Origin: Cafeteria roenbergensis
Taxonomy: Eukaryota > Sar > Bigyra > Bicosoecida > Cafeteriaceae
Direction: 5' to 3'
Length of the DNA stretch: 64,000 nucleotides
Assembly: GCA_008330645.1 (NCBI GenBank)
Contig: VLTN01000030.1
Span: 200,001-264,000 of the forward strand
Part shown: positions 1-64,000 of the stretch, in pieces
How the letters are laid out: every line of letters starts with the position of its first letter
Position numbering within the stretch: the first letter of the stretch is position 1
Program-made: the position numbers and the translations under genes
The notes under the pieces: generated by a model
Told to the model about the DNA's origin: nothing
Databases searched by the model: none
The model's input: the letters and a program-made list of their open reading frames with translations, nothing else

Positions 1-1287
1 GATGTGGTTTTGATGCCGGAGTCGACTCTGCGTCTGGGCCAAGATGCTGACGACGTGGTGGTGGGAGGTGCTGACGACGTCGTGATTCGGGGACGGCAAC
101 GATCAATTGCCAGTCATGAGCACATCATCGCACCAGCGCAGAGTGGCGAAACCGCTCTGTCGGCGCGGCAACGTCAGGCCGTCGCTGCCAGGGAGGTGAC
201 CCCACTCGCACCGATCCAGTCGCCGTCGTCGCCAGCACCACCACCACCAGCAGCAGCACCACCACGAGATACCCAGGCAACACCGTCACAGCAGGCTGCG
301 GCGGCGGCGGCGGCGGCGGCGGCGGCTTCGGCGGCGGCGGCGGCGGCGGCGGCGGCTTCGGGCAGACGACTGAGGCGGAAACGGTCCCGCCAACAGCGAT
401 CCGACGACGACTCCGGGAGCGAAGTGTCTGGTAGAGCTACCGGCTCTGCCAGGGATAGGTCCGGGCTGGGGTCGCTGGGAGCTCAGCGCGCCGGAGCAGG
501 GCGGCCAGCGCGGCCCGTGAGGCCCCGGCGTGCCGGTGGCAGGCACATGTCACCCTCGTCAGCTGACGCCGGTGTGTATGAAGGCAAAGTGGCTCTGCAT
601 GCTGGCAGAGCAGCGTTGCGGCAGCACGCGGTGCATGCGTTTGCAAGGGCGGGTGGCAGCGCGTCAGCTGACCATCAAGACGGCGAGTTCGCTTCACCGG
701 TCGACGAGGAGGAGTCAGACTCCTCCCCTGGAGACAGCAGCTGCAGTGACAGCAGTGGCGCTGAAAGCGATGATGGTCAAAGAGCCGGCAGGAGCGCGGC
801 GGACCCTGACCAGCTGGTGATGTCGTCAGACTCTGATTCAGGGAGGAGTCACTCAGGGCCGATGTCCGATAGCAACGAGGATGCGCAGGAGGGGTCTGAC
901 CCCTCCACGGACTCCGCAGTCTCGAGTGACTCGGAGCCAGCGACGGTTTCCGGCCTCAAGCAACGCAGACGCAAGCCCCAGCGGACGGCGAACAGGAGGA
1001 CGTCAGCGCCCCGGAAGGATCGGGGCAGAGCTGTGCCGTCGGCGCGTGCGGCCGCCAGCTCGCCGCCCCTGCCGCGGCCACGCTCCCACGGTGGGGAGCC
1101 CCGATCACTGGGCGACGCAGCGAGTCGCCGGACGAATCTCGCGTCGCTCTCGCTGCATCGTGCAGGCCCGCCGGCCGGCTCTGCCAACAGGCTCACAACA
1201 GGAGCGGTTTCACTGCTGTCTCTTGGGCAGAGCCATAGGCAGAGCCGCGCATCGCCCTTGGCAGCGGGCACGGCGCGGCCAGCGTGA
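1..1287 (+). CDS. 3' part of a gene for a low-complexity, probably disordered protein (5' end outside window)
   Basis: The frame is open from the first base and ends at TGA 1285-1287, giving 428 residues of an unknown protein. No folded domain is visible. It starts with an acidic/Val stretch, then Pro/Ser-rich sequence, a poly-Ala tract coded by GCG repeats (297-360), a short Arg/Lys cluster that could be a nuclear signal, and Asp/Ser/Glu-rich acidic blocks (about residues 235-320) followed by a basic Ser/Arg/Pro tail. The style matches the tails of the other giant proteins here. The recurring DNA words GGCTCTGCC, GCGAAACCGC and GTCAGCTGAC occur in it. It converges on the kinase gene, with about 350 bp between the stops. 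The function must lie in the missing N-terminal part. Confidence 0.6.
   Translation, partial: DVVLMPESTLRLGQDADDVVVGGADDVVIRGRQRSIASHEHIIAPAQSGETALSARQRQAVAAREVTPLAPIQSPSSPAPPPPAAAPPRDTQATPSQQAAAAAAAAAAASAAAAAAAAASGRRLRRKRSRQQRSDDDSGSEVSGRATGSARDRSGLGSLGAQRAGAGRPARPVRPRRAGGRHMSPSSADAGVYEGKVALHAGRAALRQHAVHAFARAGGSASADHQDGEFASPVDEEESDSSPGDSSCSDSSGAESDDGQRAGRSAADPDQLVMSSDSDSGRSHSGPMSDSNEDAQEGSDPSTDSAVSSDSEPATVSGLKQRRRKPQRTANRRTSAPRKDRGRAVPSARAAASSPPLPRPRSHGGEPRSLGDAASRRTNLASLSLHRAGPPAGSANRLTTGAVSLLSLGQSHRQSRASPLAAGTARPA
297..360. repeat. GCG trinucleotide repeat coding poly-Ala
   Basis: This is two runs of GCG, each closed by GCTTCG, inside the first gene, and they encode two Ala tracts separated by Ser. 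The imperfect TTCG interruption is itself duplicated, which suggests growth by slippage or unequal exchange. Confidence 0.9.
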
Positions 1288-1639
1288 CGGACCCCTGATC
1301 GAGCTATTGTCCAATGGCTCGACGGGTCTGGCCAGTGGTATGTGCCGCCGCAGCCCTTGCGGCAGAGCCATCGGTGCAGCCCTTGCGGCAGAGCCATCGG
1401 TGGCGGCTCAGTGACTTGCCGCGCCGAGAGGTCACGGCGTGACTGGCGGCGGCAGCAGAGGCGTGACTGGCGGCGGCAGCAGCGACGTGTGTGGCGGCGG
1501 CAGCGGCAGCGTTTGTGATTGCTCAAGGGTTGAACCTAGGCTTGGCTGACCACACCAGTCGCGTCGTATCCACCCACCACTGACACACTGCGCCTCATCG
1601 TTGCGTGACGCACCCGATCAAAGCCCAATCACCCGCGCA
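1288..1639. other. Convergent intergenic region between two 3' ends
   Basis: This is about 350 bp between the stops of the left-edge gene and the giant kinase gene. It holds two tandem copies of a 26-bp unit that contains GGCAGAGCC (1350-1401), and two near copies of a GCGTGACTGGCGGCGGCAGCAG unit around 1437-1484. No gene was found. Confidence 0.6.
1350..1401. repeat. Two tandem copies of a 26-bp unit carrying GGCAGAGCC
   Basis: Units 1350-1375 and 1376-1401 are identical and each contains the recurring word GGCAGAGCC. They show one of the word family duplicating outside a reading frame. Confidence 0.9.
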
Positions 1640-4600
1640 TCAATCCTCAGTCATCTGCACCAGCCGCACAAGCGCCGTGACCTCCGAAGCGCGCAGTCCC
1701 GCCAAGGCAGCGTCGGCCTCCGCTGCCGCCTCCGCTGCCGCTGCCGCTGCCGCCTCCACGTCTGCCGCAGCCGCCGCCTTGTCCACTGGCGCACGCTGCG
1801 GCGGGGTCTGTGAGTGCCCCGGAGACGACGACGGCGAAGGGTCCTGCGCGGTTTCAGGACCGTCATTCTCCGGCTCTGCCACTTCTTCAAGCCGCCGCAA
1901 CGCTGCAACGGCTCTCTCAAAGGCTGGCTCGCCAATTCGTCGTCTGAGTCCGGCAACCACATGAGCGGAGCGACGCATGCCTGGGGTCCCTGGCGCGGAG
2001 ACTCCGAGCGACGCGGGGTCGCTCGTTGAGTCATAGTCGCTCCGGGCATGGTCCCGTGGCGACTGGGCTGCAGAGCCGTCCGACGGCTTCACCGGCGACG
2101 CGGCCCCCACACGGGGCGATGCGATCGACCCCATGGAACCTCGCGAAACCGCGTCGGAAGGATTCGGTGATGGCTGCATGGGGCCCTGGCTGGGGTACGA
2201 GGCCGCCTCTCCAGACGGAGCGAACCCTGACGAATCAGCTGCCGCCGGTGCCGCTGCCGCTGCCGCCGGTGCCGGTGCCGCTGCCGGTGCCACAGCCGAT
2301 GCCGCTGCCCCAGACGCAGTCGCTGCCACAGTCGCAGCCGGCGGGTGAGCAACACTCCTCTGGAGACCCTCGGCCGCTTCGAGCAGCTGCTGAGCCCCGC
2401 GGCAGTCGTCAATGGCCTCGCTCAGGGCCCCGACGTCGTCTGACCCGTCGTCTGACCCGTCGTCTGACCCGTTGAGCGACTCGAACTCACCGGACGCGTC
2501 ATGCTGACCGCGAGCAGCACCGTCATCGACGAATTCGTCAATCGCAGCGAGAGACGCACCACTTGACCGGACACCTCCGACTAAGGCACCATCGGCAGAG
2601 CCAGACACCGGCCCTGCCACTACGGTCTCGAGAGGCGCCCCACCCGTGCGCGTCGCCGAGCCAGCCACTGCGCTGGAGGCTGCAGCCCCTGCAGCCGAGC
2701 GACCCCTGCCACTCTCGGGGTCATGTGCAAGGGGCCCTGCATCCCGATCTGCAACTGCAACTGCAACTGCAGCCTGAGCCGCAGAGGGTCCTCGGCGTCG
2801 GGTGCCACGGCGTCGTGACGGCGCTTCAGGAGCAGATGCCGCGCGGTTTCGCAGCAGCGACTCATCCCAGTCGAAACCGACGTCTGCACCGTCATCGGCA
2901 CCGGAGCCCTCACCATAGACCATGCGACGTCCGGAAGGATTTGCGGCAGAGCCGTCGTCCACTTCGTCCCCGCCGTGGGCCGGACCGCTGGACAGATCGT
3001 CCCTGCCAGCGCCGCTGGTTCCGGGGACGGCCTCTCCGAGCTCGACACGGGATCCTTCCGTTTCCGGCTCTGCCGTGTTCCATCTCGCGCCAGTCGCTTG
3101 GGCAAGCAGCTGCAGCGTCGCTCGGAATCCTGCCATAACTCCACGGCGCGCCGACTGCTCTGCTGAGCGACGCACCGAGTCTGTGTCAACGTCGACGTCG
3201 TTGTCCACTTCGCCTCTGTCGCCGCCAACAGCCCCGCCCGGCGTGGTGCTCGCAGCTGCCGCCCGGGGACCGTCCTGGCCAACGGCTCTGCCGCTTCCGG
3301 GCGCTCCGGCTCTGCCGCTTCCGGGCGCTCCGGCTCTGCCGCCTGCGCCCGGCTCTGCCGATGGTGAAACCGCAGATGAAGGGGTTTTGCTGCCGCTGGC
3401 TGCCTTGCGAGCGGTTTCGCGGCCATGGCGCGCCGCAGCGTTGGGGGGTGACAGCAGCTGCGGCGGGGCCGACGTCGGGTCAGTCGTGCTCGCGCGGTTG
3501 CTGTCGCTGCCGTCAGCTGACGGAAGGAGTCCCTCATAGCCCTTCGGCACAACAGTTCCGCCGAACTCGAAACCGCCCTTCTTGGATCCCTGCTTCTTGC
3601 GGTTTCGCCACGGTTTCGCCCCGTCCTCGCCCTTCCTGACAGCGTCGCGTGTCCTGGGGCCAGTCCGCGCGGACGCTGGCCGACGCGGCTCTACCGGGGC
3701 TGGCGTTGAGTGGGGAACGGCACCGGCGTGGCTGCGAGCCGACGTCGGGTCAGCGGTTGCGCCAGTCGCGATGGAGGTCGGCAGAGCTGGGGAGTGCGCT
3801 GACTTGGTCCCAACTGCAACTGCGGGAGGGCCCGCGCGGTTTCGCAGCCGGGGCCCTGTGGCCTTGGAGGAGGGCTTCGGACCGTGCGTGTCCGATGAAT
3901 CTGCTCCACGAGATGCCGGGGTGATTGGCAGCTGAGCCGCTGGTGACCCGGCTGTGCTGGCGAAGGGGTTGCTGGACGGTGACGCGTGCTCCGCCGGAAG
4001 TGACTCGTCGGTGACTGGCTGATGACTTGCAGCAGATGTCCCTGCGGCAGCGCCGCCAGATCCAGATGCAGAGCCCGATCCGACAGAGCTTCTTCGCCCG
4101 GGGCTCTTGTTGGTGCGGCTCGGGCGGTTTCGCCTGAGTCCCTCAACGGTGCCTGCCACCATCTCGAGCGAGTCGGCCAGCTGGGCCAACATCGCGCTGC
4201 TCACGAGAGCGGTCGAAGGACCAACATCGTCGGCGCCAGCGGCAGAGCCGTCCAGAGACTCGCCATCAGCAGCAGCAGCAGCTTCATCGGTATCGCCGGT
4301 TTCACCGGCTTCACCGGTTTCGCGGTCGTCGACGTTGGCATGGACGTCGTCGCAGACGTCGGCTCGAGGCTCTGACGACAGCGTCACCCCCGCTCGCAAT
4401 GCGTGTTCCGGCCGCCGCTGGGCCATAGACGCCTCATGCTGCAGTGACGTCATCCGATGGAGCCGGTAGAGCTCCCCCTGCACTTCGTCACGCTGTTCGT
4501 CCGACGACACACTGCTGTCGTCCTCGTCACCGGCGAAACCGCCCGCTCGCAGAGCGAAACCGCTGCGGGTGTGGCGAGAGTGTGACGCCCGCCCACTCAT

Positions 4601-7600
4601 GCTCGCGCCCGACGGCGCGACCGACTCCCTGCCTGGGGTCACTCCGGTTGCAGTTGAAGCAGCCCCCGGAGAGTCGTGGTGGAAGGGCACCACCCCGACG
4701 AGGCGACTCCGCCTGCGAGGCAGAGCCGAAGCCGGTGACAGCACATCGCCCGGAGACGACGCCGCCGCCGGCGACGACGGGCCCGCCGCCACCGCCGCCG
4801 TGGTCGTCGTCATCGCTGTTGCAGTTGCAGTTGCCGCCACAAGAGTGGCAGCCGAATTGTCGGTGTCAGACGTCGCTGGAGCCGCTGCAGTGACTCCTGC
4901 GGAGGCGTCAGCTGACTCGCCAATCACGCCACCAGCCACCGACGTCTCTCGGCCGCTCGGCTTGCGGACAAACAATCTCCCGGGCTCTGCCCCTCTTGGA
5001 CCTACATCCGGGGATGGAGCGACTTCACTGACCTCTGTTCTCGTCATTCCGACCGAAGTCACCATCATCGCTCTGCCGCCGTCCATCGCGACGGCGGCAG
5101 CACGTGCTCGGCGAACGGCGGCTTCGCGATCGACAGGTGACCACCTTCCGATGGTGCCGTGACTGGGCTGCCACTTCACTGCCGACGACGTGACAGCCCC
5201 TGAAGCCGGTGGGGCAACTGCAACTGAAGACTGGCTGGCAGAGCCCGTGGCGTGCGTTGCACGGGTAGAAGCAGCCGCAGTTGCAGTTGCAGTTGCATTT
5301 GCAGTTGCAGCTGGATGCTTGGCCGCGCTCGCATTGGCAGATGCTGCAGGCGAATCAGCTGACGATGGCGTGCTGTCAGCTGACCGCCGCACCACGATGG
5401 CAAGGGCAGGCATGCCTCGTCGATCGCTGAGCGACGCTGCATCGCTCAGCCGAGACCCTGAATGGCACGACGCTGCCGATGCCGACACCGACGCAGGGCT
5501 AAGAGCACTCTGCCCGGAAGCCGCAGCCCCGCCGTCACCGGAGGCATCACAAGCGCCGCCGCCGCCGCCGCCGCCGCCGTCGCTTCCCCCAACGGCACCC
5601 TCCTTGGCGGTGCTCTCCACGGCCGTGCCCTCCTTGGCGGTGCCGTCCGAGCTGGTGGCTCTGCCGCTCCGGCCTCTGCCAGCGAGGTCCGGGAGCGGTG
5701 CGGGAGCCACTTCGCGCGAAACCGCTGCCGATCCTTCCAGCCCAAGCGCCTGGGCAGCGGCTGCCTCGGCCATGACACGGTGCTGATGGGCAGGTGAAAG
5801 CATGCTGATGGTTGGCTGGCCGGGTGAGCGCCCTCCAGCAAGGTCAGACGACGATCCCTGCCGACGTCCGGGCCGCGCCCTTCCAGCTCTACCCGTCCCA
5901 CTTCGCACTGTAGATCCTCCTTCGGCACCCTCTGGGAAGGATCCATCGCCTCTTTTCGCGGTTTCACGGGATTGCTCGGCGCCCACCATCGGCGTCCAGT
6001 CGACTAGACGGGGCGAAGCGGCCACTGCCTCTGCCAGCCCGGGTCCGACCCCAATCTCGTCCAAGTCATCTCCGCATCCTCTGGTCAAAGATTCATCGCT
6101 GGCCGTTGACCCGCCAACAGATGAAACCGCCTCTGATTCCGAGTCACTCGGCGAATCGACCACCGCGTCGTCAGCCTCGTCGTATCGGCCAATCATTATC
6201 CCGTGCTGGACCGCTGTGGCACTGGAGGTGGATGGCACCTGCGCAGACGCCGAAGCCTGGGCAGAGCCCGTGTCGGCGCTGCCAGCACCACCAGCACCAG
6301 CAGCACCAGCAGCACCAGCACCAGCGCCAGTGGCGGAACCAGCACCAGCCCCCCCCGCACCAGATGCTGCTGCCGTTGCGGCTTCGATCTCACCCGCCAG
6401 CGCGGCAAATCGTTTGGCCGCCCACACCGCCCGTCGCTCCGACCTGGACCTGCCGGCAGAGCTGGAGGAGGTGACAGCTACTTGGGTGGATTGGGGTGAC
6501 TGACGGCTGACTGACGACTGATGGCGGGGAGCGGACGCTGGCATCACGCGCCCGTCAACCAGTGGCGACGAGAGGGCCCTTCCAGGCGGAGACGTTGCCA
6601 GCTGAAACGACGACGACCGAATGTGTAGCGACTGGGGGGCCCTTGAGGGCACTGGCTTGGGGCCCTGCCGCTCATGAGCGGTTTCGCCGGCAGAGCCAGC
6701 GTGAATCGCAGCCCAATCAGCAAGTCCCCCGCCTGCCTCCAGCTCGTCGACGTCGCTGGTTTCACCGCCGACGTCGTCCAACTCCGCATCGAGCTCCGCA
6801 TCCGTGAGCGGGTCAGCTGAAACTGTTGAGAGCGCCCCACCCGGGGCGAGGCGATCCGTCGGCGGCGCATGATGGGGTGACGCTCGGTGGATGGACTGAT
6901 GACTGTCCGGTGACCGTCCACTGTTGCCCCCGAACGCTGTCGTGAACGATGTCGCACGAAGCAGCGATTGACGAACTGCCCTATTCAACGCCACCGACAG
7001 CTCTGCCGAGCGCTCAGCTGACTGCTCCCTCCAAGCCATGAAACCGCTCGGAGACGCCAAGGCAGAGCGACTGCTACCGCGATGATGACTGGCGGGTGAT
7101 GGATGGCGGACTGGGGACTGATGTTGGCATGCAGCCGCTTCCCTCTCCGACTCGTGCGGCGAGTCGTCGCTCGGCTCCGCGGCGGTTTCACGATCGGCGT
7201 CTCTCACAGCGTCTCTCACGGCGTCTGCATGCGAGTGAAGCTCCCTTGCAAGTCGCCGCATCCTTCCAGCCGATGAAACCGTGTCTGCGATTGACGAGCC
7301 GTCGCTCGCAGCCGCAGCCAGCGAATGCCCCGTCCCAACGAAGTGCCTCTGGTCGGCTGTGTAGCTCTGCCCGTCGACGTCCGAACCCACGCTGTCGTCA
7401 TCATGCTCTTCGTCGTCGTTTTCGTCGGCGTCGGCGTCGTCGGCGTACCGATCATCGCAGTCGTCGTCGTCGTCGTCGGCGTTGGCGTCGTCGACGTCGT
7501 CACCAGTGCCAGCTCCTTGGTCGGCAGAGCCGGCTGCCGCGTGATGGCCGAGTGATGTCGCGGTTTCGTCTGCACCCACGATTTGGCGCACTCGTGCGGC

Positions 7601-10600
7601 GAGTGACGGGCGGCCCGCGGCGAAACCGCTGGCAGGCGGGGGGACACCGTCCCCGGCCGTCGCTGCAGGCACCCCGGCGGAGTCGCTCACCACCCCGGCG
7701 GAGTCGCTCACCACCCCGGCGGAGTCGCTCACCACCCCGGCGGAGTCGCTCACCATCCCAGCAGCGCCCGCCGCGGAGCCACAGACGTCGTCGTCGCCAC
7801 CGGCGCCAGCGTCGCCACCGGCGCCATCGTCGCCACCGGCGTCTCTGCCGTCCGTAGCGGCGCTGCTGCCGGAACCCCGCTCAGAGTCGCGCTGCGTCGT
7901 TCTCTCGCCTGGTTCTGCTGACGCGAGAGCGTGTCGCAGCGCGTCGCTCAAAGCAGAGCCGATCCTGCCGGACGACGCGGTCAGCTGACCGCTGTGGGCG
8001 AGGCGATCGCTCGTGCCGTCCTGACTGTGACCAGTGTCGGTAGAGCCCACGGACGGCAGAGCCCGACGGACGTCGGCAGCACGCGGGGCCAGTGGGGGGA
8101 GGGGCGGCGTGGACAGCGGAGACGAAGTGGCAGAGCCAGACATGAGATGATCTTGGGGACCATCATCGCCCGCCGTCCCACGGCCAGTCACCCCGGCATC
8201 ACAGTCGCTCGCAGCGGGCAGCGGCGCAGCTGGGACGTGACCCGCGTAACCGCCTCCCGCCATTGCGATGCCTGCCACCGCTGCGTCGCTGTCATCGGCA
8301 GAGCTGCTGTCGTCGTCGTCATCTGAGCCATGCTTCGAGACCCCACTGCCAGTTTGACGGGCCCATGACAGGGCCCCATCCGTTGCGCCGAGACACGTTC
8401 CCCCGATGGCAGGCAGGCATCCTGAGCCAGGGACCAGCTGACCAGTATCTGACTGGCCTCTGATGGCATCATGATGAGCGCTGGATTGCGTGTCGTCCGC
8501 AGGGCGCAAGGCGCTTGGGGCTTCAGCTGTGGCGGTTGCGGTTGCGGTTGGGGCTGTCCCGTCACCGTTTGGCTGAGTCTTCACTGCAACTGCCGGCGTC
8601 GGCTGCGGTTTCGCGAGTGACCCCATGAGGGCCAGCGCCCTCATCGATCGCTCGCGCGCCAGCAGGTCGGCATCCGTTCCGGTGAGAGTGTTGGTCGCGG
8701 TCCGGCCGCCACGGCGGTGATGGGACCGTGAGCGGGAGCGACTGCGTTCAGCTGACACACCTCCGCCACGATGGCGGCGGCGGGATGGCTGGCGATGCTG
8801 GTCGTGGTGACTGCTGCGGCTGGAGCTCCGGCCGACGTCGCGAGCACTGTCACCGTGGCGGTTTCGCGACCAACGGCCCCGTTGAGGATGTCTGTCAGGA
8901 GTTGAAGCGTCTTCTGATGGAGTCTTGATCTGGGAGTGATGGGTCCGTGACTCGGACCTGACTTGTGAACCGTTGGCACTATCGAGCCCACTGCCGCCGT
9001 CTCCGCTGGGGATACCAGTATCAGGCAGCTCTGCCGCATGCAGTGCGTGGCTCTGCCCGTGCACTTTGCTTTCGACGTCTTGATGACCGTTTCCATGTGC
9101 GGGACCGACCTCTGACGCCACTTCGCCGGTGTCTGACCCGGCATGAAACTCCGCACTGCCACGAACTCCGCTTCTGCTGCTGATTCCAGCCCCGTGTGGG
9201 CCGTCCGGGCGCCGGTGTCGACGACGACGACGACGACGGCGGTGGCGCTGCCGCCGACTGCTGCCGCTGCCGCTGCCGCTGCGGCTGCCGCTATCACTAC
9301 CGCTGCCGCTATCGCTACCGCAAGCGCTGCCGCTGCGGCTGCGGCTGCCGCTGTTTGGTGCGAAACCGCCGCCACCTGTTCGCCCAGCGCCTGAACCGCC
9401 TTCCGATGTGCTGCCGTCGTCCCCGCCGCCGCCGCCGCCACCACCGCCGCCGTGGCTGCCGCCGCCGTCGCTGTTGCTGCTGCTGCTGCCTGCTTTGAAG
9501 ACGTCGTCGTCGACCACCACTCCGCTCACCTCGAAGGCTCTACCTGACTCGGCAAATCCTTCCGGAAGTGAAGTTGCTGGACTTGCAACCGCACCGGGGC
9601 TCTGCCGCGCCCAGTCCGCAGGCAACCCAGCCTGCCTGCTGATTGCTGGCTGACTGCCTCCTGACGGACCGCTGATGTGCCCACCAGCTGCGGCGGAGGC
9701 TGTCGCGCCCGCGGCCGCTGGCCACGCCGCCCTGTGCCCCGCCGATCGCTTGGCCGTCAGCGGGCGGGGGCCTGGCGGCGGGGGCGGAGGCGACGCTTGC
9801 AGCGCCCGTTGCGACGGCGAAACCGCGAGCGCAACCTCTGATCCTGCCGGCGGAGTCGTGCCTGCAGCCGTTGCTGCAGATGACGCAACCTGTCCCATCA
9901 CGGCGACTGCACGTGCCGCCAGCTCCGCGCCCTCGTCTGACCCCTCCCTGTGGTCAGACCCTTCCCTGTGGTCAGACCCCTCCGCGTGGTCAGACGCGCG
10001 GCCTGCTCCACCGGCGGCAGCACCGACGTTCAACGCACCGGCTCCAACGTGATCTGCGGATGGAGACGCAGAGTCAGTGGCGCCACCGTCTTGACGGGCG
10101 TTGCCAGCGCCAGCCGCGAAACCGCCCGGGTGACCGCCACTCTTTTGGTCGACAGCCGGTGACAGAGCCAGGCCGGACGAAAACGCTCCGGCAGGCCGAC
10201 CGAGTCGGCGAAACAAATGGCCGGGAGGTGGAAGAGCGGATTTGGCACGCTGGTGGTGATGTCTCCTTGACCCGCCAGTGACGTCGCCGCCAGCAGACGT
10301 GTCGCGCGAGTCTCGTCCTGACCCGGAGCTGCTGCGCTCAGGCCGGCTCCGAGTTTCCGTTGCACCGGCTCTCAAGGGTCCGACCCTCCTTCCGCGAGCA
10401 GGAGGTGCCACTCCGTGTCGCTGATGATGGTCCATGCCGCCCAGGTCATCGTCGTGCGGCGTCGTGCCAGGAGGCGCTGATGACCTGGACGTGATGGACC
10501 GGTGACGGGCAGAGCCGCTGGCATCGCGGTCGCGCCTTCGCACGCCCGGCGGAGCAGCAGGGGACCCCCCACGGGGCCCTCGTGGTTGCAGTTGCGGTTG

Positions 10601-12523
10601 TGCGTTCAGATGCCCACGTGATGGGCCCTCAGCCGACCCGTCATCACCCCGCCTGAACCTGCTGTCCCGGTCCTGCGAATGGTGGCGGGATGGCCCGCCT
10701 GCTCCGGCAGAGCTGCCATCCCCGCTCACTTCGCGCGAAACCGCGAGAGGGCTTCCACCCGCTGCTCTCTGCCTGCGGCGCTCGGAAGCGTCGCCCGGTG
10801 ACCAGGCTCTGCCGGCAGAGCTCTGGCTCGACACTCCCGTCCTGAGCCGACTACGGCCGCTGTCCCCAGCGCCAGCACCAGCACCAGCACCAGCACCAGC
10901 ACCAGCACCAGCGCCAGAATCGGCAACTGCGCCGCGCTTGGAAGCAGCAGCAGCGGCGTGGGAGGCGGCAGAGGCTGCCGCCGCCACGAATCCCGCCGAC
11001 CCTCCCGGGAGGTGTCTGGCAGCGCCCATCAGACGGGCGCCAGACGCCTTGACCAGCGCCGCCGCCGTCATCATGGCGGCTCTGCCGAAGTAGGGGTTTC
11101 GCGCGAGCTCTACCGCGCTGGGCCGCTGCGCCGGGTCGTAGCGAAAGAGCGCCTGCACGATGGCTCTGAGCGACTCCGAGTAGCCACGCTGCGCGATGAG
11201 CGCGTCTCCGCGGAAACCGTCGAGAATTTTCTTCATCACCCCGATGGTAGTCCTTCCCGCAAAGGCGTGCGTTAGGGTGCAGAGCTCAAAGGCGACGCAG
11301 CCGAGGGCCCAGACGTCGCTCTTGTCGTTGTAGGGCTCGTCGTTCAGCATCTCGGGGGAGAGGTAGTAGGGCGTTCCGATGAGCGTGTCTGCGAAGGACC
11401 GCTTGGCCGTGGGCACGCCCGTGGCGTCCAGGACCTTTGCGATGCCAAAGTCGCCCAGCTTGATGACGCCGGGGGCGTCCCCGTCGAGAAAGATGTTTTG
11501 CGGCTTGAGGTCGCGGTGAAGGATTTTTCGGGTGTGCAGGTGCTTGAGCGCTGCGACGATTTGCACGAGCCAGGCCGCCACGGTGTCCTCTGGGATGCAG
11601 GAGCCGGCCTCGCGGTGGGCCTTGATCCGTTCGGCCAAGTCGCCCCTGTTGGCAAACTCCATGACGATTACGAGGGCGCCGCAGTGCTCAAAGTTCCCAA
11701 AGTACCGCACGATGTTCGGGTGGACCAGACGGGGCGACGCGAGCACGCGGACCTCCTTCTCGGCGATGGCTCGCTCCTTGCCCGACATTGCGGCTTTCAG
11801 CTGTTTCAGCACAACGGGCCTTGCGGTGGCTCGGTGCTGTGCGAGGCTCGCGACGCCGAAGCTGCCTTCGCCGATCTGGCGAATCACAGTAAAGTCCCGC
11901 ATTTCGAACGGGGCGTAGTCAGACAGCGGCGGCGCTCGCGTGGGCAAGCGGTGCGGCGGGCTGGCCGGCCCCGCAGTGCCCCCGCCCGACACCGCAACCG
12001 TAGCGCCGCCGTGCCCTGCCCCGGGGCGGTCGGCGGTGTCAACCCCGCCCCCCCGCGGCACTGCGCTTCCACCGGCTGCCACGCGGGACTGGGCCCCGTG
12101 CGAGTCTGCTCCAGCAGCCGCTGCAGCGTCGCTGCTCGACGGCAGAGCAGGCCACCTGCGCCCGGCTGCCCCGCCGTTCCCCCCACGAGGCGCAGAGGGG
12201 ACAGGGGGTGGCGAGGCGGAGCCGGCTGCGTGGGCCAGACTCGCGTGCTGCCAGCGCGCGGCCGAGGCCGCGGGCCAGCCCATCGCCCGAGGAACCGACT
12301 CGGAGCCACTGGCAGTCGAGTCGCGGGCCGCAACCGAGGCCGCCGGCGCGGCAGCTCCACCTGCGGCACCGTCCCACCGAGGGCGCGGCTGGCGAGTCGG
12401 TGATGCTGACGGGCTGTGCCGGGTCCTGTCGTCGCCCCAGGCGCCACGCGCGTTCGCTCCGCGATCACCAGCCGGCGACCGCGGCGCAGCGCCGCCTGGC
12501 CGTCGCCTCCCGCGGCCGCTCAT
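1640..12523 (-). CDS. Giant NEK-like Ser/Thr protein kinase with a ~3,100-residue disordered tail
   Basis: One uninterrupted frame of 3,627 residues from ATG 12523; an upstream GTG in the same frame was rejected. After a Pro/Ala/Gly-rich leader of about 205 residues lies a complete kinase domain (about 208-480). It has the glycine loop GEGSFG (218-223), Lys240, HRDLKPQN with catalytic Asp338, DFG Asp358, and GTPYYLSPE in the activation segment. HRDLKPQNIFL and the GTPYYLSPE segment are typical of NIMA-related (NEK) kinases, which act in cilia, centrosomes and mitosis; the cellular role here is inferred from family only. The rest is Ser/Asp/Gly/Ala/Arg-rich, with acidic runs, RS-like blocks and short tandem repeats, and no second domain. 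NEKs are usually 300-1,300 residues, so this is extreme. The kinase-coding part lacks the recurring DNA words, while the tail is full of them. Confidence 0.85.
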   Translation of the reverse strand: MSGRGRRRPGGAAPRSPAGDRGANARGAWGDDRTRHSPSASPTRQPRPRWDGAAGGAAAPAASVAARDSTASGSESVPRAMGWPAASAARWQHASLAHAAGSASPPPVPSAPRGGNGGAAGRRWPALPSSSDAAAAAGADSHGAQSRVAAGGSAVPRGGGVDTADRPGAGHGGATVAVSGGGTAGPASPPHRLPTRAPPLSDYAPFEMRDFTVIRQIGEGSFGVASLAQHRATARPVVLKQLKAAMSGKERAIAEKEVRVLASPRLVHPNIVRYFGNFEHCGALVIVMEFANRGDLAERIKAHREAGSCIPEDTVAAWLVQIVAALKHLHTRKILHRDLKPQNIFLDGDAPGVIKLGDFGIAKVLDATGVPTAKRSFADTLIGTPYYLSPEMLNDEPYNDKSDVWALGCVAFELCTLTHAFAGRTTIGVMKKILDGFRGDALIAQRGYSESLRAIVQALFRYDPAQRPSAVELARNPYFGRAAMMTAAALVKASGARLMGAARHLPGGSAGFVAAAASAASHAAAAASKRGAVADSGAGAGAGAGAGAGAGAGDSGRSRLRTGVSSQSSAGRAWSPGDASERRRQRAAGGSPLAVSREVSGDGSSAGAGGPSRHHSQDRDSRFRRGDDGSAEGPSRGHLNAQPQLQPRGPRGGSPAAPPGVRRRDRDASGSARHRSITSRSSAPPGTTPHDDDLGGMDHHQRHGVAPPARGRRVGPLRAGATETRSRPERSSSGSGRDSRDTSAGGDVTGGSRRHHHQRAKSALPPPGHLFRRLGRPAGAFSSGLALSPAVDQKSGGHPGGFAAGAGNARQDGGATDSASPSADHVGAGALNVGAAAGGAGRASDHAEGSDHREGSDHREGSDEGAELAARAVAVMGQVASSAATAAGTTPPAGSEVALAVSPSQRALQASPPPPPPGPRPLTAKRSAGHRAAWPAAAGATASAAAGGHISGPSGGSQPAISRQAGLPADWARQSPGAVASPATSLPEGFAESGRAFEVSGVVVDDDVFKAGSSSSNSDGGGSHGGGGGGGGGGDDGSTSEGGSGAGRTGGGGFAPNSGSRSRSGSACGSDSGSGSDSGSRSGSGSGSSRRQRHRRRRRRRRHRRPDGPHGAGISSRSGVRGSAEFHAGSDTGEVASEVGPAHGNGHQDVESKVHGQSHALHAAELPDTGIPSGDGGSGLDSANGSQVRSESRTHHSQIKTPSEDASTPDRHPQRGRWSRNRHGDSARDVGRSSSRSSHHDQHRQPSRRRHRGGGVSAERSRSRSRSHHRRGGRTATNTLTGTDADLLARERSMRALALMGSLAKPQPTPAVAVKTQPNGDGTAPTATATATAEAPSALRPADDTQSSAHHDAIRGQSDTGQLVPGSGCLPAIGGTCLGATDGALSWARQTGSGVSKHGSDDDDDSSSADDSDAAVAGIAMAGGGYAGHVPAAPLPAASDCDAGVTGRGTAGDDGPQDHLMSGSATSSPLSTPPLPPLAPRAADVRRALPSVGSTDTGHSQDGTSDRLAHSGQLTASSGRIGSALSDALRHALASAEPGERTTQRDSERGSGSSAATDGRDAGGDDGAGGDAGAGGDDDVCGSAAGAAGMVSDSAGVVSDSAGVVSDSAGVVSDSAGVPAATAGDGVPPPASGFAAGRPSLAARVRQIVGADETATSLGHHAAAGSADQGAGTGDDVDDANADDDDDDCDDRYADDADADENDDEEHDDDSVGSDVDGQSYTADQRHFVGTGHSLAAAASDGSSIADTVSSAGRMRRLARELHSHADAVRDAVRDADRETAAEPSDDSPHESEREAAACQHQSPVRHPSPASHHRGSSRSALASPSGFMAWREQSAERSAELSVALNRAVRQSLLRATSFTTAFGGNSGRSPDSHQSIHRASPHHAPPTDRLAPGGALSTVSADPLTDAELDAELDDVGGETSDVDELEAGGGLADWAAIHAGSAGETAHERQGPKPVPSRAPQSLHIRSSSFQLATSPPGRALSSPLVDGRVMPASAPRHQSSVSRQSPQSTQVAVTSSSSAGRSRSERRAVWAAKRFAALAGEIEAATAAASGAGGAGAGSATGAGAGAAGAAGAGGAGSADTGSAQASASAQVPSTSSATAVQHGIMIGRYDEADDAVVDSPSDSESEAVSSVGGSTASDESLTRGCGDDLDEIGVGPGLAEAVAASPRLVDWTPMVGAEQSRETAKRGDGSFPEGAEGGSTVRSGTGRAGRARPGRRQGSSSDLAGGRSPGQPTISMLSPAHQHRVMAEAAAAQALGLEGSAAVSREVAPAPLPDLAGRGRSGRATSSDGTAKEGTAVESTAKEGAVGGSDGGGGGGGGACDASGDGGAAASGQSALSPASVSASAASCHSGSRLSDAASLSDRRGMPALAIVVRRSADSTPSSADSPAASANASAAKHPAATANATATATAAASTRATHATGSASQSSVAVAPPASGAVTSSAVKWQPSHGTIGRWSPVDREAAVRRARAAAVAMDGGRAMMVTSVGMTRTEVSEVAPSPDVGPRGAEPGRLFVRKPSGRETSVAGGVIGESADASAGVTAAAPATSDTDNSAATLVAATATATAMTTTTAAVAAGPSSPAAASSPGDVLSPASALPRRRSRLVGVVPFHHDSPGAASTATGVTPGRESVAPSGASMSGRASHSRHTRSGFALRAGGFAGDEDDSSVSSDEQRDEVQGELYRLHRMTSLQHEASMAQRRPEHALRAGVTLSSEPRADVCDDVHANVDDRETGEAGETGDTDEAAAAADGESLDGSAAGADDVGPSTALVSSAMLAQLADSLEMVAGTVEGLRRNRPSRTNKSPGRRSSVGSGSASGSGGAAAGTSAASHQPVTDESLPAEHASPSSNPFASTAGSPAAQLPITPASRGADSSDTHGPKPSSKATGPRLRNRAGPPAVAVGTKSAHSPALPTSIATGATADPTSARSHAGAVPHSTPAPVEPRRPASARTGPRTRDAVRKGEDGAKPWRNRKKQGSKKGGFEFGGTVVPKGYEGLLPSADGSDSNRASTTDPTSAPPQLLSPPNAAARHGRETARKAASGSKTPSSAVSPSAEPGAGGRAGAPGSGRAGAPGSGRAVGQDGPRAAAASTTPGGAVGGDRGEVDNDVDVDTDSVRRSAEQSARRGVMAGFRATLQLLAQATGARWNTAEPETEGSRVELGEAVPGTSGAGRDDLSSGPAHGGDEVDDGSAANPSGRRMVYGEGSGADDGADVGFDWDESLLRNRAASAPEAPSRRRGTRRRGPSAAQAAVAVAVADRDAGPLAHDPESGRGRSAAGAAASSAVAGSATRTGGAPLETVVAGPVSGSADGALVGGVRSSGASLAAIDEFVDDGAARGQHDASGEFESLNGSDDGSDDGSDDVGALSEAIDDCRGAQQLLEAAEGLQRSVAHPPAATVAATASGAAASAVAPAAAPAPAAAAAAPAAADSSGFAPSGEAASYPSQGPMQPSPNPSDAVSRGSMGSIASPRVGAASPVKPSDGSAAQSPRDHARSDYDSTSDPASLGVSAPGTPGMRRSAHVVAGLRRRIGEPAFERAVAALRRLEEVAEPENDGPETAQDPSPSSSPGHSQTPPQRAPVDKAAAAADVEAAAAAAAEAAAEADAALAGLRASEVTALVRLVQMTED
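2435..2470. repeat. 12-bp unit x3 in the kinase tail
   Basis: Three exact copies of GTCGTCTGACCC code for a repeated Gly-Ser-Asp-Asp unit in the kinase tail. The unit contains the TCTGACCC word seen elsewhere in the window. Confidence 0.9.
7670..7753. repeat. 21-bp unit x4 in the kinase tail
   Basis: Four copies of a 21-bp unit (CACCCCGGCGGAGTCGCTCA plus C) encode four tandem Val-Val/Pro-Ser-Asp-Ser-Ala-Gly heptads in the disordered tail. The near-perfect identity points to recent expansion. Confidence 0.9.
9939..9992. repeat. 18-bp unit x3 in the kinase tail
   Basis: Three near-identical units beginning GACCC(C/T)TCC code for repeated Ser-Asp-His-Arg-Glu-Gly in the minus frame. Two single-base differences separate the copies. 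Confidence 0.85.
10872..10911. repeat. CCAGCA hexamer run coding Ala-Gly repeats
   Basis: About seven hexamers encode an alternating Ala-Gly stretch just after the kinase domain. The same hexamer run occurs in the TBC gene at 41312-41359. Confidence 0.9.
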
Positions 12524-13128
12524 GGGGCCTCCGCGCGCCACCGCGTCGGCCGACACAGGGAGCGAGGAGGGCCTGCCGCGCGACGAGTCGGCGGCGAGGC
12601 CGGGGCCAGCAAACGCCGCTGGCCGAGTGTGCGCGTATATTCAACATTGGAATGCCACCGTGCAGAGTTCTGCGCTGATTTTACAAACTCGGCGGCGCCA
12701 AGTTGGGATGCGTAGTTGGAGCGCACCTGCCGTCCGCGACCCACGGCAGCCCGAAGCTGCCCGTTTCCGGGGGCGAAGGGGGCTGAGGCAGGGCAGGGCT
12801 TGGTTCTCCCGGCAGCGCATGCAGGGTGGTGGCAGGGTGCTGCGTGCGGTGAGGGGTGGTCGGCGCTGCGAGGTTTTCGTGACGCATTTGTTGTGCAACG
12901 AGCCATGCGGCAGTCGAACTCGCCGCAGAGAAACCGGCCACGGACTCGTCCCGCAAGTGGCCTGGATCGGTCCCGCAAGCAGCGCGCCGCGCATCCGCAG
13001 ACTCGCGACACCGAAGCATCGCGCCTTGCAAGCGCTGCAGCGCGCGCCTCGCCGGGGAGCGTCGCGCAAAGCAGAATCGCGCCGACAGGCTGGCACCGCC
13101 TTGCTCGTCGGCACCCGGGGGCGGCAGC
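12524..13128. other. Upstream region of the kinase gene
   Basis: About 600 bp between the kinase start and the stop of the next minus-strand gene. No coding region is supported; the open frames here are random GC-rich ones. The one AT-rich island is the promoter-like motif at 12631-12642. Confidence 0.5.
12631..12642 (-). promoter_or_regulatory. Possible core promoter motif upstream of the kinase gene
   Basis: The minus strand reads GAATATACGCGC, an AT island in very GC-rich DNA, 108-119 bp upstream of the kinase ATG. Similar GAATAT..GCGC or GCATATTTG islands stand at comparable distances before other genes in this window (14170-14181, 14529-14540). Function is inferred only from position and recurrence. 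Confidence 0.35.
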
Positions 13129-14112
13129 TCACTGAGTGTCAATGCCTGAGGATGCAGAGCTCGACTCGGCCTCGGTCTCCTTGGTGGCTGTGAACTCGCT
13201 CGCTGCGTCCGGGTCGTTCACCATGCTGACTGACACGGTGACGCGATCGCCGTCTTCTCCAGCCAGCCGCGCCATCTCCTCCGCAAAGGGCTGGGCAAGG
13301 TCCTGGGCAAAGTTTTGGCAGCAGTGCTCTGCGCTGTCCGCGGCGCCCGGCCCGCATGGCATGACAGACTGCACAGACGCCACCTTCGCGAGACACTGCA
13401 TGCGGTCATTGTGAGTCTGGACATCAAAGCAGTGAGCGACGTTGTTGGACTGCGCTGAGACGGCGAGGGTCGAAAACTCCACTGTCACGCGACCCGAGCT
13501 GCCGCGGCCCGGCGGCAGGCGGTCTTCGATCTGGCCAACTGCCGTGGCGAATGCGACGGCGGCCGCCTTCTTCTCGCCGCAGGTGTACCGCGTCCCCCAT
13601 CTGCTGCCTGAGGCAATCTCCAGCGTCCGGCGGACGCCATCCGGAGCCCAGGAGCCGAGCGTCCTCTCATAGCTGTTCTGCTCCTTCTTCGTGGTCGCGG
13701 GCGGCATGCCTTTGCACATTTCCTTGTCGCCTGAGTACGCACGCGGGCCGCACGCGTGCTGCTGCACATACTCGTAGATGTCCGGCAAGGTAAGCTGCTT
13801 CTTGCCGTTGTAGGTGCAGAACTGCTTCGTGTACGGGACACTGTCCCCCCCAGACACCCGCATCTCGGCGTGGATCATGAACATCACGCCGCTCTGTGGG
13901 CCAAAGCTGGCGATGCAGTCCAAGGCCGCGTCCACTCGCGGATCCGACCCAAGTTTGATGGTCTTGGCCTGGACAAAGCGGTGGCTCGTCTCGTGAGCCG
14001 TCGGCTCCAACTGCCCCTGGCTCGCGCCTCGGGTCGCCCCCGGCCCCGCCCACGCCGGCGTAGCTGCGACAAGCGCAATGACCATCCCGACCACGGCGGC
14101 AGTGTTGCGCAT
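13129..14112 (-). CDS. Secreted Cys-containing protein of unknown function
   Basis: A 327-residue protein. I chose ATG 14112 because it begins directly with a signal peptide: MRNT, a hydrophobic core of Ala/Val/Ile, then a PAWA cleavage site near residue 22. An in-frame ATG at 14193 would add 27 residues that bury the signal and would swallow the promoter-like motif at 14170-14181. The mature part has ten cysteines spread over its length (including a CC pair near the end), so disulfides are likely. It has a mixed, soluble composition unlike the disordered proteins nearby, and an acidic Glu/Ser-rich C-terminus. I recognise no family. It is divergent from the RBR ligase gene, sharing a ~540-bp upstream region. 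Confidence 0.65.
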   Translation of the reverse strand: MRNTAAVVGMVIALVAATPAWAGPGATRGASQGQLEPTAHETSHRFVQAKTIKLGSDPRVDAALDCIASFGPQSGVMFMIHAEMRVSGGDSVPYTKQFCTYNGKKQLTLPDIYEYVQQHACGPRAYSGDKEMCKGMPPATTKKEQNSYERTLGSWAPDGVRRTLEIASGSRWGTRYTCGEKKAAAVAFATAVGQIEDRLPPGRGSSGRVTVEFSTLAVSAQSNNVAHCFDVQTHNDRMQCLAKVASVQSVMPCGPGAADSAEHCCQNFAQDLAQPFAEEMARLAGEDGDRVTVSVSMVNDPDAASEFTATKETEAESSSASSGIDTQ

Positions 14113-14169
14113 CTCGCTTTGCCGGCTGGCGGAAGAGTGCAGTCGCGTTGCCCTGGCCCGGCAATTCTC

Positions 14170-14229
14170 GAATATTAGCGCGATGTCAAACATGGCCTCC
14201 GCCGCTCCCTGCGCCGATATTAGAGCGCC
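14170..14229. promoter_or_regulatory. Paired ATATTAG motifs before the secreted-protein gene
   Basis: ATATTAGCGC and ATATTAGAGCGC lie 58-117 bp upstream of ATG 14112. They are the only AT-rich words in the nearby sequence and resemble the motif before the kinase gene. A role as core promoter elements is inference. Confidence 0.35.
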
Positions 14230-14528
14230 CCGGTCCCAAGCAGCTTGGAAAGCTGGCTGCTGTGTTGATTGCCGGGGAATGAGCTGGCTCCAGCTTCCAG
14301 GCCGTCAGTCCGCCTGGTGCAATTCTCGCCTGCCCCGCGCGCGTCGCTCAGTCCACCGGCAACGCCGCCGATGCCGTCGCAGCGGCAGCCTTCGGCTGCC
14401 ACGGGATGCCCAGCCGCGCCGAGCCTCAGGAAACAGCGCGCTGCGGAGATCTGGCCGCACCCCGGAGCGCAGGGCCGCCCCGGAGCGCAGCTGCAGGGCA
14501 GCGCCCATCGCTGCGGCTTGGCCGTCAG

Positions 14529-14540
14529 GCGCATATTTGC
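14529..14540 (+). promoter_or_regulatory. Possible core promoter motif of the RBR gene
   Basis: GCGCATATTTGC lies 116-127 bp before ATG 14656, almost the same spacing as the kinase-gene motif. This spacing is one reason to prefer ATG 14656 over 14371. Confidence 0.3.
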
Positions 14541-14655
14541 CCGCGCACAAAATTTGCACTCGCGCGATTCCTCGAACAGTCCGCGGCCACCGGCGCGCGC
14601 GCGCGCACCCCGCTCCCGGCGCCTCGCCTCCGCGGCATTGCGCCAGCCTGCTCTC

Positions 14656-16326
14656 ATGGCAGCCGTCGCGGACGCGGAGGCGCCCCTGCGGCGCGCCCAG
14701 TCTCACGCGGACCGCATCCGCCGGCCGTCGCCAGCGCCTGGCGCTGCTGCCGAGCGTGCCCCCGTGCTTCGCAGCCCCTCTCAGCCCACCCTGAGCACTG
14801 CCCGATTGCGCCCGGCACTTCCCGCCCGTGTTGTCGAGGGGATGCGCGTCGCCAACGCCGCCTCCCGGTCCGGGGCGCTGGTCCGAATGCCGAGCGTTGG
14901 CTCGTCCTCGACGCGAGACTTTGTGTGCCCGATTTGCTTCGGGGAGTTCGGGGTGCGAGCGGCGGCCTTTAGCGTGGCAGCGTGTCGGGAGCACGCCTGC
15001 TGCGTCGAGTGCGCTGCCGGATACGTGGAGCAGTACCTTCTCCGGGGCGGCGCGCCCTCCGCCATGAGGTGCCCGGCTGACGACTCCTGCGACAGCCGGT
15101 TCGTCCAGGAGGACGTCGACGCGCTGCAGGCACGCCTTACTGCGTGGGCCAGGGCGAGCAGGGGCCCCCTGAGACAGGCGTCGATGACGTCCGTGCTTGG
15201 CCCGGGAGGCGCAGTCGCCCAGGCAGACGGCGGACCGATGCCTGTCGGCCACGGCGAAGCTGCCGCTGCAACTGCAGCTGCTGCGTCAGAATCGGCACCC
15301 GCCGACGGTGCTGCCATGGCAAAGCGCGCTGCTGGCGGCCCCGCGCTGGGTCAAGCCTCGTCGGCAGACCCGCTTCGAGAGCCCCTCGCTGCTGCCAGCT
15401 CGTACGACGGAGTCGCGCGATCAACGAGCGGCAGACCGGCAGGCCGCTCCGATGCGGCGCAGACGGAGCGGCGACCCCCAGAGTCGCTCGCCGACCGCTT
15501 TCGCCGCTTCGCCGCACGGGAGAGCGGCAGAGCCACAGAGTGCCCGTCGTGCGGGGCGATGGTTGCCTGCCGTCCGGACCAGGATCCCTCCAGCGGGGCT
15601 GATGGCTCAGCCGCGATGGAGTGCAAGTGCGGCCTTCGATTCTGCTTCCACCACGCGACGGCGCACCCGCCCGAGGAGTCGTGTGACGCGTACATTCGAA
15701 GGACCGCTGAGTCCGAGTTGGACCGAGAGTTGAACGCGTTCTCGGTCAAGTGCCCGTCTTGCTCAGCGCGCGTGGCCAAAGCGAGCGGGTGCAACACCAT
15801 GCACTGCAGGTGCTCGGCGGAGTTCTGCTTTTTGTGCGGGCAGCTTCTAAAGGGGGAAGGGGACGAAAGTGCAGGGTGGCATTTCAGCCTCGGGAACGTC
15901 GAGAGCTCCTGTCGCGGGCGCCAGTTCGCCGGTGGCCACGCCAACTCCCGGGCCGGAATGAAGCCCAGTCGGTGCTCGTTGGTCGTGTCGAGGACCATTC
16001 AGCTCATCCTCTGCGTCCCCATGGCTCTTGTCTCGCCGGCAATCGTGGCTGCAAGCTTTGCGCTCTTGTTTCCATCTATGCTCTCTGCCATTGCAATCAT
16101 GGCTGTGAGCGCGATCGCCAGCGCCCTGGTGACCATTGTGACTTGCGGGAACGGTGACGTCGTCTGTGGCAGGATCTGTGCTTGCTGCGGCTTTACAAGC
16201 ATGGACGACTTCGCGGAGAACGCCTTGTACTGCTTCGTCTTCAGCCCGATCCTTTTCGCGTCTGCATGGCTTTCCTACGCGTTTGCGCCCTTTGGTTGCG
16301 CCAGCTCGTTTTCTGTGACTCTCTGA
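14656..16326 (+). CDS. RBR-type E3 ubiquitin ligase with C-terminal membrane segments
   Basis: A 556-residue protein from ATG 14656. RING1 begins at about residue 91 (CPIC ... CREHACCVEC ... RCPADDSC). An IBR follows at about 295-345 (CPSCGAMV ... CKCGLRFCFHH). RING2 is at about 366-395 (CPSC ... SGCNTMHC ... FCFLCG). In RBR ligases the Cys of the G-C-x-x-M-x-C motif accepts ubiquitin from the E2 before transfer; here it is the Cys of SGCNTMHC, near residue 379. After the RBR come two hydrophobic stretches (about 448-500 and 524-545), so the enzyme is probably anchored in a membrane, as in RNF19- and RNF144-like proteins. The RING1-IBR linker is enlarged by about 100 low-complexity residues. 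Substrate unknown. Confidence 0.85.
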   Translation: MAAVADAEAPLRRAQSHADRIRRPSPAPGAAAERAPVLRSPSQPTLSTARLRPALPARVVEGMRVANAASRSGALVRMPSVGSSSTRDFVCPICFGEFGVRAAAFSVAACREHACCVECAAGYVEQYLLRGGAPSAMRCPADDSCDSRFVQEDVDALQARLTAWARASRGPLRQASMTSVLGPGGAVAQADGGPMPVGHGEAAAATAAAASESAPADGAAMAKRAAGGPALGQASSADPLREPLAAASSYDGVARSTSGRPAGRSDAAQTERRPPESLADRFRRFAARESGRATECPSCGAMVACRPDQDPSSGADGSAAMECKCGLRFCFHHATAHPPEESCDAYIRRTAESELDRELNAFSVKCPSCSARVAKASGCNTMHCRCSAEFCFLCGQLLKGEGDESAGWHFSLGNVESSCRGRQFAGGHANSRAGMKPSRCSLVVSRTIQLILCVPMALVSPAIVAASFALLFPSMLSAIAIMAVSAIASALVTIVTCGNGDVVCGRICACCGFTSMDDFAENALYCFVFSPILFASAWLSYAFAPFGCASSFSVTL

Positions 16327-16529
16327 TGCCAATTGTGCCTCACTGAATTGTGGATGAGGCCTCTTTGCCTGCAATCGCGCCAGCCTGGAGCGAAACCACG
16401 GCGGAATGTCAGGCCGATGCGCCACAACCAGACCACGACAAATTCTCGCGTTTTTTTTGTTTATTGCGCGGGCAACACTTGATAGTTCTTGCTCTTGAGC
16501 TGGGCTCGTTCCAGTCGTCAGGGACGACG
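16327..16529. other. Short convergent intergenic region
   Basis: About 200 bp between the RBR stop and the relic of the surface-protein gene. It includes a run of eight T at about 16451-16458. Nothing else was seen. Confidence 0.5.
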
Positions 16530-17367
16530 TCACGGCTGGGCGGGCGTGGCCGCGGCGGCGGTCTTGGAGGACGTCGCCTCGTCCTTGCCGCCCTCCTTGG
16601 ACTGCACCGTGCTCTTGCGGCCGCTGCAGCACGAGCAGCAGCTCTTGCACATGCACGCCACCAGGGCGACGAGCAGGCAGAACAGCGCGATGAGCAGCAT
16701 GGCCAGCAGCAGGCCGGCACGCGTGTCGTTGTTGATCGTGCGCATGGTGCCGTCGATGGACCTGCCGCGCCAGTACGTGCCGTCCAGACACACCTGCTCG
16801 TTGCTGCAGACCGTGGCCACGGCGCCGTCCACGCCGGAGGTGCACTCGCGGCAGATGCCGTCACCGTCGCAGGCGCCGGTCCAGAGCCACCGGAGCACCT
16901 GTCCGGACACGTTGGTCGCAGACGACGAGGTGCTGACCTCAGTCGACCCGTTGTAGTAGAGCGCCTCACCGCACTGGATGGGGCCCTCCTGGCCCTGCAC
17001 CGTGCGGGTGTGGCTGGCGCTGAACCTCGCCGAGGAAAAGTTCGTCGAGGCCGCACGTCACTCAGCGGGCACTGGTCCAACGCTCGCGGCCGCGCGCCCG
17101 GCCGGCTGCGCGCGCCGCGCCAAGCCACGACGACCCGCCACTCACCGAGGGTGGTGGTGCCAAGCATGCCGGTGATGCCATAGGCCGGGGCGGTTCCGAA
17201 GGCCCAGTCGGCGGTGTTGTCGGAGCCCTGGGTGGAGTCGAAGACATAGATGGCGTAGACGGTATCCTGGTCGAAGGGCACGCCTCCGGCGATACCGTCG
17301 ATGGCCTCGGAGGGGGTGACCACGGGGAAGTTGACGGACACCTCGACGGTATCGCCGGAGGCGTGGG
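16530..17367 (-). pseudogene. Truncated copy of the surface-protein gene (copy C)
   Basis: Related to the whole copies at 23393-26459 and 27602-30668. It keeps exon 2 (17146-17367, acceptor CAG and donor GTGAGTGG intact, with a 15-bp in-frame insertion) and the 3' end of exon 3 (16530 to about 17053), including the membrane segment, Cys-rich juxtamembrane part and stop. Exon 1 with the signal peptide is missing. The middle of the gene is lost: sequence matching intron 2 (about 17060-17145) runs straight into the last fifth of exon 3, a deletion of roughly 1.6-1.7 kb relative to the whole copies. Similarity to the 3' side ends almost exactly at the stop codon. It cannot encode the full receptor-like protein, though a short transcript is possible. 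Confidence 0.8.
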
Positions 17368-17371
17368 CTGC

Positions 17372-18049
17372 GAAGATGGGTCGAAGCCGACAGCGCGCAT
17401 TGCGGTGCTTCGGAGCAGCACAGGAGCGTGTGGCGCTGACTTTGTGCAGGGCCGATTGGACTGCCATCGCGAAAATGGTCAACACCCACTCGCGGCCCAA
17501 GACACCTTGAGCTTGTCAGGCAGCGAAAGTTCACATTACCTACGATATCACTTGACAGGCGCGGCACCAGCTTGCTGGGGTCAGCTTGCCGCACCACGCT
17601 TTGGTCCAAGTCCGGCGTGAATGACTCCTTCAGTTTGCGGCCAAGCTCGCAAACTGCGCGCGAGCTCGGGCAATTTCCGCAGGCCAAGCGGTGCCCAACT
17701 CGCCGGCCGCGCCCTGTGCGCAGTGCAAAACGAAAAAAAAGCCCCGGGCAAGGAACCTCCTGACCTGCCTGGATGTTGAGAGGCCGCGTGCCGTTACAAC
17801 ACCGATGTTGACCTGGATGGAAAAAGTTCGTCGCGGCGGGAACCACGCGGGGTCTATCGATCGAATCGAGCATACATACACCACTCGGGGCGCGCGTGCG
17901 GCGGGTCTTGGCGATCGGCGAGGTGCAGCTCTGCCGCAGAAAGCAGAGCCACATGCGCTCGCAAGGTTTTGCGGTGGCGTTTCGAGGCCAAGCGAGTTGA
18001 ACAGCAGCCATAGATTTCGATCTTTTCCATGAGTATATGCGGCATGCAA
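17372..18049. other. Intergenic region upstream of copy C
   Basis: About 680 bp with no supported gene. It holds an A8 run (about 17732-17739) and, at 17876-17912, an element ACACCACTCGGGG..GCGTGCG..GCGGGT that also occurs at 27114-27152 upstream of surface-protein copy A. Confidence 0.5.
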
Positions 18050-21000
18050 CTATTGCAAGCAAGCTTCAATCGCTCGACGTGCAAGCAGGAAGTTGGGGTG
18101 CCCTTCGCCTAACGACCTCGCGAAGATCACAGAGCACCGAGTGAGCAGATCCAGCGCCGCATCGTACTCCCCCTTCGCATGCCGACACTGCGCCATCGTG
18201 TACAGCGTGCCCGCGAAGCTCGGGTGCTTCTCGCCCAGCGACGAGGCGTAGATGTCCCTGCACCGCTCCAGCAGCTCCAGCGCCGCATCGTACTCCCCGT
18301 TGGCACGCCGACACTGCGCCATCGTGGAAAGCGTGCCCGCGAAGCTCGGGTGCTCCTCGCCCAGCGACGAGGCCTTGATGTCCCTGCACCGCTCCAGCAG
18401 CTCCAGCGCCGCATCGTACTCCCCCTTCGCATGCCGACACTGCGCCATCGTGGAAAGCGTGCCCGCGAAGCTCGGGTGCTCCTCGCCCAGCGACGAGGCC
18501 TTGATGTCCCTGCAGCGCTCCAGCAGCTCCAGCGCCGCATCGTACTCCCCCTTGGACAGACGACAGTGCGCCATCGTGTACAGCGTGCCCGCGAAGCTCG
18601 GGTGCTTCTCGCCCACCGACGAGGCCTCGATGTCCCTGCACCGCTCCAGCAGCTCCAGCGCCGCATCGTACTCCCCCTTGGCACGCCGACACTGCGCCAT
18701 CGTGTACAGCGTGCCCGCGAAGCTCGGGTGCTCCTCGCCCAGCGACGAGGCATCGATGTCCCTGCACCGCTCCAGCAGCTCCAGCGCCGCATCGTACTCC
18801 CCCTTCGCATGCCGACACTGCGCCATCGTGTACAGCGTGCCCGCGAAGCTCGGGTGCTTCTCGCCCAGCGACGAGGCGTAGATGTCCCTGCACCGCTCCA
18901 GCAGCTCCAGCGCCGCATCGTACTCCCCGTTGGCACGCCGACACTGCGCCATCGTGGAAAGCGTGTCCGCGAAGCTCGGGTGCTCCTCGCCCACCGACGA
19001 GGCGTAGATGTCCCTGCACCGCTCCAGCAGATCCAGCGCCGCATCGTACTCCCCCTTCGCCTGCCGACACTGCGCCATCGTGGCCAGCGTGCTCGCGAAG
19101 CTCGGGTGCTCCTCGCCCACCGACGAGGCCTGGATGTCCCTGCACCGCTCCAGCAGCTCCAGCGCCGCATCGTACTCCCCCTTCTGCAGCCTACACTGCG
19201 CCATCGTGGCCAGCGTGTCCGCGAACCGCGGGTGCTTCTCGCCCAGCGACGAGGCCTGGATGTCCCTGCACCGTTCCAGCAGATCCAGCGCCGCATCGTA
19301 CTCCCCCTTCTGCAGCCTACACTGCGCCATCGTGGCCAGCGTGTCCGCGAACCGCGGGTGCTTCTCGCCCACCGACGAGGCCTGGATGTCTCTGCACCGC
19401 TCCAGCAGCTCCAGCGCCGCATCGTACTCCCCCTTGCCCTGCCGACACTGCGCCATCGTGTACAGCGTGCCCGCGAAGCTCGGGTGCTTCTCGCCCAGCG
19501 ACGAGGCGTAGATGTCCCTGCAGCGCTCCAGCAGCTCCAGCGCTGAATCGTACTCCCCCTTGGCACGCCGACACTGCGCCATCGTGTACAGCGTGCCCGC
19601 GAAGCTCGGGTGCTCCTCGCCCAGCGACGAGGCCTGGATGTCCCTGCACCGCTCCAGCAGCTCCAGCGCCGCATCGTACTCCCCCTTCGCCTGCCGACAC
19701 TGCGCCATCGTGTACAGCGTGTCCGCGAAGCTCGGGTGCTTCTCGCCCACCGACGAGGCATCGATGTCCCTGCACCGCTCCAGCAGCTCCAGCGCTGAAT
19801 CGTACTCCCCCTTGTCACGCCGACACTGCGCCATCGTGTACAGCGTGTCCGCGAAGCTCGGGTGCTCCTCGCCCAGCGACGAGGCCTTGATGTCCCTGCA
19901 CCGCTCCAGCAGCTCCAGCGCCGCATCGTGCTCGCCTCGTTCCAGCAGGCGGAATGCACATGATCGAAGCCTCGTCTCCGCAGCATTGCTCTCACTAGAG
20001 ATATCGCTCCACCCCGCTGCCACAAGCAAGCACAATACCTCCAGCCCGCCATCTGAAGACGCCCGTGCGCAAGTCTCCGAAAGCGAGTGCGCTGCGCCTC
20101 CTCGATGGCGCCGCCACGCCTCGCCGCTCAGCTGCTCGCTCAGCCTCAAGCCGCGCAGCTGTGACGCGATCATGCGCTCTGCCAGTCCCGCCGAGTCGCC
20201 CCCGAACGACAGCGCAGCGCCTCGCCGCTCGCCCTGCGAGCCGGACCCAGACACCTTCACGCGCCGCCGGCAGTTCCGCTGCATGGCCGCCCACGCCTGC
20301 GCGCCGGCACTTCCGGCAGCGGCCGCTGCCCGGCCCACCAGCACCGCCGTCGCAAGTGGCACGCCGCGGCCTCTGGCCGCCACACCCCGGGCCACGCAGC
20401 ACGCCAGCAGCCAGGCCGCATCCGCGTCGGCGCCACCGGCAGCTCCCTCTGACACCAGACCCTCCAGCGCCGCTGCCCCGCTCGACCCGGGACTCGGCAG
20501 GCTGGCGCACGCTGCAGCGGCGCGCAACACCGACCGTGGCAGCCCCACACCGCCGGGCTCTCCTGCTCGGTCCAGTATCACGCCCAGAACCCGCCATGCG
20601 TGCCGCAGCCCCAGCCCGCGGGTGTGAAGGCCGGCCTTGACCTCGCGCCTCACCGAGGCCACGTCGTCGCCCTGCCCCGCTCGCCAGCACGCGACCAGAC
20701 GCTCCTGCACCGCGTCCGCCGCCAGGCCCACGTTGTCGGCGCCCAGCAACACCCCGCCCGCAGCCACAAGCCTGCCCTTCGCAAGACCCGCGGCATCCCC
20801 GCCACCGGCCATCACGGCGTCGGGTGACACCGGCTCCGCCCCTGCCTCCCGCAGCACGGCCGTCGCCTCGGGTCGGAACAGCGCCGTCAAGTGCTGTGCC
20901 CGCCAGTACTGCCCAGGCCGCGGCAGGAGCACTCGGATCGCCCCGCCGCTCGACTGCAGCACCGCCACCCCGCAGCACGACGCCAGCGGGCCCAGCTCGA

Positions 21001-22450
21001 CCTCGTTCCACACCGGAGTGGTGCCACCGGTCAGGAGCCCAGCCTCCCGAGCGGCCAGCGTGGCCAAGGCAGTGTCAGCCAAGCCGCCCTCTGGCAGCCC
21101 AATCACTCGCAGCACGGACGAGGACGGATCATCCACAGCTGTCCTGCCACCATCACCATCCGCGCCAGACGGGGACCTACCCGCAGCGGCCCACACGACC
21201 GCAACCTGGCCACCTGCCGCCGCACCGCCGCCGGTCACGTCTGGGATGCACAGCCGGTGCGTGTCCAGCAGCACCACCTCGCCCCACGGCAGCGCGTGCA
21301 GCTCCACGTCGAACGGCAGACGACTCGGCACGCCACCGGCATCTTTGGCCACAGTGGCGGTGTGCTCCGCGTGCACCGGCCGCAGCGGGTCCAGCACCAC
21401 GCCGTGCTCCGCCTCCACCTTCGCGCACACCCCCGAGCTCTCGGCCGCATGCCGGCCCGCCCCCACGCTCTCCAGCAGCGCGTCCGTGGCCGGTCCTGCA
21501 TGCGGGAAGCGGTCCGGGTCTCTGTCGCCCCGCACCCTCCGGTACTCGTGCTGCGTGAAGTCGCCTGAGCGGGGAGTCATCAGACTCGGGGCCAGGTGCA
21601 GCCCCGCCGCCAGCTCCTCCGCCACGCCGTCCAGTTCCGCGCACACGTGTGTTGTCCTCCCGCCGTCGCCCGATCCCACCCGCAGCGTGTCATCGCCGAC
21701 CGCGTGCCGCGAGAAGCCCTGTACGCGGTACACCCGCTCCGGCCGACCAGCCGCGTCGCGCACCGTCACGTCCACGCACGACGCCAGCGGCACCGTCAGC
21801 AGCCGCGCCGCGTCCGCCTCGTGGAGGTGCGTGAGCATGGCCAGCTCGTGCTTGGCCGCCTTGTCCGCCATCACGGAGGAGCCCTTGTAGATTCCCACCG
21901 TGTCCTCGGCGATCTTGAAGAAGGCCCCCGTGCTGGGGTCGGCCACCTTGACGCCGCCCGCGATGCCTGCGTCCACCACCTGAAGGCTCTCGCCGCCCCG
22001 CAAGCGGCCCACGCACTCCTGCGTGATGGCCTGAAGCGTCCTGCCGTCGCCGCTGCGCCTTCGCTGCTTGGCGTCGTGGAAGGCCCGGGCGATGGCGTCG
22101 GCGGCGCCCTCCGTGATGCGCTGGAAGGCCCGTCTCACACCAGCCAGCTCCTCCAGCCGCTTCTGGTGGTCGTGGGCGGTGAGCGTGGGCTTGTTGCGGA
22201 GGCGCGCGGCCTTGTCGCCCACGGTCTCCGGGTGAGGCGCACCGGCTGCGGCCGGCCCCTCAGCATGGGGCTGCATGCCGGACTCGCCGGCCGCAGCGTC
22301 AGGAGCTGCGCCGGCTTGCGCGGCATGGCCAGGGGCGAGGACGGTTCGCTGAAGCACAGCTGCATATTGGCCCGCTCCCGCAGCGCCGGCTTCCGGGGCC
22401 GCGAACGCCCCTGCCGCGGGGGACATGCCGCTTTCAGTCGAAGCGGTCAT
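18050..22450 (-). CDS. TPR protein with 15 near-identical kinesin-light-chain-type repeats
   Basis: A 1,466-residue protein from ATG 22450; a GTG ten codons upstream was rejected. The C-terminal 628 residues (coded by 18053-19936) are 15 tandem 42-residue TPRs with the pattern GEYDAALELLERCRDI..ASS.GE.HPSFA.TL.TMAQCR..., the kinesin light chain/nephrocystin-3 subtype that forms a superhelical protein- or peptide-binding groove. The last unit is degenerate and caps the array. The N-terminal half is a mixed, folded-looking region (about 100-830). One stretch near residue 180 (FKIAEDTVGIYKG) faintly recalls PI-kinase or Clu-like proteins, but I cannot assign it. There is no signal peptide or membrane segment. 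The repeats differ at only a few fixed positions, which suggests recent homogenisation. Confidence 0.8.
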   Translation of the reverse strand: MTASTESGMSPAAGAFAAPEAGAAGAGQYAAVLQRTVLAPGHAAQAGAAPDAAAGESGMQPHAEGPAAAGAPHPETVGDKAARLRNKPTLTAHDHQKRLEELAGVRRAFQRITEGAADAIARAFHDAKQRRRSGDGRTLQAITQECVGRLRGGESLQVVDAGIAGGVKVADPSTGAFFKIAEDTVGIYKGSSVMADKAAKHELAMLTHLHEADAARLLTVPLASCVDVTVRDAAGRPERVYRVQGFSRHAVGDDTLRVGSGDGGRTTHVCAELDGVAEELAAGLHLAPSLMTPRSGDFTQHEYRRVRGDRDPDRFPHAGPATDALLESVGAGRHAAESSGVCAKVEAEHGVVLDPLRPVHAEHTATVAKDAGGVPSRLPFDVELHALPWGEVVLLDTHRLCIPDVTGGGAAAGGQVAVVWAAAGRSPSGADGDGGRTAVDDPSSSVLRVIGLPEGGLADTALATLAAREAGLLTGGTTPVWNEVELGPLASCCGVAVLQSSGGAIRVLLPRPGQYWRAQHLTALFRPEATAVLREAGAEPVSPDAVMAGGGDAAGLAKGRLVAAGGVLLGADNVGLAADAVQERLVACWRAGQGDDVASVRREVKAGLHTRGLGLRHAWRVLGVILDRAGEPGGVGLPRSVLRAAAACASLPSPGSSGAAALEGLVSEGAAGGADADAAWLLACCVARGVAARGRGVPLATAVLVGRAAAAAGSAGAQAWAAMQRNCRRRVKVSGSGSQGERRGAALSFGGDSAGLAERMIASQLRGLRLSEQLSGEAWRRHRGGAAHSLSETCARASSDGGLEVLCLLVAAGWSDISSESNAAETRLRSCAFRLLERGEHDAALELLERCRDIKASSLGEEHPSFADTLYTMAQCRRDKGEYDSALELLERCRDIDASSVGEKHPSFADTLYTMAQCRQAKGEYDAALELLERCRDIQASSLGEEHPSFAGTLYTMAQCRRAKGEYDSALELLERCRDIYASSLGEKHPSFAGTLYTMAQCRQGKGEYDAALELLERCRDIQASSVGEKHPRFADTLATMAQCRLQKGEYDAALDLLERCRDIQASSLGEKHPRFADTLATMAQCRLQKGEYDAALELLERCRDIQASSVGEEHPSFASTLATMAQCRQAKGEYDAALDLLERCRDIYASSVGEEHPSFADTLSTMAQCRRANGEYDAALELLERCRDIYASSLGEKHPSFAGTLYTMAQCRHAKGEYDAALELLERCRDIDASSLGEEHPSFAGTLYTMAQCRRAKGEYDAALELLERCRDIEASSVGEKHPSFAGTLYTMAHCRLSKGEYDAALELLERCRDIKASSLGEEHPSFAGTLSTMAQCRHAKGEYDAALELLERCRDIKASSLGEEHPSFAGTLSTMAQCRRANGEYDAALELLERCRDIYASSLGEKHPSFAGTLYTMAQCRHAKGEYDAALDLLTRCSVIFARSLGEGHPNFLLARRAIEACLQ
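18053..19936. repeat. 15-unit tandem array, 126-bp unit, coding TPRs
   Basis: Fifteen head-to-tail units; fourteen are 126 bp and nearly identical, and the last is 120 bp and diverged. Because the unit is a multiple of three and free of stops in several frames, long spurious open frames run through it on both strands. Confidence 0.95.
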
Positions 22451-23317
22451 CCATTCACCATCTGTGCAACGGTGGGCCACTGCGAGGAAGCGGGCGGACG
22501 GCCAAAGCGAGCGGGTGTAAAAATTCGCGTTGGCCGGCTGGCAGCTCGCACCCCGCCGACAGCCCGCTCCCCAGTCACAACGCGCGCCCCCTAGGCTGCG
22601 CAGACGACTTGCGGGTCAACGATGCAGCGCCTGGCGCCCCTCACTTGGTCCTCAGGTGCGGGTTGGGAAGGCGAACGCGCGAGAGTGTTGTTCCTTTCTA
22701 GACAAGTGACGGGAAAGATCGCAGTTGGGCTCGACTAAGCTGGGAACTCAAGAGCTGTGATGCGCGATATTGCAAAGATACTGCGGAGCCCCGAAGCCGC
22801 CGAATCGCTCGCCCGACGCCAGACTGGTGGAGGGCAGCGCACTTCGGTCGCCCACCCGTGGCTTCCCCGCCCTGTGCCTGCCGCCGCGTCCCTGTCCTGC
22901 GCAAAGTCTTCCAAAAAATCGGGCACAGGTTTCACAGCTGTCTACAGCGCCGGTAGAGGCGCCCCTCGCCAATCTGCAGGCCGGGGTGCTTTCCCGCACC
23001 CAGCCCTACAGCCGCGCGGGAAGGCAGGGAGCTGTCGCTGCTGCTTGATGGACAGCGCGGGGGCAAGTGGGCCGTCCTACCACCGCTCCGACACTTGCGG
23101 AAGAGAATCGGCCTGAAAGGACAACATGAGCTCCATTTTGCCCTTCGTCGTCACGACCATGGGACGCATGGGACCAGAGGCGTTCGCCTTCCTCAAGAAG
23201 GTGGCGGACACGGCCTTTGGCGACCGGCCGAGGGAGCGTGCGCGCCCGTTGGGCCTTTCGCTGGCAATCGTTCGGCAGATCGAGCTGAGTGGGTGTGTTC
23301 AGGTGGCTGGGATGCGA
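22451..23317. other. Intergenic region upstream of the TPR gene
   Basis: About 870 bp. It contains an AT island, GCGAATTTTTACAC on the minus strand (about 22517-22530), which may be part of the TPR promoter, and a short coding relic at 23126-23290. No whole gene was found. Confidence 0.5.
23126..23290 (+). pseudogene. Short coding relic, possibly the C-terminal end of a retroelement polyprotein
   Basis: Translation from 23126 gives PFVVTTMGRMGPEAFAFLKK and then a basic, Leu-rich stretch. From memory, motifs of the type PFV.TT.G..G.EA..FL occur at the C-terminal end of reverse-transcriptase proteins in protist retroelements. Only some 50 residues look conserved, with no reverse transcriptase, ends or flanking repeats, so this is a fossil fragment at most. 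It abuts the 3' boundary of the duplicated surface-protein unit. Confidence 0.25.
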
Positions 23318-26300
23318 ATTGAGGGGCGAATGCGCGCGCACTCAATCTATCTGGCTGCAACTACGTGCGGTGACCAGCGGTCACTGGGCCGATCACGGCT
23401 GGGCGGGCGTCGCCGCGGCGGCGGTCTTGGAGGACGTCGCCTCGTCCTTGCCGCCCTCCTTGGACTGCACCGTGCTCTTGCGGCCGCTGCAGCACGAGCA
23501 GCAGCTCTTGCACATGCACGCCACCAGGGCGACGAGCAGGCAGAACAGCGCGATGAGCAGCATGGCCAGCAGCAGGCCGGCACGCGTGTCGTTGGTCATC
23601 GTGCGCACGGTGCCGTCGATGGACCTGCCGCGCCAGTACGTGCCGTCCAGGCACACCTGCTCGGTGCCGCAGGCCGTGGCCACGGCGCCGTCCACGCCGG
23701 AGGTGCACTCGCGGCAGATGCCGTCGCCGTCGCAGGCGCCGGTCCAGAGCCACCGGAGCACCTGTCCGGACACGTTGGTCGCTGACGACGAGGTGCTGAC
23801 CTCAGTCGACCCGTTGTAGTAGAGCGCCTCGCCGCACTGGATGGGGCCCTCCTGGCCCTGCACCACGCGGGTCTGGCTGGCGCTGAACGTCGCCGTGGGG
23901 GAGTTCGTCGAGTAGGCGCTCTGGTAGTTGTAGCTCGTGGGGCGGCGGCACTGCTTGCCCAGCACCGTGTTGTTGAGGTCCTTCTTCATGCACATGCCCA
24001 TGCGCAGCCGGCTCATCTCGTCCGCCACGTACCACACGCCGCTGACCTGCTCAAGGCCCGTGTAGCTGTAGCAGAACTGCCCGGGGTTGCAGTCGCAGTC
24101 CGAGAAGCACTCCACGCACCGCGTCTCGGGGCGGCGGCCGGTGGCGTCGGGCGCCACGATGCAGTTCGACAGACGGTTCACGTCGCCGTTGGCGGAGAAG
24201 GCCGACGCGCGGGCCTGGCCCGGGTGGCCGTTGTCGCCCGACACGCAATCGGCGTTGGAGCTGCATTCGCCAGGGATCTCCTCCACCTTCTCCCACTTGA
24301 CGGCGGCGCTGATCTTGAGCGGGGCGGTGGTGCTGGAGGTGGTCAGGCAGCTGACCTGGCGGCAGAGCAGGATGTAGGCCTTGCGGGGGGTGATGAAGCG
24401 GTTGTCGAACAGCGGCCAGTTGGGCGTGTTGGTCAGCGACTGACGGCTGCTCACGCTGGCCAGCGGGTCCAGGCTGCTCACGCTGCCCACGGCAGCGTTG
24501 GGCATCACCAGTACGCCGGGGTAGCGCACGCTGTCGATGAAGGCGTTGGACGGGACGCCCGCGTTTCCCGGAGTGATGGTCTGGCCGGAAAAGCGGATCT
24601 TGTCGAACCAACGACCGAGCTCGCTGGACTTGCCAGAGTCCGGGCCGTCACCGGGCGTGCCGGTCATCGAGAAGCTGGCGCTCGACCACCGAGCCGGCAT
24701 GTCCAGGCTGATGAGCTTGTGCGACAGCTTGGCGCGGTTGTCATCCGTCGAGCGCTTCTCAGTGTCGAACACCGTCGTCAGCGTGGCTCCCGGGGTCAGG
24801 GCCTCGGCCTCCATGAACGTGTCGGCCGGGTTGCCGGCCTGGATGCCCACGAACGGGCCCGGCGCCGCGGTCAGGTCCAGGCCGATGTCGGTCGTCCCGC
24901 TCGTATCGTACAGGTCGAAGTTCCACGTCACCAGCAGGTCGCCGGGCGTCACAGCAGCGCCGTGGCCTCCGGGGTTGCGCGGAAGCACGGCCGCCGGGAA
25001 GTCGACCTCGGACTTGAACACGTTCGACGTGATCGACACACGGGTGGCGCTGCTGGCGCCCGTGTAGTCGCTCGAGGTGGTGAAGGAGTTGGCCTTGATG
25101 CCGCTCGAGAACGTGGCCGACATCTCCAGGTCCGTCACCAGACGCCCGTCGACGCCCGGGCCGTAGTTCTTGGCCCTAGCGTACATGGTGTCGCTCGTGC
25201 CGGACCAGCCGCTGAGGGACAGATACTTCTGGCTGCCGAGCTTGCCAAACTCGAACTCCAGCCGGTGATCAGAGGAGAGCGCGCGGTGTCCCATGGCGCT
25301 GTCGAGCTTCTTGATGGCCACGACGTACTTGAGCTTGGTCGTCTTGGTGTTGTCCGCGGTGAAGGAGATGGTGTACTCGCCGCTGGGGTTGGTGAGCTCG
25401 GCGGTGCGCAGGAAGGTGCCGGTGGTGCTGCCGAACCCGCTCGAGGCGCGCGCAAGAAGGGTCACGGAGCCTGCGCGCGAGCGTGGCATCGCAATGGGCG
25501 GCAAGCGAGCGAGTGGCGCAGCGCAGGGAGACGCAGTTGCAACGGCGCCGGGAGGCAAGCAGAAGGCGGGGGAAGGGCAGCGAAACAGTGACGGCCCGTG
25601 CGTGCCCGCGGGGCCGCGCGCCGGTCAGCGGGCACTGGTCCACCGCTCGCTGCCGCGCGCCTGGCCGGGTGCGCGCGCCACGCCAAGGCACAGCGACCCG
25701 CCACTCACCGAGGGTGGTGGTGCCAAGCATGCCGGTGATGCCATAGGCCGGGGCGGTTCCGAAGGCCCAGTCGGCGGTGTTGTCGGAGCCCTGGGTGGAG
25801 TCGAAGACATAGATGGCGTAGACGGTATCCTGGTCGAAGGGCACGTCGATGGCCTCGGAGGGGGTGGCCACGGGGAAGTTGACGGACACCTCGACGGTAT
25901 CGCCAGTGGCGTGGTCTGCGGGGCAAAAACGGGCGGGGCGTTGTCAGCGTGGCGCGACGTTGCCAAGCGATGTGGCGGCCTTCGCAGGTTCGGAAACGGC
26001 CGGCAAGCCGCTCGGGTTTGGCGCCACGGCTCTGAGGCGGCCCCCAGCGACGCCCCTCCCCCCAGCGCGCCCCCGGGGCACGCACGGCTGGAGCGCAACC
26101 TCCCGAGCGCCAGCCCGAGGGGGCTGGGCGCCCGCGGGCGAGCCCGGGGCGGGTGCGGGCTCTACGGAATACTCGGCTTGCCGATCCATGGCCGTTTCCT
26201 CGCCGCGGGCTGGGGCGGACCGTTCGCGAGCCACGGCCGCTCGTGGTGGCCCCGCGGGCCCGGCCGCGCGCGAGCCGCGGGCAGGGATGTCGGTTCGGGG

Positions 26301-26459
26301 GCACAGGTGCTCACCGACGGTGCCCTTGTAGCAGCCGGCGGCCGCGGAGAGGTCAAAGTTGTACTTGAGCGTCGACGCCGTCGCGCAAGCCGCCGGGTCG
26401 ATCTGGGCCTGCACAGAGGCGATGCCAGCAGCCGCCAGGGCCGCGAGGAACAGGCGCAT
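23318..26459. repeat. Duplicated ~3.14-kb unit, copy A
   Basis: It is near-identical to 27527-30668, offset by exactly 4,209 bp along the whole length, including both introns and about 75 bp after the stop. On the 5' side the match ends at the ATG. The 1,067-bp spacer between the copies is not shared. Confidence 0.95.
23393..26459 (-). CDS. Type I membrane surface glycoprotein, copy A (three exons)
   Basis: Exons 26459-26315, 25915-25709 and 25470-23393 join in phase (all junctions phase 1; donors GTGAGC and GTGAGT, acceptors CAG) to give 809 residues. A signal peptide (1-18, MRLFLAALAAAG...VQA) starts a long ectodomain with beta-strand-like Ser/Thr/Gly-rich sequence. A Cys-rich block (about 480-720) then has repeated C-x-C and C-x(2-5)-C patterns and N-glycosylation sequons (NNTV, NGST, NVSG, NDTR). 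One membrane segment (about 748-768) is followed by CMCKSCCSCC, a likely palmitoylation site, and a short basic then Ala/Thr tail. The topology suggests a cell-surface protein. I recognise no family. Upstream ATGs were not used because the signal peptide defines the start. Confidence 0.8.
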
Positions 26460-27113
26460 GCCTGTCAGGGGTGGCAAGGGGGTGCTCTCAGACTCTGAGG
26501 GCCTGGAGATGTGTCGGAAGCGCGCCAAACCGACGAGCAGCGCCGGCAGAGGCCGAGGATCGACGTCAAGCCCGCCAGGGCGCAACGTGCTGCTCCGCTG
26601 TGGCCATGCGCAGGCCAGCCATCGGCCCAGCGCTTCGGGGCTTCTTGCGCTGACAGACCGCGCGCATCGTCGTCCAGACCCAACCCGATGCATGGCCCAG
26701 GCACTGACGAGGGAGAGCGGCAGTTTTTGCGTCCAACTGCCTGCGGCTTCCCCGCTGACTGTGCTGGCCCCCTGAAGCCGCGCGTCGCCTCTGCCGCGTT
26801 TTGTCGCGATGCGCTGAACGTGCAGCGGCAGCAGAGGAGCCGGGCGCGGGGTCTGCGGGCACGGGGCCAGCTTGCGAGCCCAAGGCGGCCAGGCGTCTCT
26901 AGCGACCCTTAGTTCGGCATGCAGAGCTGCAGCTCGGCATTGCAGCCTGGACGATTCGATGCAGAGTTTCGACTTGGTTCGCTAGCACCTGGGCGCAAGG
27001 TCGCCTCGACTTGCGTCGCTAGCGCAATTCAGTGGCATGCTGCAAAGGTCACCCTACCAACATGTGCCAACCAGCAAACGGATGGGAGGGAGGTGTCAAG
27101 CGGTTGCAATGAG

Positions 27114-27152
27114 CACACACACACCACTCGGGGGCGCGTGCGTGAGGCGGGT
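27114..27152. repeat. Intergenic element shared with 17876-17912
   Basis: ACACCACTCGGGG, then GCG-rich sequence with CGTGCG and GCGGGT, in the same strand orientation at both places. Both lie upstream of a member of the surface-protein family, so it may be an ancestral upstream element. Confidence 0.4.
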
Positions 27153-27163
27153 ACGGGGTGCGG

Positions 27164-27192
27164 CCGGTGAGCCCCACGTGGGCTCGAACCGG
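27164..27192. repeat. Perfect-stem hairpin CCGGT..AGCCC / GGGCT..ACCGG
   Basis: Two nested 5-bp stems (CCGGT with ACCGG, AGCCC with GGGCT) around CACGT, with a one-base and a three-base bulge. It could form a stem-loop in RNA or be a protein-binding dyad. It was examined as a tRNA T-arm and rejected. Confidence 0.5.
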
Positions 27193-27526
27193 TGTGCCCG
27201 CCCAGAGGGCGAGCTCGCGAGCGGGTCGGATGGTCCGCGCTTGCCGTGAGGCAGAACAGGCCCGGGGTTGTTGCCGTGTCAGAGGGCGGTGGCCGCTCAA
27301 CTCGAGGGGACAGCGGCACAAGTTTTTCATCACAAACACAACCCTACCATCAACGACGACATCGGTGTGCACTTCACCAGATTGCTCGCGCAGCGGAAAT
27401 GCAATGACTTCCTGCACCAACGTGCAATGGCTCGGCGTTGGTTGCGCGCGGCCGAGGAACTCCGGCCTGACCGCGACAACTTGGAACCCGCACCACCCAC
27501 CGCATCAGGGATGTTGAAATGTTCCT

Positions 27527-30500
27527 ATTGAGGGGCGAATGCGCGCGCACTCAATCTATCTGGCTGCAACTACGTGCGGTGACCAGCGGTCACGGGGCCG
27601 ATCACGGCTGGGCGGGCGTGGCCGCGGCGGCGGTCTTGGAGGACGTCGCCTCGTCCTTGCCGCCCTCCTTGGACTGCTCCGTGCTCTTGCGGCCGCTGCA
27701 GCACGAGCAGCAGCTCTTGCACATGCACGCCACCAGGGCGACGAGCAGGCAGAACAGCGCGATGAGCAGCATGGCCAGCAGCAGGCCGGCACGCGTGTCG
27801 TTGTTGATCGTGCGCATGGTGCCGTCGATGGACCTGCCGCGCCAGTACGTGCCGTCCAGGCACACCTGCTCGTTGCTGCAGGCCGTGGCCACGGCGCCGT
27901 CCACGCCACTGTCACACTCGCGGCAGATGCCGTCGCCGTCACAGCTGCCGGCCCAGAGCCAGTGGAGCACCTGCCCGGACACGTTGGTCGACCACGACGA
28001 GGTGCTGACCTCAGTCGACCCGTTGTAGTAGAGCGCCTCGCCGCACTGGATGGGGCCCTCCTGGCCCTGCACCACGCGAGCCTGGTTGGCGGTGAACGTC
28101 GCCGTGGGGGAGCTCGTTGAGTAGGCCAGCTGGTAGTTGTAGTTGTTGGGGCGGCGGCACTGCTTGCCCAGCACCGTGTTGTTGAGGTCCTTCTTCATGC
28201 ACATGCCCATGCGCAGCCGGCTCATCTCGTCCGCCACGTACCACACGCCGTTGTTGTCCTCCAGGCCCGTGTAGCTGTAGCAGAACTGCCCGGGGTTGCA
28301 GTCGCAGTCCGAGAAGCACTCCACGCACCGCGTCTCGGGGCGGCGGCCGGTGGCGTCGGGCGCCACGATGCAGTTCGACAGACGGTTCACGTCGCCGTTG
28401 GCGGAGAAGGCCGACGCGCGGGCCTGGCCCGGGTGGCCGTTGTCGCCCGACACGCAGTCGGCGTTGGAGTTGCACTCGCCGGGGATCTCCTCCACCTTCT
28501 CCCACTTGACGGCGGCGCTGATCTTGAGCGGAGCGCTGGCGCTGGAGGTGGTAGAGCAGCTCGAGTGGCGGCAGAGCAGGATGTAGGCCTTGCGGGGGGT
28601 GATGAAGCGGTTGTCGAACAGCGGCCAGTTGGGCGTGTTGGTCAGCGAGTCGCGGCTGCTGACGCTGGCCAGCGGGTCCAGGCTGCTCACGCTGCCCACG
28701 GCAGCGTTGGGCATCACCAGTACGCCGGGGTAGCGCACGCTGTCGATGAAGGCGTTGAGCGGGAAGCCCACGTTACCCGGAGTGATGGTCTGGCCGGAAA
28801 AGCGGATCTTGTTGAGCATATGCCTGAGCTCGCCGGACTTGCCAGAGTCCGGGCCATCGACGAGCGTGCCGGTCATCGAGAAGCTGGCGCTTGACCACCG
28901 AGCCGGCATGTCCAGGCTGATGAGCTTGTGCGACAGCTTGGCGCGGTTGTCATCCGTCGAGCGCTTCTCTGCGTCGAACACCGTCGTCAGCGTGGCTCCC
29001 GGGGTCAGGGCCTCGGCCTCCATGAACGTGTCGGCCGGGTTGCCGGCCTGGATGCCCACGAACGGGCCCGGCGCCGCGGTCAGGTCCAGGCCGATGTTGG
29101 TCGTCCCGCTCGTGTCGTACAGGTTGAAGTTCCACGTCACCAGCAGGTCGCCGGGCGTCACAGCAGCGCCGTGGCCTCCGGGGTTGCGCGGAAGCACGGC
29201 CGCCGGGAAGTCGACCTCGGACTTGAACACGTTCGACGTGATCGACACACGGGTGGCGCTGCTGGCGCCCGTGTAGTCGCTCGAGGTGGTGAAGGAGTTG
29301 GCCTTGATGCCGTTCGAGAACGTGGCCGACATCTCCAGGTCCGTCACCAGACGCCCGTCGACGCCCGGGCCGTAGTTCTTGGCCCTAGCGTACATGGTGT
29401 CGCTCGTGCCGGACCAGCCGCTGAGGGACAGATACTTCTGGCTGCCGAGCTTGCCAAACTCGAACTCCAGCCGGTGATCAGAGGAGAGCGCGCGGTGTCC
29501 CATGGCGCTGTCGAGCTTCTTGATGGCCACGACGTACTTGAGCTTGGTCGTCTTGGTGTTGTCCGCGGTGAAGGAGATGGTGTACTCGCCGCTGGGGTTG
29601 GTGAGCTCGGCGGTGCGCAGGAAGGTGCCGGTGGTGCTGCCGAACCCGCTCGAGGCGCGCGCAAGAAGGGTCACGGAGCCTGCGCGCGAGCGTGGCATCG
29701 CAATGGGCGGCAAGCGAGCGAGTGGCGCAGCGCAGGGAGACGCAATTGCAACGGCGCCGGGAGGCAAGCAGAAGGCGGGAGAAGGGCAGCGAAACAGTGA
29801 CGCCCCGTGCGTGCCCGCGGGGCCGCGCGTCGGTCAGCGGGCACTGGTCCACCGCTCGCTGCCGCGCGCCTGGCCGGGTGCGCGCGCCACGCCAAGGCAC
29901 AGCGACCCGCCACTCACCGAGGGTGGTGGTGCCAAGCATGCCGGTGATGCCATAGGCCGGGGCGGTTCCGAAGGCCCAGTCGGCGGTGTTGTCGGAGCCC
30001 TGGGTGGAGTCGAAGACATAGATGGCGTAGACGGTATCCTGGTCGAAGGGCACGTCGATGGCCTCGGAGGGGGTGGCCACGGGGAAGTTGACGGACACCT
30101 CGACGGCATCGCCGGAGGCGTGGTCTGCGGGGCAGAAACGGGCGGGGTGTTGTCAGCGTGGCGCGACGTTGCCAAGCGATGTGGCGGCCTTCGCAGGTTC
30201 GGAAACGGCCGGCAAGCCGCTCGGGTTTGGCGCCACGGCTCTGAGGCGGCCCCCAGCGACGCCCCTTCCCCCAACGCGCCCCCGGGGCACGCACGGCCGG
30301 AACGCGACCTCCCGTGCGCCAGCCCGAGGGGGCTGGGCGCCCGCGGGCGAGCCCGGGGCGGGTGCGGGCTCTACGGAATACTCGGCTTGCCGATCCATGG
30401 CCGTTTCCTCGCCGCGGGCTGGGGCGGACCGTTCGCGAGCCACGGCCGCTCGTGGAGGCCCCGTGGGCCCGGCCGCGCGCGAGCCGCGGGCAGGGATGTC

Positions 30501-30668
30501 GGTTCGGGGGCACAGGTGCTCACCGATGGTGCCCTTGTAGCAGCCGGCGGCCGCGGAGAGGTCAAAGTTGTACTTGAGCGTCGACGCCGTCGCGCAAGCC
30601 GCCGGGTCGATCTGGGCCTGCACAGAGGCGATGCCAGCAGCCGCCAGGGCCGCAAGGAACAGGCGCAT
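27527..30668. repeat. Duplicated ~3.14-kb unit, copy B
   Basis: Partner of 23318-26459 in direct orientation. The twins keep the same length in every exon and intron. Confidence 0.95.
27602..30668 (-). CDS. Type I membrane surface glycoprotein, copy B (three exons)
   Basis: Exons 30668-30524, 30124-29918 and 29679-27602 have exactly the same lengths and phases as copy A, and the product is also 809 residues. Signal peptide, membrane segment, Cys pattern and tail are the same. Differences from copy A cluster in the ectodomain: around the segment HMLNKIRFSGQ (RWFDKIRFSGQ in A), the RHSSCSTTSS segment, and the Cys-rich part (LEDNNGVWY, RRPNNYNYQ, STSSWSTNVSG, RECDSGVDG). Exon 1, exon 2 and both introns are almost unchanged. 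The clustering suggests conversion plus selection on the exposed part. Function unknown. Confidence 0.8.
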
Positions 30669-32007
30669 GGTTCGGTACACGAGTTTGCTTGGCCGGCAGA
30701 CTCTCCGAGTCCGCGGGAGTGCAGGGCGTGCTTGCGTGATGCATGCGGGCAGAGGCCCTAGAGGCAGTGGCGCGGAGCAGAACCTTGGCGAAGTGGATGC
30801 TCCTCGCCCCGCAAGTCATGCAGCTGCCTGCCGGCCGAATGGGCAATAGCTTGAGCGACGCCCTGTGTGCCACAGGTGGCTGGCATCTTGCAAGGGCCTG
30901 CGAGCGCGTCCGCGGAGCCTGTAGGTTGTTGGCAAGACCGCTTTCCCTCCCACTGGTTCTGACAGAAACGCCCCCGCTCGTGGCTGCCGGCTGCACGCCG
31001 TGCAAGACTCGGGCAGATGCACCAGCCGTCTGGTGTCGATACAAGGACTGCTCCACGGGCGGCGCTCCGGCACAGCGGCGCATGCGCGCCAGGGCTTGGG
31101 TTGTGCACGCAGGCGGCGTTGCTCGAAAGAGCATGCTAAGGGGCAAGTCGGCCGGCGTCGGTTCGCGGCTGCGCAGCCCAGAGCCTTGTGCGACGCATAA
31201 GCGGGGCCGCATGCTGTGGTTGACATATTGTGCTTGCCTGAGCCACTGGGGTCGCAGCCGCCAGGCCCTTTGGCGCAGTGGAGCCGAAGATCCGCGGCAT
31301 TCTGCTCGCTGGCTTGGACGAAAAAATGCAGACGCGGCGTTGCCTGGCAGGACAAGCGTCGCGGCCTGTCGTCCGCCGGCGAGCCCCAAGCCCGTGTTGA
31401 CCCGTGGCGAAATTGAAGACACACGTGCCACGGCGTGGGGCTGCTCCCTGTTCCGCCCCTTCCAGGGCGCAGTTGGTTTTCGTGTTTCCGGCCCGAGACC
31501 CGGTTGCAGGCGAAAGCAAAAAAAACGGGCTGCTGGCGCATTCGCCGCACGCGGTCGCATCACGCGGAGAGCCTTGCCGCTCCGCTGCACCACCATGCAG
31601 GGCCGTTTTGGCCACCTGACATCCTATCTTGCGCAGGTTGATACAGTGCTAGAGGTGGTGCCCAAGCCAAGCGCGCGCCCCCAAGCCCGTCACCTCCGGC
31701 AACGCCACCCAACCTGACTGGCTTGCACGCAGCTCGCAGCCGCGCCATTGCACCGCGCCGCGTGCGAATCGCTTGCGCGCGCTGGCTGTGGCGCGCGCGC
31801 CTAGCCGGCCGATGTTCGGGGCGCCTGCTCTTGCAACAACCACGCAGCAAAGTCAGAAGTCGGAGCGCCAGTGCCACCCGAGCAGCACTGCCTGGCCAGC
31901 CTGACACGGCGTTTCGCACAATGGCAAGTCGGATGGCCTTGTCTCCAAGACGTCTGCCCCCAAGTCGGGGAGGTCCGGCCCCGGCCGCGCTGCTTGAGCG
32001 CAGAGCC
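30669..32007. other. Intergenic region upstream of surface-protein copy B
   Basis: About 1.34 kb between copy B and the stop of the TBC gene. Long open frames exist on both strands, but their translations are Arg/Ala/Pro-rich with no domain, start context or splice logic. There is an A8 run at about 31517-31524. I support no gene here. Confidence 0.5.
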
Positions 32008-35000
32008 TCAGTCAAACAGGTCCAGCCCTCCGCCGCCGCCGCCGCCGCCTTCCTCGCCCATTTCCACGGCACATGCACGGGCGAGGGCTTCCCGAGCTGC
32101 TGATGGGCCGGTACCCGACCTGCCTTGGCCAATAGGCGCGCCAGTCATGACCATTGCACCGCAGGGCGCCTGTGCGGCTCCAAGACCAGTGCCTGCCAGA
32201 GCGACGGCTGGTTGCGCTGCCGACGAGGCCACCGCCACCACAGAATCACCAGCAAAGCCATCACCCGGTGTCGCCTCGTCATCGAACAGCCCCCCTCCCG
32301 GAGGCCTCAACTCCGCAGAGCTCGGACCGCCGGCTGCGCCAGCGGCACCAGAGGCGGCGCCGTGAGTCGGACTGTGCCCGTGCTGGACACCGTGGTGGTG
32401 GCGGCGGCTTCTGGAGCGCATTGCCGCCACAGATCCTTCCACTAGCGCTGCCAGTCCGCCCGCAGCCAACCGGGCATGCAGCCATCGCGACGGAGCATCC
32501 AACGCCGCTGCAGGCACGCGAGCAGGAGCGATAACGGCAACTGCCCCATGCCGAACGGCGTCCGGATCGGCGGCGCTGCTGCCCCCCGCTGCGGGCGCCG
32601 TCGGCGGCAGAGGCGTCCGTAGTTGAGCCAGCAGCGTCGGCGCGTGCCACGGCCACGCCACCCGCGCCTCGAGAGGCCCCGTGTCAGCTGACGCCTCCCA
32701 CCACTCGTGCCTGCGCCGGAGTCGCTTGGCAATCGCACCCTGGTCACCAAACGGTGCCTTCAACGATCCATGGCTTTCGCCAGCGATGCTGGTTCCGGCG
32801 CCAATGCCGGTTGCTGTGGCGGTTGCTGGGGCGGTTGCTGTGGCGGTGGTGGTGCCAGCGACGCTGCCTGCGGCGGCCGCGAGCGACCCTCCATCGCAGG
32901 GAGCGACGCTGGGAGACGCAGCGGGGTCACTGGGGGTCCGCACAGGGCCCTCGCTGAACGCGTTGCTCTGCCCGAAAAGTGGCTGAGAGAGGGCCCGGCC
33001 CAAGGGAGGAGGCGACCCTACGGGGTCTGACCCCGCCTGCACGGGCTCCTGCCGTCGCCCAAGCATCAAGAGGGTGTCGCTCGCCCCGGCCCAGCCCAGC
33101 GACACCTCTGACCCGAACCAATCACCGGCCTGTCCCGAGCCAGTCACCCGGGAGCCCACACTCTGGAGGATGCCGCCAGCCCACAACGCTGGCCGCACTG
33201 ACGGACCTGTGATTGGCGCTGACGCCGCCCCCGGCTCTGCCAGCCAGCGGCGTGTCACCTCGTCGTCCCAGCTACAAGGCGCGCCCGCGTGGCCTGGCCC
33301 GTCATCGCTGCGATTCCTCGGTGACTGGTGGGTGACAGCCGTTGATGGGCTCGGGATTGCCGCTTGGTCGATCGCAGGGGGTTCTGGAGGAGACTCGGCA
33401 AAGACCAGGCCGCGACTGGCACTTGATGCTGGCGATTGACATGCGGCTGAAGGGGCTGGAGGCGACGGCAGCAGCGCGGACAGGCTACGGAGCGACGCTG
33501 TGAGCGACTCCACGTCGCTCATAGTCAGGCGGCGTAACCGCCGGGACCGCTCTTGAGCCCACGCAATGGCCGCCTGCGGCAGAGGTGGCCCCGCCAGCAA
33601 CCACATCCGCGGACCAACAGCAGTGACTCGGGGCCGGTCCCAAGATTCGCCGACGTTGCACCCGCAGGCCTTGCAGCTGCAACTGCTCTCATTGTCCGTG
33701 GCGAGGTGATGGCGCGACGATGGGGCGGTGACCGGCCGGAGACCGATGCCTTGGGCAGTCGTGCCGGGCTGGCTGGACCGTGGTCCGCCAAACACCGCGC
33801 GCGCCGAAACCGCTGCCCCATCGGCTCTGCCGACCCGCTGCCCACCCGGCGCCCCGGATGACGCGTTCATGATTGGCCAGGGGCTGTCCCGAAGTCCAGC
33901 GGTTTCAGCTGTGTCGGCGACATGATCTGCCGACACAGGACGAATGGATGAAGCGACGACTGCCGATACATCAGCGGCGGTTTCGGCGTCTCTCAATGCC
34001 AGAGCGGCCAACGGGGCGTCCAACGCGGCCGCTGCGGCTGTGGACGTCAACCCGAGCTCTGCCCCCGGGGAGAGCATTGCCAGCAATCCGCCCGTCCCGA
34101 TGACGTCATCCAACCAGGGCAGAGCCGGTGGCAGAGCGCACTCGTCCGGGGACTCGGCCGTCGCGAGCGCTGCGATGACTAGCGTGCGACTGGGCAGTGA
34201 CCGCATCATGCGGTGAAGCTTTGCCGCGCTGGCAGCTGCGCCTCGGGGAGTTCGGCGACCGCGCCGTGATGGAGGCGTGATGGGTCCACGACCAGTGCGG
34301 GATGCCGACTTGACCGGCGTGGTCCGCGCACCTGTCTCCTCCGGTGAAGGCATCGCGGCCATACCTGCCCTTGAGCAACCCCGACTGGCCGAGTCGGCGG
34401 CGGCTACGTGACGCCATTGACCCTCGTGCAACGGATCTGTTGCGATTGAGAAGAGCCTGTCTGGGCCCAACATCAGAACGAAAAGCTCGTCAATCGTCGA
34501 CACGCTTTCGGCCAACAGCGCGGTTTCATGCCATGCAGAGCCTGCCCCCGCCAACGCCGACTCGGCGGCGGATCGCTGAGCAGCGAGCGCGGTTGCGCCA
34601 GCGGCAGCATCGGCTCTCTGTCCGAGTCTCGTCGCCGACGACGACACGGCGCCGCTGCCAGCGGCACCAGAGGGCGTTGCTGCGTCGCTGGCCCGCGGAT
34701 TCAGCCGCCGATCTCTCCACAGGCCCTTGCCAGCGGTTTCGCGCTTCCGCATGGCAAGGATTGCCTTGTCGCGGGACGCCTGCCAGCCGGATGCGGCTGC
34801 GGCGGAAAGCTTGGCCGAGGCCTCCCAGAGAAGGTGCGCAGCGGTTTCGTCGTGCAAGTCACCGCCTGGCTGCGATGATTCCAACTTTCCACCGGCGCCG
34901 GACCTTTGTTTTTCCGACAAAGTTGCGGCAGCAGCTGACGGCAATCGCTTGCCGCGAGAGCCTGTCACCGAGGCATCACTTCCCTGTCGGCTTCGAGTCA

Positions 35001-38000
35001 CGGGCGTCTCAGCCGCGATTCTGCCGGGCGCCTTGCCGCCCCTGGAGCCTGTATAGGCTCGCAGCCGCAATCGGGGCGATGACCAGTCACCACACAGTCT
35101 GGCGACTGTCACGCGAGCACTGCCGTCCCGTTCGGCCAAAAGCTTCGCCGAGTCCCATCGCTCACGCATCAGCAGCCGATCGGCTTCCAGTCGCCCATCG
35201 GCGCCCGCACCGGCACCGGCGCCCGCACCGGCACCGGCACCGGCCCCTTCGCTGTCAAGATCGGACAGCGACTTGTCTGAAGCGGAGCTGGTGCTGTCTC
35301 CGGAGTCAGACGCCGCTGCAGGTGCCCCTCGCCGCGAAGCGGAGGTTGCAGATCCGGAACGAGCTCTGCTTTGAGGTCTTCCGGCAGAGCCAGACGAAGT
35401 GTGAGGGTGATGTTCGCTTGACAGACCAGGCGGGCAGTCGTGAGAGGTCGCGGCCCCGACCGAAGCGGCAACTGACGACGACGCGAGGGTGTCAGCTGAC
35501 TGACTTCTGTGGTGGATTGCGTTGAACCCGTCCGCCGCTGCTGCTGCTTCGGATGGCCACGCCGTGAGCGACGCTCCGGGTCCGTTGTGCCGGCGGGTGG
35601 CCATCAGGTGCTGGTCATGACCAAAGCCAGCCCATGTCACTGCCAAATCACCCGCCCATCGCGTTGCGGTTCCGCGGCAGGCTGGGCGGGGGATGACCAG
35701 CATCAGCGCATCAACGGTCGCTCGGCGAAACGCCTCGCCGATGCTCATCGCAGACCGCCACTCCCGAAGTCCTGTCGGTTGCAGTGACCTCAGAAGACAG
35801 TCGGTGGCAGGCACCCCTGTGCCCAACGGGGCCCTTGGCGTGAAACCGCTGGCCAAGTCTGCCGCAATGGATCGATCGCTCAGCGCCACGACGTGCCCCA
35901 CTGACGAAGGGGTTTCCCGCCCCGCGCTGGAGGACCCTGGCCCCGGTGAGCGACGGCTTGCCGCGGCCGGAGCTTGAGTGGCAGCTGACTGGCCGCTGAT
36001 GGATGCCGCGACGAAGGCAACGGCCGCGTGGGAGAGCAGAGCCGACGACGACACCGACAGCGACGGGCTCACGAGGTGCAGCGCATGATAGGCATGTGAC
36101 CCGCTCGTGATGTCGTCGTGACCCGAAGGGAACGGCGAAGCCATGGGGTCAGACCTGGACCTGGTGCGGGGTCGCATGACGCGGAGCTCTGCCACTAGCA
36201 GGTCAACTTCCACGTTGCGGACCTGACCGAGCGCTTTGGATAGCTCTGCCGTTCTGAGCGACTCACTGGCGATTGACGATCGAGCATCGACAACGGGTTT
36301 CGGCAGAGCCACCTTGTTCGTGGCAACTGTCACGTCTGTGGTGACAGCAGCGCGAAACCGCGATGCGGCGGCTGCTGCTGCGATGTCAGACGACGCTCGG
36401 TCGTCAGTAAAAAACGGAGAAATTTCTCGGAAACGGTTTCGCTCGGGAAACTCTGCATCCCTCCACATCGAGAGTGGCAAGGTTGCGGTTCTTCCGTCAG
36501 CCCACACCGGATGACGTGTCGGCGGCACCGCAGCAGAGCTGCCACCAAACGGCGCGAGCGACACAGCGTCGCTCAGCACTGACGGTTCCGCCCCAAAAGG
36601 TGCCCATTGCATCGTCGGTAGTTGCAGTTGCAGTTGTGGCTGCTGCTGTTGTGATCGGCCGGCCGGAGAGCTGCGGGTTGGTTGTTGCCCTTGGGATGCT
36701 GAGAGCCGTTGAGCTGACGTTGCGCTGACGCCAGCGACAGCACCATCGCCAGTGCCAGTGACAGCGCCAGCGCCGCCGCCGCCGGCGCCGGCGCCGCCGC
36801 CGCTGCTATCGTCTTGGTCGCCGTCGTCGTCCGACTCAGAAAGCGGGAAGTGGCCCCTCGGCGAGCCATCAGCCTCCTCCTCCTCCTCCTCCTCCTCCTC
36901 GGGGCGTTGCTCCATATCAGCCTCACCCAGAGCGGCTGAAACCGCCGTAGACATGGCGTTGAGCCGGGCAGCGCTGTCAGTTTGCCGCCGCCGCCGCCTC
37001 CGCCGTGCCTGTGGCTGTGGCTGCTGCTGCTGCTGCTGCTGCTGCTGCGGCCTCTGAACGACGTCGCCGGAGCCGGCAGAACCAGACGCACTTTGCAGCA
37101 CAGTAGCTCTGCCAACTCGGGTTGAGCCACTTCCTATCCCAGCCTCAGCAACGCCACGGGCAACGGCAGCGGAGGCAGCGCCACCGGCTCTCGCGCTGGA
37201 CCCCCCGAACCACGCAGCTGAAACCGCCGCTGCTGCGTTGGACGCGGCGGTGACCGCGGATGATGCCGCCTTGACCGAGTGACGACCGGAAGTGCCCGTC
37301 GCCGATGACGGCAGGCGCGACTCCGTGGTATAGCTGCGGTTTCGCCTCCCGGGTGGCAGAGCCACTTGCTCTGCCACTGCAGAGGGCACTGGGGCATGAA
37401 TCCACACTTCGTCCCCCAGCAACGCCGCAGTGAGAGACGCTGCATCGCTCCCAGTCGCCTCTGCAACCGTTTCCACGAGCAGAGGCGACGTCAACCCCCT
37501 TCGTGCCGACGTCAACAGTGCCTGACGGCTCTGCTCAGAAGTGGAAGCTACAACATGGCTCTGCCGGCCAAAGATCGACGATCGATGTGTTCTAGAACTG
37601 GCAGAGCCACCGGCCTCAGCCGAGGACGAAGGGCCCCCGCCGCCACTGGTGCCACTGAAGGCTCTGCCCCTGCTGCCGGTGCCGGAACCGGTCCTTGACG
37701 ACTGAGGGCCCAGGCGCGCTGTCCCAGCCAGCAGCTGGGCCGAGGAGGAGGAGGAGGAGGAGGAGGCGGCGGAGGCGGTCCCTGAGGCGCTCGCGCCCGC
37801 CCCGACGAGGCGGCCAAGCGACTGGGCCACCCAGGGAGGAACCGGCTCTGCCGACATGTGGCCCGGGAGGACTGGGGGCCCTCCCTCGTGAAGAGTGGCA
37901 GCTGCAATCAGGCGACGCGAAACCGCGGCCTGGGACCTCCCAGAAACGGACCATAGCTTCCACCAAACGCTGGGGTCCAAAGAGACCCATTGTCCGTTAA

Positions 38001-41000
38001 TGCGAAGTCCACCACCGCCACGACCCAGATGCAACTGCAACTGCAACTGCAACGGGTGGTGCGCGCCGACACGCCGGTCCGCGCGGTCTCGCAGGGCGGC
38101 CTCGGCCTCTGGCGAGGGTACAAGCGAGGCTCCGGCGTCCGCCGCTGGCCCACCGGCTTCGGACATTTGTTTGGCCGACGAGCGAGCTGGTGAGCGACGC
38201 GGCCTCGCCCTCCGACCGCGGCTCGGTGGACACTGCCCGCTGGCACGCATGTGACTATCTCGTGACGCGGCGCAGATCCTTCCAACGGCTCTTTTCAGGG
38301 ATTTGCTCGCAGAGCCAGAATCATGGTGGTGATGGTGGTGGTGGTGGTGGCGGTTTCGCGACCGCGACGCGTCCACGCCCGTCCAAGACGACGTCTCCGC
38401 GTCTCTCTCTGCCGATGACGACGGCGGATGCTGCCGAACCGCGCTGGCCAGCTGCCGGCCAGCGGATGGCACCGCCGCCGATGCCTGCGACGGAGGAGAG
38501 GGCCCCGGCGATCCCGACTGTGTCGCGTGCCCATCACCCGCCGGTCCAGGCTGGATCACGTCACGCGACCGCGGAGGTCGCTGACTCGCCGGTGACGCCT
38601 CGGAAACGGGCCGAACGTCCCTCGGACGACCCCAGCCCACGGTGCGCCGGAGCACTCCAAAGAGGCCCCCGCCGCCGCCGCCGCCAACTCCGCCTCCGCT
38701 AGCAGGGCTTCCAGTGGGGCCCCTTGCTGGAGCCGGTGCTGAGGGGGGCGTCGTGACTGGCGCGTGACTGGATGGGAGGCGCCGCTGCAGCGAAGTGAAG
38801 TCAGCTGCAGTCCCGGCGGTTTCGCTCGATGGGTGGTCGTGCGCGCTACGATCGGCGCCAGTGTCAGCTGACGGTGGACTCGCCTGCTGATGGTCAGGCG
38901 ACTGGCTGGTGACCAGGCTCATGGCGACGTCACCAGTGGACGATCCTCGCTGCGAGGCTTGACGCCTGTGCTGATGGCGACCGCCCGATGACCCGGCAGA
39001 GCCGAATCGGGGTCGGTTGCGTTGACGTCCAGGCTTGGGCGTCGCTCTGGACGACCACCACTCTCCGTCAAAATCGGAGTCTGACTCCGAGTCTGACCCC
39101 GACGCGCGCGCCGCTGTGGCTGTCGCCGGCGCCATCGCTCCGGGACGACCAACATTTCCCCGAGCCCGCCCCCCAGTTGCCGAAGCAGCCGCCGCCGATG
39201 CCGCCGCAGCCGCAGCTGCCCTCGATGCTGACGACGAATCCAGCGCTCCGTGCTGCGGTTTCGCGACCGACTGCAGCGGAGGGGGAGCGAGGGCCCTTCG
39301 GGGGCTCGTGCCTGCCGCTGCCTGCGTCTCTCCGCCATCGCCATCAAGGTGGCGTCCATGGATACGGCGGAGATGTTGGTCCAGGTGTCGCTCGTGGTGG
39401 TGTCGCTCGTGGTGGTGTCGCTCGTGGTGGTGTGCCCGAGCTGCGCCGGCGGTCGGCGCTGAGGCGTCCGATGTTGGTCCACCGCGGCCCACTCCACCGC
39501 TGCCAGCGGCCGCTTGCGTCGGTGGCGCTGAGATGCGAGAGGCGGCAGCGCCGCTGACGTCGTAATGATGGTCCTTGTCCGTTTCGCTGAAGATGTGTCT
39601 CGACGCGTGAGCCCCGTGCCTTGCTCTGCCACCTCGGTGATGTGACGATGATGGGGGTGCTTGCCACACTTCAACGGGAACGCTGGAAACCAGTGCCGTC
39701 GCGATGGCGTCAGACGCCGACGGAAGGCCAGCGGCGTTTCCAGCGCCGCAAGTGACTTCGACAGCGGCCGCTGGCAGCCGCAGCGACCCCGGGTCCATCC
39801 ATCCGTCGAAGAGAAGAGCCGTTGCGTCGGCAAGTCCGCACGAATCAAACTCCGCAGACAGCCGAGCGGCGTCTCTGAGAGCATCTCCTCCGTGAGGACC
39901 AACACTCCGCATCACCACGCCGCGGTTTCCTGCGGCCCATGACTCTGAAGGGTCAGCTGATTGACCCCAACTTGATGGGAAGGTGACAGACTCTTGACCT
40001 GGCTCGTGGTGCTCATCTGACACGTCAAGCGCCCCAAGCCGCTCCCTCGCGGCGTCAGACCGCCGCCGGCGCGACTCGAGTGACTCCACCACGGCGTCAG
40101 ACGCGCAGTCCGATGCCTCCGCTCCTGCCACCGCCTCTGTCCCCGCCGCTCCTGCTGCGCCAGTCCCAGCGTTGGCCAGAGCGGCAGGGTCGCGAAACGG
40201 GCGGGTGAGGCTCTGCCTAGAAGAGTGGTCGACGTCGCCAACTGCAACGCCGCCACCACCAGCAGCTCCCGATGGTGGTGCTGATGACGGCGGCGCTGGC
40301 GCGCTGCCGCTGAGCCTGGTATCCAAGTGACGATCGCTGGACTGCCCAGTGACTCCGGCGTGATGCTGTGCTGATGGGAACAGCACGGCTCGAGACGATG
40401 CGCTGTCAACGCGACGAACGGAACCCGAACCATGTGACCCGTGGGCAGGCACCCACCCTGCGGGGTCAGACTCCGGTGTGCAACCGCAAGCGTAGCGAGC
40501 GACCATATCCGGCGGGCATGCACAGGTGGCGCCCACACAGGCACCAGCGAGCCCCCGCCAGCCATCCCCGCCGGCAGAGCCACTGTGGTCGCAATCCCCG
40601 CCGGCAGAGCCACTGTGGTCGCCATCCCCGCCGGCAGAGCCACTTTGGTCGGCAGGCCCAGTCTCGGAGGCACCTGATGGAGGTTCCGCAGGCGCCGCCG
40701 AGGAGCCGGCTCGCGGAGGCAGAGCCGCCGCCGCGCAGGCACGCTGGTGTCGCTGGGCAGTCACCTGCCAGTCAACAGCGGTGTCGGGCGGCCCACCGCC
40801 GAGCGGACACGCCTCCAAGCACGATCCAACGCTCATTGGCAGAGCCAGCGCGCCGGCAGAGCCGGCAGAGCCGAGGCGTACCATGCGGCACAAGATGGGT
40901 GTCGTTGCTCGCATGACTGCCATTGCAACTCGGCGGAACGTTTCGCCGCCACCATCAGCGATTGCTGTGTCCCACGCGCGAAACACCATCCGAGGGACCA

Positions 41001-44000
41001 TCACTCCCGACAGAGCCGTCACGAACCACGACAGGGTCTGACCCGCCCAGAGAGCCGATGGGATAGACAGTGCCTGCAGCGCTCTGCCGACGTCCGGCGA
41101 AAGCGACCCTTTGTCGATCGCAAGGGCGAGCGACTGGGTGTCTCTCACCGCCCCGTCCAGCCCCGAGCTGCCATCGCTCAGCACGGCAGAGCCAACAGCG
41201 GGAAGCACACTCAACAGTTGATCGCAGAGCCGTGAGGCCTGAGATGACGGCATTGCGACGCGGCCATGACCCGCGTCAGACGCTGCAATGACTGGGATGC
41301 CTCTGGCAACGCCAGCACCAGCACCAGCACCAGCACCAGCACCAGCACCAGCACCAGCAATTTCGGCACCAGCGGCAACATTGGCACCAGCGGCAAAATC
41401 GGCACCAGCGGCAACATTGGCACCAGGGGCAATATCGGCACCAGCGGCAATATTGGCACCAGCGGCAATATTGGCACCAGCGGTAATATCGGCTCCCTCT
41501 GCCGCTGCTGAGACGGCTCCCAGGCCAGTGGGCCTGCTGGGCTGGCCTGTGGCTTGCGCAGCCAGGCGCTCGGCGACGAAGCCAGCGCTAAACAGGGACA
41601 CGCCCGACGGAAGCACCTTGGCTGCGGGGAGGGACGCGTCGTGCCCAGTCGTTGCTCTGCCGAGCGCGCCGACTGACTCCGCAGTGACCTCGTCGAGACG
41701 GGGCAGTGAAACCGCTCCGCCGAAAAAACCTGACGCATAGATTCCGTCGCTTCGGCGCGAAACCGGAACGGCTCGCAGACCGCTGACCACAGCCTTGATC
41801 GCTCTCGCCATCACCAGAGCATCAGAGGCCTGTCTGCAGGCCGTCGCTTGGGGCAGAGCTCCGCGGGACCCCGTCCTCGCGGCCCAGGGGACATCGCTGA
41901 CGCGCCCCTCGCTCTCGTCGATGACGTCATCGCCATCGCTGACGTCGCTGGCACTACTGCAACTGTTGCTGGTGACCTGCTCACACCCGGACGGCAGGCT
42001 GTCGTCATCACTGGCAGACCCGGCAGAGCTCTTTGCATCCGCCTCCAGCTCTGCCGGTTCGAGAGACTGCTCTGCTTGAGGACCAACATCAGGGACCACT
42101 GCTCCGACCGCCTGTGCAACGGACTTCCCAGAATCAGCTGAATCTATCTCGCCCGCATCAGCCGGGCATCGCCACCCCCAGCAGCCATCCACGACTGCAA
42201 CCAGCGCCCAAAACGCCTCTTCTTCCTGGAAAATTCTCAGAAGCAGAGCCGCAACGAAGTTGATTCCCTGCACATAGCCGACGGTTGGTCGAATCCTCGC
42301 GAAACCGCGCAAGAGCCGACGTAGTGACTCCGCGGCAACGACAAGCACAGCTCGACGGCAGGCTATCACTGACCCGCCACCAGCGAGACACGTCTTAGCG
42401 TCAGACCCGACTGAAGCGGCGTCCCTGCACGAGGCAGGGCGATGGTCGGATTCGGCGGAACGATGCACCGACGCATGGACAGGTCCCGTCACCGCAGACG
42501 TGACGCGATAGACCAGTGATGGGGGCAGCGAGGGCGAGCACCAAGGCAAGCCCGAAACCGCTGCCAATGAAGGTTCCTTCCTGCCAAGTTGACGCGACGC
42601 TGACCCGCGCGTGACCTGACTCCAGCGGTGGGCGGTGCTTCCCCAAACGCCACCACCAGTGACTCCACCGCCCGCCACGGGCGGGTGGGCGCCTGCTGCT
42701 GCCGCTGTCTCCCAGGGTGCTGATGCCGCTTTGACGTCCCCGTGATGGGATGACGATGCGGTCGACCGAAACGACTCGTGCTGGGCCGCACTTCCCCCTG
42801 ACTGGCAGGAGATGGGTTGCTGACCGTGCAGCGCTATCCCGACCAGAGACTGCAAGGACCAACACTCTCCCCGTGCCTGCCACTGCGCCCACCGATGTCG
42901 GGCAGACTCGTCGTCGCTCCTGGCACTCTCCCCAGAGCTCTGCTTAGAAACTCCAGCGGTTTCGCCCTGGTAGTCCCGCCATCCGCGAAGCGCATCTGCG
43001 GCCGGCACACCGAACCACCGGCGGGATCCAGCGGTTTCGCCGGTTTCAGCCGCTCCATCGCCAATCGACGAAGCGCTGCGGTCGCTGGCTCTGCCGGCGA
43101 TGGCACTACCCCTGATGGAGAGAGACGCGATAGGGGCGAGGTTTCGCGCCGTCCGGGCAACGTCATCGTCAATCACCGCGGCATCTCGTGCTGCGGGCGC
43201 TGCTGGCGCGCCCGCCGGCGATGGGTCTGACCCAGGTGAAGCAGCTGTTGGCGTGGGGTCTGACCCCGGCCCCGAAACCGCGTCTTTTGCTGGAGCCAGA
43301 TCGGCCAGGTGCGTAAGAATGCCGGCTCTGCCAATGGGCATGTCGTCGTCGCAGACGATCGACCAATAGAGGGACGGAGGGCTCCCGGGCGGGCACGGCG
43401 CCGGCCGAGGGACCACTCCCCGTTTCGAGGCGCTTGCAGCGGCGGCTGGGGCTGCGGCGGCGGCTGGGGCTGCGGCGGCGGCTGGGGCTGCGGCGGCGGC
43501 TGGGGCTGCGGCGGCGGCTGCAGGAGCTCTGCCGGCGTGGCGTTCGTCATCGGCTCTGCCGGCTTGGCTGTCATCGTCGGCTCTGCCGACTCCACGTTCG
43601 GCGGCACCAGGGCTTGCTGAGGCGAGATCGACGGAAGGATTCCTGACGCTGCGCGACTCGGCAGAGCCAGATGCAGAGCCCGGTGCAGAGCCGTCTGTTC
43701 CTGACTCTGATGCCTCTGATTGCGGGCCCCGCCTCAGTTGCAGTTGCAGCTGGAGCAATGCATGCCACCGGCTCTCCTCAGCCGCTCGAACACGATCGGC
43801 CCCAAGTAACGCCGACCACACTTGGCCACGGTTGCTGTCTGGGACACCAGCATGCAGCAACGCCTGGCAGAGCCGCCCTAGTCGCTTAGGCGGACGACGA
43901 CCAACACGCTGGTGCAGCGACAGCTCTGCCAGAACCCACGGCCACAGCCGGGCTCTGCCCTGAGGAGTGACTCCGGCAATGACTCCGGTGAAGAGTGCGG

Positions 44001-45335
44001 CGTGTTCCGTGAACCCGCGGAGTGGCGGTCCATGAAGGTACCCCATTCTATGGGCACCATGTGCGGAGATTTTGGACCCGGGAGGGCCACAACGCCCCGC
44101 ACCAGTGACGCCGGCGCCTGCACCTCCAGCGCCAGCGTCGCTCCGTGCCGGTTCCTCCCCCTCGCGGGCCGTCATCGCCGCATCACCAGCCGTGAAACCG
44201 CCAGCTGCAGGCACGGTCGAGGCGAGCACCGACCCAGCCACGCATAGCAGCCAGCCGCTGTCCACCCAGCCCACCGGACGGCGCGGGGGCCCGTCGCCGT
44301 CCGGCCGAGACGCCCGCCACAGCAGGCTGCGCACAGCGTAGGACGTCTGCCGGTGGCCGCGGATGACGTCAGCACCGCTGCCTCCGGAGGGCGTGCCCAA
44401 GCCCGCAGCTGCGCCCGTGGAGTGGACACGGGGCTGATGGACAGGTGACTGGGACGTGACTGCCGCTTGCTGGGTCTCGTCCTGAGCCCTGGCAACAGCC
44501 ATCCAAGCAGCCCCGCCGTCAATGCGAAGTGCTGACTGGTAGCTCTGCCAAAGCTCTGCCGTCCCTTGACACAGCGCGTCCCGCTGTCGGCAGAGCCACA
44601 CATGGCAGAGCTCTGCCGCGTGTCGCAAGGCCTCCGCCTCCAGGTCCGCCAACCCACCTAGAGCATCAGAGCCCTCCGGCAGAGCCGGCGGAGGCGGGCG
44701 CGTTCGCAGGCCGAGCCTCCGGCAGAGCTGCCATCCGGCCAGCGAGACGGCGGCGACGAGCGATGGGTGGAGCGCCGCCACGGGAAGAGGCCTGAGCGAC
44801 GCGTCCGGGAGAACGCTTCGAAGCAGAGCCGCAGCGAGCTCTGCCGACAGGAAGTGGCTGGGGTGGTGAACGGCGTAGCCTGCGGGGGCGGAGGGGTCGA
44901 CGGCCGAGCGAAGGGCGGCCGGGCAATGGGCGGCTGGGCTGTCGGGGCTGCAGCGACGGGCGCGGGCGCCTGTCAGAGGGGGGCGCGTTGTGGTGGCTGC
45001 ATGCCGGCACCCCGGTTGAGCAATTGCGTGGCGTGCCGGGACTAGGGCCTCGCGCGAGTTGTAGGCGCGGGCGGGGACGCGCAAATTGGTCATTGTTGCA
45101 GCACGCGCTGTGGCCAGCGCATCGGCAGACTTGAGAGCATCTTTCCGCCTCTGAAACGCCACAACGCAAAGGTTGCCGCGCTGACCAGCGACCCCTGCCG
45201 ATGATTGAGCGGCAGGCCTCGCTGGGGCGGCGGGAGGCGCAACTCACCGGCGACGCGGCTGGCCCATTCCAGCACCTGCGCGGAGCTGAGGCCAAACTCG
45301 CGACAAGGATCCGCGCCTGCCACCCGCGCGCTCAT
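32008..45335 (-). CDS. Giant TBC (Rab-GAP) domain protein with inflated domain and long disordered tail
   Basis: The main exon is open from 44969 to the TGA at 32008. A 5' exon 45335-45248 (ATG, 29 codons, donor GTGAGT) joins in phase to an acceptor CTCTGACAG at 44970, giving 4,349 residues. Without this splice the first in-frame ATG is 45093. TBC proteins activate GTP hydrolysis by Rab GTPases. Visible motifs are GVPDSNRGQVW (about 404), the arginine-finger motif I-x-x-D-V-x-R-T (IDDDVARTARN, Arg near 635), the glutamine-finger YVQGINF (Gln near 930), and the C-terminal WFVTALSG ... FRAWDT (about 1343-1361). Spacing between motifs is several times normal because of low-complexity inserts. 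The remaining ~2,900 residues are disordered, with His, Gln, Glu and Ala runs. Confidence 0.75.
36879..37048. repeat. Trinucleotide runs coding Glu and Gln tracts
   Basis: A CTC run near 36879-36900 encodes poly-Glu, and a CTG run near 37022-37048 encodes poly-Gln in the minus-strand TBC protein. A TGG/TGA run near 38324-38350 similarly encodes poly-His. Confidence 0.85.
38031..38053. repeat. CAACTG hexamer run
   Basis: About four tandem copies of the hexamer GCAACT/CAACTG, coding Gln-Leu repeats here. The same hexamer, on either strand, occurs in short runs at many other places (2749-2773, 4810-4830, 5277-5312, 36620-36635, 43736-43752, 49088-49112, 62569-62585). Confidence 0.85.
41312..41495. 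repeat. CCAGCA hexamer run followed by 18-bp units
   Basis: Eight hexamers (41312-41359) code Ala-Gly. They pass into about seven degenerate 18-bp units of the type GGCACCAGCGGCAATATT coding Ala-Gly-Ala-Asn/Asp-Ile/Val-Ala. The larger unit appears to have grown out of the hexamer. Confidence 0.85.
43441..43520. repeat. 18-bp unit GCTGGGGCTGCGGCGGCG, about four copies
   Basis: A tandem repeat that encodes Pro-Ala(5) blocks in an insert between the N-terminal TBC motif and the arginine finger. Confidence 0.85.
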
Positions 45336-46040
45336 GCCGCAGGTGCCCCCCAGGGCGCCAAGGGCTGCGAGTGGGTCCGCAGTCCCTGTCGGGGCGTGTG
45401 CAGCCGCGCATGCCTGTGCGGCGGGTCTGCAGAGCCGGTCGTGCTGTTGTCGGGTGTTGAACCGCACTCAAACAGCGCACAAAGCGCCCCTGGCCCGAGC
45501 ACTGGCGGGTGGGACTCGGCATCATACCATGCCATCGGCAGGTGCCGGCGCTCCGGGCCTTGGCCTGGAGAGGTGCGCCCATGGCATGCACAGTCGACTT
45601 TCGGCGTCGATTTTTGCTCGACTTGCGCGCTTTTCCCTCGCTGGCGTAAATACTCGCACAGATTGGGAGCCCGGCTGCCATTGTGTTTTAGGAGCCTGTT
45701 GCCGGTGCTTCGGCTGGCGAGAGCTGGGAATAGCCACGGTTCGTTTGCAAGGCGCATGCGTGTGTCGGCCTGTGCGGTGAGCAACCAACCACGAATTCGA
45801 TGCCTTCGTGCCAGACAAGCGGCGACTGCATCACCTATGTTCTTGCTACCCTATCCAAGTTTCCACTACCGTGGCAAGTCGTCAGCAATTGAGCTTGCAA
45901 CGTCAGACTGTGTGATTCATTCCTGCCGCACCGACGTCCGCAGACCCTTCCCTGTTGCCGGCCGCCTCGCCGTGTGCAGGGGCGGGTCGTGCGTCGAGCT
46001 CCACAACAGTAGCTGCCTTCGTCTCAGCCACCTGGCCTCG
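45336..46040. other. Intergenic region upstream of the TBC gene
   Basis: About 700 bp. An in-frame ATG at 45467 could lengthen TBC exon 1. An AT island GCGTAAATACTCGC (45644-45657) may be promoter. The plus-strand open frame through this region (45201-46220) has no domain and opposes the splice signals, so it was not called. Confidence 0.45.
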
Positions 46041-46647
46041 TCAGCCCCTCGCTTCAACAGGCTCGAAAGCCGGCCAGGCCTGGAAGCGAGCTCTTTCTTG
46101 CCAATAGCGGTCTGCGTCACGGCGGTGCGAGCGCTTTCGACCCCAGAGCAAAGCACGTCGAAATTTTGGCGGGGCGGCGACTTGCGCGAAAGCCGGAAAC
46201 GGACCAGCAGACGAGGCTGAGGGGCTTCGCAGCATCACTGGGGGAGGTGGGGCCAGGCCGTCAAGGCAGCAGACATCCGACCCGCCCATGCAAAAACGCG
46301 TCGCCAACGCGTCGCTCACCGCCTGACGACGCGCGTTTGGTGTTTGCCGGGCGGGCGCAGCGCCCTCCGCCCCTGGTGTCAGCACCTGCAACGCTGCAAC
46401 TGCAACGTTGGCCCTTGCAATAGTCTCGGATGTAGGCGAACTCTGCGCAAACGTTTTGGCCCAGCCGGCCCCGGAAAGCGAGTCAGGAAATGCCGAGGCG
46501 GGAGGGTGGCATGCGGAGTTGGAGCCAGCGACGTTCTTGGCCCGTGCACGCTCGCCCTCCCGAAGCGCTTGGGGCACAGTTTGCGCAACGGGAGCAAACC
46601 ACATCCCTGCAAGCCGACGAAGCGCGAGGCTGCATCAGCCTACGCAC
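46041..46647. other. Probable 3' part of the ankyrin gene, exon model unclear
   Basis: After the fifth exon's donor there are two competing acceptors and three open frames on the minus strand. One runs to TGA 46379, and another (46604-46041) has a more natural Ala-rich composition. I cannot decide between them from sequence alone. Confidence 0.35.
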
Positions 46648-48044
46648 CTTGCTACTCCGGCCAGGCGGCGCGCCTCGCTTGGCCAGCGCCGCTGCAGTGA
46701 CGGCGCAGCCGGAGGCGGCAGCCAATGAGAGAGCCGTACGACCCATCTGCATCTCCAGGGCATGGCGGAGTTTAGGGAGGCAGGGGGGTGGCAGGGCACC
46801 TGTCAGCAGTTCGCCTTGCCCCCGAGGCGGCAGCTCCGGCAAGAGTGGCGAGCCTGTTCCTCGCGCATGCGTCGGCTGTTCAAGCGCGCCCTCTCACGCT
46901 GTCGGCCGTCTCGAGGTCTGCGCCGTGCTGGGCTAGCATGATCACGGTCAGCGGCTGACTGCGCTGCGCCGCCAGCATGAGCGCAGTTTGTCCAGCCTGC
47001 GCAAAGCCGCAGTCTTGGACGCCGCAACAAACTCTCCACTATGCCGCCAGCTGAACCGCATTCGCAGCCGCGTCCAGAAACGCCGCCACACGCGTCGCGC
47101 CGCTCCCAAACTCGCCAAGCCCGAGGCCTCGGCTGCCTGCACCAGACCTGCTCACCTCATTGCGCGCCTCCAAGTCGGCACCTCGCCGCAACAGCATCCG
47201 CGCAAGCAGTGTGTGCCCGTGCTTGCAAGCCACCATCAGCGGCGTTCTTTGGCCCTGCACTTACGCGACAAAAGCAGCCTGAAGCGCAGCTCCGCTTGCC
47301 GTCCGTCCCCGCCCCTCGACGCGGCTCGTCGTCCCCCCGCAGCGTGATCGGCAAGCCGCCTCTTCCATGGCAGGGCGCGGATTGCAACACACTCCGACGA
47401 CCCGTCCCAACACAGACCTATCCCGTCAACGAGACACGCGCTCGCGGCCAAAGCTTCGAGCGCTGCCTCGTCCTCGGCCCGTCGCTTTGCCACAGCACGC
47501 GCGCCTTCGAATTCGATGCGGCGACCACGGTCTTACAGTGTGTAAAAAGTTCAAGTCCGCCCCCCGATCCAACAGCCGTCCGGCCATAACCGTCTGGCCG
47601 GACTTGGCTGCCGAAAACAACGCCAAATTCAGTGACTGCAGCGTCGAAAGCGGTGCGGGGCGAGGGAGCCAGCCGGCATTGGAAGGCGCTCCGGCAGGCG
47701 CAGCCGAGGGTTGTCGCGCAAGTTGTGCCTCCAGGGCATCGAGAAGATGTGGGGACAGAGAAGATTTTTGCGCCCGCCTGCCTGCTGCCCGACCGGCGCT
47801 CCGACGGCTTCGGGGCAGGTGCGAGCTGGCATCCGCTCGCGAGCGTGATTGACTCCCCACCCCAGCGCCCAACGCACGCCCAATACACGCAACCGGCTGC
47901 AGGGAGAGGTCCTGGCCGACTCACAGATCGACGTGCGCCCTCGTCGCTGCCGAACCGCTTCAAGGCGGCGTCCAGCCTGTCCACACGTCCTTGCCGGGCC
48001 AGGTTGCGCAGCGACTTGGTCGGGTCGCTCAGGCAGCTGCCCAT
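46648..48044 (-). CDS. Ankyrin-repeat protein, one repeat per 99-bp exon, N-myristoylation-type start (3' end unresolved)
   Basis: Five exons joined in phase 0: 48044-47925 (40 codons), then 47635-47537, 47254-47156, 46996-46898 and 46746-46648, each exactly 99 bp. Donors are GTGAGT, GTAAGA, GTGAGC, GTGAGA and GTGCGT; acceptors are CAG. Each 99-bp exon codes one 33-residue ankyrin repeat (for example GQRTPLMVACKHGH, then LLRRGADLEARNE). The protein starts MGSCLSDP, a Gly2/Cys4 context typical of myristoylation plus palmitoylation, so it probably sits at a membrane. Ankyrin stacks bind proteins. Donor GTGCGT at the end of exon 5 implies at least one more exon. Acceptor CAG at 46607 with an open frame to TGA 46379 is possible, but its translation is unconvincing, so the C-terminus is left open. 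Confidence 0.75.
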
Positions 48045-48648
48045 GCTGCCTGGCTTGCCCCGGGCAGCACAAGGGTGCGTGTCTCGTGCGCGGGGAGAGC
48101 TGGGAAGCGCTGCGATGGCAGTACCGTTTGCAGAGGCGCACCGGCAGAGCCGCGCCACAGGCGACACGAACCGCAGAGATTCTCAGCGTCATCGCAGACA
48201 TTCAAGGGGCCAGCCGCAGCGCAACAGCGTCTCTTTCGTTCGAGCTCGCAGCGCGTGTAGCAGTGGTGAGCCATCGCTGCAACTCCAGCTTGCAATCAGT
48301 ATTCTGTAGTCAGTGGCAAACCTCGCTGCAATCAACAAAACTCGAAGAACGAAACTTGTTGCAAAGCGCTCCCCTCCTGTCCAGCACAGAACAGCGCTGC
48401 GCCAGACAAGCAACTGCGCGGACGATCAGCCTGCCGCTGGACGGGCTGCGCCCATCAGCAGGACAAGGCATAGTCTTCACCTGCCTCCAGCGTCAGCCAG
48501 AGTCGCGCCGGCGGCTCCGACAAGAAGCTTCCCATTTCATAGCCCGTCGTTGAGGCGAGCACGAGATGCCCAGCACGGCTGGGACACACCCGCCTTGCGG
48601 CGCCCGTGCGTTCCAGTCGGAACGCAGTCACAGGACGGCCGCTGCAAA
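48045..48648. other. Intergenic region upstream of the ankyrin gene
   Basis: About 600 bp between the ankyrin start and the stop of the next gene. One GGCAGAGCC lies at about 48144. No gene is supported. Confidence 0.5.
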
Positions 48649-51600
48649 TCACGCTGGAGCGAGGCCGGCCGAGCCATCGCGGCACGCGGCAGACGTGGTC
48701 GCGTCGGCCAGCGACAGCGAGGTCTGACCAACGCCGGAGGCCACGGCGCTCCCCAGAGACCCGCTGGTGTCCTGCCGGCCCGAGTCCGACCCGCCTCGGT
48801 CTCCGAGCCGCGCCGAAACCGCCACCGTCGTGGTCGCTGATGACGATCCCCCTGTGCCCACCACGCGGATCGGCGGCTTCCGGTGCTCCGGCGAAACCGC
48901 CGGAGCAATGGTTCGCAAGCCCACGCTGCTGGCAGGACTTTTCCTGGACTTTGCCGAGTTCGCAGCGCTGTCGTCGATGATCCGAACGCTGCTGCCGACC
49001 TGGGACGACGTGACGGCGAGCGGACGTCGGCTGGGGCTGCGGTGCGGTGCGGGGACGTCAGCCGTCCCGACGGCGCTCCCAGGTCCCACATCGGTTGCAG
49101 TTGCAGTTGCGGTTGCAGCCGAAGTCTCGGTCGCAGTCGCCGATTGGCGCTCGCACGCCGGGAGCACGACTGCGTTCGCCATCGCCACGGGCTCTGCCGA
49201 CACGGCAGCCGTGCCCGCACCGGGGAGGGGCCGTGCCTGCCGCTGGATCGGGTTCGGTTGGCCGGCGTCAAGGCCCCGGGGGGGAGCGCACCAGCCGACG
49301 ACCCACCCCCAGAAGCCGGAGCGGCCGGCTGCTGAGGCGGCTCTCGATCTGTTGCTGCCGCGGGCCGCCCCAGCGGCCGGAGCCGCAGCAGCGGCAGCGC
49401 TCTGGCCGTGGCGCTGCGCGGTGTCGCGAGCCTGTGATGCCGTGACGATGTGGACTGCCGAGTCGACGGTCGATCGCGCGGCCGTCACATCCACCAGAGC
49501 AGAGTCAGTGGACTGACCGACAGAGCCGCCGTGGCGTCCCGCCAGCGACTCAGCCCCAGCTGCGGCCGCTGCGCCGTCGCCGCCAGCCCTGGCAGCAGCA
49601 GCCCCGGAAGTGGCACATGCGTCCACCCCGCCACCGGCGCCTCCAGCGACGCCCACGCCCTCTCCGGAGCGAGGCGGAGCAACCGCATCCGTCGCCGTGA
49701 CGCCAGGGTCCGCCTCTCCCGACGCGATGCCGATCCTTCCGATTCCGGCAGAGCTGTTCCCAACGGACTCCCCGCCGGCGGACGACGCGCCGTGCGTCGA
49801 CAGACCCCGCGAATGCGAGAGGGGTGACTGGCTGGAGACCGGCCGATGATGCACGATTGACACCTTGGCCTTGGCCGACTTGTGACCGATCCCTCTGAGC
49901 GACTTGGATGACGCGATGGCGGCATCGCCACCGCCGAAACCGTCTGGCCGGGGGCCCCTTGCCGATGCCGAAAGGCCCCGTGCCTGCCCCCCGGGCGTGA
50001 TCACGGACGACGGCGACCGGCCAAACTCTACGCCGCTCCCGCCGCCAGAGCGGAGCGACACCAGCCGAACAGCGGTTTCGCCGCCGTCCGCCTCCCCAAC
50101 GGACAAGCCTTGCCGGTGGCTCGCGTCCAAGACGTCGCTCTGACGACTGGCAGAGCCGCTTCCAAGCGGCGAAACCGTGGCAGCCTTGCCCTCGGGGCCG
50201 CTGCTGGTCACGGACTCGGCGCCGATGCTGCTCTGACCGGCAGCGGGCGCAGCAGTCACGGCCTCCGAAGCGCCGCCTGCACGCCCGCACTTGGACGTCG
50301 GCCCGGCGTCGGTGACGTCGCCGCCTGAACTCTCATCGCGTTGGAGTGGCGGGATGTCGGGCCCAGCGGCAGCCGCAGCCGCCAGCGTTGACGGGCTGCC
50401 CGCAGCCGCCAGCGACCCGCCCGAGGCAGCCGACACCGGAGCCGCGCGTGCGCCTGCCGTGGGGGAGCCCTGGCGGGGGCGGGCGAGTGCGCCTGCGTGC
50501 GCGGAACGCAACGACGGCTGGGGCGAGGAGGAGAGGTGCTGCCCGTCCGCCAGGGCGCTGCCGGTCATGGACGTGTTGCCAGTGCTCCCGGCAAAGGTGG
50601 CGGAAATGACGGACGCCTCCGCGCCTTGCAGGGAGCCGCCGCCCAAGCCGCCGCTGCTGCGGTTGCCGTGGACAGCCAGGTCCGAGCTGGACTGCTGACT
50701 TCCCGCAGCCGGGCCTTCGCGGCCAGGATGGGGCGCCCAGGATGCCGTGACGTCAACGGTACCGGCGGCCACAACGGGGGGGCGGGAAGACGGCGCGGGG
50801 GCTGGAGGCTCGCCAGTCCGCAAAGCCCCGCCCGCAACTGCGGCTGGCGCGCCCCCAGCGGCCGGGACGGTGTCCGGAGCGGGCGAGGACAGGCCGAGCT
50901 TGGCCGGCGCTCTCTCCTTTGGCGGGATCGGGGTCCCGTCTTGCTGCAGGGCGGTGGCGGGGGACGCTTTAGGACCGGGCAGCTCGCCCTCGATTCCGGC
51001 TGACGTGCTCGCGATGGCAAGTGTCCTCGGCGCGCTTGACGCCTCCGAGCCTGCGCCAGCAGGGTCCGTGCCCACGCTGCTGTCGCCCCAGGGAATGGGA
51101 AGCGACTCGTCTGAGGTGTTGAGCCCCATTGGGGAGCGGGGGGGCTGCAGCGCCGACGACGCGGCCATGGTGCCCCCGCCGCCGGAATGCCAAGCCGGGC
51201 CGGCCGCAGCCGAGCCGGCCGCAGCTGGACCGGCCAGCCGCGCAACGGCCCGCCGCGGGGAGCCGCCCACAGGGAGCCTGCTCGACACGGACCCGGGCGT
51301 GGCGGAGGGGCTGCCCGCGCCGGCTGGGGCGCCGTCGGGCCCCGCGGGCTTGGAGGCACGCTCCCTCGCAGTCGCCGCCGAGGTCGTCTTCGCATCCCGC
51401 TTCGGGTGCGGCGCGAACGGGTCCACGCGCCCCCCCATCTCGAGCACATGAACAAGCTTTCCGTCGGCGCCCAGGACCATCGCGGCCTCGTTGTCGCGAC
51501 GGCGCGCGCTGTCGAAGCCTGCGTCGTTCAACTCGCCGCTTCGGTAGCCGTACGCGGTTCGCCGCATGTCGCCCACCGGCACGTTGGACATGGGAAATGC

Positions 51601-51840
51601 AGCCGACAGGTCCAGGGTCATCACGCGGCTGGTTTCTGTGTACCGCGAGACGGTGGACATGAGCGGGAACCCGACGCTGCTGCCGCCGTCGCCAAGCGCC
51701 CCATCCTCGTCCCCAGCGCCGTCGTCGTCGTCGTCATCGTCCTCGGCCAGGTAGCCGATTAGCCGCGCCGCCAGCGCGTCCGGGTTGGGAATGAACACAT
51801 CCGTCTGCTCGGCGCCGTCGCTTGCGGGCGCGGCCGCCAT
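48649..51840 (-). CDS. Large disordered protein with an acidic N-terminal region, unknown function
   Basis: A 1,063-residue protein from ATG 51840. The frame extends 102 codons further upstream, but only from a TTG, and that part is Arg/Ala/Pro-rich filler. The first ~150 residues look conserved: TDVFIPNPDALAARLIGYLA, then a run of seven Asp, then a segment SRVMTLDLSAAFPMSNVPVG and DMRRTAYGYRSGELNDAGFD. The rest is Ser/Gly/Ala/Pro-rich with no domain, signal peptide or membrane segment. Words GCGAAACCGC and GGCAGAGCC occur in the disordered part. Its N-terminal block might be a short binding motif for a partner, but I recognise no family. Confidence 0.65.
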   Translation of the reverse strand: MAAAPASDGAEQTDVFIPNPDALAARLIGYLAEDDDDDDDGAGDEDGALGDGGSSVGFPLMSTVSRYTETSRVMTLDLSAAFPMSNVPVGDMRRTAYGYRSGELNDAGFDSARRRDNEAAMVLGADGKLVHVLEMGGRVDPFAPHPKRDAKTTSAATARERASKPAGPDGAPAGAGSPSATPGSVSSRLPVGGSPRRAVARLAGPAAAGSAAAGPAWHSGGGGTMAASSALQPPRSPMGLNTSDESLPIPWGDSSVGTDPAGAGSEASSAPRTLAIASTSAGIEGELPGPKASPATALQQDGTPIPPKERAPAKLGLSSPAPDTVPAAGGAPAAVAGGALRTGEPPAPAPSSRPPVVAAGTVDVTASWAPHPGREGPAAGSQQSSSDLAVHGNRSSGGLGGGSLQGAEASVISATFAGSTGNTSMTGSALADGQHLSSSPQPSLRSAHAGALARPRQGSPTAGARAAPVSAASGGSLAAAGSPSTLAAAAAAGPDIPPLQRDESSGGDVTDAGPTSKCGRAGGASEAVTAAPAAGQSSIGAESVTSSGPEGKAATVSPLGSGSASRQSDVLDASHRQGLSVGEADGGETAVRLVSLRSGGGSGVEFGRSPSSVITPGGQARGLSASARGPRPDGFGGGDAAIASSKSLRGIGHKSAKAKVSIVHHRPVSSQSPLSHSRGLSTHGASSAGGESVGNSSAGIGRIGIASGEADPGVTATDAVAPPRSGEGVGVAGGAGGGVDACATSGAAAARAGGDGAAAAAGAESLAGRHGGSVGQSTDSALVDVTAARSTVDSAVHIVTASQARDTAQRHGQSAAAAAAPAAGAARGSNRSRAASAAGRSGFWGWVVGWCAPPRGLDAGQPNPIQRQARPLPGAGTAAVSAEPVAMANAVVLPACERQSATATETSAATATATATDVGPGSAVGTADVPAPHRSPSRRPLAVTSSQVGSSVRIIDDSAANSAKSRKSPASSVGLRTIAPAVSPEHRKPPIRVVGTGGSSSATTTVAVSARLGDRGGSDSGRQDTSGSLGSAVASGVGQTSLSLADATTSAACRDGSAGLAPA

Positions 51841-53054
51841 GCTGCCCAGGCGTTGCTCCGGGGCGGGGCAGTACGCGCGGACGCGAGGGGCGTGGGGCGA
51901 TTGCCGAGCGTTGCTGCGCAGCAGCCGCGGCAGTCCGGGCTGAAGGGCAGCGACCGGGGCGCGCGCGGCCCACGAGGCCCCCGGGCAGCCAGAGACTGCC
52001 TCGGCGGTCGGGTAGCCTTGCAGCGGGCGCGGCTCGGCGCCGCCGGGTCGCAGTGTGCGTTTCTGGCTTGGGGCGATTCGGGCGGCTGCTATTTGCCGAC
52101 CGGCGATGGAACATGCGCTTCGAGCGATCGCAGCGTCGGCCGCCAAAAACGCCTCGGGCGCGCGCGCCCTTGCAGCGCGAGCAGCAGGGCCCGCAGTTCT
52201 GCGCGCGCGCGCATCCGGTGGTCGTTCCTCGCATTATGCACGAGCCAAACGCCGCGGGGCTGGTGCCCGGGCCGAGGCGTTGACGCGGGTCTCGCGGCAG
52301 AGGCGCCTGCGCGGCTGCAAGCCTGCCGTCTCGATGCTTTGCCGCAGCCGGCTCGGCCGGACCGGCTGGGCCGGAGTCGGGCTAAACGCGGCAGGGCCAT
52401 GCACGGCGCCCTGCTACGCGCAGGCCTGGGTTGAGAGAGCTGCCGCGGCGAGCCAGGCCGACTGTCCATGCAGCGACGGTGCGCGTTGGACAGACCTCGC
52501 TGCCGTTGCTGCGCCGCGGGCACGGTGGCTGCTCGCAAGCGCCGCCCGCTCGCTCCCGAAGGCTCTAGGAGCGGTCCCGCGGCCTTGTCGGTTCTGGCAG
52601 GCGTGGCCGCTGCCTGCACCGCCTCTCTCACAGCGTGACTGGCGGGGAGCTGCAGAATCGCCTCGGCAGTGACCTCGTCGCCCACGCTGGTGAGTGGTTT
52701 CGGGCTCGCAAGCGGCACGGCCGGGCAGGCGCAGGCGACTGGCACGCCCTGGGGCGTGGGCGGCGCTCCTTGGTCGCCCTGCGGCTGCCCTCCGCCGCTG
52801 TGGCCCCGCCAGCTGGCGACGCAAGCCGCGTCGCGGGAGGGCGTTTGGCGACTTGCCCGCAGCTTGCGCCTCGGCCTGCCTGCGCGAGGCCGAGCGGCGG
52901 CGTGTCCTTTCTCGGCGCGGCGCTGGCTCGTTCGTGGGTTGCTGGGCTGGTGGGGCGGAGCGCTTGCCAGACTTGGGCGAGCAGCGCGCGGACCGACGGT
53001 TGCGTCGCGCGGCATTGGCAGCTTCGGCAGGAAGCACGCACGCGCAAGCGCCGC
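51841..53054. other. Intergenic region upstream of the 1,063-residue protein gene
   Basis: About 1.2 kb. The minus strand has an open frame to 53015 with a locally protein-like stretch near 52620-52690 (SVGDEVTAEAILQLPASHAV) that ends next to a GTGAGA. It could be an exon of an unrecognised gene, but no partner exon was found. A TATTTG island lies at 52090-52095. Confidence 0.4.
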
Positions 53055-54513
53055 TCAGCGAGGGTGGGGCCACCAAAAGTTGATTCCCATGGCCGGCTCG
53101 GTGCGTCCGGGGGACGCTGCCTCCTCCATCGTCGGCCCGTCGACGGCCGCGCAAAAGTGCCACCACTTGCGAGGCATGTACAGGCCATCGCCCGGTCCAA
53201 GGACCACGGCCTTGGCGACAACTTGCGCAGAGAGCGTCGCCGCGGCGGGGTCGTCGTCGTTTCGAGGGTCGACAATGTCGCTGATGTTGCGCTGGGCCGA
53301 GGAACCGGCTTCGGCAGGCACTGTGCGAGGCATGGCCACGGTCGGCTTGTACAGCAGGCACAGCTTGTACCCACGCACGTGGACCAGCAGGTTGTGTTGC
53401 GGGTCGTGGTGGATAGGCGACACCTGCCCGGGCCGGCCAAACCACGCGTTGCAGACGGCGTGCGACGCGCCACGACCAGCCGGCGGCTCGCACCTGCGGT
53501 GGACAGAGCGGAGGCCAAGCGGGCCGCGGGCGAGCTGGTTGCGGGCGCGCAGGGAACGGCGCTGGCGTGGGCGCGGCGGGGCGGCCCACGGGGGCTTGCT
53601 GCGACGACCAACGTCGCGGCTTCAACGCTGCGCCGCCGTGGCCCCGGAAGCGAGGCCAATGGCGGGGGCGAAGAGACAGGGGTGGGGGAAGGGTATCGGC
53701 AGCGGTCTGTCGCCGCCTCCCGCCCAAGGGCCAGCTAGCGACATCTCTCCCCCCGCCCCCCCCCCTCCACACACACACACACACACATATTCCCGTCCAG
53801 TGTGTTTCGAGCTCGGACCAAGAACAGGCCTTCTGCATGGGCGCGATCCGGGCACGCGACGCCCGCCGCGCGCGCGCCGCAGAGGGCGCCAGCTTCCCTG
53901 CGGCGCCGCTCCTTGGCCAAGACGCAACTCACGCAAAGTCCGGAAGCTTGACGTCGTGTCGCATCTCCGGAACATCAGCGAAGAGGTCCACCTGGCCGAG
54001 ATACATCTTCGGCAGCTGGCTGTGCATCTGGGCGAGCACCTCCGGCTTGGCGGCCTCGTGCATGTAGATGAGGTACAGGCCGAACGGGACGCGCACCCCA
54101 GCAAGCGCGTCGGCGGCATAGAACACCTCGCCCTGCTCCACCGACACCATGTTGTGGCCGTGAAGCCTGCCCAGCCGATCCCAGTCTGACCACGCCCGGG
54201 GACCCGACACAGCCGGCCAGTCCGCAGCCACGCCCCTGAACACAGCGGGCTGCTCGGAGTCGATGCACTCTGTGCGCATTCGCTCCGCAGTCATCGTGGC
54301 GGGGTCGAGTTCCCGAATCGCCTCCCACCGGGGCATTGTGAAATGCGCTGGCCGGTGCGCCGCACCGGCACCGCCGTCCTCATCTTCCGCCGGGGCGAAG
54401 GACCTCTTGCCCACAGACAGGCCGCCGGCCGCTGTAGAGAGGCATACGTCGCCGGACTGACGGGCGCGCAGGCCAAGCCAGCCAAGTCGCGCCGCAAGGC
54501 GCCCGCGCAGCAT
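53055..54513 (-). CDS. KDM8: JmjC-domain oxygenase of the JMJD5/KDM8 type (two exons)
   Basis: Exon 1 is 54513-53933 (ends in phase 2 before GTGAGT). Exon 2 is 53493-53055 (after CCACCGCAG). Together they give 339 residues. The order of motifs follows animal JMJD5: an N-terminal PAVFRGVAADWP, then LGQVDLFADVPEMRHDVKLPD, NAWFGRPGQVSPIHHDPQHN, and a C-terminal INFWWPHPR. Fe(II) ligands expected for this family are present: His222 and Asp224 (SPIHHDP) and His306 (MPRKWWHF). JMJD5 is a 2-oxoglutarate oxygenase reported to hydroxylate arginine; its histone demethylase role is disputed. The N-terminus is Arg/Leu-rich and might be a mitochondrial leader. The 439-nt intron holds a TG run and a G run. 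Assignment rests on motif order and spacing. Confidence 0.8.
53747..53790. repeat. C-run and (AC)n microsatellite inside the JMJD5/KDM8-type gene's intron
   Basis: A run of C with few interruptions is followed by (AC) for about ten units. On the transcribed strand this reads (GT)n followed by a G tract, downstream of the GTGAGT donor. It is the longest dinucleotide repeat in the window. Confidence 0.9.
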
Positions 54514-54965
54514 GCGTCACACCAGTGCGGATGCCAGGAGCGCGTCGCCTTGCGTGCAGCTGCCTGTGTCGACGACAAAGGCTCCCGCCGGGGCAGCGGC
54601 GGGTTGTGCGCGGGAAATTCGCGGCCGACGGCTTGCGACGGCTCTGCCGACGGCAGCCGTGCGGTCCGACGCAGCAGCCACAAGGACGCCAGCAGGCCGA
54701 TGGGACACCCCGCGCGTGCAAGCTTGGCAAGGCCGCTCCGGATGCATCGCGGCCTGCCGCGACCCATGCCCGAGACTGCGCGCGCCGAGTCCACAAGCAG
54801 GCAGAGTCGTGGAAAGGCTTGGGAATTGCGCGTAGGCCATCTCGCAGCCTCGCAAGCACAATTATGCAGCATTGGTGCCACGCAAACCACGTGTGCGGAA
54901 CCCCTGCAGGACCAGCAGGGCCCGCAAGGCCCCTCGCCGCAGCGCGGGCAAGTGCCAGCCCGCCG
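54514..54965. other. Intergenic region upstream of the JMJD5/KDM8-type gene
   Basis: About 450 bp. GGCTCTGCC occurs at about 54640, and an AT island GCATAATTGTGC (minus) near 54855-54866 may be promoter. No gene is supported. Confidence 0.5.
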
Positions 54966-57815
54966 TCAGCTCTGCCGGAGCTGCGCTCGGACTGCCCTTG
55001 CAGCCTGCCGCACCGCCATTAGCGCCGGAGCAGCGTCCCATCCAGCCGGAAGCCGGCCAGTTCCCGCCCAGGCCCCGCCCAGCTCGTCACTGGCGCCACC
55101 ACTGCCGCTTATGCCGCTGCCACCGCCGATGCCGCCGCTGCCACCGCTGATGCCGCTGCCACCGCCGATGCCGCCGCTGCCACCGCCGATGCCGCCGCTG
55201 CCACCGCTGATGCCGCTGCCACCGCCGATGCCGCCGCTGCCACCGCTGATGCCGCTGCCACCGCCGATGCCGCTGCCACCGCCGATGCCGCTGCCACCGC
55301 CGATGCCGCCGCTGCCACCGCTGATGCCGCTGCCACCGCCGATGCCGCCGCTGCCACCGCTGATGCCGCTGCCACCGCCGATGCCGCTGCCACCGCCGAT
55401 GCCGCTGCCACCGCCGATGCCGCTGCCACCGCCGATGCCGCTGCCACCGCCGATGCCGCCGCTGCCGCCGCTGCCGCCGCTGCCAGGCTGGAGCTTGCCC
55501 TGCGGGTTCAGCAGCCAGTCATGATGAAGGTCCTCCAGCAGAGCCATGCCAGTGACTCCGCCCACAGGGTCCCTCGCATCCCTGCCGGGGCCAGTCCCCG
55601 CTCCTCCCCGCCCTGCAGCCCCCCCGGCCCCCGCCGCAGCCCCCCCGGCAGCCCCCGCCGCAGACGCATGACTCAGCATCGCGAGCCATCGCTCCAGCGC
55701 CCACAGGGACATGAGCGACTCCTCCACAACTGCAGCTCTGCCGGCAGAGCCGTATGAGCGACACCCAGCCTCCCACAGACCCGCGGACGCAGTCCTCTCC
55801 GGGACGGTGACCAGCACTTCCGGAAGCTCGCGAACCAGCGGGCTAACGGTTCCCCCGTAGGTGGTTGTGAGCCACCGATGCCCCTGCCCGCCGCACAGGT
55901 CAGCGACGCGGGGCGGAACCAGCGGGGACCCTGACCGAACCGCGGCTGCAGGCTGCGGCCGCAGCAGGCTCTGCACGGCTCTGCCACCGGCTCTCTCGAA
56001 TTGGCTCTGCCAGCTCTGCCGGGAACCGGCGTCGCCCTCCTCCGTCGGGTCAGTCGGCGGGTCAGTCGGCTGGCCGGGGCTGCGAGGCATCCAGTCGACG
56101 GCCGATCCGGCGCCTTCGCGCTCCCCCTGCTGCAACGGATACCTGTCAAGGTGCGAGCGGTGGCAGGCGGCGTGGACCAACACTCCGCGCGCTCCCACCC
56201 GCTGGGCGGACTCGGCTGTGATGGTGGTGGGGCCGGCAACGCCCACCAGCGGCAGAGCTCGCGATGCCAGCTCTGCTGCGATCGACCAAGCCCATTCCAT
56301 GGGACGGGACCCGCCCCCAGGGAGCGACGCTTCGTCGCTCACCGCCATAACAAAGTCGGCTCCGAGTCCCGCAGCCGTCAGCGACGCCAGCGATGCCAGC
56401 GACCCGGGGCCCCCCTGGGGCCCCACAGCGCCCCCCCCGGGCAGCGACACCACCCGAAGCGTCGCTCTTATACCGTGCTGCACCAGAAGCGGCGAAACAA
56501 TTCGCCGATGAAACGCCTCGGCCAGGCACGCGATGAACGGACGATCCCCAAGCGACCCCGAGGCACGCACGCCGTGGTCTCTGGCCGAGTCACTGGACCC
56601 CACAGCCCAAGCCACCCGCACAGCGGACAGCCAGTCACCCAGCGTGCGAGGCTGCATCGCCACCACCCTGCTGCTGCTGCTGCTGCTGCTGCCCACGGCG
56701 GAGCCGACGCCGGCAGAGCCGCGCCCTTGCCGGCCGAGCGACGCCGCCGTCGGCCAGTAGAGCCAGCCCGAGACGTCGTCAGCTGACGGAGCGCCGGCGG
56801 CCGCAGGGCGCGCCCAAAACGAGTCTGACTCCGCAACGGCAACGACCACCATCAGGTCCATCACGCGGAAATCAGACTCCGTGCTCGCGCTGTGACTGCC
56901 CTGTGCAGCGGGGTCGGCCCGAAGTGGCAGAGCCGATGCGCTGAAGGCAGAGCCATTTCTTGGAGCAGATCTGGCGCTTCCAGTGAGAGCCGCTCCAGTG
57001 TCAACGTCCCGGATGAGTGACTCCAACAGCGTGGCAAGCAGCGGGATGCGAAGCGGGTCGAGGGGGGAGGAGGACGTCGGCAGGGGACCCTTGCGAGGGC
57101 CGCCGGCAGGGCCCCCCTCGGACGGGCTCAAGCGGCGGGCAGCTGCCCGGCGCGTTCCAAGGCCTGATGCAGCAGCCGCCTCGGACGGCGGGGCTGCCGC
57201 CCCTCGCGCTGGCGCGGATGACGGCGGGCGGGATTTCAAGCGGGCGTGTGGTGCGGCTCTGCCGAGCGACCACGGCCCCACGGCCGACACGGCAAGCGCG
57301 AACGTCGGCCGATCGCAGCCGTGCAGGGCCCGCTGCAGCGATGCCCCGCGGCGGAGGTGGTTGACGAGGGCCTCGGCAGAGCAGGCCGCGATGCGGCGGC
57401 CGCAGCCGCTTTGGCCCAACCCGGCGCCGGTGCTAGCCCCCGGCCCTCCGCACGCGGCCGCGCGGTCGGAGGCATGACCGGGATCGGGCCGCTGGGCAGC
57501 CTCGTGCGGGTGCGGGCGGGGGGCCTGCGTGCTGCGGGCAATTTCAGCAGCCGCCGCCGCCGCGAGCCTCTCCGGCTGCACGAACAGGAGGGACTCGCAG
57601 GCGCGGTCCTCCCACCACTGCTGCTGCGCCGGTGTGCGGGAAATGCCCAGAAGGGACTGGCAGGCGGCCGAGACGGCGGCGGCGTTCACCCCTGAGGCTG
57701 CAAACGGCGGCACACCCTCTGACCGCAGCGACAAGAAGGTCGCCGACAGCCGCAGGGCCGTCAGGGCGCCCGCCGCGGCTGCCAGGCCCAGAGCCATGCC
57801 CCGCGTGGCGCACAT
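54966..57815 (-). CDS. Unknown protein with N-terminal hydrophobic segment and Gly/Ser/Ile repeat tail
   Basis: A 949-residue protein from ATG 57815 (a second ATG at 57797 is equally possible). Residues 7-30 (MALGLAAAAGALTALRLSATFL) form a signal peptide or anchor, so it probably enters the secretory route. The middle has folded-looking stretches: ADFVMAVSDEASLPGGG near 480, ALPLVGVAGPTTITAESAQR near 520, and HRWLTTTYGGTVSPLVRELP near 650. These are separated by Pro/Ser/Ala-rich linkers. Residues about 776-909 are a Gly-Gly-Ser-Gly-Ile repeat, and a short ordinary C-terminus follows. I recognise no family. Words GGCTCTGCC and GTCAGCTGAC occur in the linkers. Confidence 0.6.
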   Translation of the reverse strand: MCATRGMALGLAAAAGALTALRLSATFLSLRSEGVPPFAASGVNAAAVSAACQSLLGISRTPAQQQWWEDRACESLLFVQPERLAAAAAAEIARSTQAPRPHPHEAAQRPDPGHASDRAAACGGPGASTGAGLGQSGCGRRIAACSAEALVNHLRRGASLQRALHGCDRPTFALAVSAVGPWSLGRAAPHARLKSRPPSSAPARGAAAPPSEAAAASGLGTRRAAARRLSPSEGGPAGGPRKGPLPTSSSPLDPLRIPLLATLLESLIRDVDTGAALTGSARSAPRNGSAFSASALPLRADPAAQGSHSASTESDFRVMDLMVVVAVAESDSFWARPAAAGAPSADDVSGWLYWPTAASLGRQGRGSAGVGSAVGSSSSSSSRVVAMQPRTLGDWLSAVRVAWAVGSSDSARDHGVRASGSLGDRPFIACLAEAFHRRIVSPLLVQHGIRATLRVVSLPGGGAVGPQGGPGSLASLASLTAAGLGADFVMAVSDEASLPGGGSRPMEWAWSIAAELASRALPLVGVAGPTTITAESAQRVGARGVLVHAACHRSHLDRYPLQQGEREGAGSAVDWMPRSPGQPTDPPTDPTEEGDAGSRQSWQSQFERAGGRAVQSLLRPQPAAAVRSGSPLVPPRVADLCGGQGHRWLTTTYGGTVSPLVRELPEVLVTVPERTASAGLWEAGCRSYGSAGRAAVVEESLMSLWALERWLAMLSHASAAGAAGGAAAGAGGAAGRGGAGTGPGRDARDPVGGVTGMALLEDLHHDWLLNPQGKLQPGSGGSGGSGGIGGGSGIGGGSGIGGGSGIGGGSGIGGGSGISGGSGGIGGGSGISGGSGGIGGGSGIGGGSGIGGGSGISGGSGGIGGGSGISGGSGGIGGGSGGIGGGSGISGGSGGIGGGSGISGSGGASDELGGAWAGTGRLPAGWDAAPALMAVRQAARAVRAQLRQS
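55109..55470. repeat. Minisatellite of 18-bp units (CCACCGCCGATGCCGCTG and variants)
   Basis: About twenty units built from CCACCGCCGATGCCGCTG and CCACCGCTGATGCCGCTG with interspersed GCCGCTGCC. They form higher-order blocks and code Gly-Ile-(Ser/Gly)-Gly-Gly-Ser. The block pattern repeats, showing amplification of composite units. Confidence 0.9.
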
Positions 57816-58843
57816 GTGCCCACTCGCCGCGCGCGGCCGTGAGCCCCGGGCCCGACTGCCTTCGCGAGTGGTGAGTTTTGTTTGTTTGCAGGTCTGCTTC
57901 TCGCCGACTTGCGCTCCGACTCAGGGCTCGACTAGGGACAATCTGCGCGACTATGGTGCGCCAATTCGGCCGTTTGCCAAGCGCGACAACAAGAGCGCCG
58001 CCCCCTCCCCAAGCCAACCGCGGGCAGCTCGGCGCCAAGTCCAACGTCCCGCCTGCCCGATCGCGGCCGCTGCTTGGATGCCTCCACGGGGCTGGCTTTT
58101 TCCTCGCGGCGCGCTGGAGTCAGCGGGGCGGGGCTGGTTCGCGCTGCTGCCGCAAATCTGCAGCGGGTCAATCGTCGCTGACTCCCGCTGCCGGCGCGGC
58201 TTCCGGCTTGGCGTCCCCCCCCCCGCCTTGCGCCCCGTGCACCCCTTCGCCGCGCTTGCGCGTGTGTCGTCGACCCCCGTGCGCCGCTCTGGTCGCGTGG
58301 CCGTTGGCATCGCGACGTCGCCAGGCACTCCGAACGCACCAGTCGCGTGCCTTGCCTGCGCGGCCGGGGCTCTGCCGACCGCGGGATCGACCAGGGGGAG
58401 CTCCAAGCCCGATTGAATGCGACGGCCGCAAAAGAAGCCTCGCAGCTCCGACGGCATTGCCCCTTGCCAGCGCCCGCCCCTCGCGCCGGAGGACCGCAGC
58501 GGCTGCCCCATCGGCCCGCGCAACCGCCTGCGGAGCGCGGGTCCCGCGGGGCGCGCCGCTGCGGACGCCTCGTCACGGGGCCTGCGCCGCGACCGGCCGA
58601 GTAGGGAAGGGGAGCTGGCGAACGGCAGCGGCGGCTCTGCCGGCCAGCCGACTTGAGGGTTGTCGCTGCAGAGTCGGGCCAACGGGTTGGTCAAAGCCGG
58701 CGCTACTCTCGGCCCCTTCCACAGCCGACACTGCGCCGTTCTTCGACCTCGGGACGGCCCTAGCGCTGCACGGACGCACGCTGCAGCCGCCAACACCGCG
58801 CCTAGGGTGGCGGGCCCGCTCGTAGGCTGGGTTCGGAGGAGCG
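57816..58843. other. Divergent intergenic region
   Basis: About 1 kb between the 949-residue protein gene and the receptor gene. GTGAGTTTTGTTTGTTTGCAG at 57871-57891 has donor and acceptor consensus 21 bp apart but is too short for a normal intron. GGCTCTGCC occurs at about 58372 and 58630. No gene is supported. Confidence 0.5.
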
Positions 58844-61800
58844 ATGCCGCGCAGCGGCGAGACGGCTGCATCGACCAAGGGTCAATGGCTCGCGTCCCTG
58901 GCCCGGGACGACCAGCGCCCACCCGCGCCCACCCGGGCAGCTGGGGGCTGGCGGGACGGATCGGGATCGGGCGGGGCGGGGGACCGCGACACCAAGCAGG
59001 CTGCGCCGGGGGGAGGGGCGCAGCCCGGCGAGGCCGGGCCTGTCGCCGGCCGTCGGGACTCGAGCGCGCGCGTCGCTCCCATGCCCGGAGCCAAAGGCGG
59101 CGACGATGCGGCGCTGCCGCTCAGGAGGCTCTCGGGCGCCTCTGGGGACGCCCTGGGCGAGGGCGAGGGCTCTTGGCGGCGCCGCTGCTGCCGGTGTCGC
59201 TGTAGCAAAAGCGTTTCCGCCAAGCAAGGAGCGGTGAGCGACGCGGACGGACCCAACCGCGGCACCTACGACGAAGACGACGAGGAGGCGGACTCCAGTT
59301 CGGCGGGCGGCGCCGAGTCCCATGAGCTGGGCGCTGTCTGCGACCGGTTTGTGTGCCTCATCGTGCTGGTGGCGGCGCTCGTGCCCTTCCTCTGCATGGC
59401 GTTTGTCGTGGCCAGCGGCCTCTCGACGCAAGCGCTCCTCCGCGAATCCACGACGGCCCGCGTTGCCGAAATCCTGACGGACACGGTCGTGTCCAGCTTC
59501 AACAGCGCGCTCTCGGGCACGGTGGTGGACGTGACGCTCAGGCTCGCGCAGGCCGCCGAGGCTGGCAACCTCACCACCTTGCACGACCAGGGCGCGACCC
59601 TCAGCCACCGCAGGCACGAGCCGCCACACTTTGCGCGCGTGGACGCCATCAACTACCTCAGCACGACAGCGGGCGCAGTGCCAAAGGCCCGCTTGGCCCA
59701 GATCGCCTTCGTTGACGGGTCGTTCATGGCCGTTGGGTACCTGGACAGCGAGAGCTTCACGAACGTGCCTTCGGGGTGGACGGGCGGGCTGGCGTACCTG
59801 CAGCGCCCAGCGGACGAGTCGGGCTTCCCGGGGGTGGGAACCGTCACCGCCTACGCCCCCGAGCTCGCGGTGGAGGCGGGCGAGGCAGCGAGGACGAACA
59901 CCTCGTCACTGCTCCCTGCGTCCATCGCCACGCGCGAAAACTTTGACCCGCGGGACGAGCTCTGGTACCGCCTCGCCATGCGCGCGGCCAGGGAGCTCAA
60001 CGACGCGGTGGAGGGAGGCGCCGAGGGTGTCGCTCACGGGGTGAGCGACGAGGTGGTCTGGACCCCCATCGCCAACCTGTCCTTCGCCCAGATCGCCCCC
60101 GACGGCAGGGTCATTCACGTCGGCACCACGGCCTCAACGGCTCTCAGAAACCCAACCACCGGCGAGGTCATCGGGGTGCTCTGCATGGACGTCGGCGCGG
60201 AGGACGCCCTTGCCGGCACGCTGCACGACCTGGCCAAGCGGCTCTACCGACTCCGCACCCGCACCCACCTGTCCCTGGTAGAGCCGTACTCCAAGTGCAC
60301 AGTGGCCTCGTCAGTCACGCGCCAGGTGTTCTTGCCGCTCGACTCGGGGACCTGTTCCGACGTCCACGGGGCCCTGTTGGTCGGGGCCCCTCTGGACCAC
60401 GTCACTGGCATCGCCATCGAGGCGTCGCGCCGCCTCATCGCCGCCGCCAACGCTTCGGCGGCAGAGCTGGATCCCATCGATCGCAGGGCGTTCCGCACCG
60501 CCTACAACCTGAGCGACTCCAACCAGGTTCCCTTCGACATCGCTCTGCCGTCGGTGTTCGGCGTGTTGGGGCCCGCGATGCAGGACACGAGCGCGGTGGT
60601 TGGAGACGTGGAAAATTCCAGGAACGCTCTCTTGCGATCGACCAAGCAGGATCTCGTTGAGGAGCCGTACTCGCTCGACACAGAGCTCAAGGGCCCGGAC
60701 GCGGTCGCCGTCGCCGACAGGCACGTGATCCCCAACGCGGCTCTGTACGGGGAGACGTCCTATGGGGTGATCAACGCGTTTCTGCAGCTGCCGCCGCTGT
60801 CCACTATGATGTTGGTCATTGCGATCGACGAGCGGGACCTGGGCAAGTACGCAGGTCTCCCCGCCACCATCACCTCGGGCGCCATCGCCGTCGTGCTGTC
60901 GATGCTGGTGTCGGTGGCCCTCGTCGTCCTCGGCGTCAGGCGAACCCGCGCCAAGCTCCGGGCAATATTTGCAGGGGACGATGATTCGAACGAACGGTCG
61001 GGGGAGGAGGGGGACGGCGACGCCGGGGCAGGGACGGGGCGAAACCGCTGCGGCGACTGCTGCGACTGCTGCGAGGGATGCTGCCACTCTCGGCTGATCC
61101 GCGGCAACTGCGCCTGCTGCCTGAGGGCATGCCTTGCGTGCCGGCGTCTCGACGTCTGTGGCTGTGCGTACGTAAACCACCTAGGGGAGATGGATCTGGA
61201 CGAGGCTGACCTGGAGGCAGCGACCGCGCTCCGCCAGCGCAGAGCCAGGCTCGGGGGACACGCTGGCTCTGCCGGCAGAGCCAGGTTCGGCGGCGGGGGC
61301 AGGCGTGGTGGCGGCGGCGGCGCTTACAAGAGCACCCGGGCGCTAGGCGACTCCAGGGCGGGTGGCAAGGCTAGCGGGGGCGCTTCCCGTCTGCAGAGCC
61401 AGCTGGGTGGGGAGTCGAGCGACTCTGACCAGGAGATGGATGTGATTCTGAGCGATCTCGTGTCGCCAGACGCGATCGATGCGGGCACAGCTCCCGTCGC
61501 GATGGCGCTTCGGTTGCTCTCCAAGATGAAGCGACGCCTGCCTCTCGACCGAGAGACGCGCCGGTACGTCTCTCGGCTAACGGATCTCATGAAACGAGCG
61601 GGTGACGGTGCCTACATGCCAGCAGCCTTCGAGGACGTGATTGGCAACGGACACGACCTCGGGGGCGGTTTCGCGGGAGGAGGCGGAGGGGGAGGGTCCA
61701 CTCTCAACGGCGGCTCAAACTTGGGCCGGCGCGGGCAACCGTCGGAGAGTGGCAGGGTCAGGGGCAGGGTCGGGAGCGAGGGCCCCGGCGCCGACGGCGG

Positions 61801-64000
61801 GGGCCCTTCCAGCCGTGACAGGCACACCCGCGACGACGCATCAACAATGGCCTCCAGCAAAGGCACTGTGCGCCACACGCTTGGATCGAGCGGGTTTCCG
61901 CCCCCGGCGGTGGGGTCGGTTGTGCTTCCGGTGGGCGGCGCCCGGAGTGTTGGCCACCGGACAGCCGGCTCTGCCGGGGGGAAATTCACCGCGGGGCCGC
62001 TGGATATGGCGTCTCCGCCTGGGGCCGAGGATGCAAAGCTCGCGAAACCGCCCTCGTTCTTCGTGCCGACGTCGGGAGCCGGCGACATGTCGGGAAACCC
62101 CCAGGGTCAGACCCCGCCAGGCCACTCAAGAGCGGTCACCATCGGGTCACCGGATCAAGCGGCGCGGCAGGTAGCAGCAGCAGCGGCCCGTGGCAGCGGC
62201 GAGGCGGCGGCGGTCGGGCCAGCGGGGTCGGCAGCTGCCGGTGGCTCGCCGCGCGACGAGGGGTCACTTCCTAGGACGCAGGGCGACGGGTCATCGTCCA
62301 ATCACGCGGCAGGGCGGGGTCTGGGCCGGGCGCTGACGCGGGCTGCATCAACGGCGGTTAATTCCGCCGACGTGACTCGGTCGATGTTGGCTACCACTCT
62401 TGCTCCGCGCATGCTGACGATCAGAGCCCACCGCCACGCTGCCGCTGGCGGCATCGCTCGCCGGCAGTCGCTGGCTTCCAGTCGTCCGTCCATCATCAAC
62501 GGGTCAGATTCTGTGACCAGCGGCAACGCGCGAGGAGCCAGCGGGTTCCAGCCGGGCGATGGAGTTGAAGTTGCAGTTGCAGTTTCAGCTGGTGACCAGG
62601 ACAAGTCCCCTGCGGCGTGGACGGCGAAGCGAGACTCCGCCGACGTCACTGACAACCCCTCAACGGGCGTTGTTGGGGGTCCCCGCCGAAGAGTGGCAGG
62701 CTCACCGGCTCCATCGGGCGCAAGGGCTGCCCACGTGAGGGCCAGCCCCTCCGGCGCCCCAGGGGGGCGGCCGCTCGCGCCGAGGGCCGGTAAGTCCGTT
62801 AGGCTGCTGGAGACGCTCGACGAAGCTGCCTCTGCCGCAGCCATGTCTCGCACCACCAGCGGCGACGGAACCACCACGGGGGAACAATTCGCCGATGAAG
62901 CTGACGATGTCACCGCGACACGAAACCGCGGAGTCGCGTCAAGTGACAGCGGGGATGAAGGCGGACAGCAGAGTGGCAGCGCCGGTGCTGGCGCTGGTGC
63001 TGGCGCTGGCGGCGTCGACATGACTGGTGACGTCACAATGGTTGAGAGCACTCTCGATGGCGACGTCGATCTGGAAGGATTGTGGTCCCGTCACCTGTCG
63101 GTGGATGACGTCATGTCGTCGTATCTGCCTCCGGCGCTGTGCTGCGCAGTGAGAGACGCCACATCGCTCAGCGCCCCGGCCTATCTGTTCACACCGGCTC
63201 TATTGGCTGCCAGCCAACGTATTCAAGAGTGGCTGAGGCAGGGAGCGGCTGTCACTCGGGCGGAGGAACTTTCTTTCGACCAGGAGTGTGGAGCCAAGCT
63301 GGCAGCGCTCGATGCCGTCCTGACTGCCTCGCAATGCGCCGTTGATGGCAGCGTGATTCGCGGTGACAGGTCGGAACGGATGCTGATGCTCGGCGACACT
63401 GGGCCCATCACCTTCCAGTCAGGAACCAGTCTTACCGGGGGCGGCAACAGCAGCAGCGGTGGCGGTGGTGGTGGCGGTGTTGGCTTGCGTGCCGGCAGCG
63501 GAAACGGCAGCGGAAGCACAGTGACCCCGCTCGGGGTCACTGGTCCCGGCGGGGGATGGAGGTCCAAGCAGCCCCTGGGCGCGAAAGGCAGGGGCTCTTC
63601 GAAGCTGCTGGTGCTGGGCGGCCTGCCTGCCGCGGGCCTGGCCCGCTCTCCCGTTCGAAGTGGCTCTACCAGGACGAAGAGTGGTCGGGACATTGCGCGG
63701 GGAACGAGCGCGTCGGACCTCCTCGCCTCGGCATCAGAGGCCACGGAGGGCGATGATGATGGGGAGGTGATTGGCGACGGCCGAGTTGCGGGTGACAGCA
63801 TCGACGGCATGAGGGTCGAGCCTGCCTCCGCCTCTGCAAACTCCGCAGATATGGCGGAAGTGCAGGGGGGCGTAAACACAACTGCAACCGCCGCCGACGT
63901 CTTGACCGCCGCCGCCGACTCTGTGGGCGAGTCGCGGCCCGGTCACCAGCGGGTCACATCGTCTTCGTCGTCAATCGCCGGCCTCGCGACAGCAGAGGCC
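58844..64000 (+). CDS. Two-pass membrane receptor with dCache-like ectodomain; effector domain beyond the right edge
   Basis: ATG 58844 follows an in-frame TAG at 58823; the frame is open to the last base (1,719 codons, no stop). A cytosolic leader with a basic Cys patch (RRRCCRCRCSK) and an acidic stretch precedes membrane segment 1 (about 171-192). The ~480-residue ectodomain starts with a long helix and contains NPTTGEVIGVLCMDVG, typical of dCache sensor domains that bind small ligands. Membrane segment 2 (about 676-700) is followed by a Cys-rich cluster (CGDCCDCCEGCCH ... CACCLRAC). Then VAMALRLLSKMKRRLPLDRE ... MPAAF (about 883-932) recalls the helical segment before the catalytic domain of cyclic-nucleotide phosphodiesterases. 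A receptor phosphodiesterase is therefore possible but unproven. The rest is disordered and rich in the recurring words. Confidence 0.7.
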   Translation, partial: MPRSGETAASTKGQWLASLARDDQRPPAPTRAAGGWRDGSGSGGAGDRDTKQAAPGGGAQPGEAGPVAGRRDSSARVAPMPGAKGGDDAALPLRRLSGASGDALGEGEGSWRRRCCRCRCSKSVSAKQGAVSDADGPNRGTYDEDDEEADSSSAGGAESHELGAVCDRFVCLIVLVAALVPFLCMAFVVASGLSTQALLRESTTARVAEILTDTVVSSFNSALSGTVVDVTLRLAQAAEAGNLTTLHDQGATLSHRRHEPPHFARVDAINYLSTTAGAVPKARLAQIAFVDGSFMAVGYLDSESFTNVPSGWTGGLAYLQRPADESGFPGVGTVTAYAPELAVEAGEAARTNTSSLLPASIATRENFDPRDELWYRLAMRAARELNDAVEGGAEGVAHGVSDEVVWTPIANLSFAQIAPDGRVIHVGTTASTALRNPTTGEVIGVLCMDVGAEDALAGTLHDLAKRLYRLRTRTHLSLVEPYSKCTVASSVTRQVFLPLDSGTCSDVHGALLVGAPLDHVTGIAIEASRRLIAAANASAAELDPIDRRAFRTAYNLSDSNQVPFDIALPSVFGVLGPAMQDTSAVVGDVENSRNALLRSTKQDLVEEPYSLDTELKGPDAVAVADRHVIPNAALYGETSYGVINAFLQLPPLSTMMLVIAIDERDLGKYAGLPATITSGAIAVVLSMLVSVALVVLGVRRTRAKLRAIFAGDDDSNERSGEEGDGDAGAGTGRNRCGDCCDCCEGCCHSRLIRGNCACCLRACLACRRLDVCGCAYVNHLGEMDLDEADLEAATALRQRRARLGGHAGSAGRARFGGGGRRGGGGGAYKSTRALGDSRAGGKASGGASRLQSQLGGESSDSDQEMDVILSDLVSPDAIDAGTAPVAMALRLLSKMKRRLPLDRETRRYVSRLTDLMKRAGDGAYMPAAFEDVIGNGHDLGGGFAGGGGGGGSTLNGGSNLGRRGQPSESGRVRGRVGSEGPGADGGGPSSRDRHTRDDASTMASSKGTVRHTLGSSGFPPPAVGSVVLPVGGARSVGHRTAGSAGGKFTAGPLDMASPPGAEDAKLAKPPSFFVPTSGAGDMSGNPQGQTPPGHSRAVTIGSPDQAARQVAAAAARGSGEAAAVGPAGSAAAGGSPRDEGSLPRTQGDGSSSNHAAGRGLGRALTRAASTAVNSADVTRSMLATTLAPRMLTIRAHRHAAAGGIARRQSLASSRPSIINGSDSVTSGNARGASGFQPGDGVEVAVAVSAGDQDKSPAAWTAKRDSADVTDNPSTGVVGGPRRRVAGSPAPSGARAAHVRASPSGAPGGRPLAPRAGKSVRLLETLDEAASAAAMSRTTSGDGTTTGEQFADEADDVTATRNRGVASSDSGDEGGQQSGSAGAGAGAGAGGVDMTGDVTMVESTLDGDVDLEGLWSRHLSVDDVMSSYLPPALCCAVRDATSLSAPAYLFTPALLAASQRIQEWLRQGAAVTRAEELSFDQECGAKLAALDAVLTASQCAVDGSVIRGDRSERMLMLGDTGPITFQSGTSLTGGGNSSSGGGGGGGVGLRAGSGNGSGSTVTPLGVTGPGGGWRSKQPLGAKGRGSSKLLVLGGLPAAGLARSPVRSGSTRTKSGRDIARGTSASDLLASASEATEGDDDGEVIGDGRVAGDSIDGMRVEPASASANSADMAEVQGGVNTTATAADVLTAAADSVGESRPGHQRVTSSSSSIAGLATAEA

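Follow-up and report, generated by a model that had tools for sequence, protein, structure and literature searches.

Short exact DNA words recur in the coding sequence of a eukaryotic genome and may be kept by a weak force acting on the complete word

The stretch of DNA analysed here, referred to as the window, comprises 64 kb (contig 30, positions 200,001–264,000) of a genome of 36.3 Mb in 167 contigs. Eukaryotic markers (MCM2 with its MCM2-type winged helix, and a fragment of a eukaryotic topoisomerase I) are found in the sampled loci. The MCM2, which is encoded in one frame, matches PDB chains taken to be animal MCM2 more strongly (837–823 bits) than those taken to be yeast MCM2 (764). The mean GC content of the 20 loci sampled is 70.2%; 70.3% is reported for Fonticula alba (PMC10752896), which makes that species a candidate on GC content but does not identify the organism. 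The window has 50 open reading frames (ORFs) of at least 250 amino acids, of which 14 were chosen by hand for the coding analysis; ORFs are used as a proxy for genes, and some of them may not be genes. The main features, which include a protein kinase gene with a tail of about 3,100 residues, a word-dense ORF of 4,384 codons and a TPR gene, are listed in Table 1. The repeats of the TPR gene seem to be near-identical in DNA, and AGGGACAT occurs 13 times there, on one strand and in one frame; 12-mers such as GGGGAGTACGAT occur 12–14 times each in the window. The two ORFs of exactly 721 amino acids have a GC3 of 0.93, versus 0.67 and 0.65 in the large word-rich ORFs of 3,638 and 4,384 codons, and contain no copy of eight words that were counted.

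Table 1. Features of the window and positions of the exact copies of the two main words
Feature	Position in window	Strand	Remarks
ORF	4–1287	+	4 GGCAGAGCC, 1 GCGAAACCGC
Protein kinase ORF, 3,638 codons	1640–12556	-	Pkinase, E 8.9e-57; 23 GGCAGAGCC, 17 GCGAAACCGC
CAGCACCAGCACC-type array	6,282–6,363		Matches in many other contigs at 76–96% identity
Pkinase domain, residues 222–490	11,087–11,893	-	Domain match, E 8.9e-57
Word-poor stretch (internal control): TPR gene, two 721-codon ORFs and neighbours	12501–32500		1 of 75 GGCAGAGCC, 0 of 33 GCGAAACCGC
TPR gene	18,050–22,480 (frame)		TPR domains found
ORF, 721 aa	23,393–25,558
ORF, 721 aa	27,602–29,767
Word-dense ORF, 4,384 codons	32008–45162	-	29 GGCAGAGCC, 10 GCGAAACCGC; GC by codon position 0.71/0.66/0.65
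ORF, 1,165 codons	48649–52146	-	2 GGCAGAGCC, 2 GCGAAACCGC
ORF, 949 codons	54966–57815	-	7 GGCAGAGCC, 0 GCGAAACCGC
GGCAGAGCC, 41 copies	1226–61282	+	First bases 1226 1238 1361 1387 2594 2945 4241 4719 5237 6260 6689 7523 8055 8129 10508 15526 34118 35383 36302 37355 37600 38995 40573 40603 40633 40718 40838 40855 40864 41185 43660 43866 44589 44678 48143 50149 55743 56712 56926 56946 61274
GGCAGAGCC, 34 copies (GGCTCTGCC on the + strand)	442–61975	-	First + strand bases 442 1177 1872 3066 3284 3308 3332 3351 4983 5657 9049 9598 10805 11078 33233 33823 37557 37660 37844 40209 43087 43324 43552 43579 43951 49190 54640 55977 56003 57255 58368 58633 61265 61967
GCGAAACCGC, 16 copies	146–62051	+	First bases 146 2143 4533 4554 5716 7620 9360 9817 10116 10735 36352 37917 42299 48891 61039 62042
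GCGAAACCGC, 17 copies	2843–61674	-	First bases 2843 3411 3599 3836 4124 6678 8605 8858 34733 37336 38350 38816 39255 42956 43031 50072 61665

Two short words stand out in this window. There are 75 exact copies of GGCAGAGCC/GGCTCTGCC, for which an order-3 Markov model of the window predicts 4.6, or 2.0 if the words are masked from the background. GCGAAACCGC/GCGGTTTCGC is present in 33 exact copies, against 0.6 expected, or 0.26 with the words masked, and the 8-mer GAAACCGC occurs 57 times. The first-pass annotation, which had counted some 70–80 copies of the first word by hand and some 60 of the second with its close variants, and had seen words on both strands (41/34 for GGCAGAGCC), was therefore accurate on these points. 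The window is a dense region: GGCAGAGCC occurs 1.17 times per kb, versus 0.30 genome-wide, about four times the genome mean.

Copies of GGCAGAGCC and GCGAAACCGC number 29 and 18 in positions 1–12,500, 29 and 10 in 32,501–45,200, and 16 and 5 in 45,201–64,000, and the near-absence of words reported for the TPR array holds for the whole stretch in between (Table 1). The tail of the kinase gene is dense in words, as had been claimed, and neither word begins anywhere within the kinase domain; the closest copy (11,078–11,086) abuts the end of the domain. The 949-codon ORF has seven copies of the first word and none of the second. The earlier description of the words as scattered through disordered coding regions was, however, overstated: their correlation with a composition-based disorder index is slight when the window is included (rho 0.06) and absent in the other loci (rho 0.006, not significant). 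Sequence outside ORFs of 300 codons shows no concentration of words: it makes up 13% of bases, is GC-poorer than the rest and has 16 of 230 GGYAGAGCY and 2 of 101 YGAAACCGY copies. Outside every ORF of 200 codons, a space of only 8.1 kb, there are two copies of GGCAGAGCC, still 9.5-fold over expectation.

The possibility that the words are a by-product of codon usage, of low-complexity protein composition or of context-dependent mutation has to be considered in a GC-rich genome with many triplet repeats, all the more as the copies are dense within long ORFs with little codon-position bias. Most copies are removed by synonymous shuffles. In the 14 window ORFs, GGCAGAGCC occurs 68 times, against 3.67 after shuffling of synonymous codons and 1.74 after shuffling of codon order, and GCGAAACCGC 31 times, against 1.02 and 0.23, respectively. 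The same holds for 46 ORFs from outside the window that are 500 or more codons long, with 59 copies of GGCAGAGCC versus 8.93 and 19 of GCGAAACCGC versus 0.75 after synonymous shuffling. The disappearance of the enrichment against a codon-matched background, which the first-pass annotation had named as a refutation, was thus not seen. The words also keep the highest ranks when simple repeats are masked, and a mutation bias should lift one-letter deviations from the words too, whereas those in the core are near background (see below). This explanation is already largely refuted, and we consider it very improbable.

Both main words use all six reading frames, inside and outside the window, but they do so unevenly. 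In the window, GGCAGAGCC is read as GGC-AGA-GCC 17 times, at offset +1 seven times and at offset +2 eight times; on the opposite strand, it is read as GGC-TCT-GCC 25 times, at offset +2 nine times and at offset +1, the Leu-Cys frame, only twice (four times outside the window). TCAGCTGA is in one frame in 15 of 16 copies, and one of its two remaining frames is a stop. The frame neutrality initially proposed is, thus, real but partial, and is filtered by the protein: the words are not confined to one frame, but some frames are rare. Strand symmetry and the use of all frames bear out the proposal that it is the DNA, rather than the protein, that is held constant. Pairs of words are spaced with a mild preference modulo 3 (219/147/166), which fits shared reading frames.

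Five word-rich frames show the effect on the protein. They contain 60 Gly-Ser-Ala tripeptides, against 32.6 expected from composition, and 25 of these tripeptides (42%, versus 1.7% expected) are spelled by the exact word, the other 35 being about as many as expected. For Gly-Arg-Ala, there are 34 occurrences against 21.5, with 15 spelled by the word and 19 by other sequences. The surplus of both tripeptides, thus, consists of word-spelled copies, indicating that words were added on top of ordinary protein content rather than recoded from it, and that the DNA drives the protein. The excess of the words and its DNA-level nature are observed directly in these counts.

The excess extends to the whole genome, for which each word pattern was compared with a mirror control (the same pattern read backwards, which is of equal composition and provides an approximate expectation). 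There are 10,998 copies of GGCAGAGCC versus 994 of its control, equally divided between strands (5,553/5,445), and 2,499 of GCGAAACCGC versus 249 (1,248/1,251). Two further words, GTCAGCTGA (1,195 versus 213, 5.6-fold) and TGAGAGACGC (521 versus 82, 6.4-fold), behave similarly, so all four words tested genome-wide, which were picked as the top of the local enrichment list, exceed their controls, and the term "vocabulary" used in the first description is apt. These four, with variants of GGCAGAGCC and GCGAAACCGC, head the list of a greedy word search in 284 kb, which comprised the window, two flanks and 20 loci at round coordinates and in which simple repeats and duplicated 18-mers had been masked. 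The same search yielded GGGTCTGACC, GAGCGACGC/TGAGCGAY and GGAAGGAT as further candidates, which are denser in the window than elsewhere. GGCAGAGCC and GCGAAACCGC cluster together in 2-kb bins (rho 0.52 for all data, 0.32 outside the window) and along contig 1, in 20-kb bins over its first 1.22 Mb (rho 0.44, p 4e-4, counting only + copies of GGCAGAGCC); in the latter bins, one-off control words did not significantly track the two words (rho 0.19 and 0.16), and GTCAGCTGA and TGAGAGACGC were uncorrelated with them (rho 0.07, p 0.61; rho 0.12, p 0.34). On contigs 1–3, 60 of 97 pairs of adjacent GCGAAACCGC sites share a strand (p 0.033 when sites are shuffled within contigs), a weak hint of runs of one orientation.

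Alignment of the sites shows how far the recognisable sequence extends. Sites of GGCAGAGCC carry information between -1 and +9 (YGGYAGAGCYR) and those of the second word at about 10 positions (GYGAAACCGY), with little more than background beyond, so that copies share little sequence past about 11 bp. We define the core as positions 2 and 4–7 of GGCAGAGCC and positions 3–9 of GCGAAACCGC. In the window, the exact words exceed expectation 37-fold (GGCAGAGCC) and 127-fold (GCGAAACCGC), whereas forms with one deviation in the core stand at 0.94-fold and 1.86-fold (13 versus 7.0), respectively, and those with two at 1.07 and 1.04; the 1.86-fold value for GCGAAACCGC is an exception to the sharpness of the core. 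In the 20 further loci, the exact words are 10.2- and 26.9-fold enriched and their core one-off forms 1.12- and 1.09-fold. Genome-wide, one-off forms were counted at one core position of each word, picked after it had been seen to be near expectation: position 5 of GGCAGAGCC (GGCANAGCC) gives 13,110 - 10,998 = 2,112 forms versus 2,865 - 994 = 1,871 for the control, and position 6 of GCGAAACCGC (GCGAANCCGC) gives 3,872 - 2,499 = 1,373 versus 1,478 - 249 = 1,229. The outer positions are more permissive. At positions 1, 3 and 9 of GGCAGAGCC, other letters are tolerated at 2- to 10-fold overall, with T at position 3 or 9 reaching 9.5- to 9.8-fold and A or T at position 1 about 5-fold; position 8, which lies outside the defined core, accepts G at 2.3-fold (32 versus 13.7). 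For GCGAAACCGC, T is tolerated at position 2 (30-fold) and at position 10 (15-fold). The core is, thus, sharp, and recognition is graded at the edges.

The excess of exact words, together with flat core one-off forms, favours a weak force acting at the DNA level on the complete word. We consider it fairly probable that the words are recognition sequences kept by such a force, and not by one acting on the protein; the data agree less well with decaying insertions, with a mutation bias, with hairpins or with graded factor sites. Each copy would originate by point mutation from ordinary sequence, and a completed word would be retained slightly more often than its neighbours. This could occur because a putative sequence-specific protein, whether binding, methylating or directing repair, favours the word copy in repair or gene conversion, or because the loss of a site carries a small fitness cost. 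At mutation-drift balance, the exact word would be multiplied by e^S, with one-off forms remaining at background. The ratios observed would then correspond to a scaled advantage S of about 2.2–2.3 genome-wide (2.3 for GGCAGAGCC, 2.2 for GCGAAACCGC) and about 3.7–4.2 in the window (3.7 and 4.2). The formula has been applied to uptake sequences, with a 2Nes of about 4, in an earlier study (PMC2397512). Where protein function forbids the letters, as in the kinase domain and the TPR array, words would be absent or nearly so, and in long tolerant ORFs they would accumulate, so that the protein gains the residues they encode. The existence of several words would point to several putative readers, or to one reader with several targets. 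The recombination, repair or chromatin signal suggested in the first-pass annotation may be close to this reading. Some observations count against it: the weak strand clustering of GCGAAACCGC is not predicted by a strand-blind force, tolerance would predict a link between words and the disorder index outside the window, and the two main words show no correlation with GTCAGCTGA and TGAGAGACGC along contig 1.

One alternative is that the words are placed in tolerant sites by an enzyme or by templated repair. In favour of this are the thousands of exact copies, the residues that the words add on top of the expected number (Gly-Ser-Ala and Gly-Arg-Ala) and local runs, such as the four GGCAGAGCC copies on the - strand at 3,284–3,359. 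However, direct matches of 2–6 bases in the flanks, the mark of target-site duplication, differ little from control in the six word forms compared, flank sharing beyond about 11 bp is slight, and the insertion of a whole 10-bp word would shift the reading frame. Word copies, thus, lack the extended shared sequence and target-site duplication of transposon-derived or MITE-like elements. If steady insertion were followed by neutral decay, there should, by our derivation, be about one-eighth to one-ninth as many one-off forms per position as exact copies, or about 1,320 for GGCAGAGCC and about 268 for GCGAAACCGC. GGCAGAGCC exceeds its control by 241 such forms, a strong argument against decaying insertions, and GCGAAACCGC by 144, which is only about two-fold below the prediction and a mild one. 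A recent burst of insertion would also look sharp. The earlier suggestion of a mobile or copy-pasted system is, therefore, less well supported, and we consider it quite unlikely.

Sites for several transcription factors, lying within genes and maintained by regulatory selection, would account for the presence of several unrelated words with degenerate end positions, for the full dyad of GTCAGCTGAC and the complementary ends of the two main words, and for the palindrome TGACGTCA, with 22 strand matches versus 9.3 expected. Transcription-factor sites inside eukaryotic exons have degenerate ends, dyads and several different words, all of which are shared by the words described here; these differ in having a sharp core, with one-off forms near background and gradation only at outer positions, and about 500 to 11,000 exact copies per word. 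CAGCTG (538 versus 558 expected), CACGTG (142 versus 170) and TGACTCA (12 versus 13), which we take to be sites of transcription-factor families, are not enriched, and no concentration of words was seen outside ORFs or, as far as ORF limits and the 8.1 kb outside every ORF of 200 codons can show, near promoters. We consider regulatory sites of this kind unlikely, though less so than insertion. A signal at the RNA level or in a hairpin, such as a splicing enhancer, a structured RNA or a short stem-loop, has very little chance of being the explanation. GGCAGAGCC and GCGAAACCGC are non-palindromic and only partly dyad, with complementary ends of 3 bp; four-base inverted repeats with spacers of 0–9 range from -3% to +22% relative to control, with the maximum at a one-base spacer, and palindromic 8-mers as a class show a small excess (1,991 versus 1,774 expected). 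Such values are modest, and other words of the same hairpin pattern (counting those with at least four copies) are at most 2.6-fold enriched for GGC-NNN-GCC, versus 15.8 for GGCAGAGCC, and at most about 5-fold for GCG-NNNN-CGC, versus 51 for GCGAAACCGC. GGCAGAGCC is, moreover, equally frequent on the sense and antisense strands of its frames (32 versus 36). The spacing of the words shows no helical phasing.

Exact words iterated throughout a genome are best known from bacteria, and their cause is debated even there. HIP1 of cyanobacteria (GCGATCGC) is described in PMC4390886 as a short exact word found about once per kb, of debated function, in which one-letter deviations concentrate at the outer positions and for which a methyltransferase-directed repair bias has been proposed; HIPs are palindromic and bacterial, a genome usually has a single main HIP, and a cognate methyltransferase is generally present as well (PMC4390886). 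The words in this genome resemble HIP1 in the copy density of GGCAGAGCC in the window, in the very high genome-wide copy number of GGCAGAGCC and GCGAAACCGC on both strands and in the bias of deviations towards word ends, with the exception of T at position 3 of GGCAGAGCC. Unlike HIP1, the main words are only partly dyad, several of them coexist and the genome is eukaryotic. The uptake sequences of Neisseria and Pasteurellaceae show no orientation bias, lie in tolerant parts of genes and have an exact form favoured over one-off forms, with a 2Nes of about 4 (PMC2397512); another source (PMC1939737) reports that their over-representation is graded with mismatch and that they exceed the expected frequency in non-coding DNA. 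The words share with these sequences the lack of orientation bias, the advantage of the exact form over one-off forms and a scaled advantage of similar size. They are absent from the kinase domain and nearly so from 12,501–32,500, as a placement in tolerant gene parts would predict, yet they are unlinked to the disorder index elsewhere, contrary to that prediction. Unlike uptake sequences, core forms are near background here, with only the outer positions graded, and the words are not concentrated outside ORFs. This likeness implies no uptake machinery. On the features tested, the words seem to work like HIP1 or uptake sequences and are members of neither family.

Among the titles and abstract openings listed from the open-access literature, none reported such a vocabulary in a eukaryote; over-represented eukaryotic oligonucleotides are discussed in general terms in PMC1939737. 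It is conceivable, although we would regard it as rather doubtful, that a eukaryotic nuclear genome uses sharply recognised words in tolerant coding DNA as signals of self-identity or for repair or recombination. Such a set would be the counterpart, in many words, of HIP1 or uptake sequences, and would shape the protein as a by-product. If this were true, it would provide a case of a eukaryote with several iterated words at similar strength that visibly dictate amino acids in long ORFs, and would mean that forces at the DNA level can write protein sequence. It would also be a natural setting for separating the effects of selection, of biased repair and of copying.

The words are patchy on a large scale. 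At least 30 of the 100 strand matches of GTCAGCTGA listed, which reach as far as contig 7, lie within 219 kb of contig 5 (663,596–882,136), a strong regional cluster. In the first 1.22 Mb of contig 1, + copies of GGCAGAGCC are dense at 0–300 kb, with only three at 360–610 kb, a patchiness at the scale of domains. Eight viral contigs have both main words within 30 bases, each with only one or two copies of each word in the stored stretch, probably by chance. Searches of the genome with window positions 4,001–9,000 (40 of 140 candidates scored) and 36,000–41,500 (40 of 53 scored) returned, besides the query, only matches of about 30–110 bp at 74–97% identity, and no duplicated tail showing gain or loss of words among the candidates scored. 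Most matches to the former segment stem from two stretches, which are CAGCACCAG- and GTCGTCGTC-type arrays. Short-period tandem repeats are also abundant directly before the window: 5,091 of the 10,000 bases of contig 30, positions 190,001–200,000, were masked as such, far more than in any other of the 23 stretches filtered.
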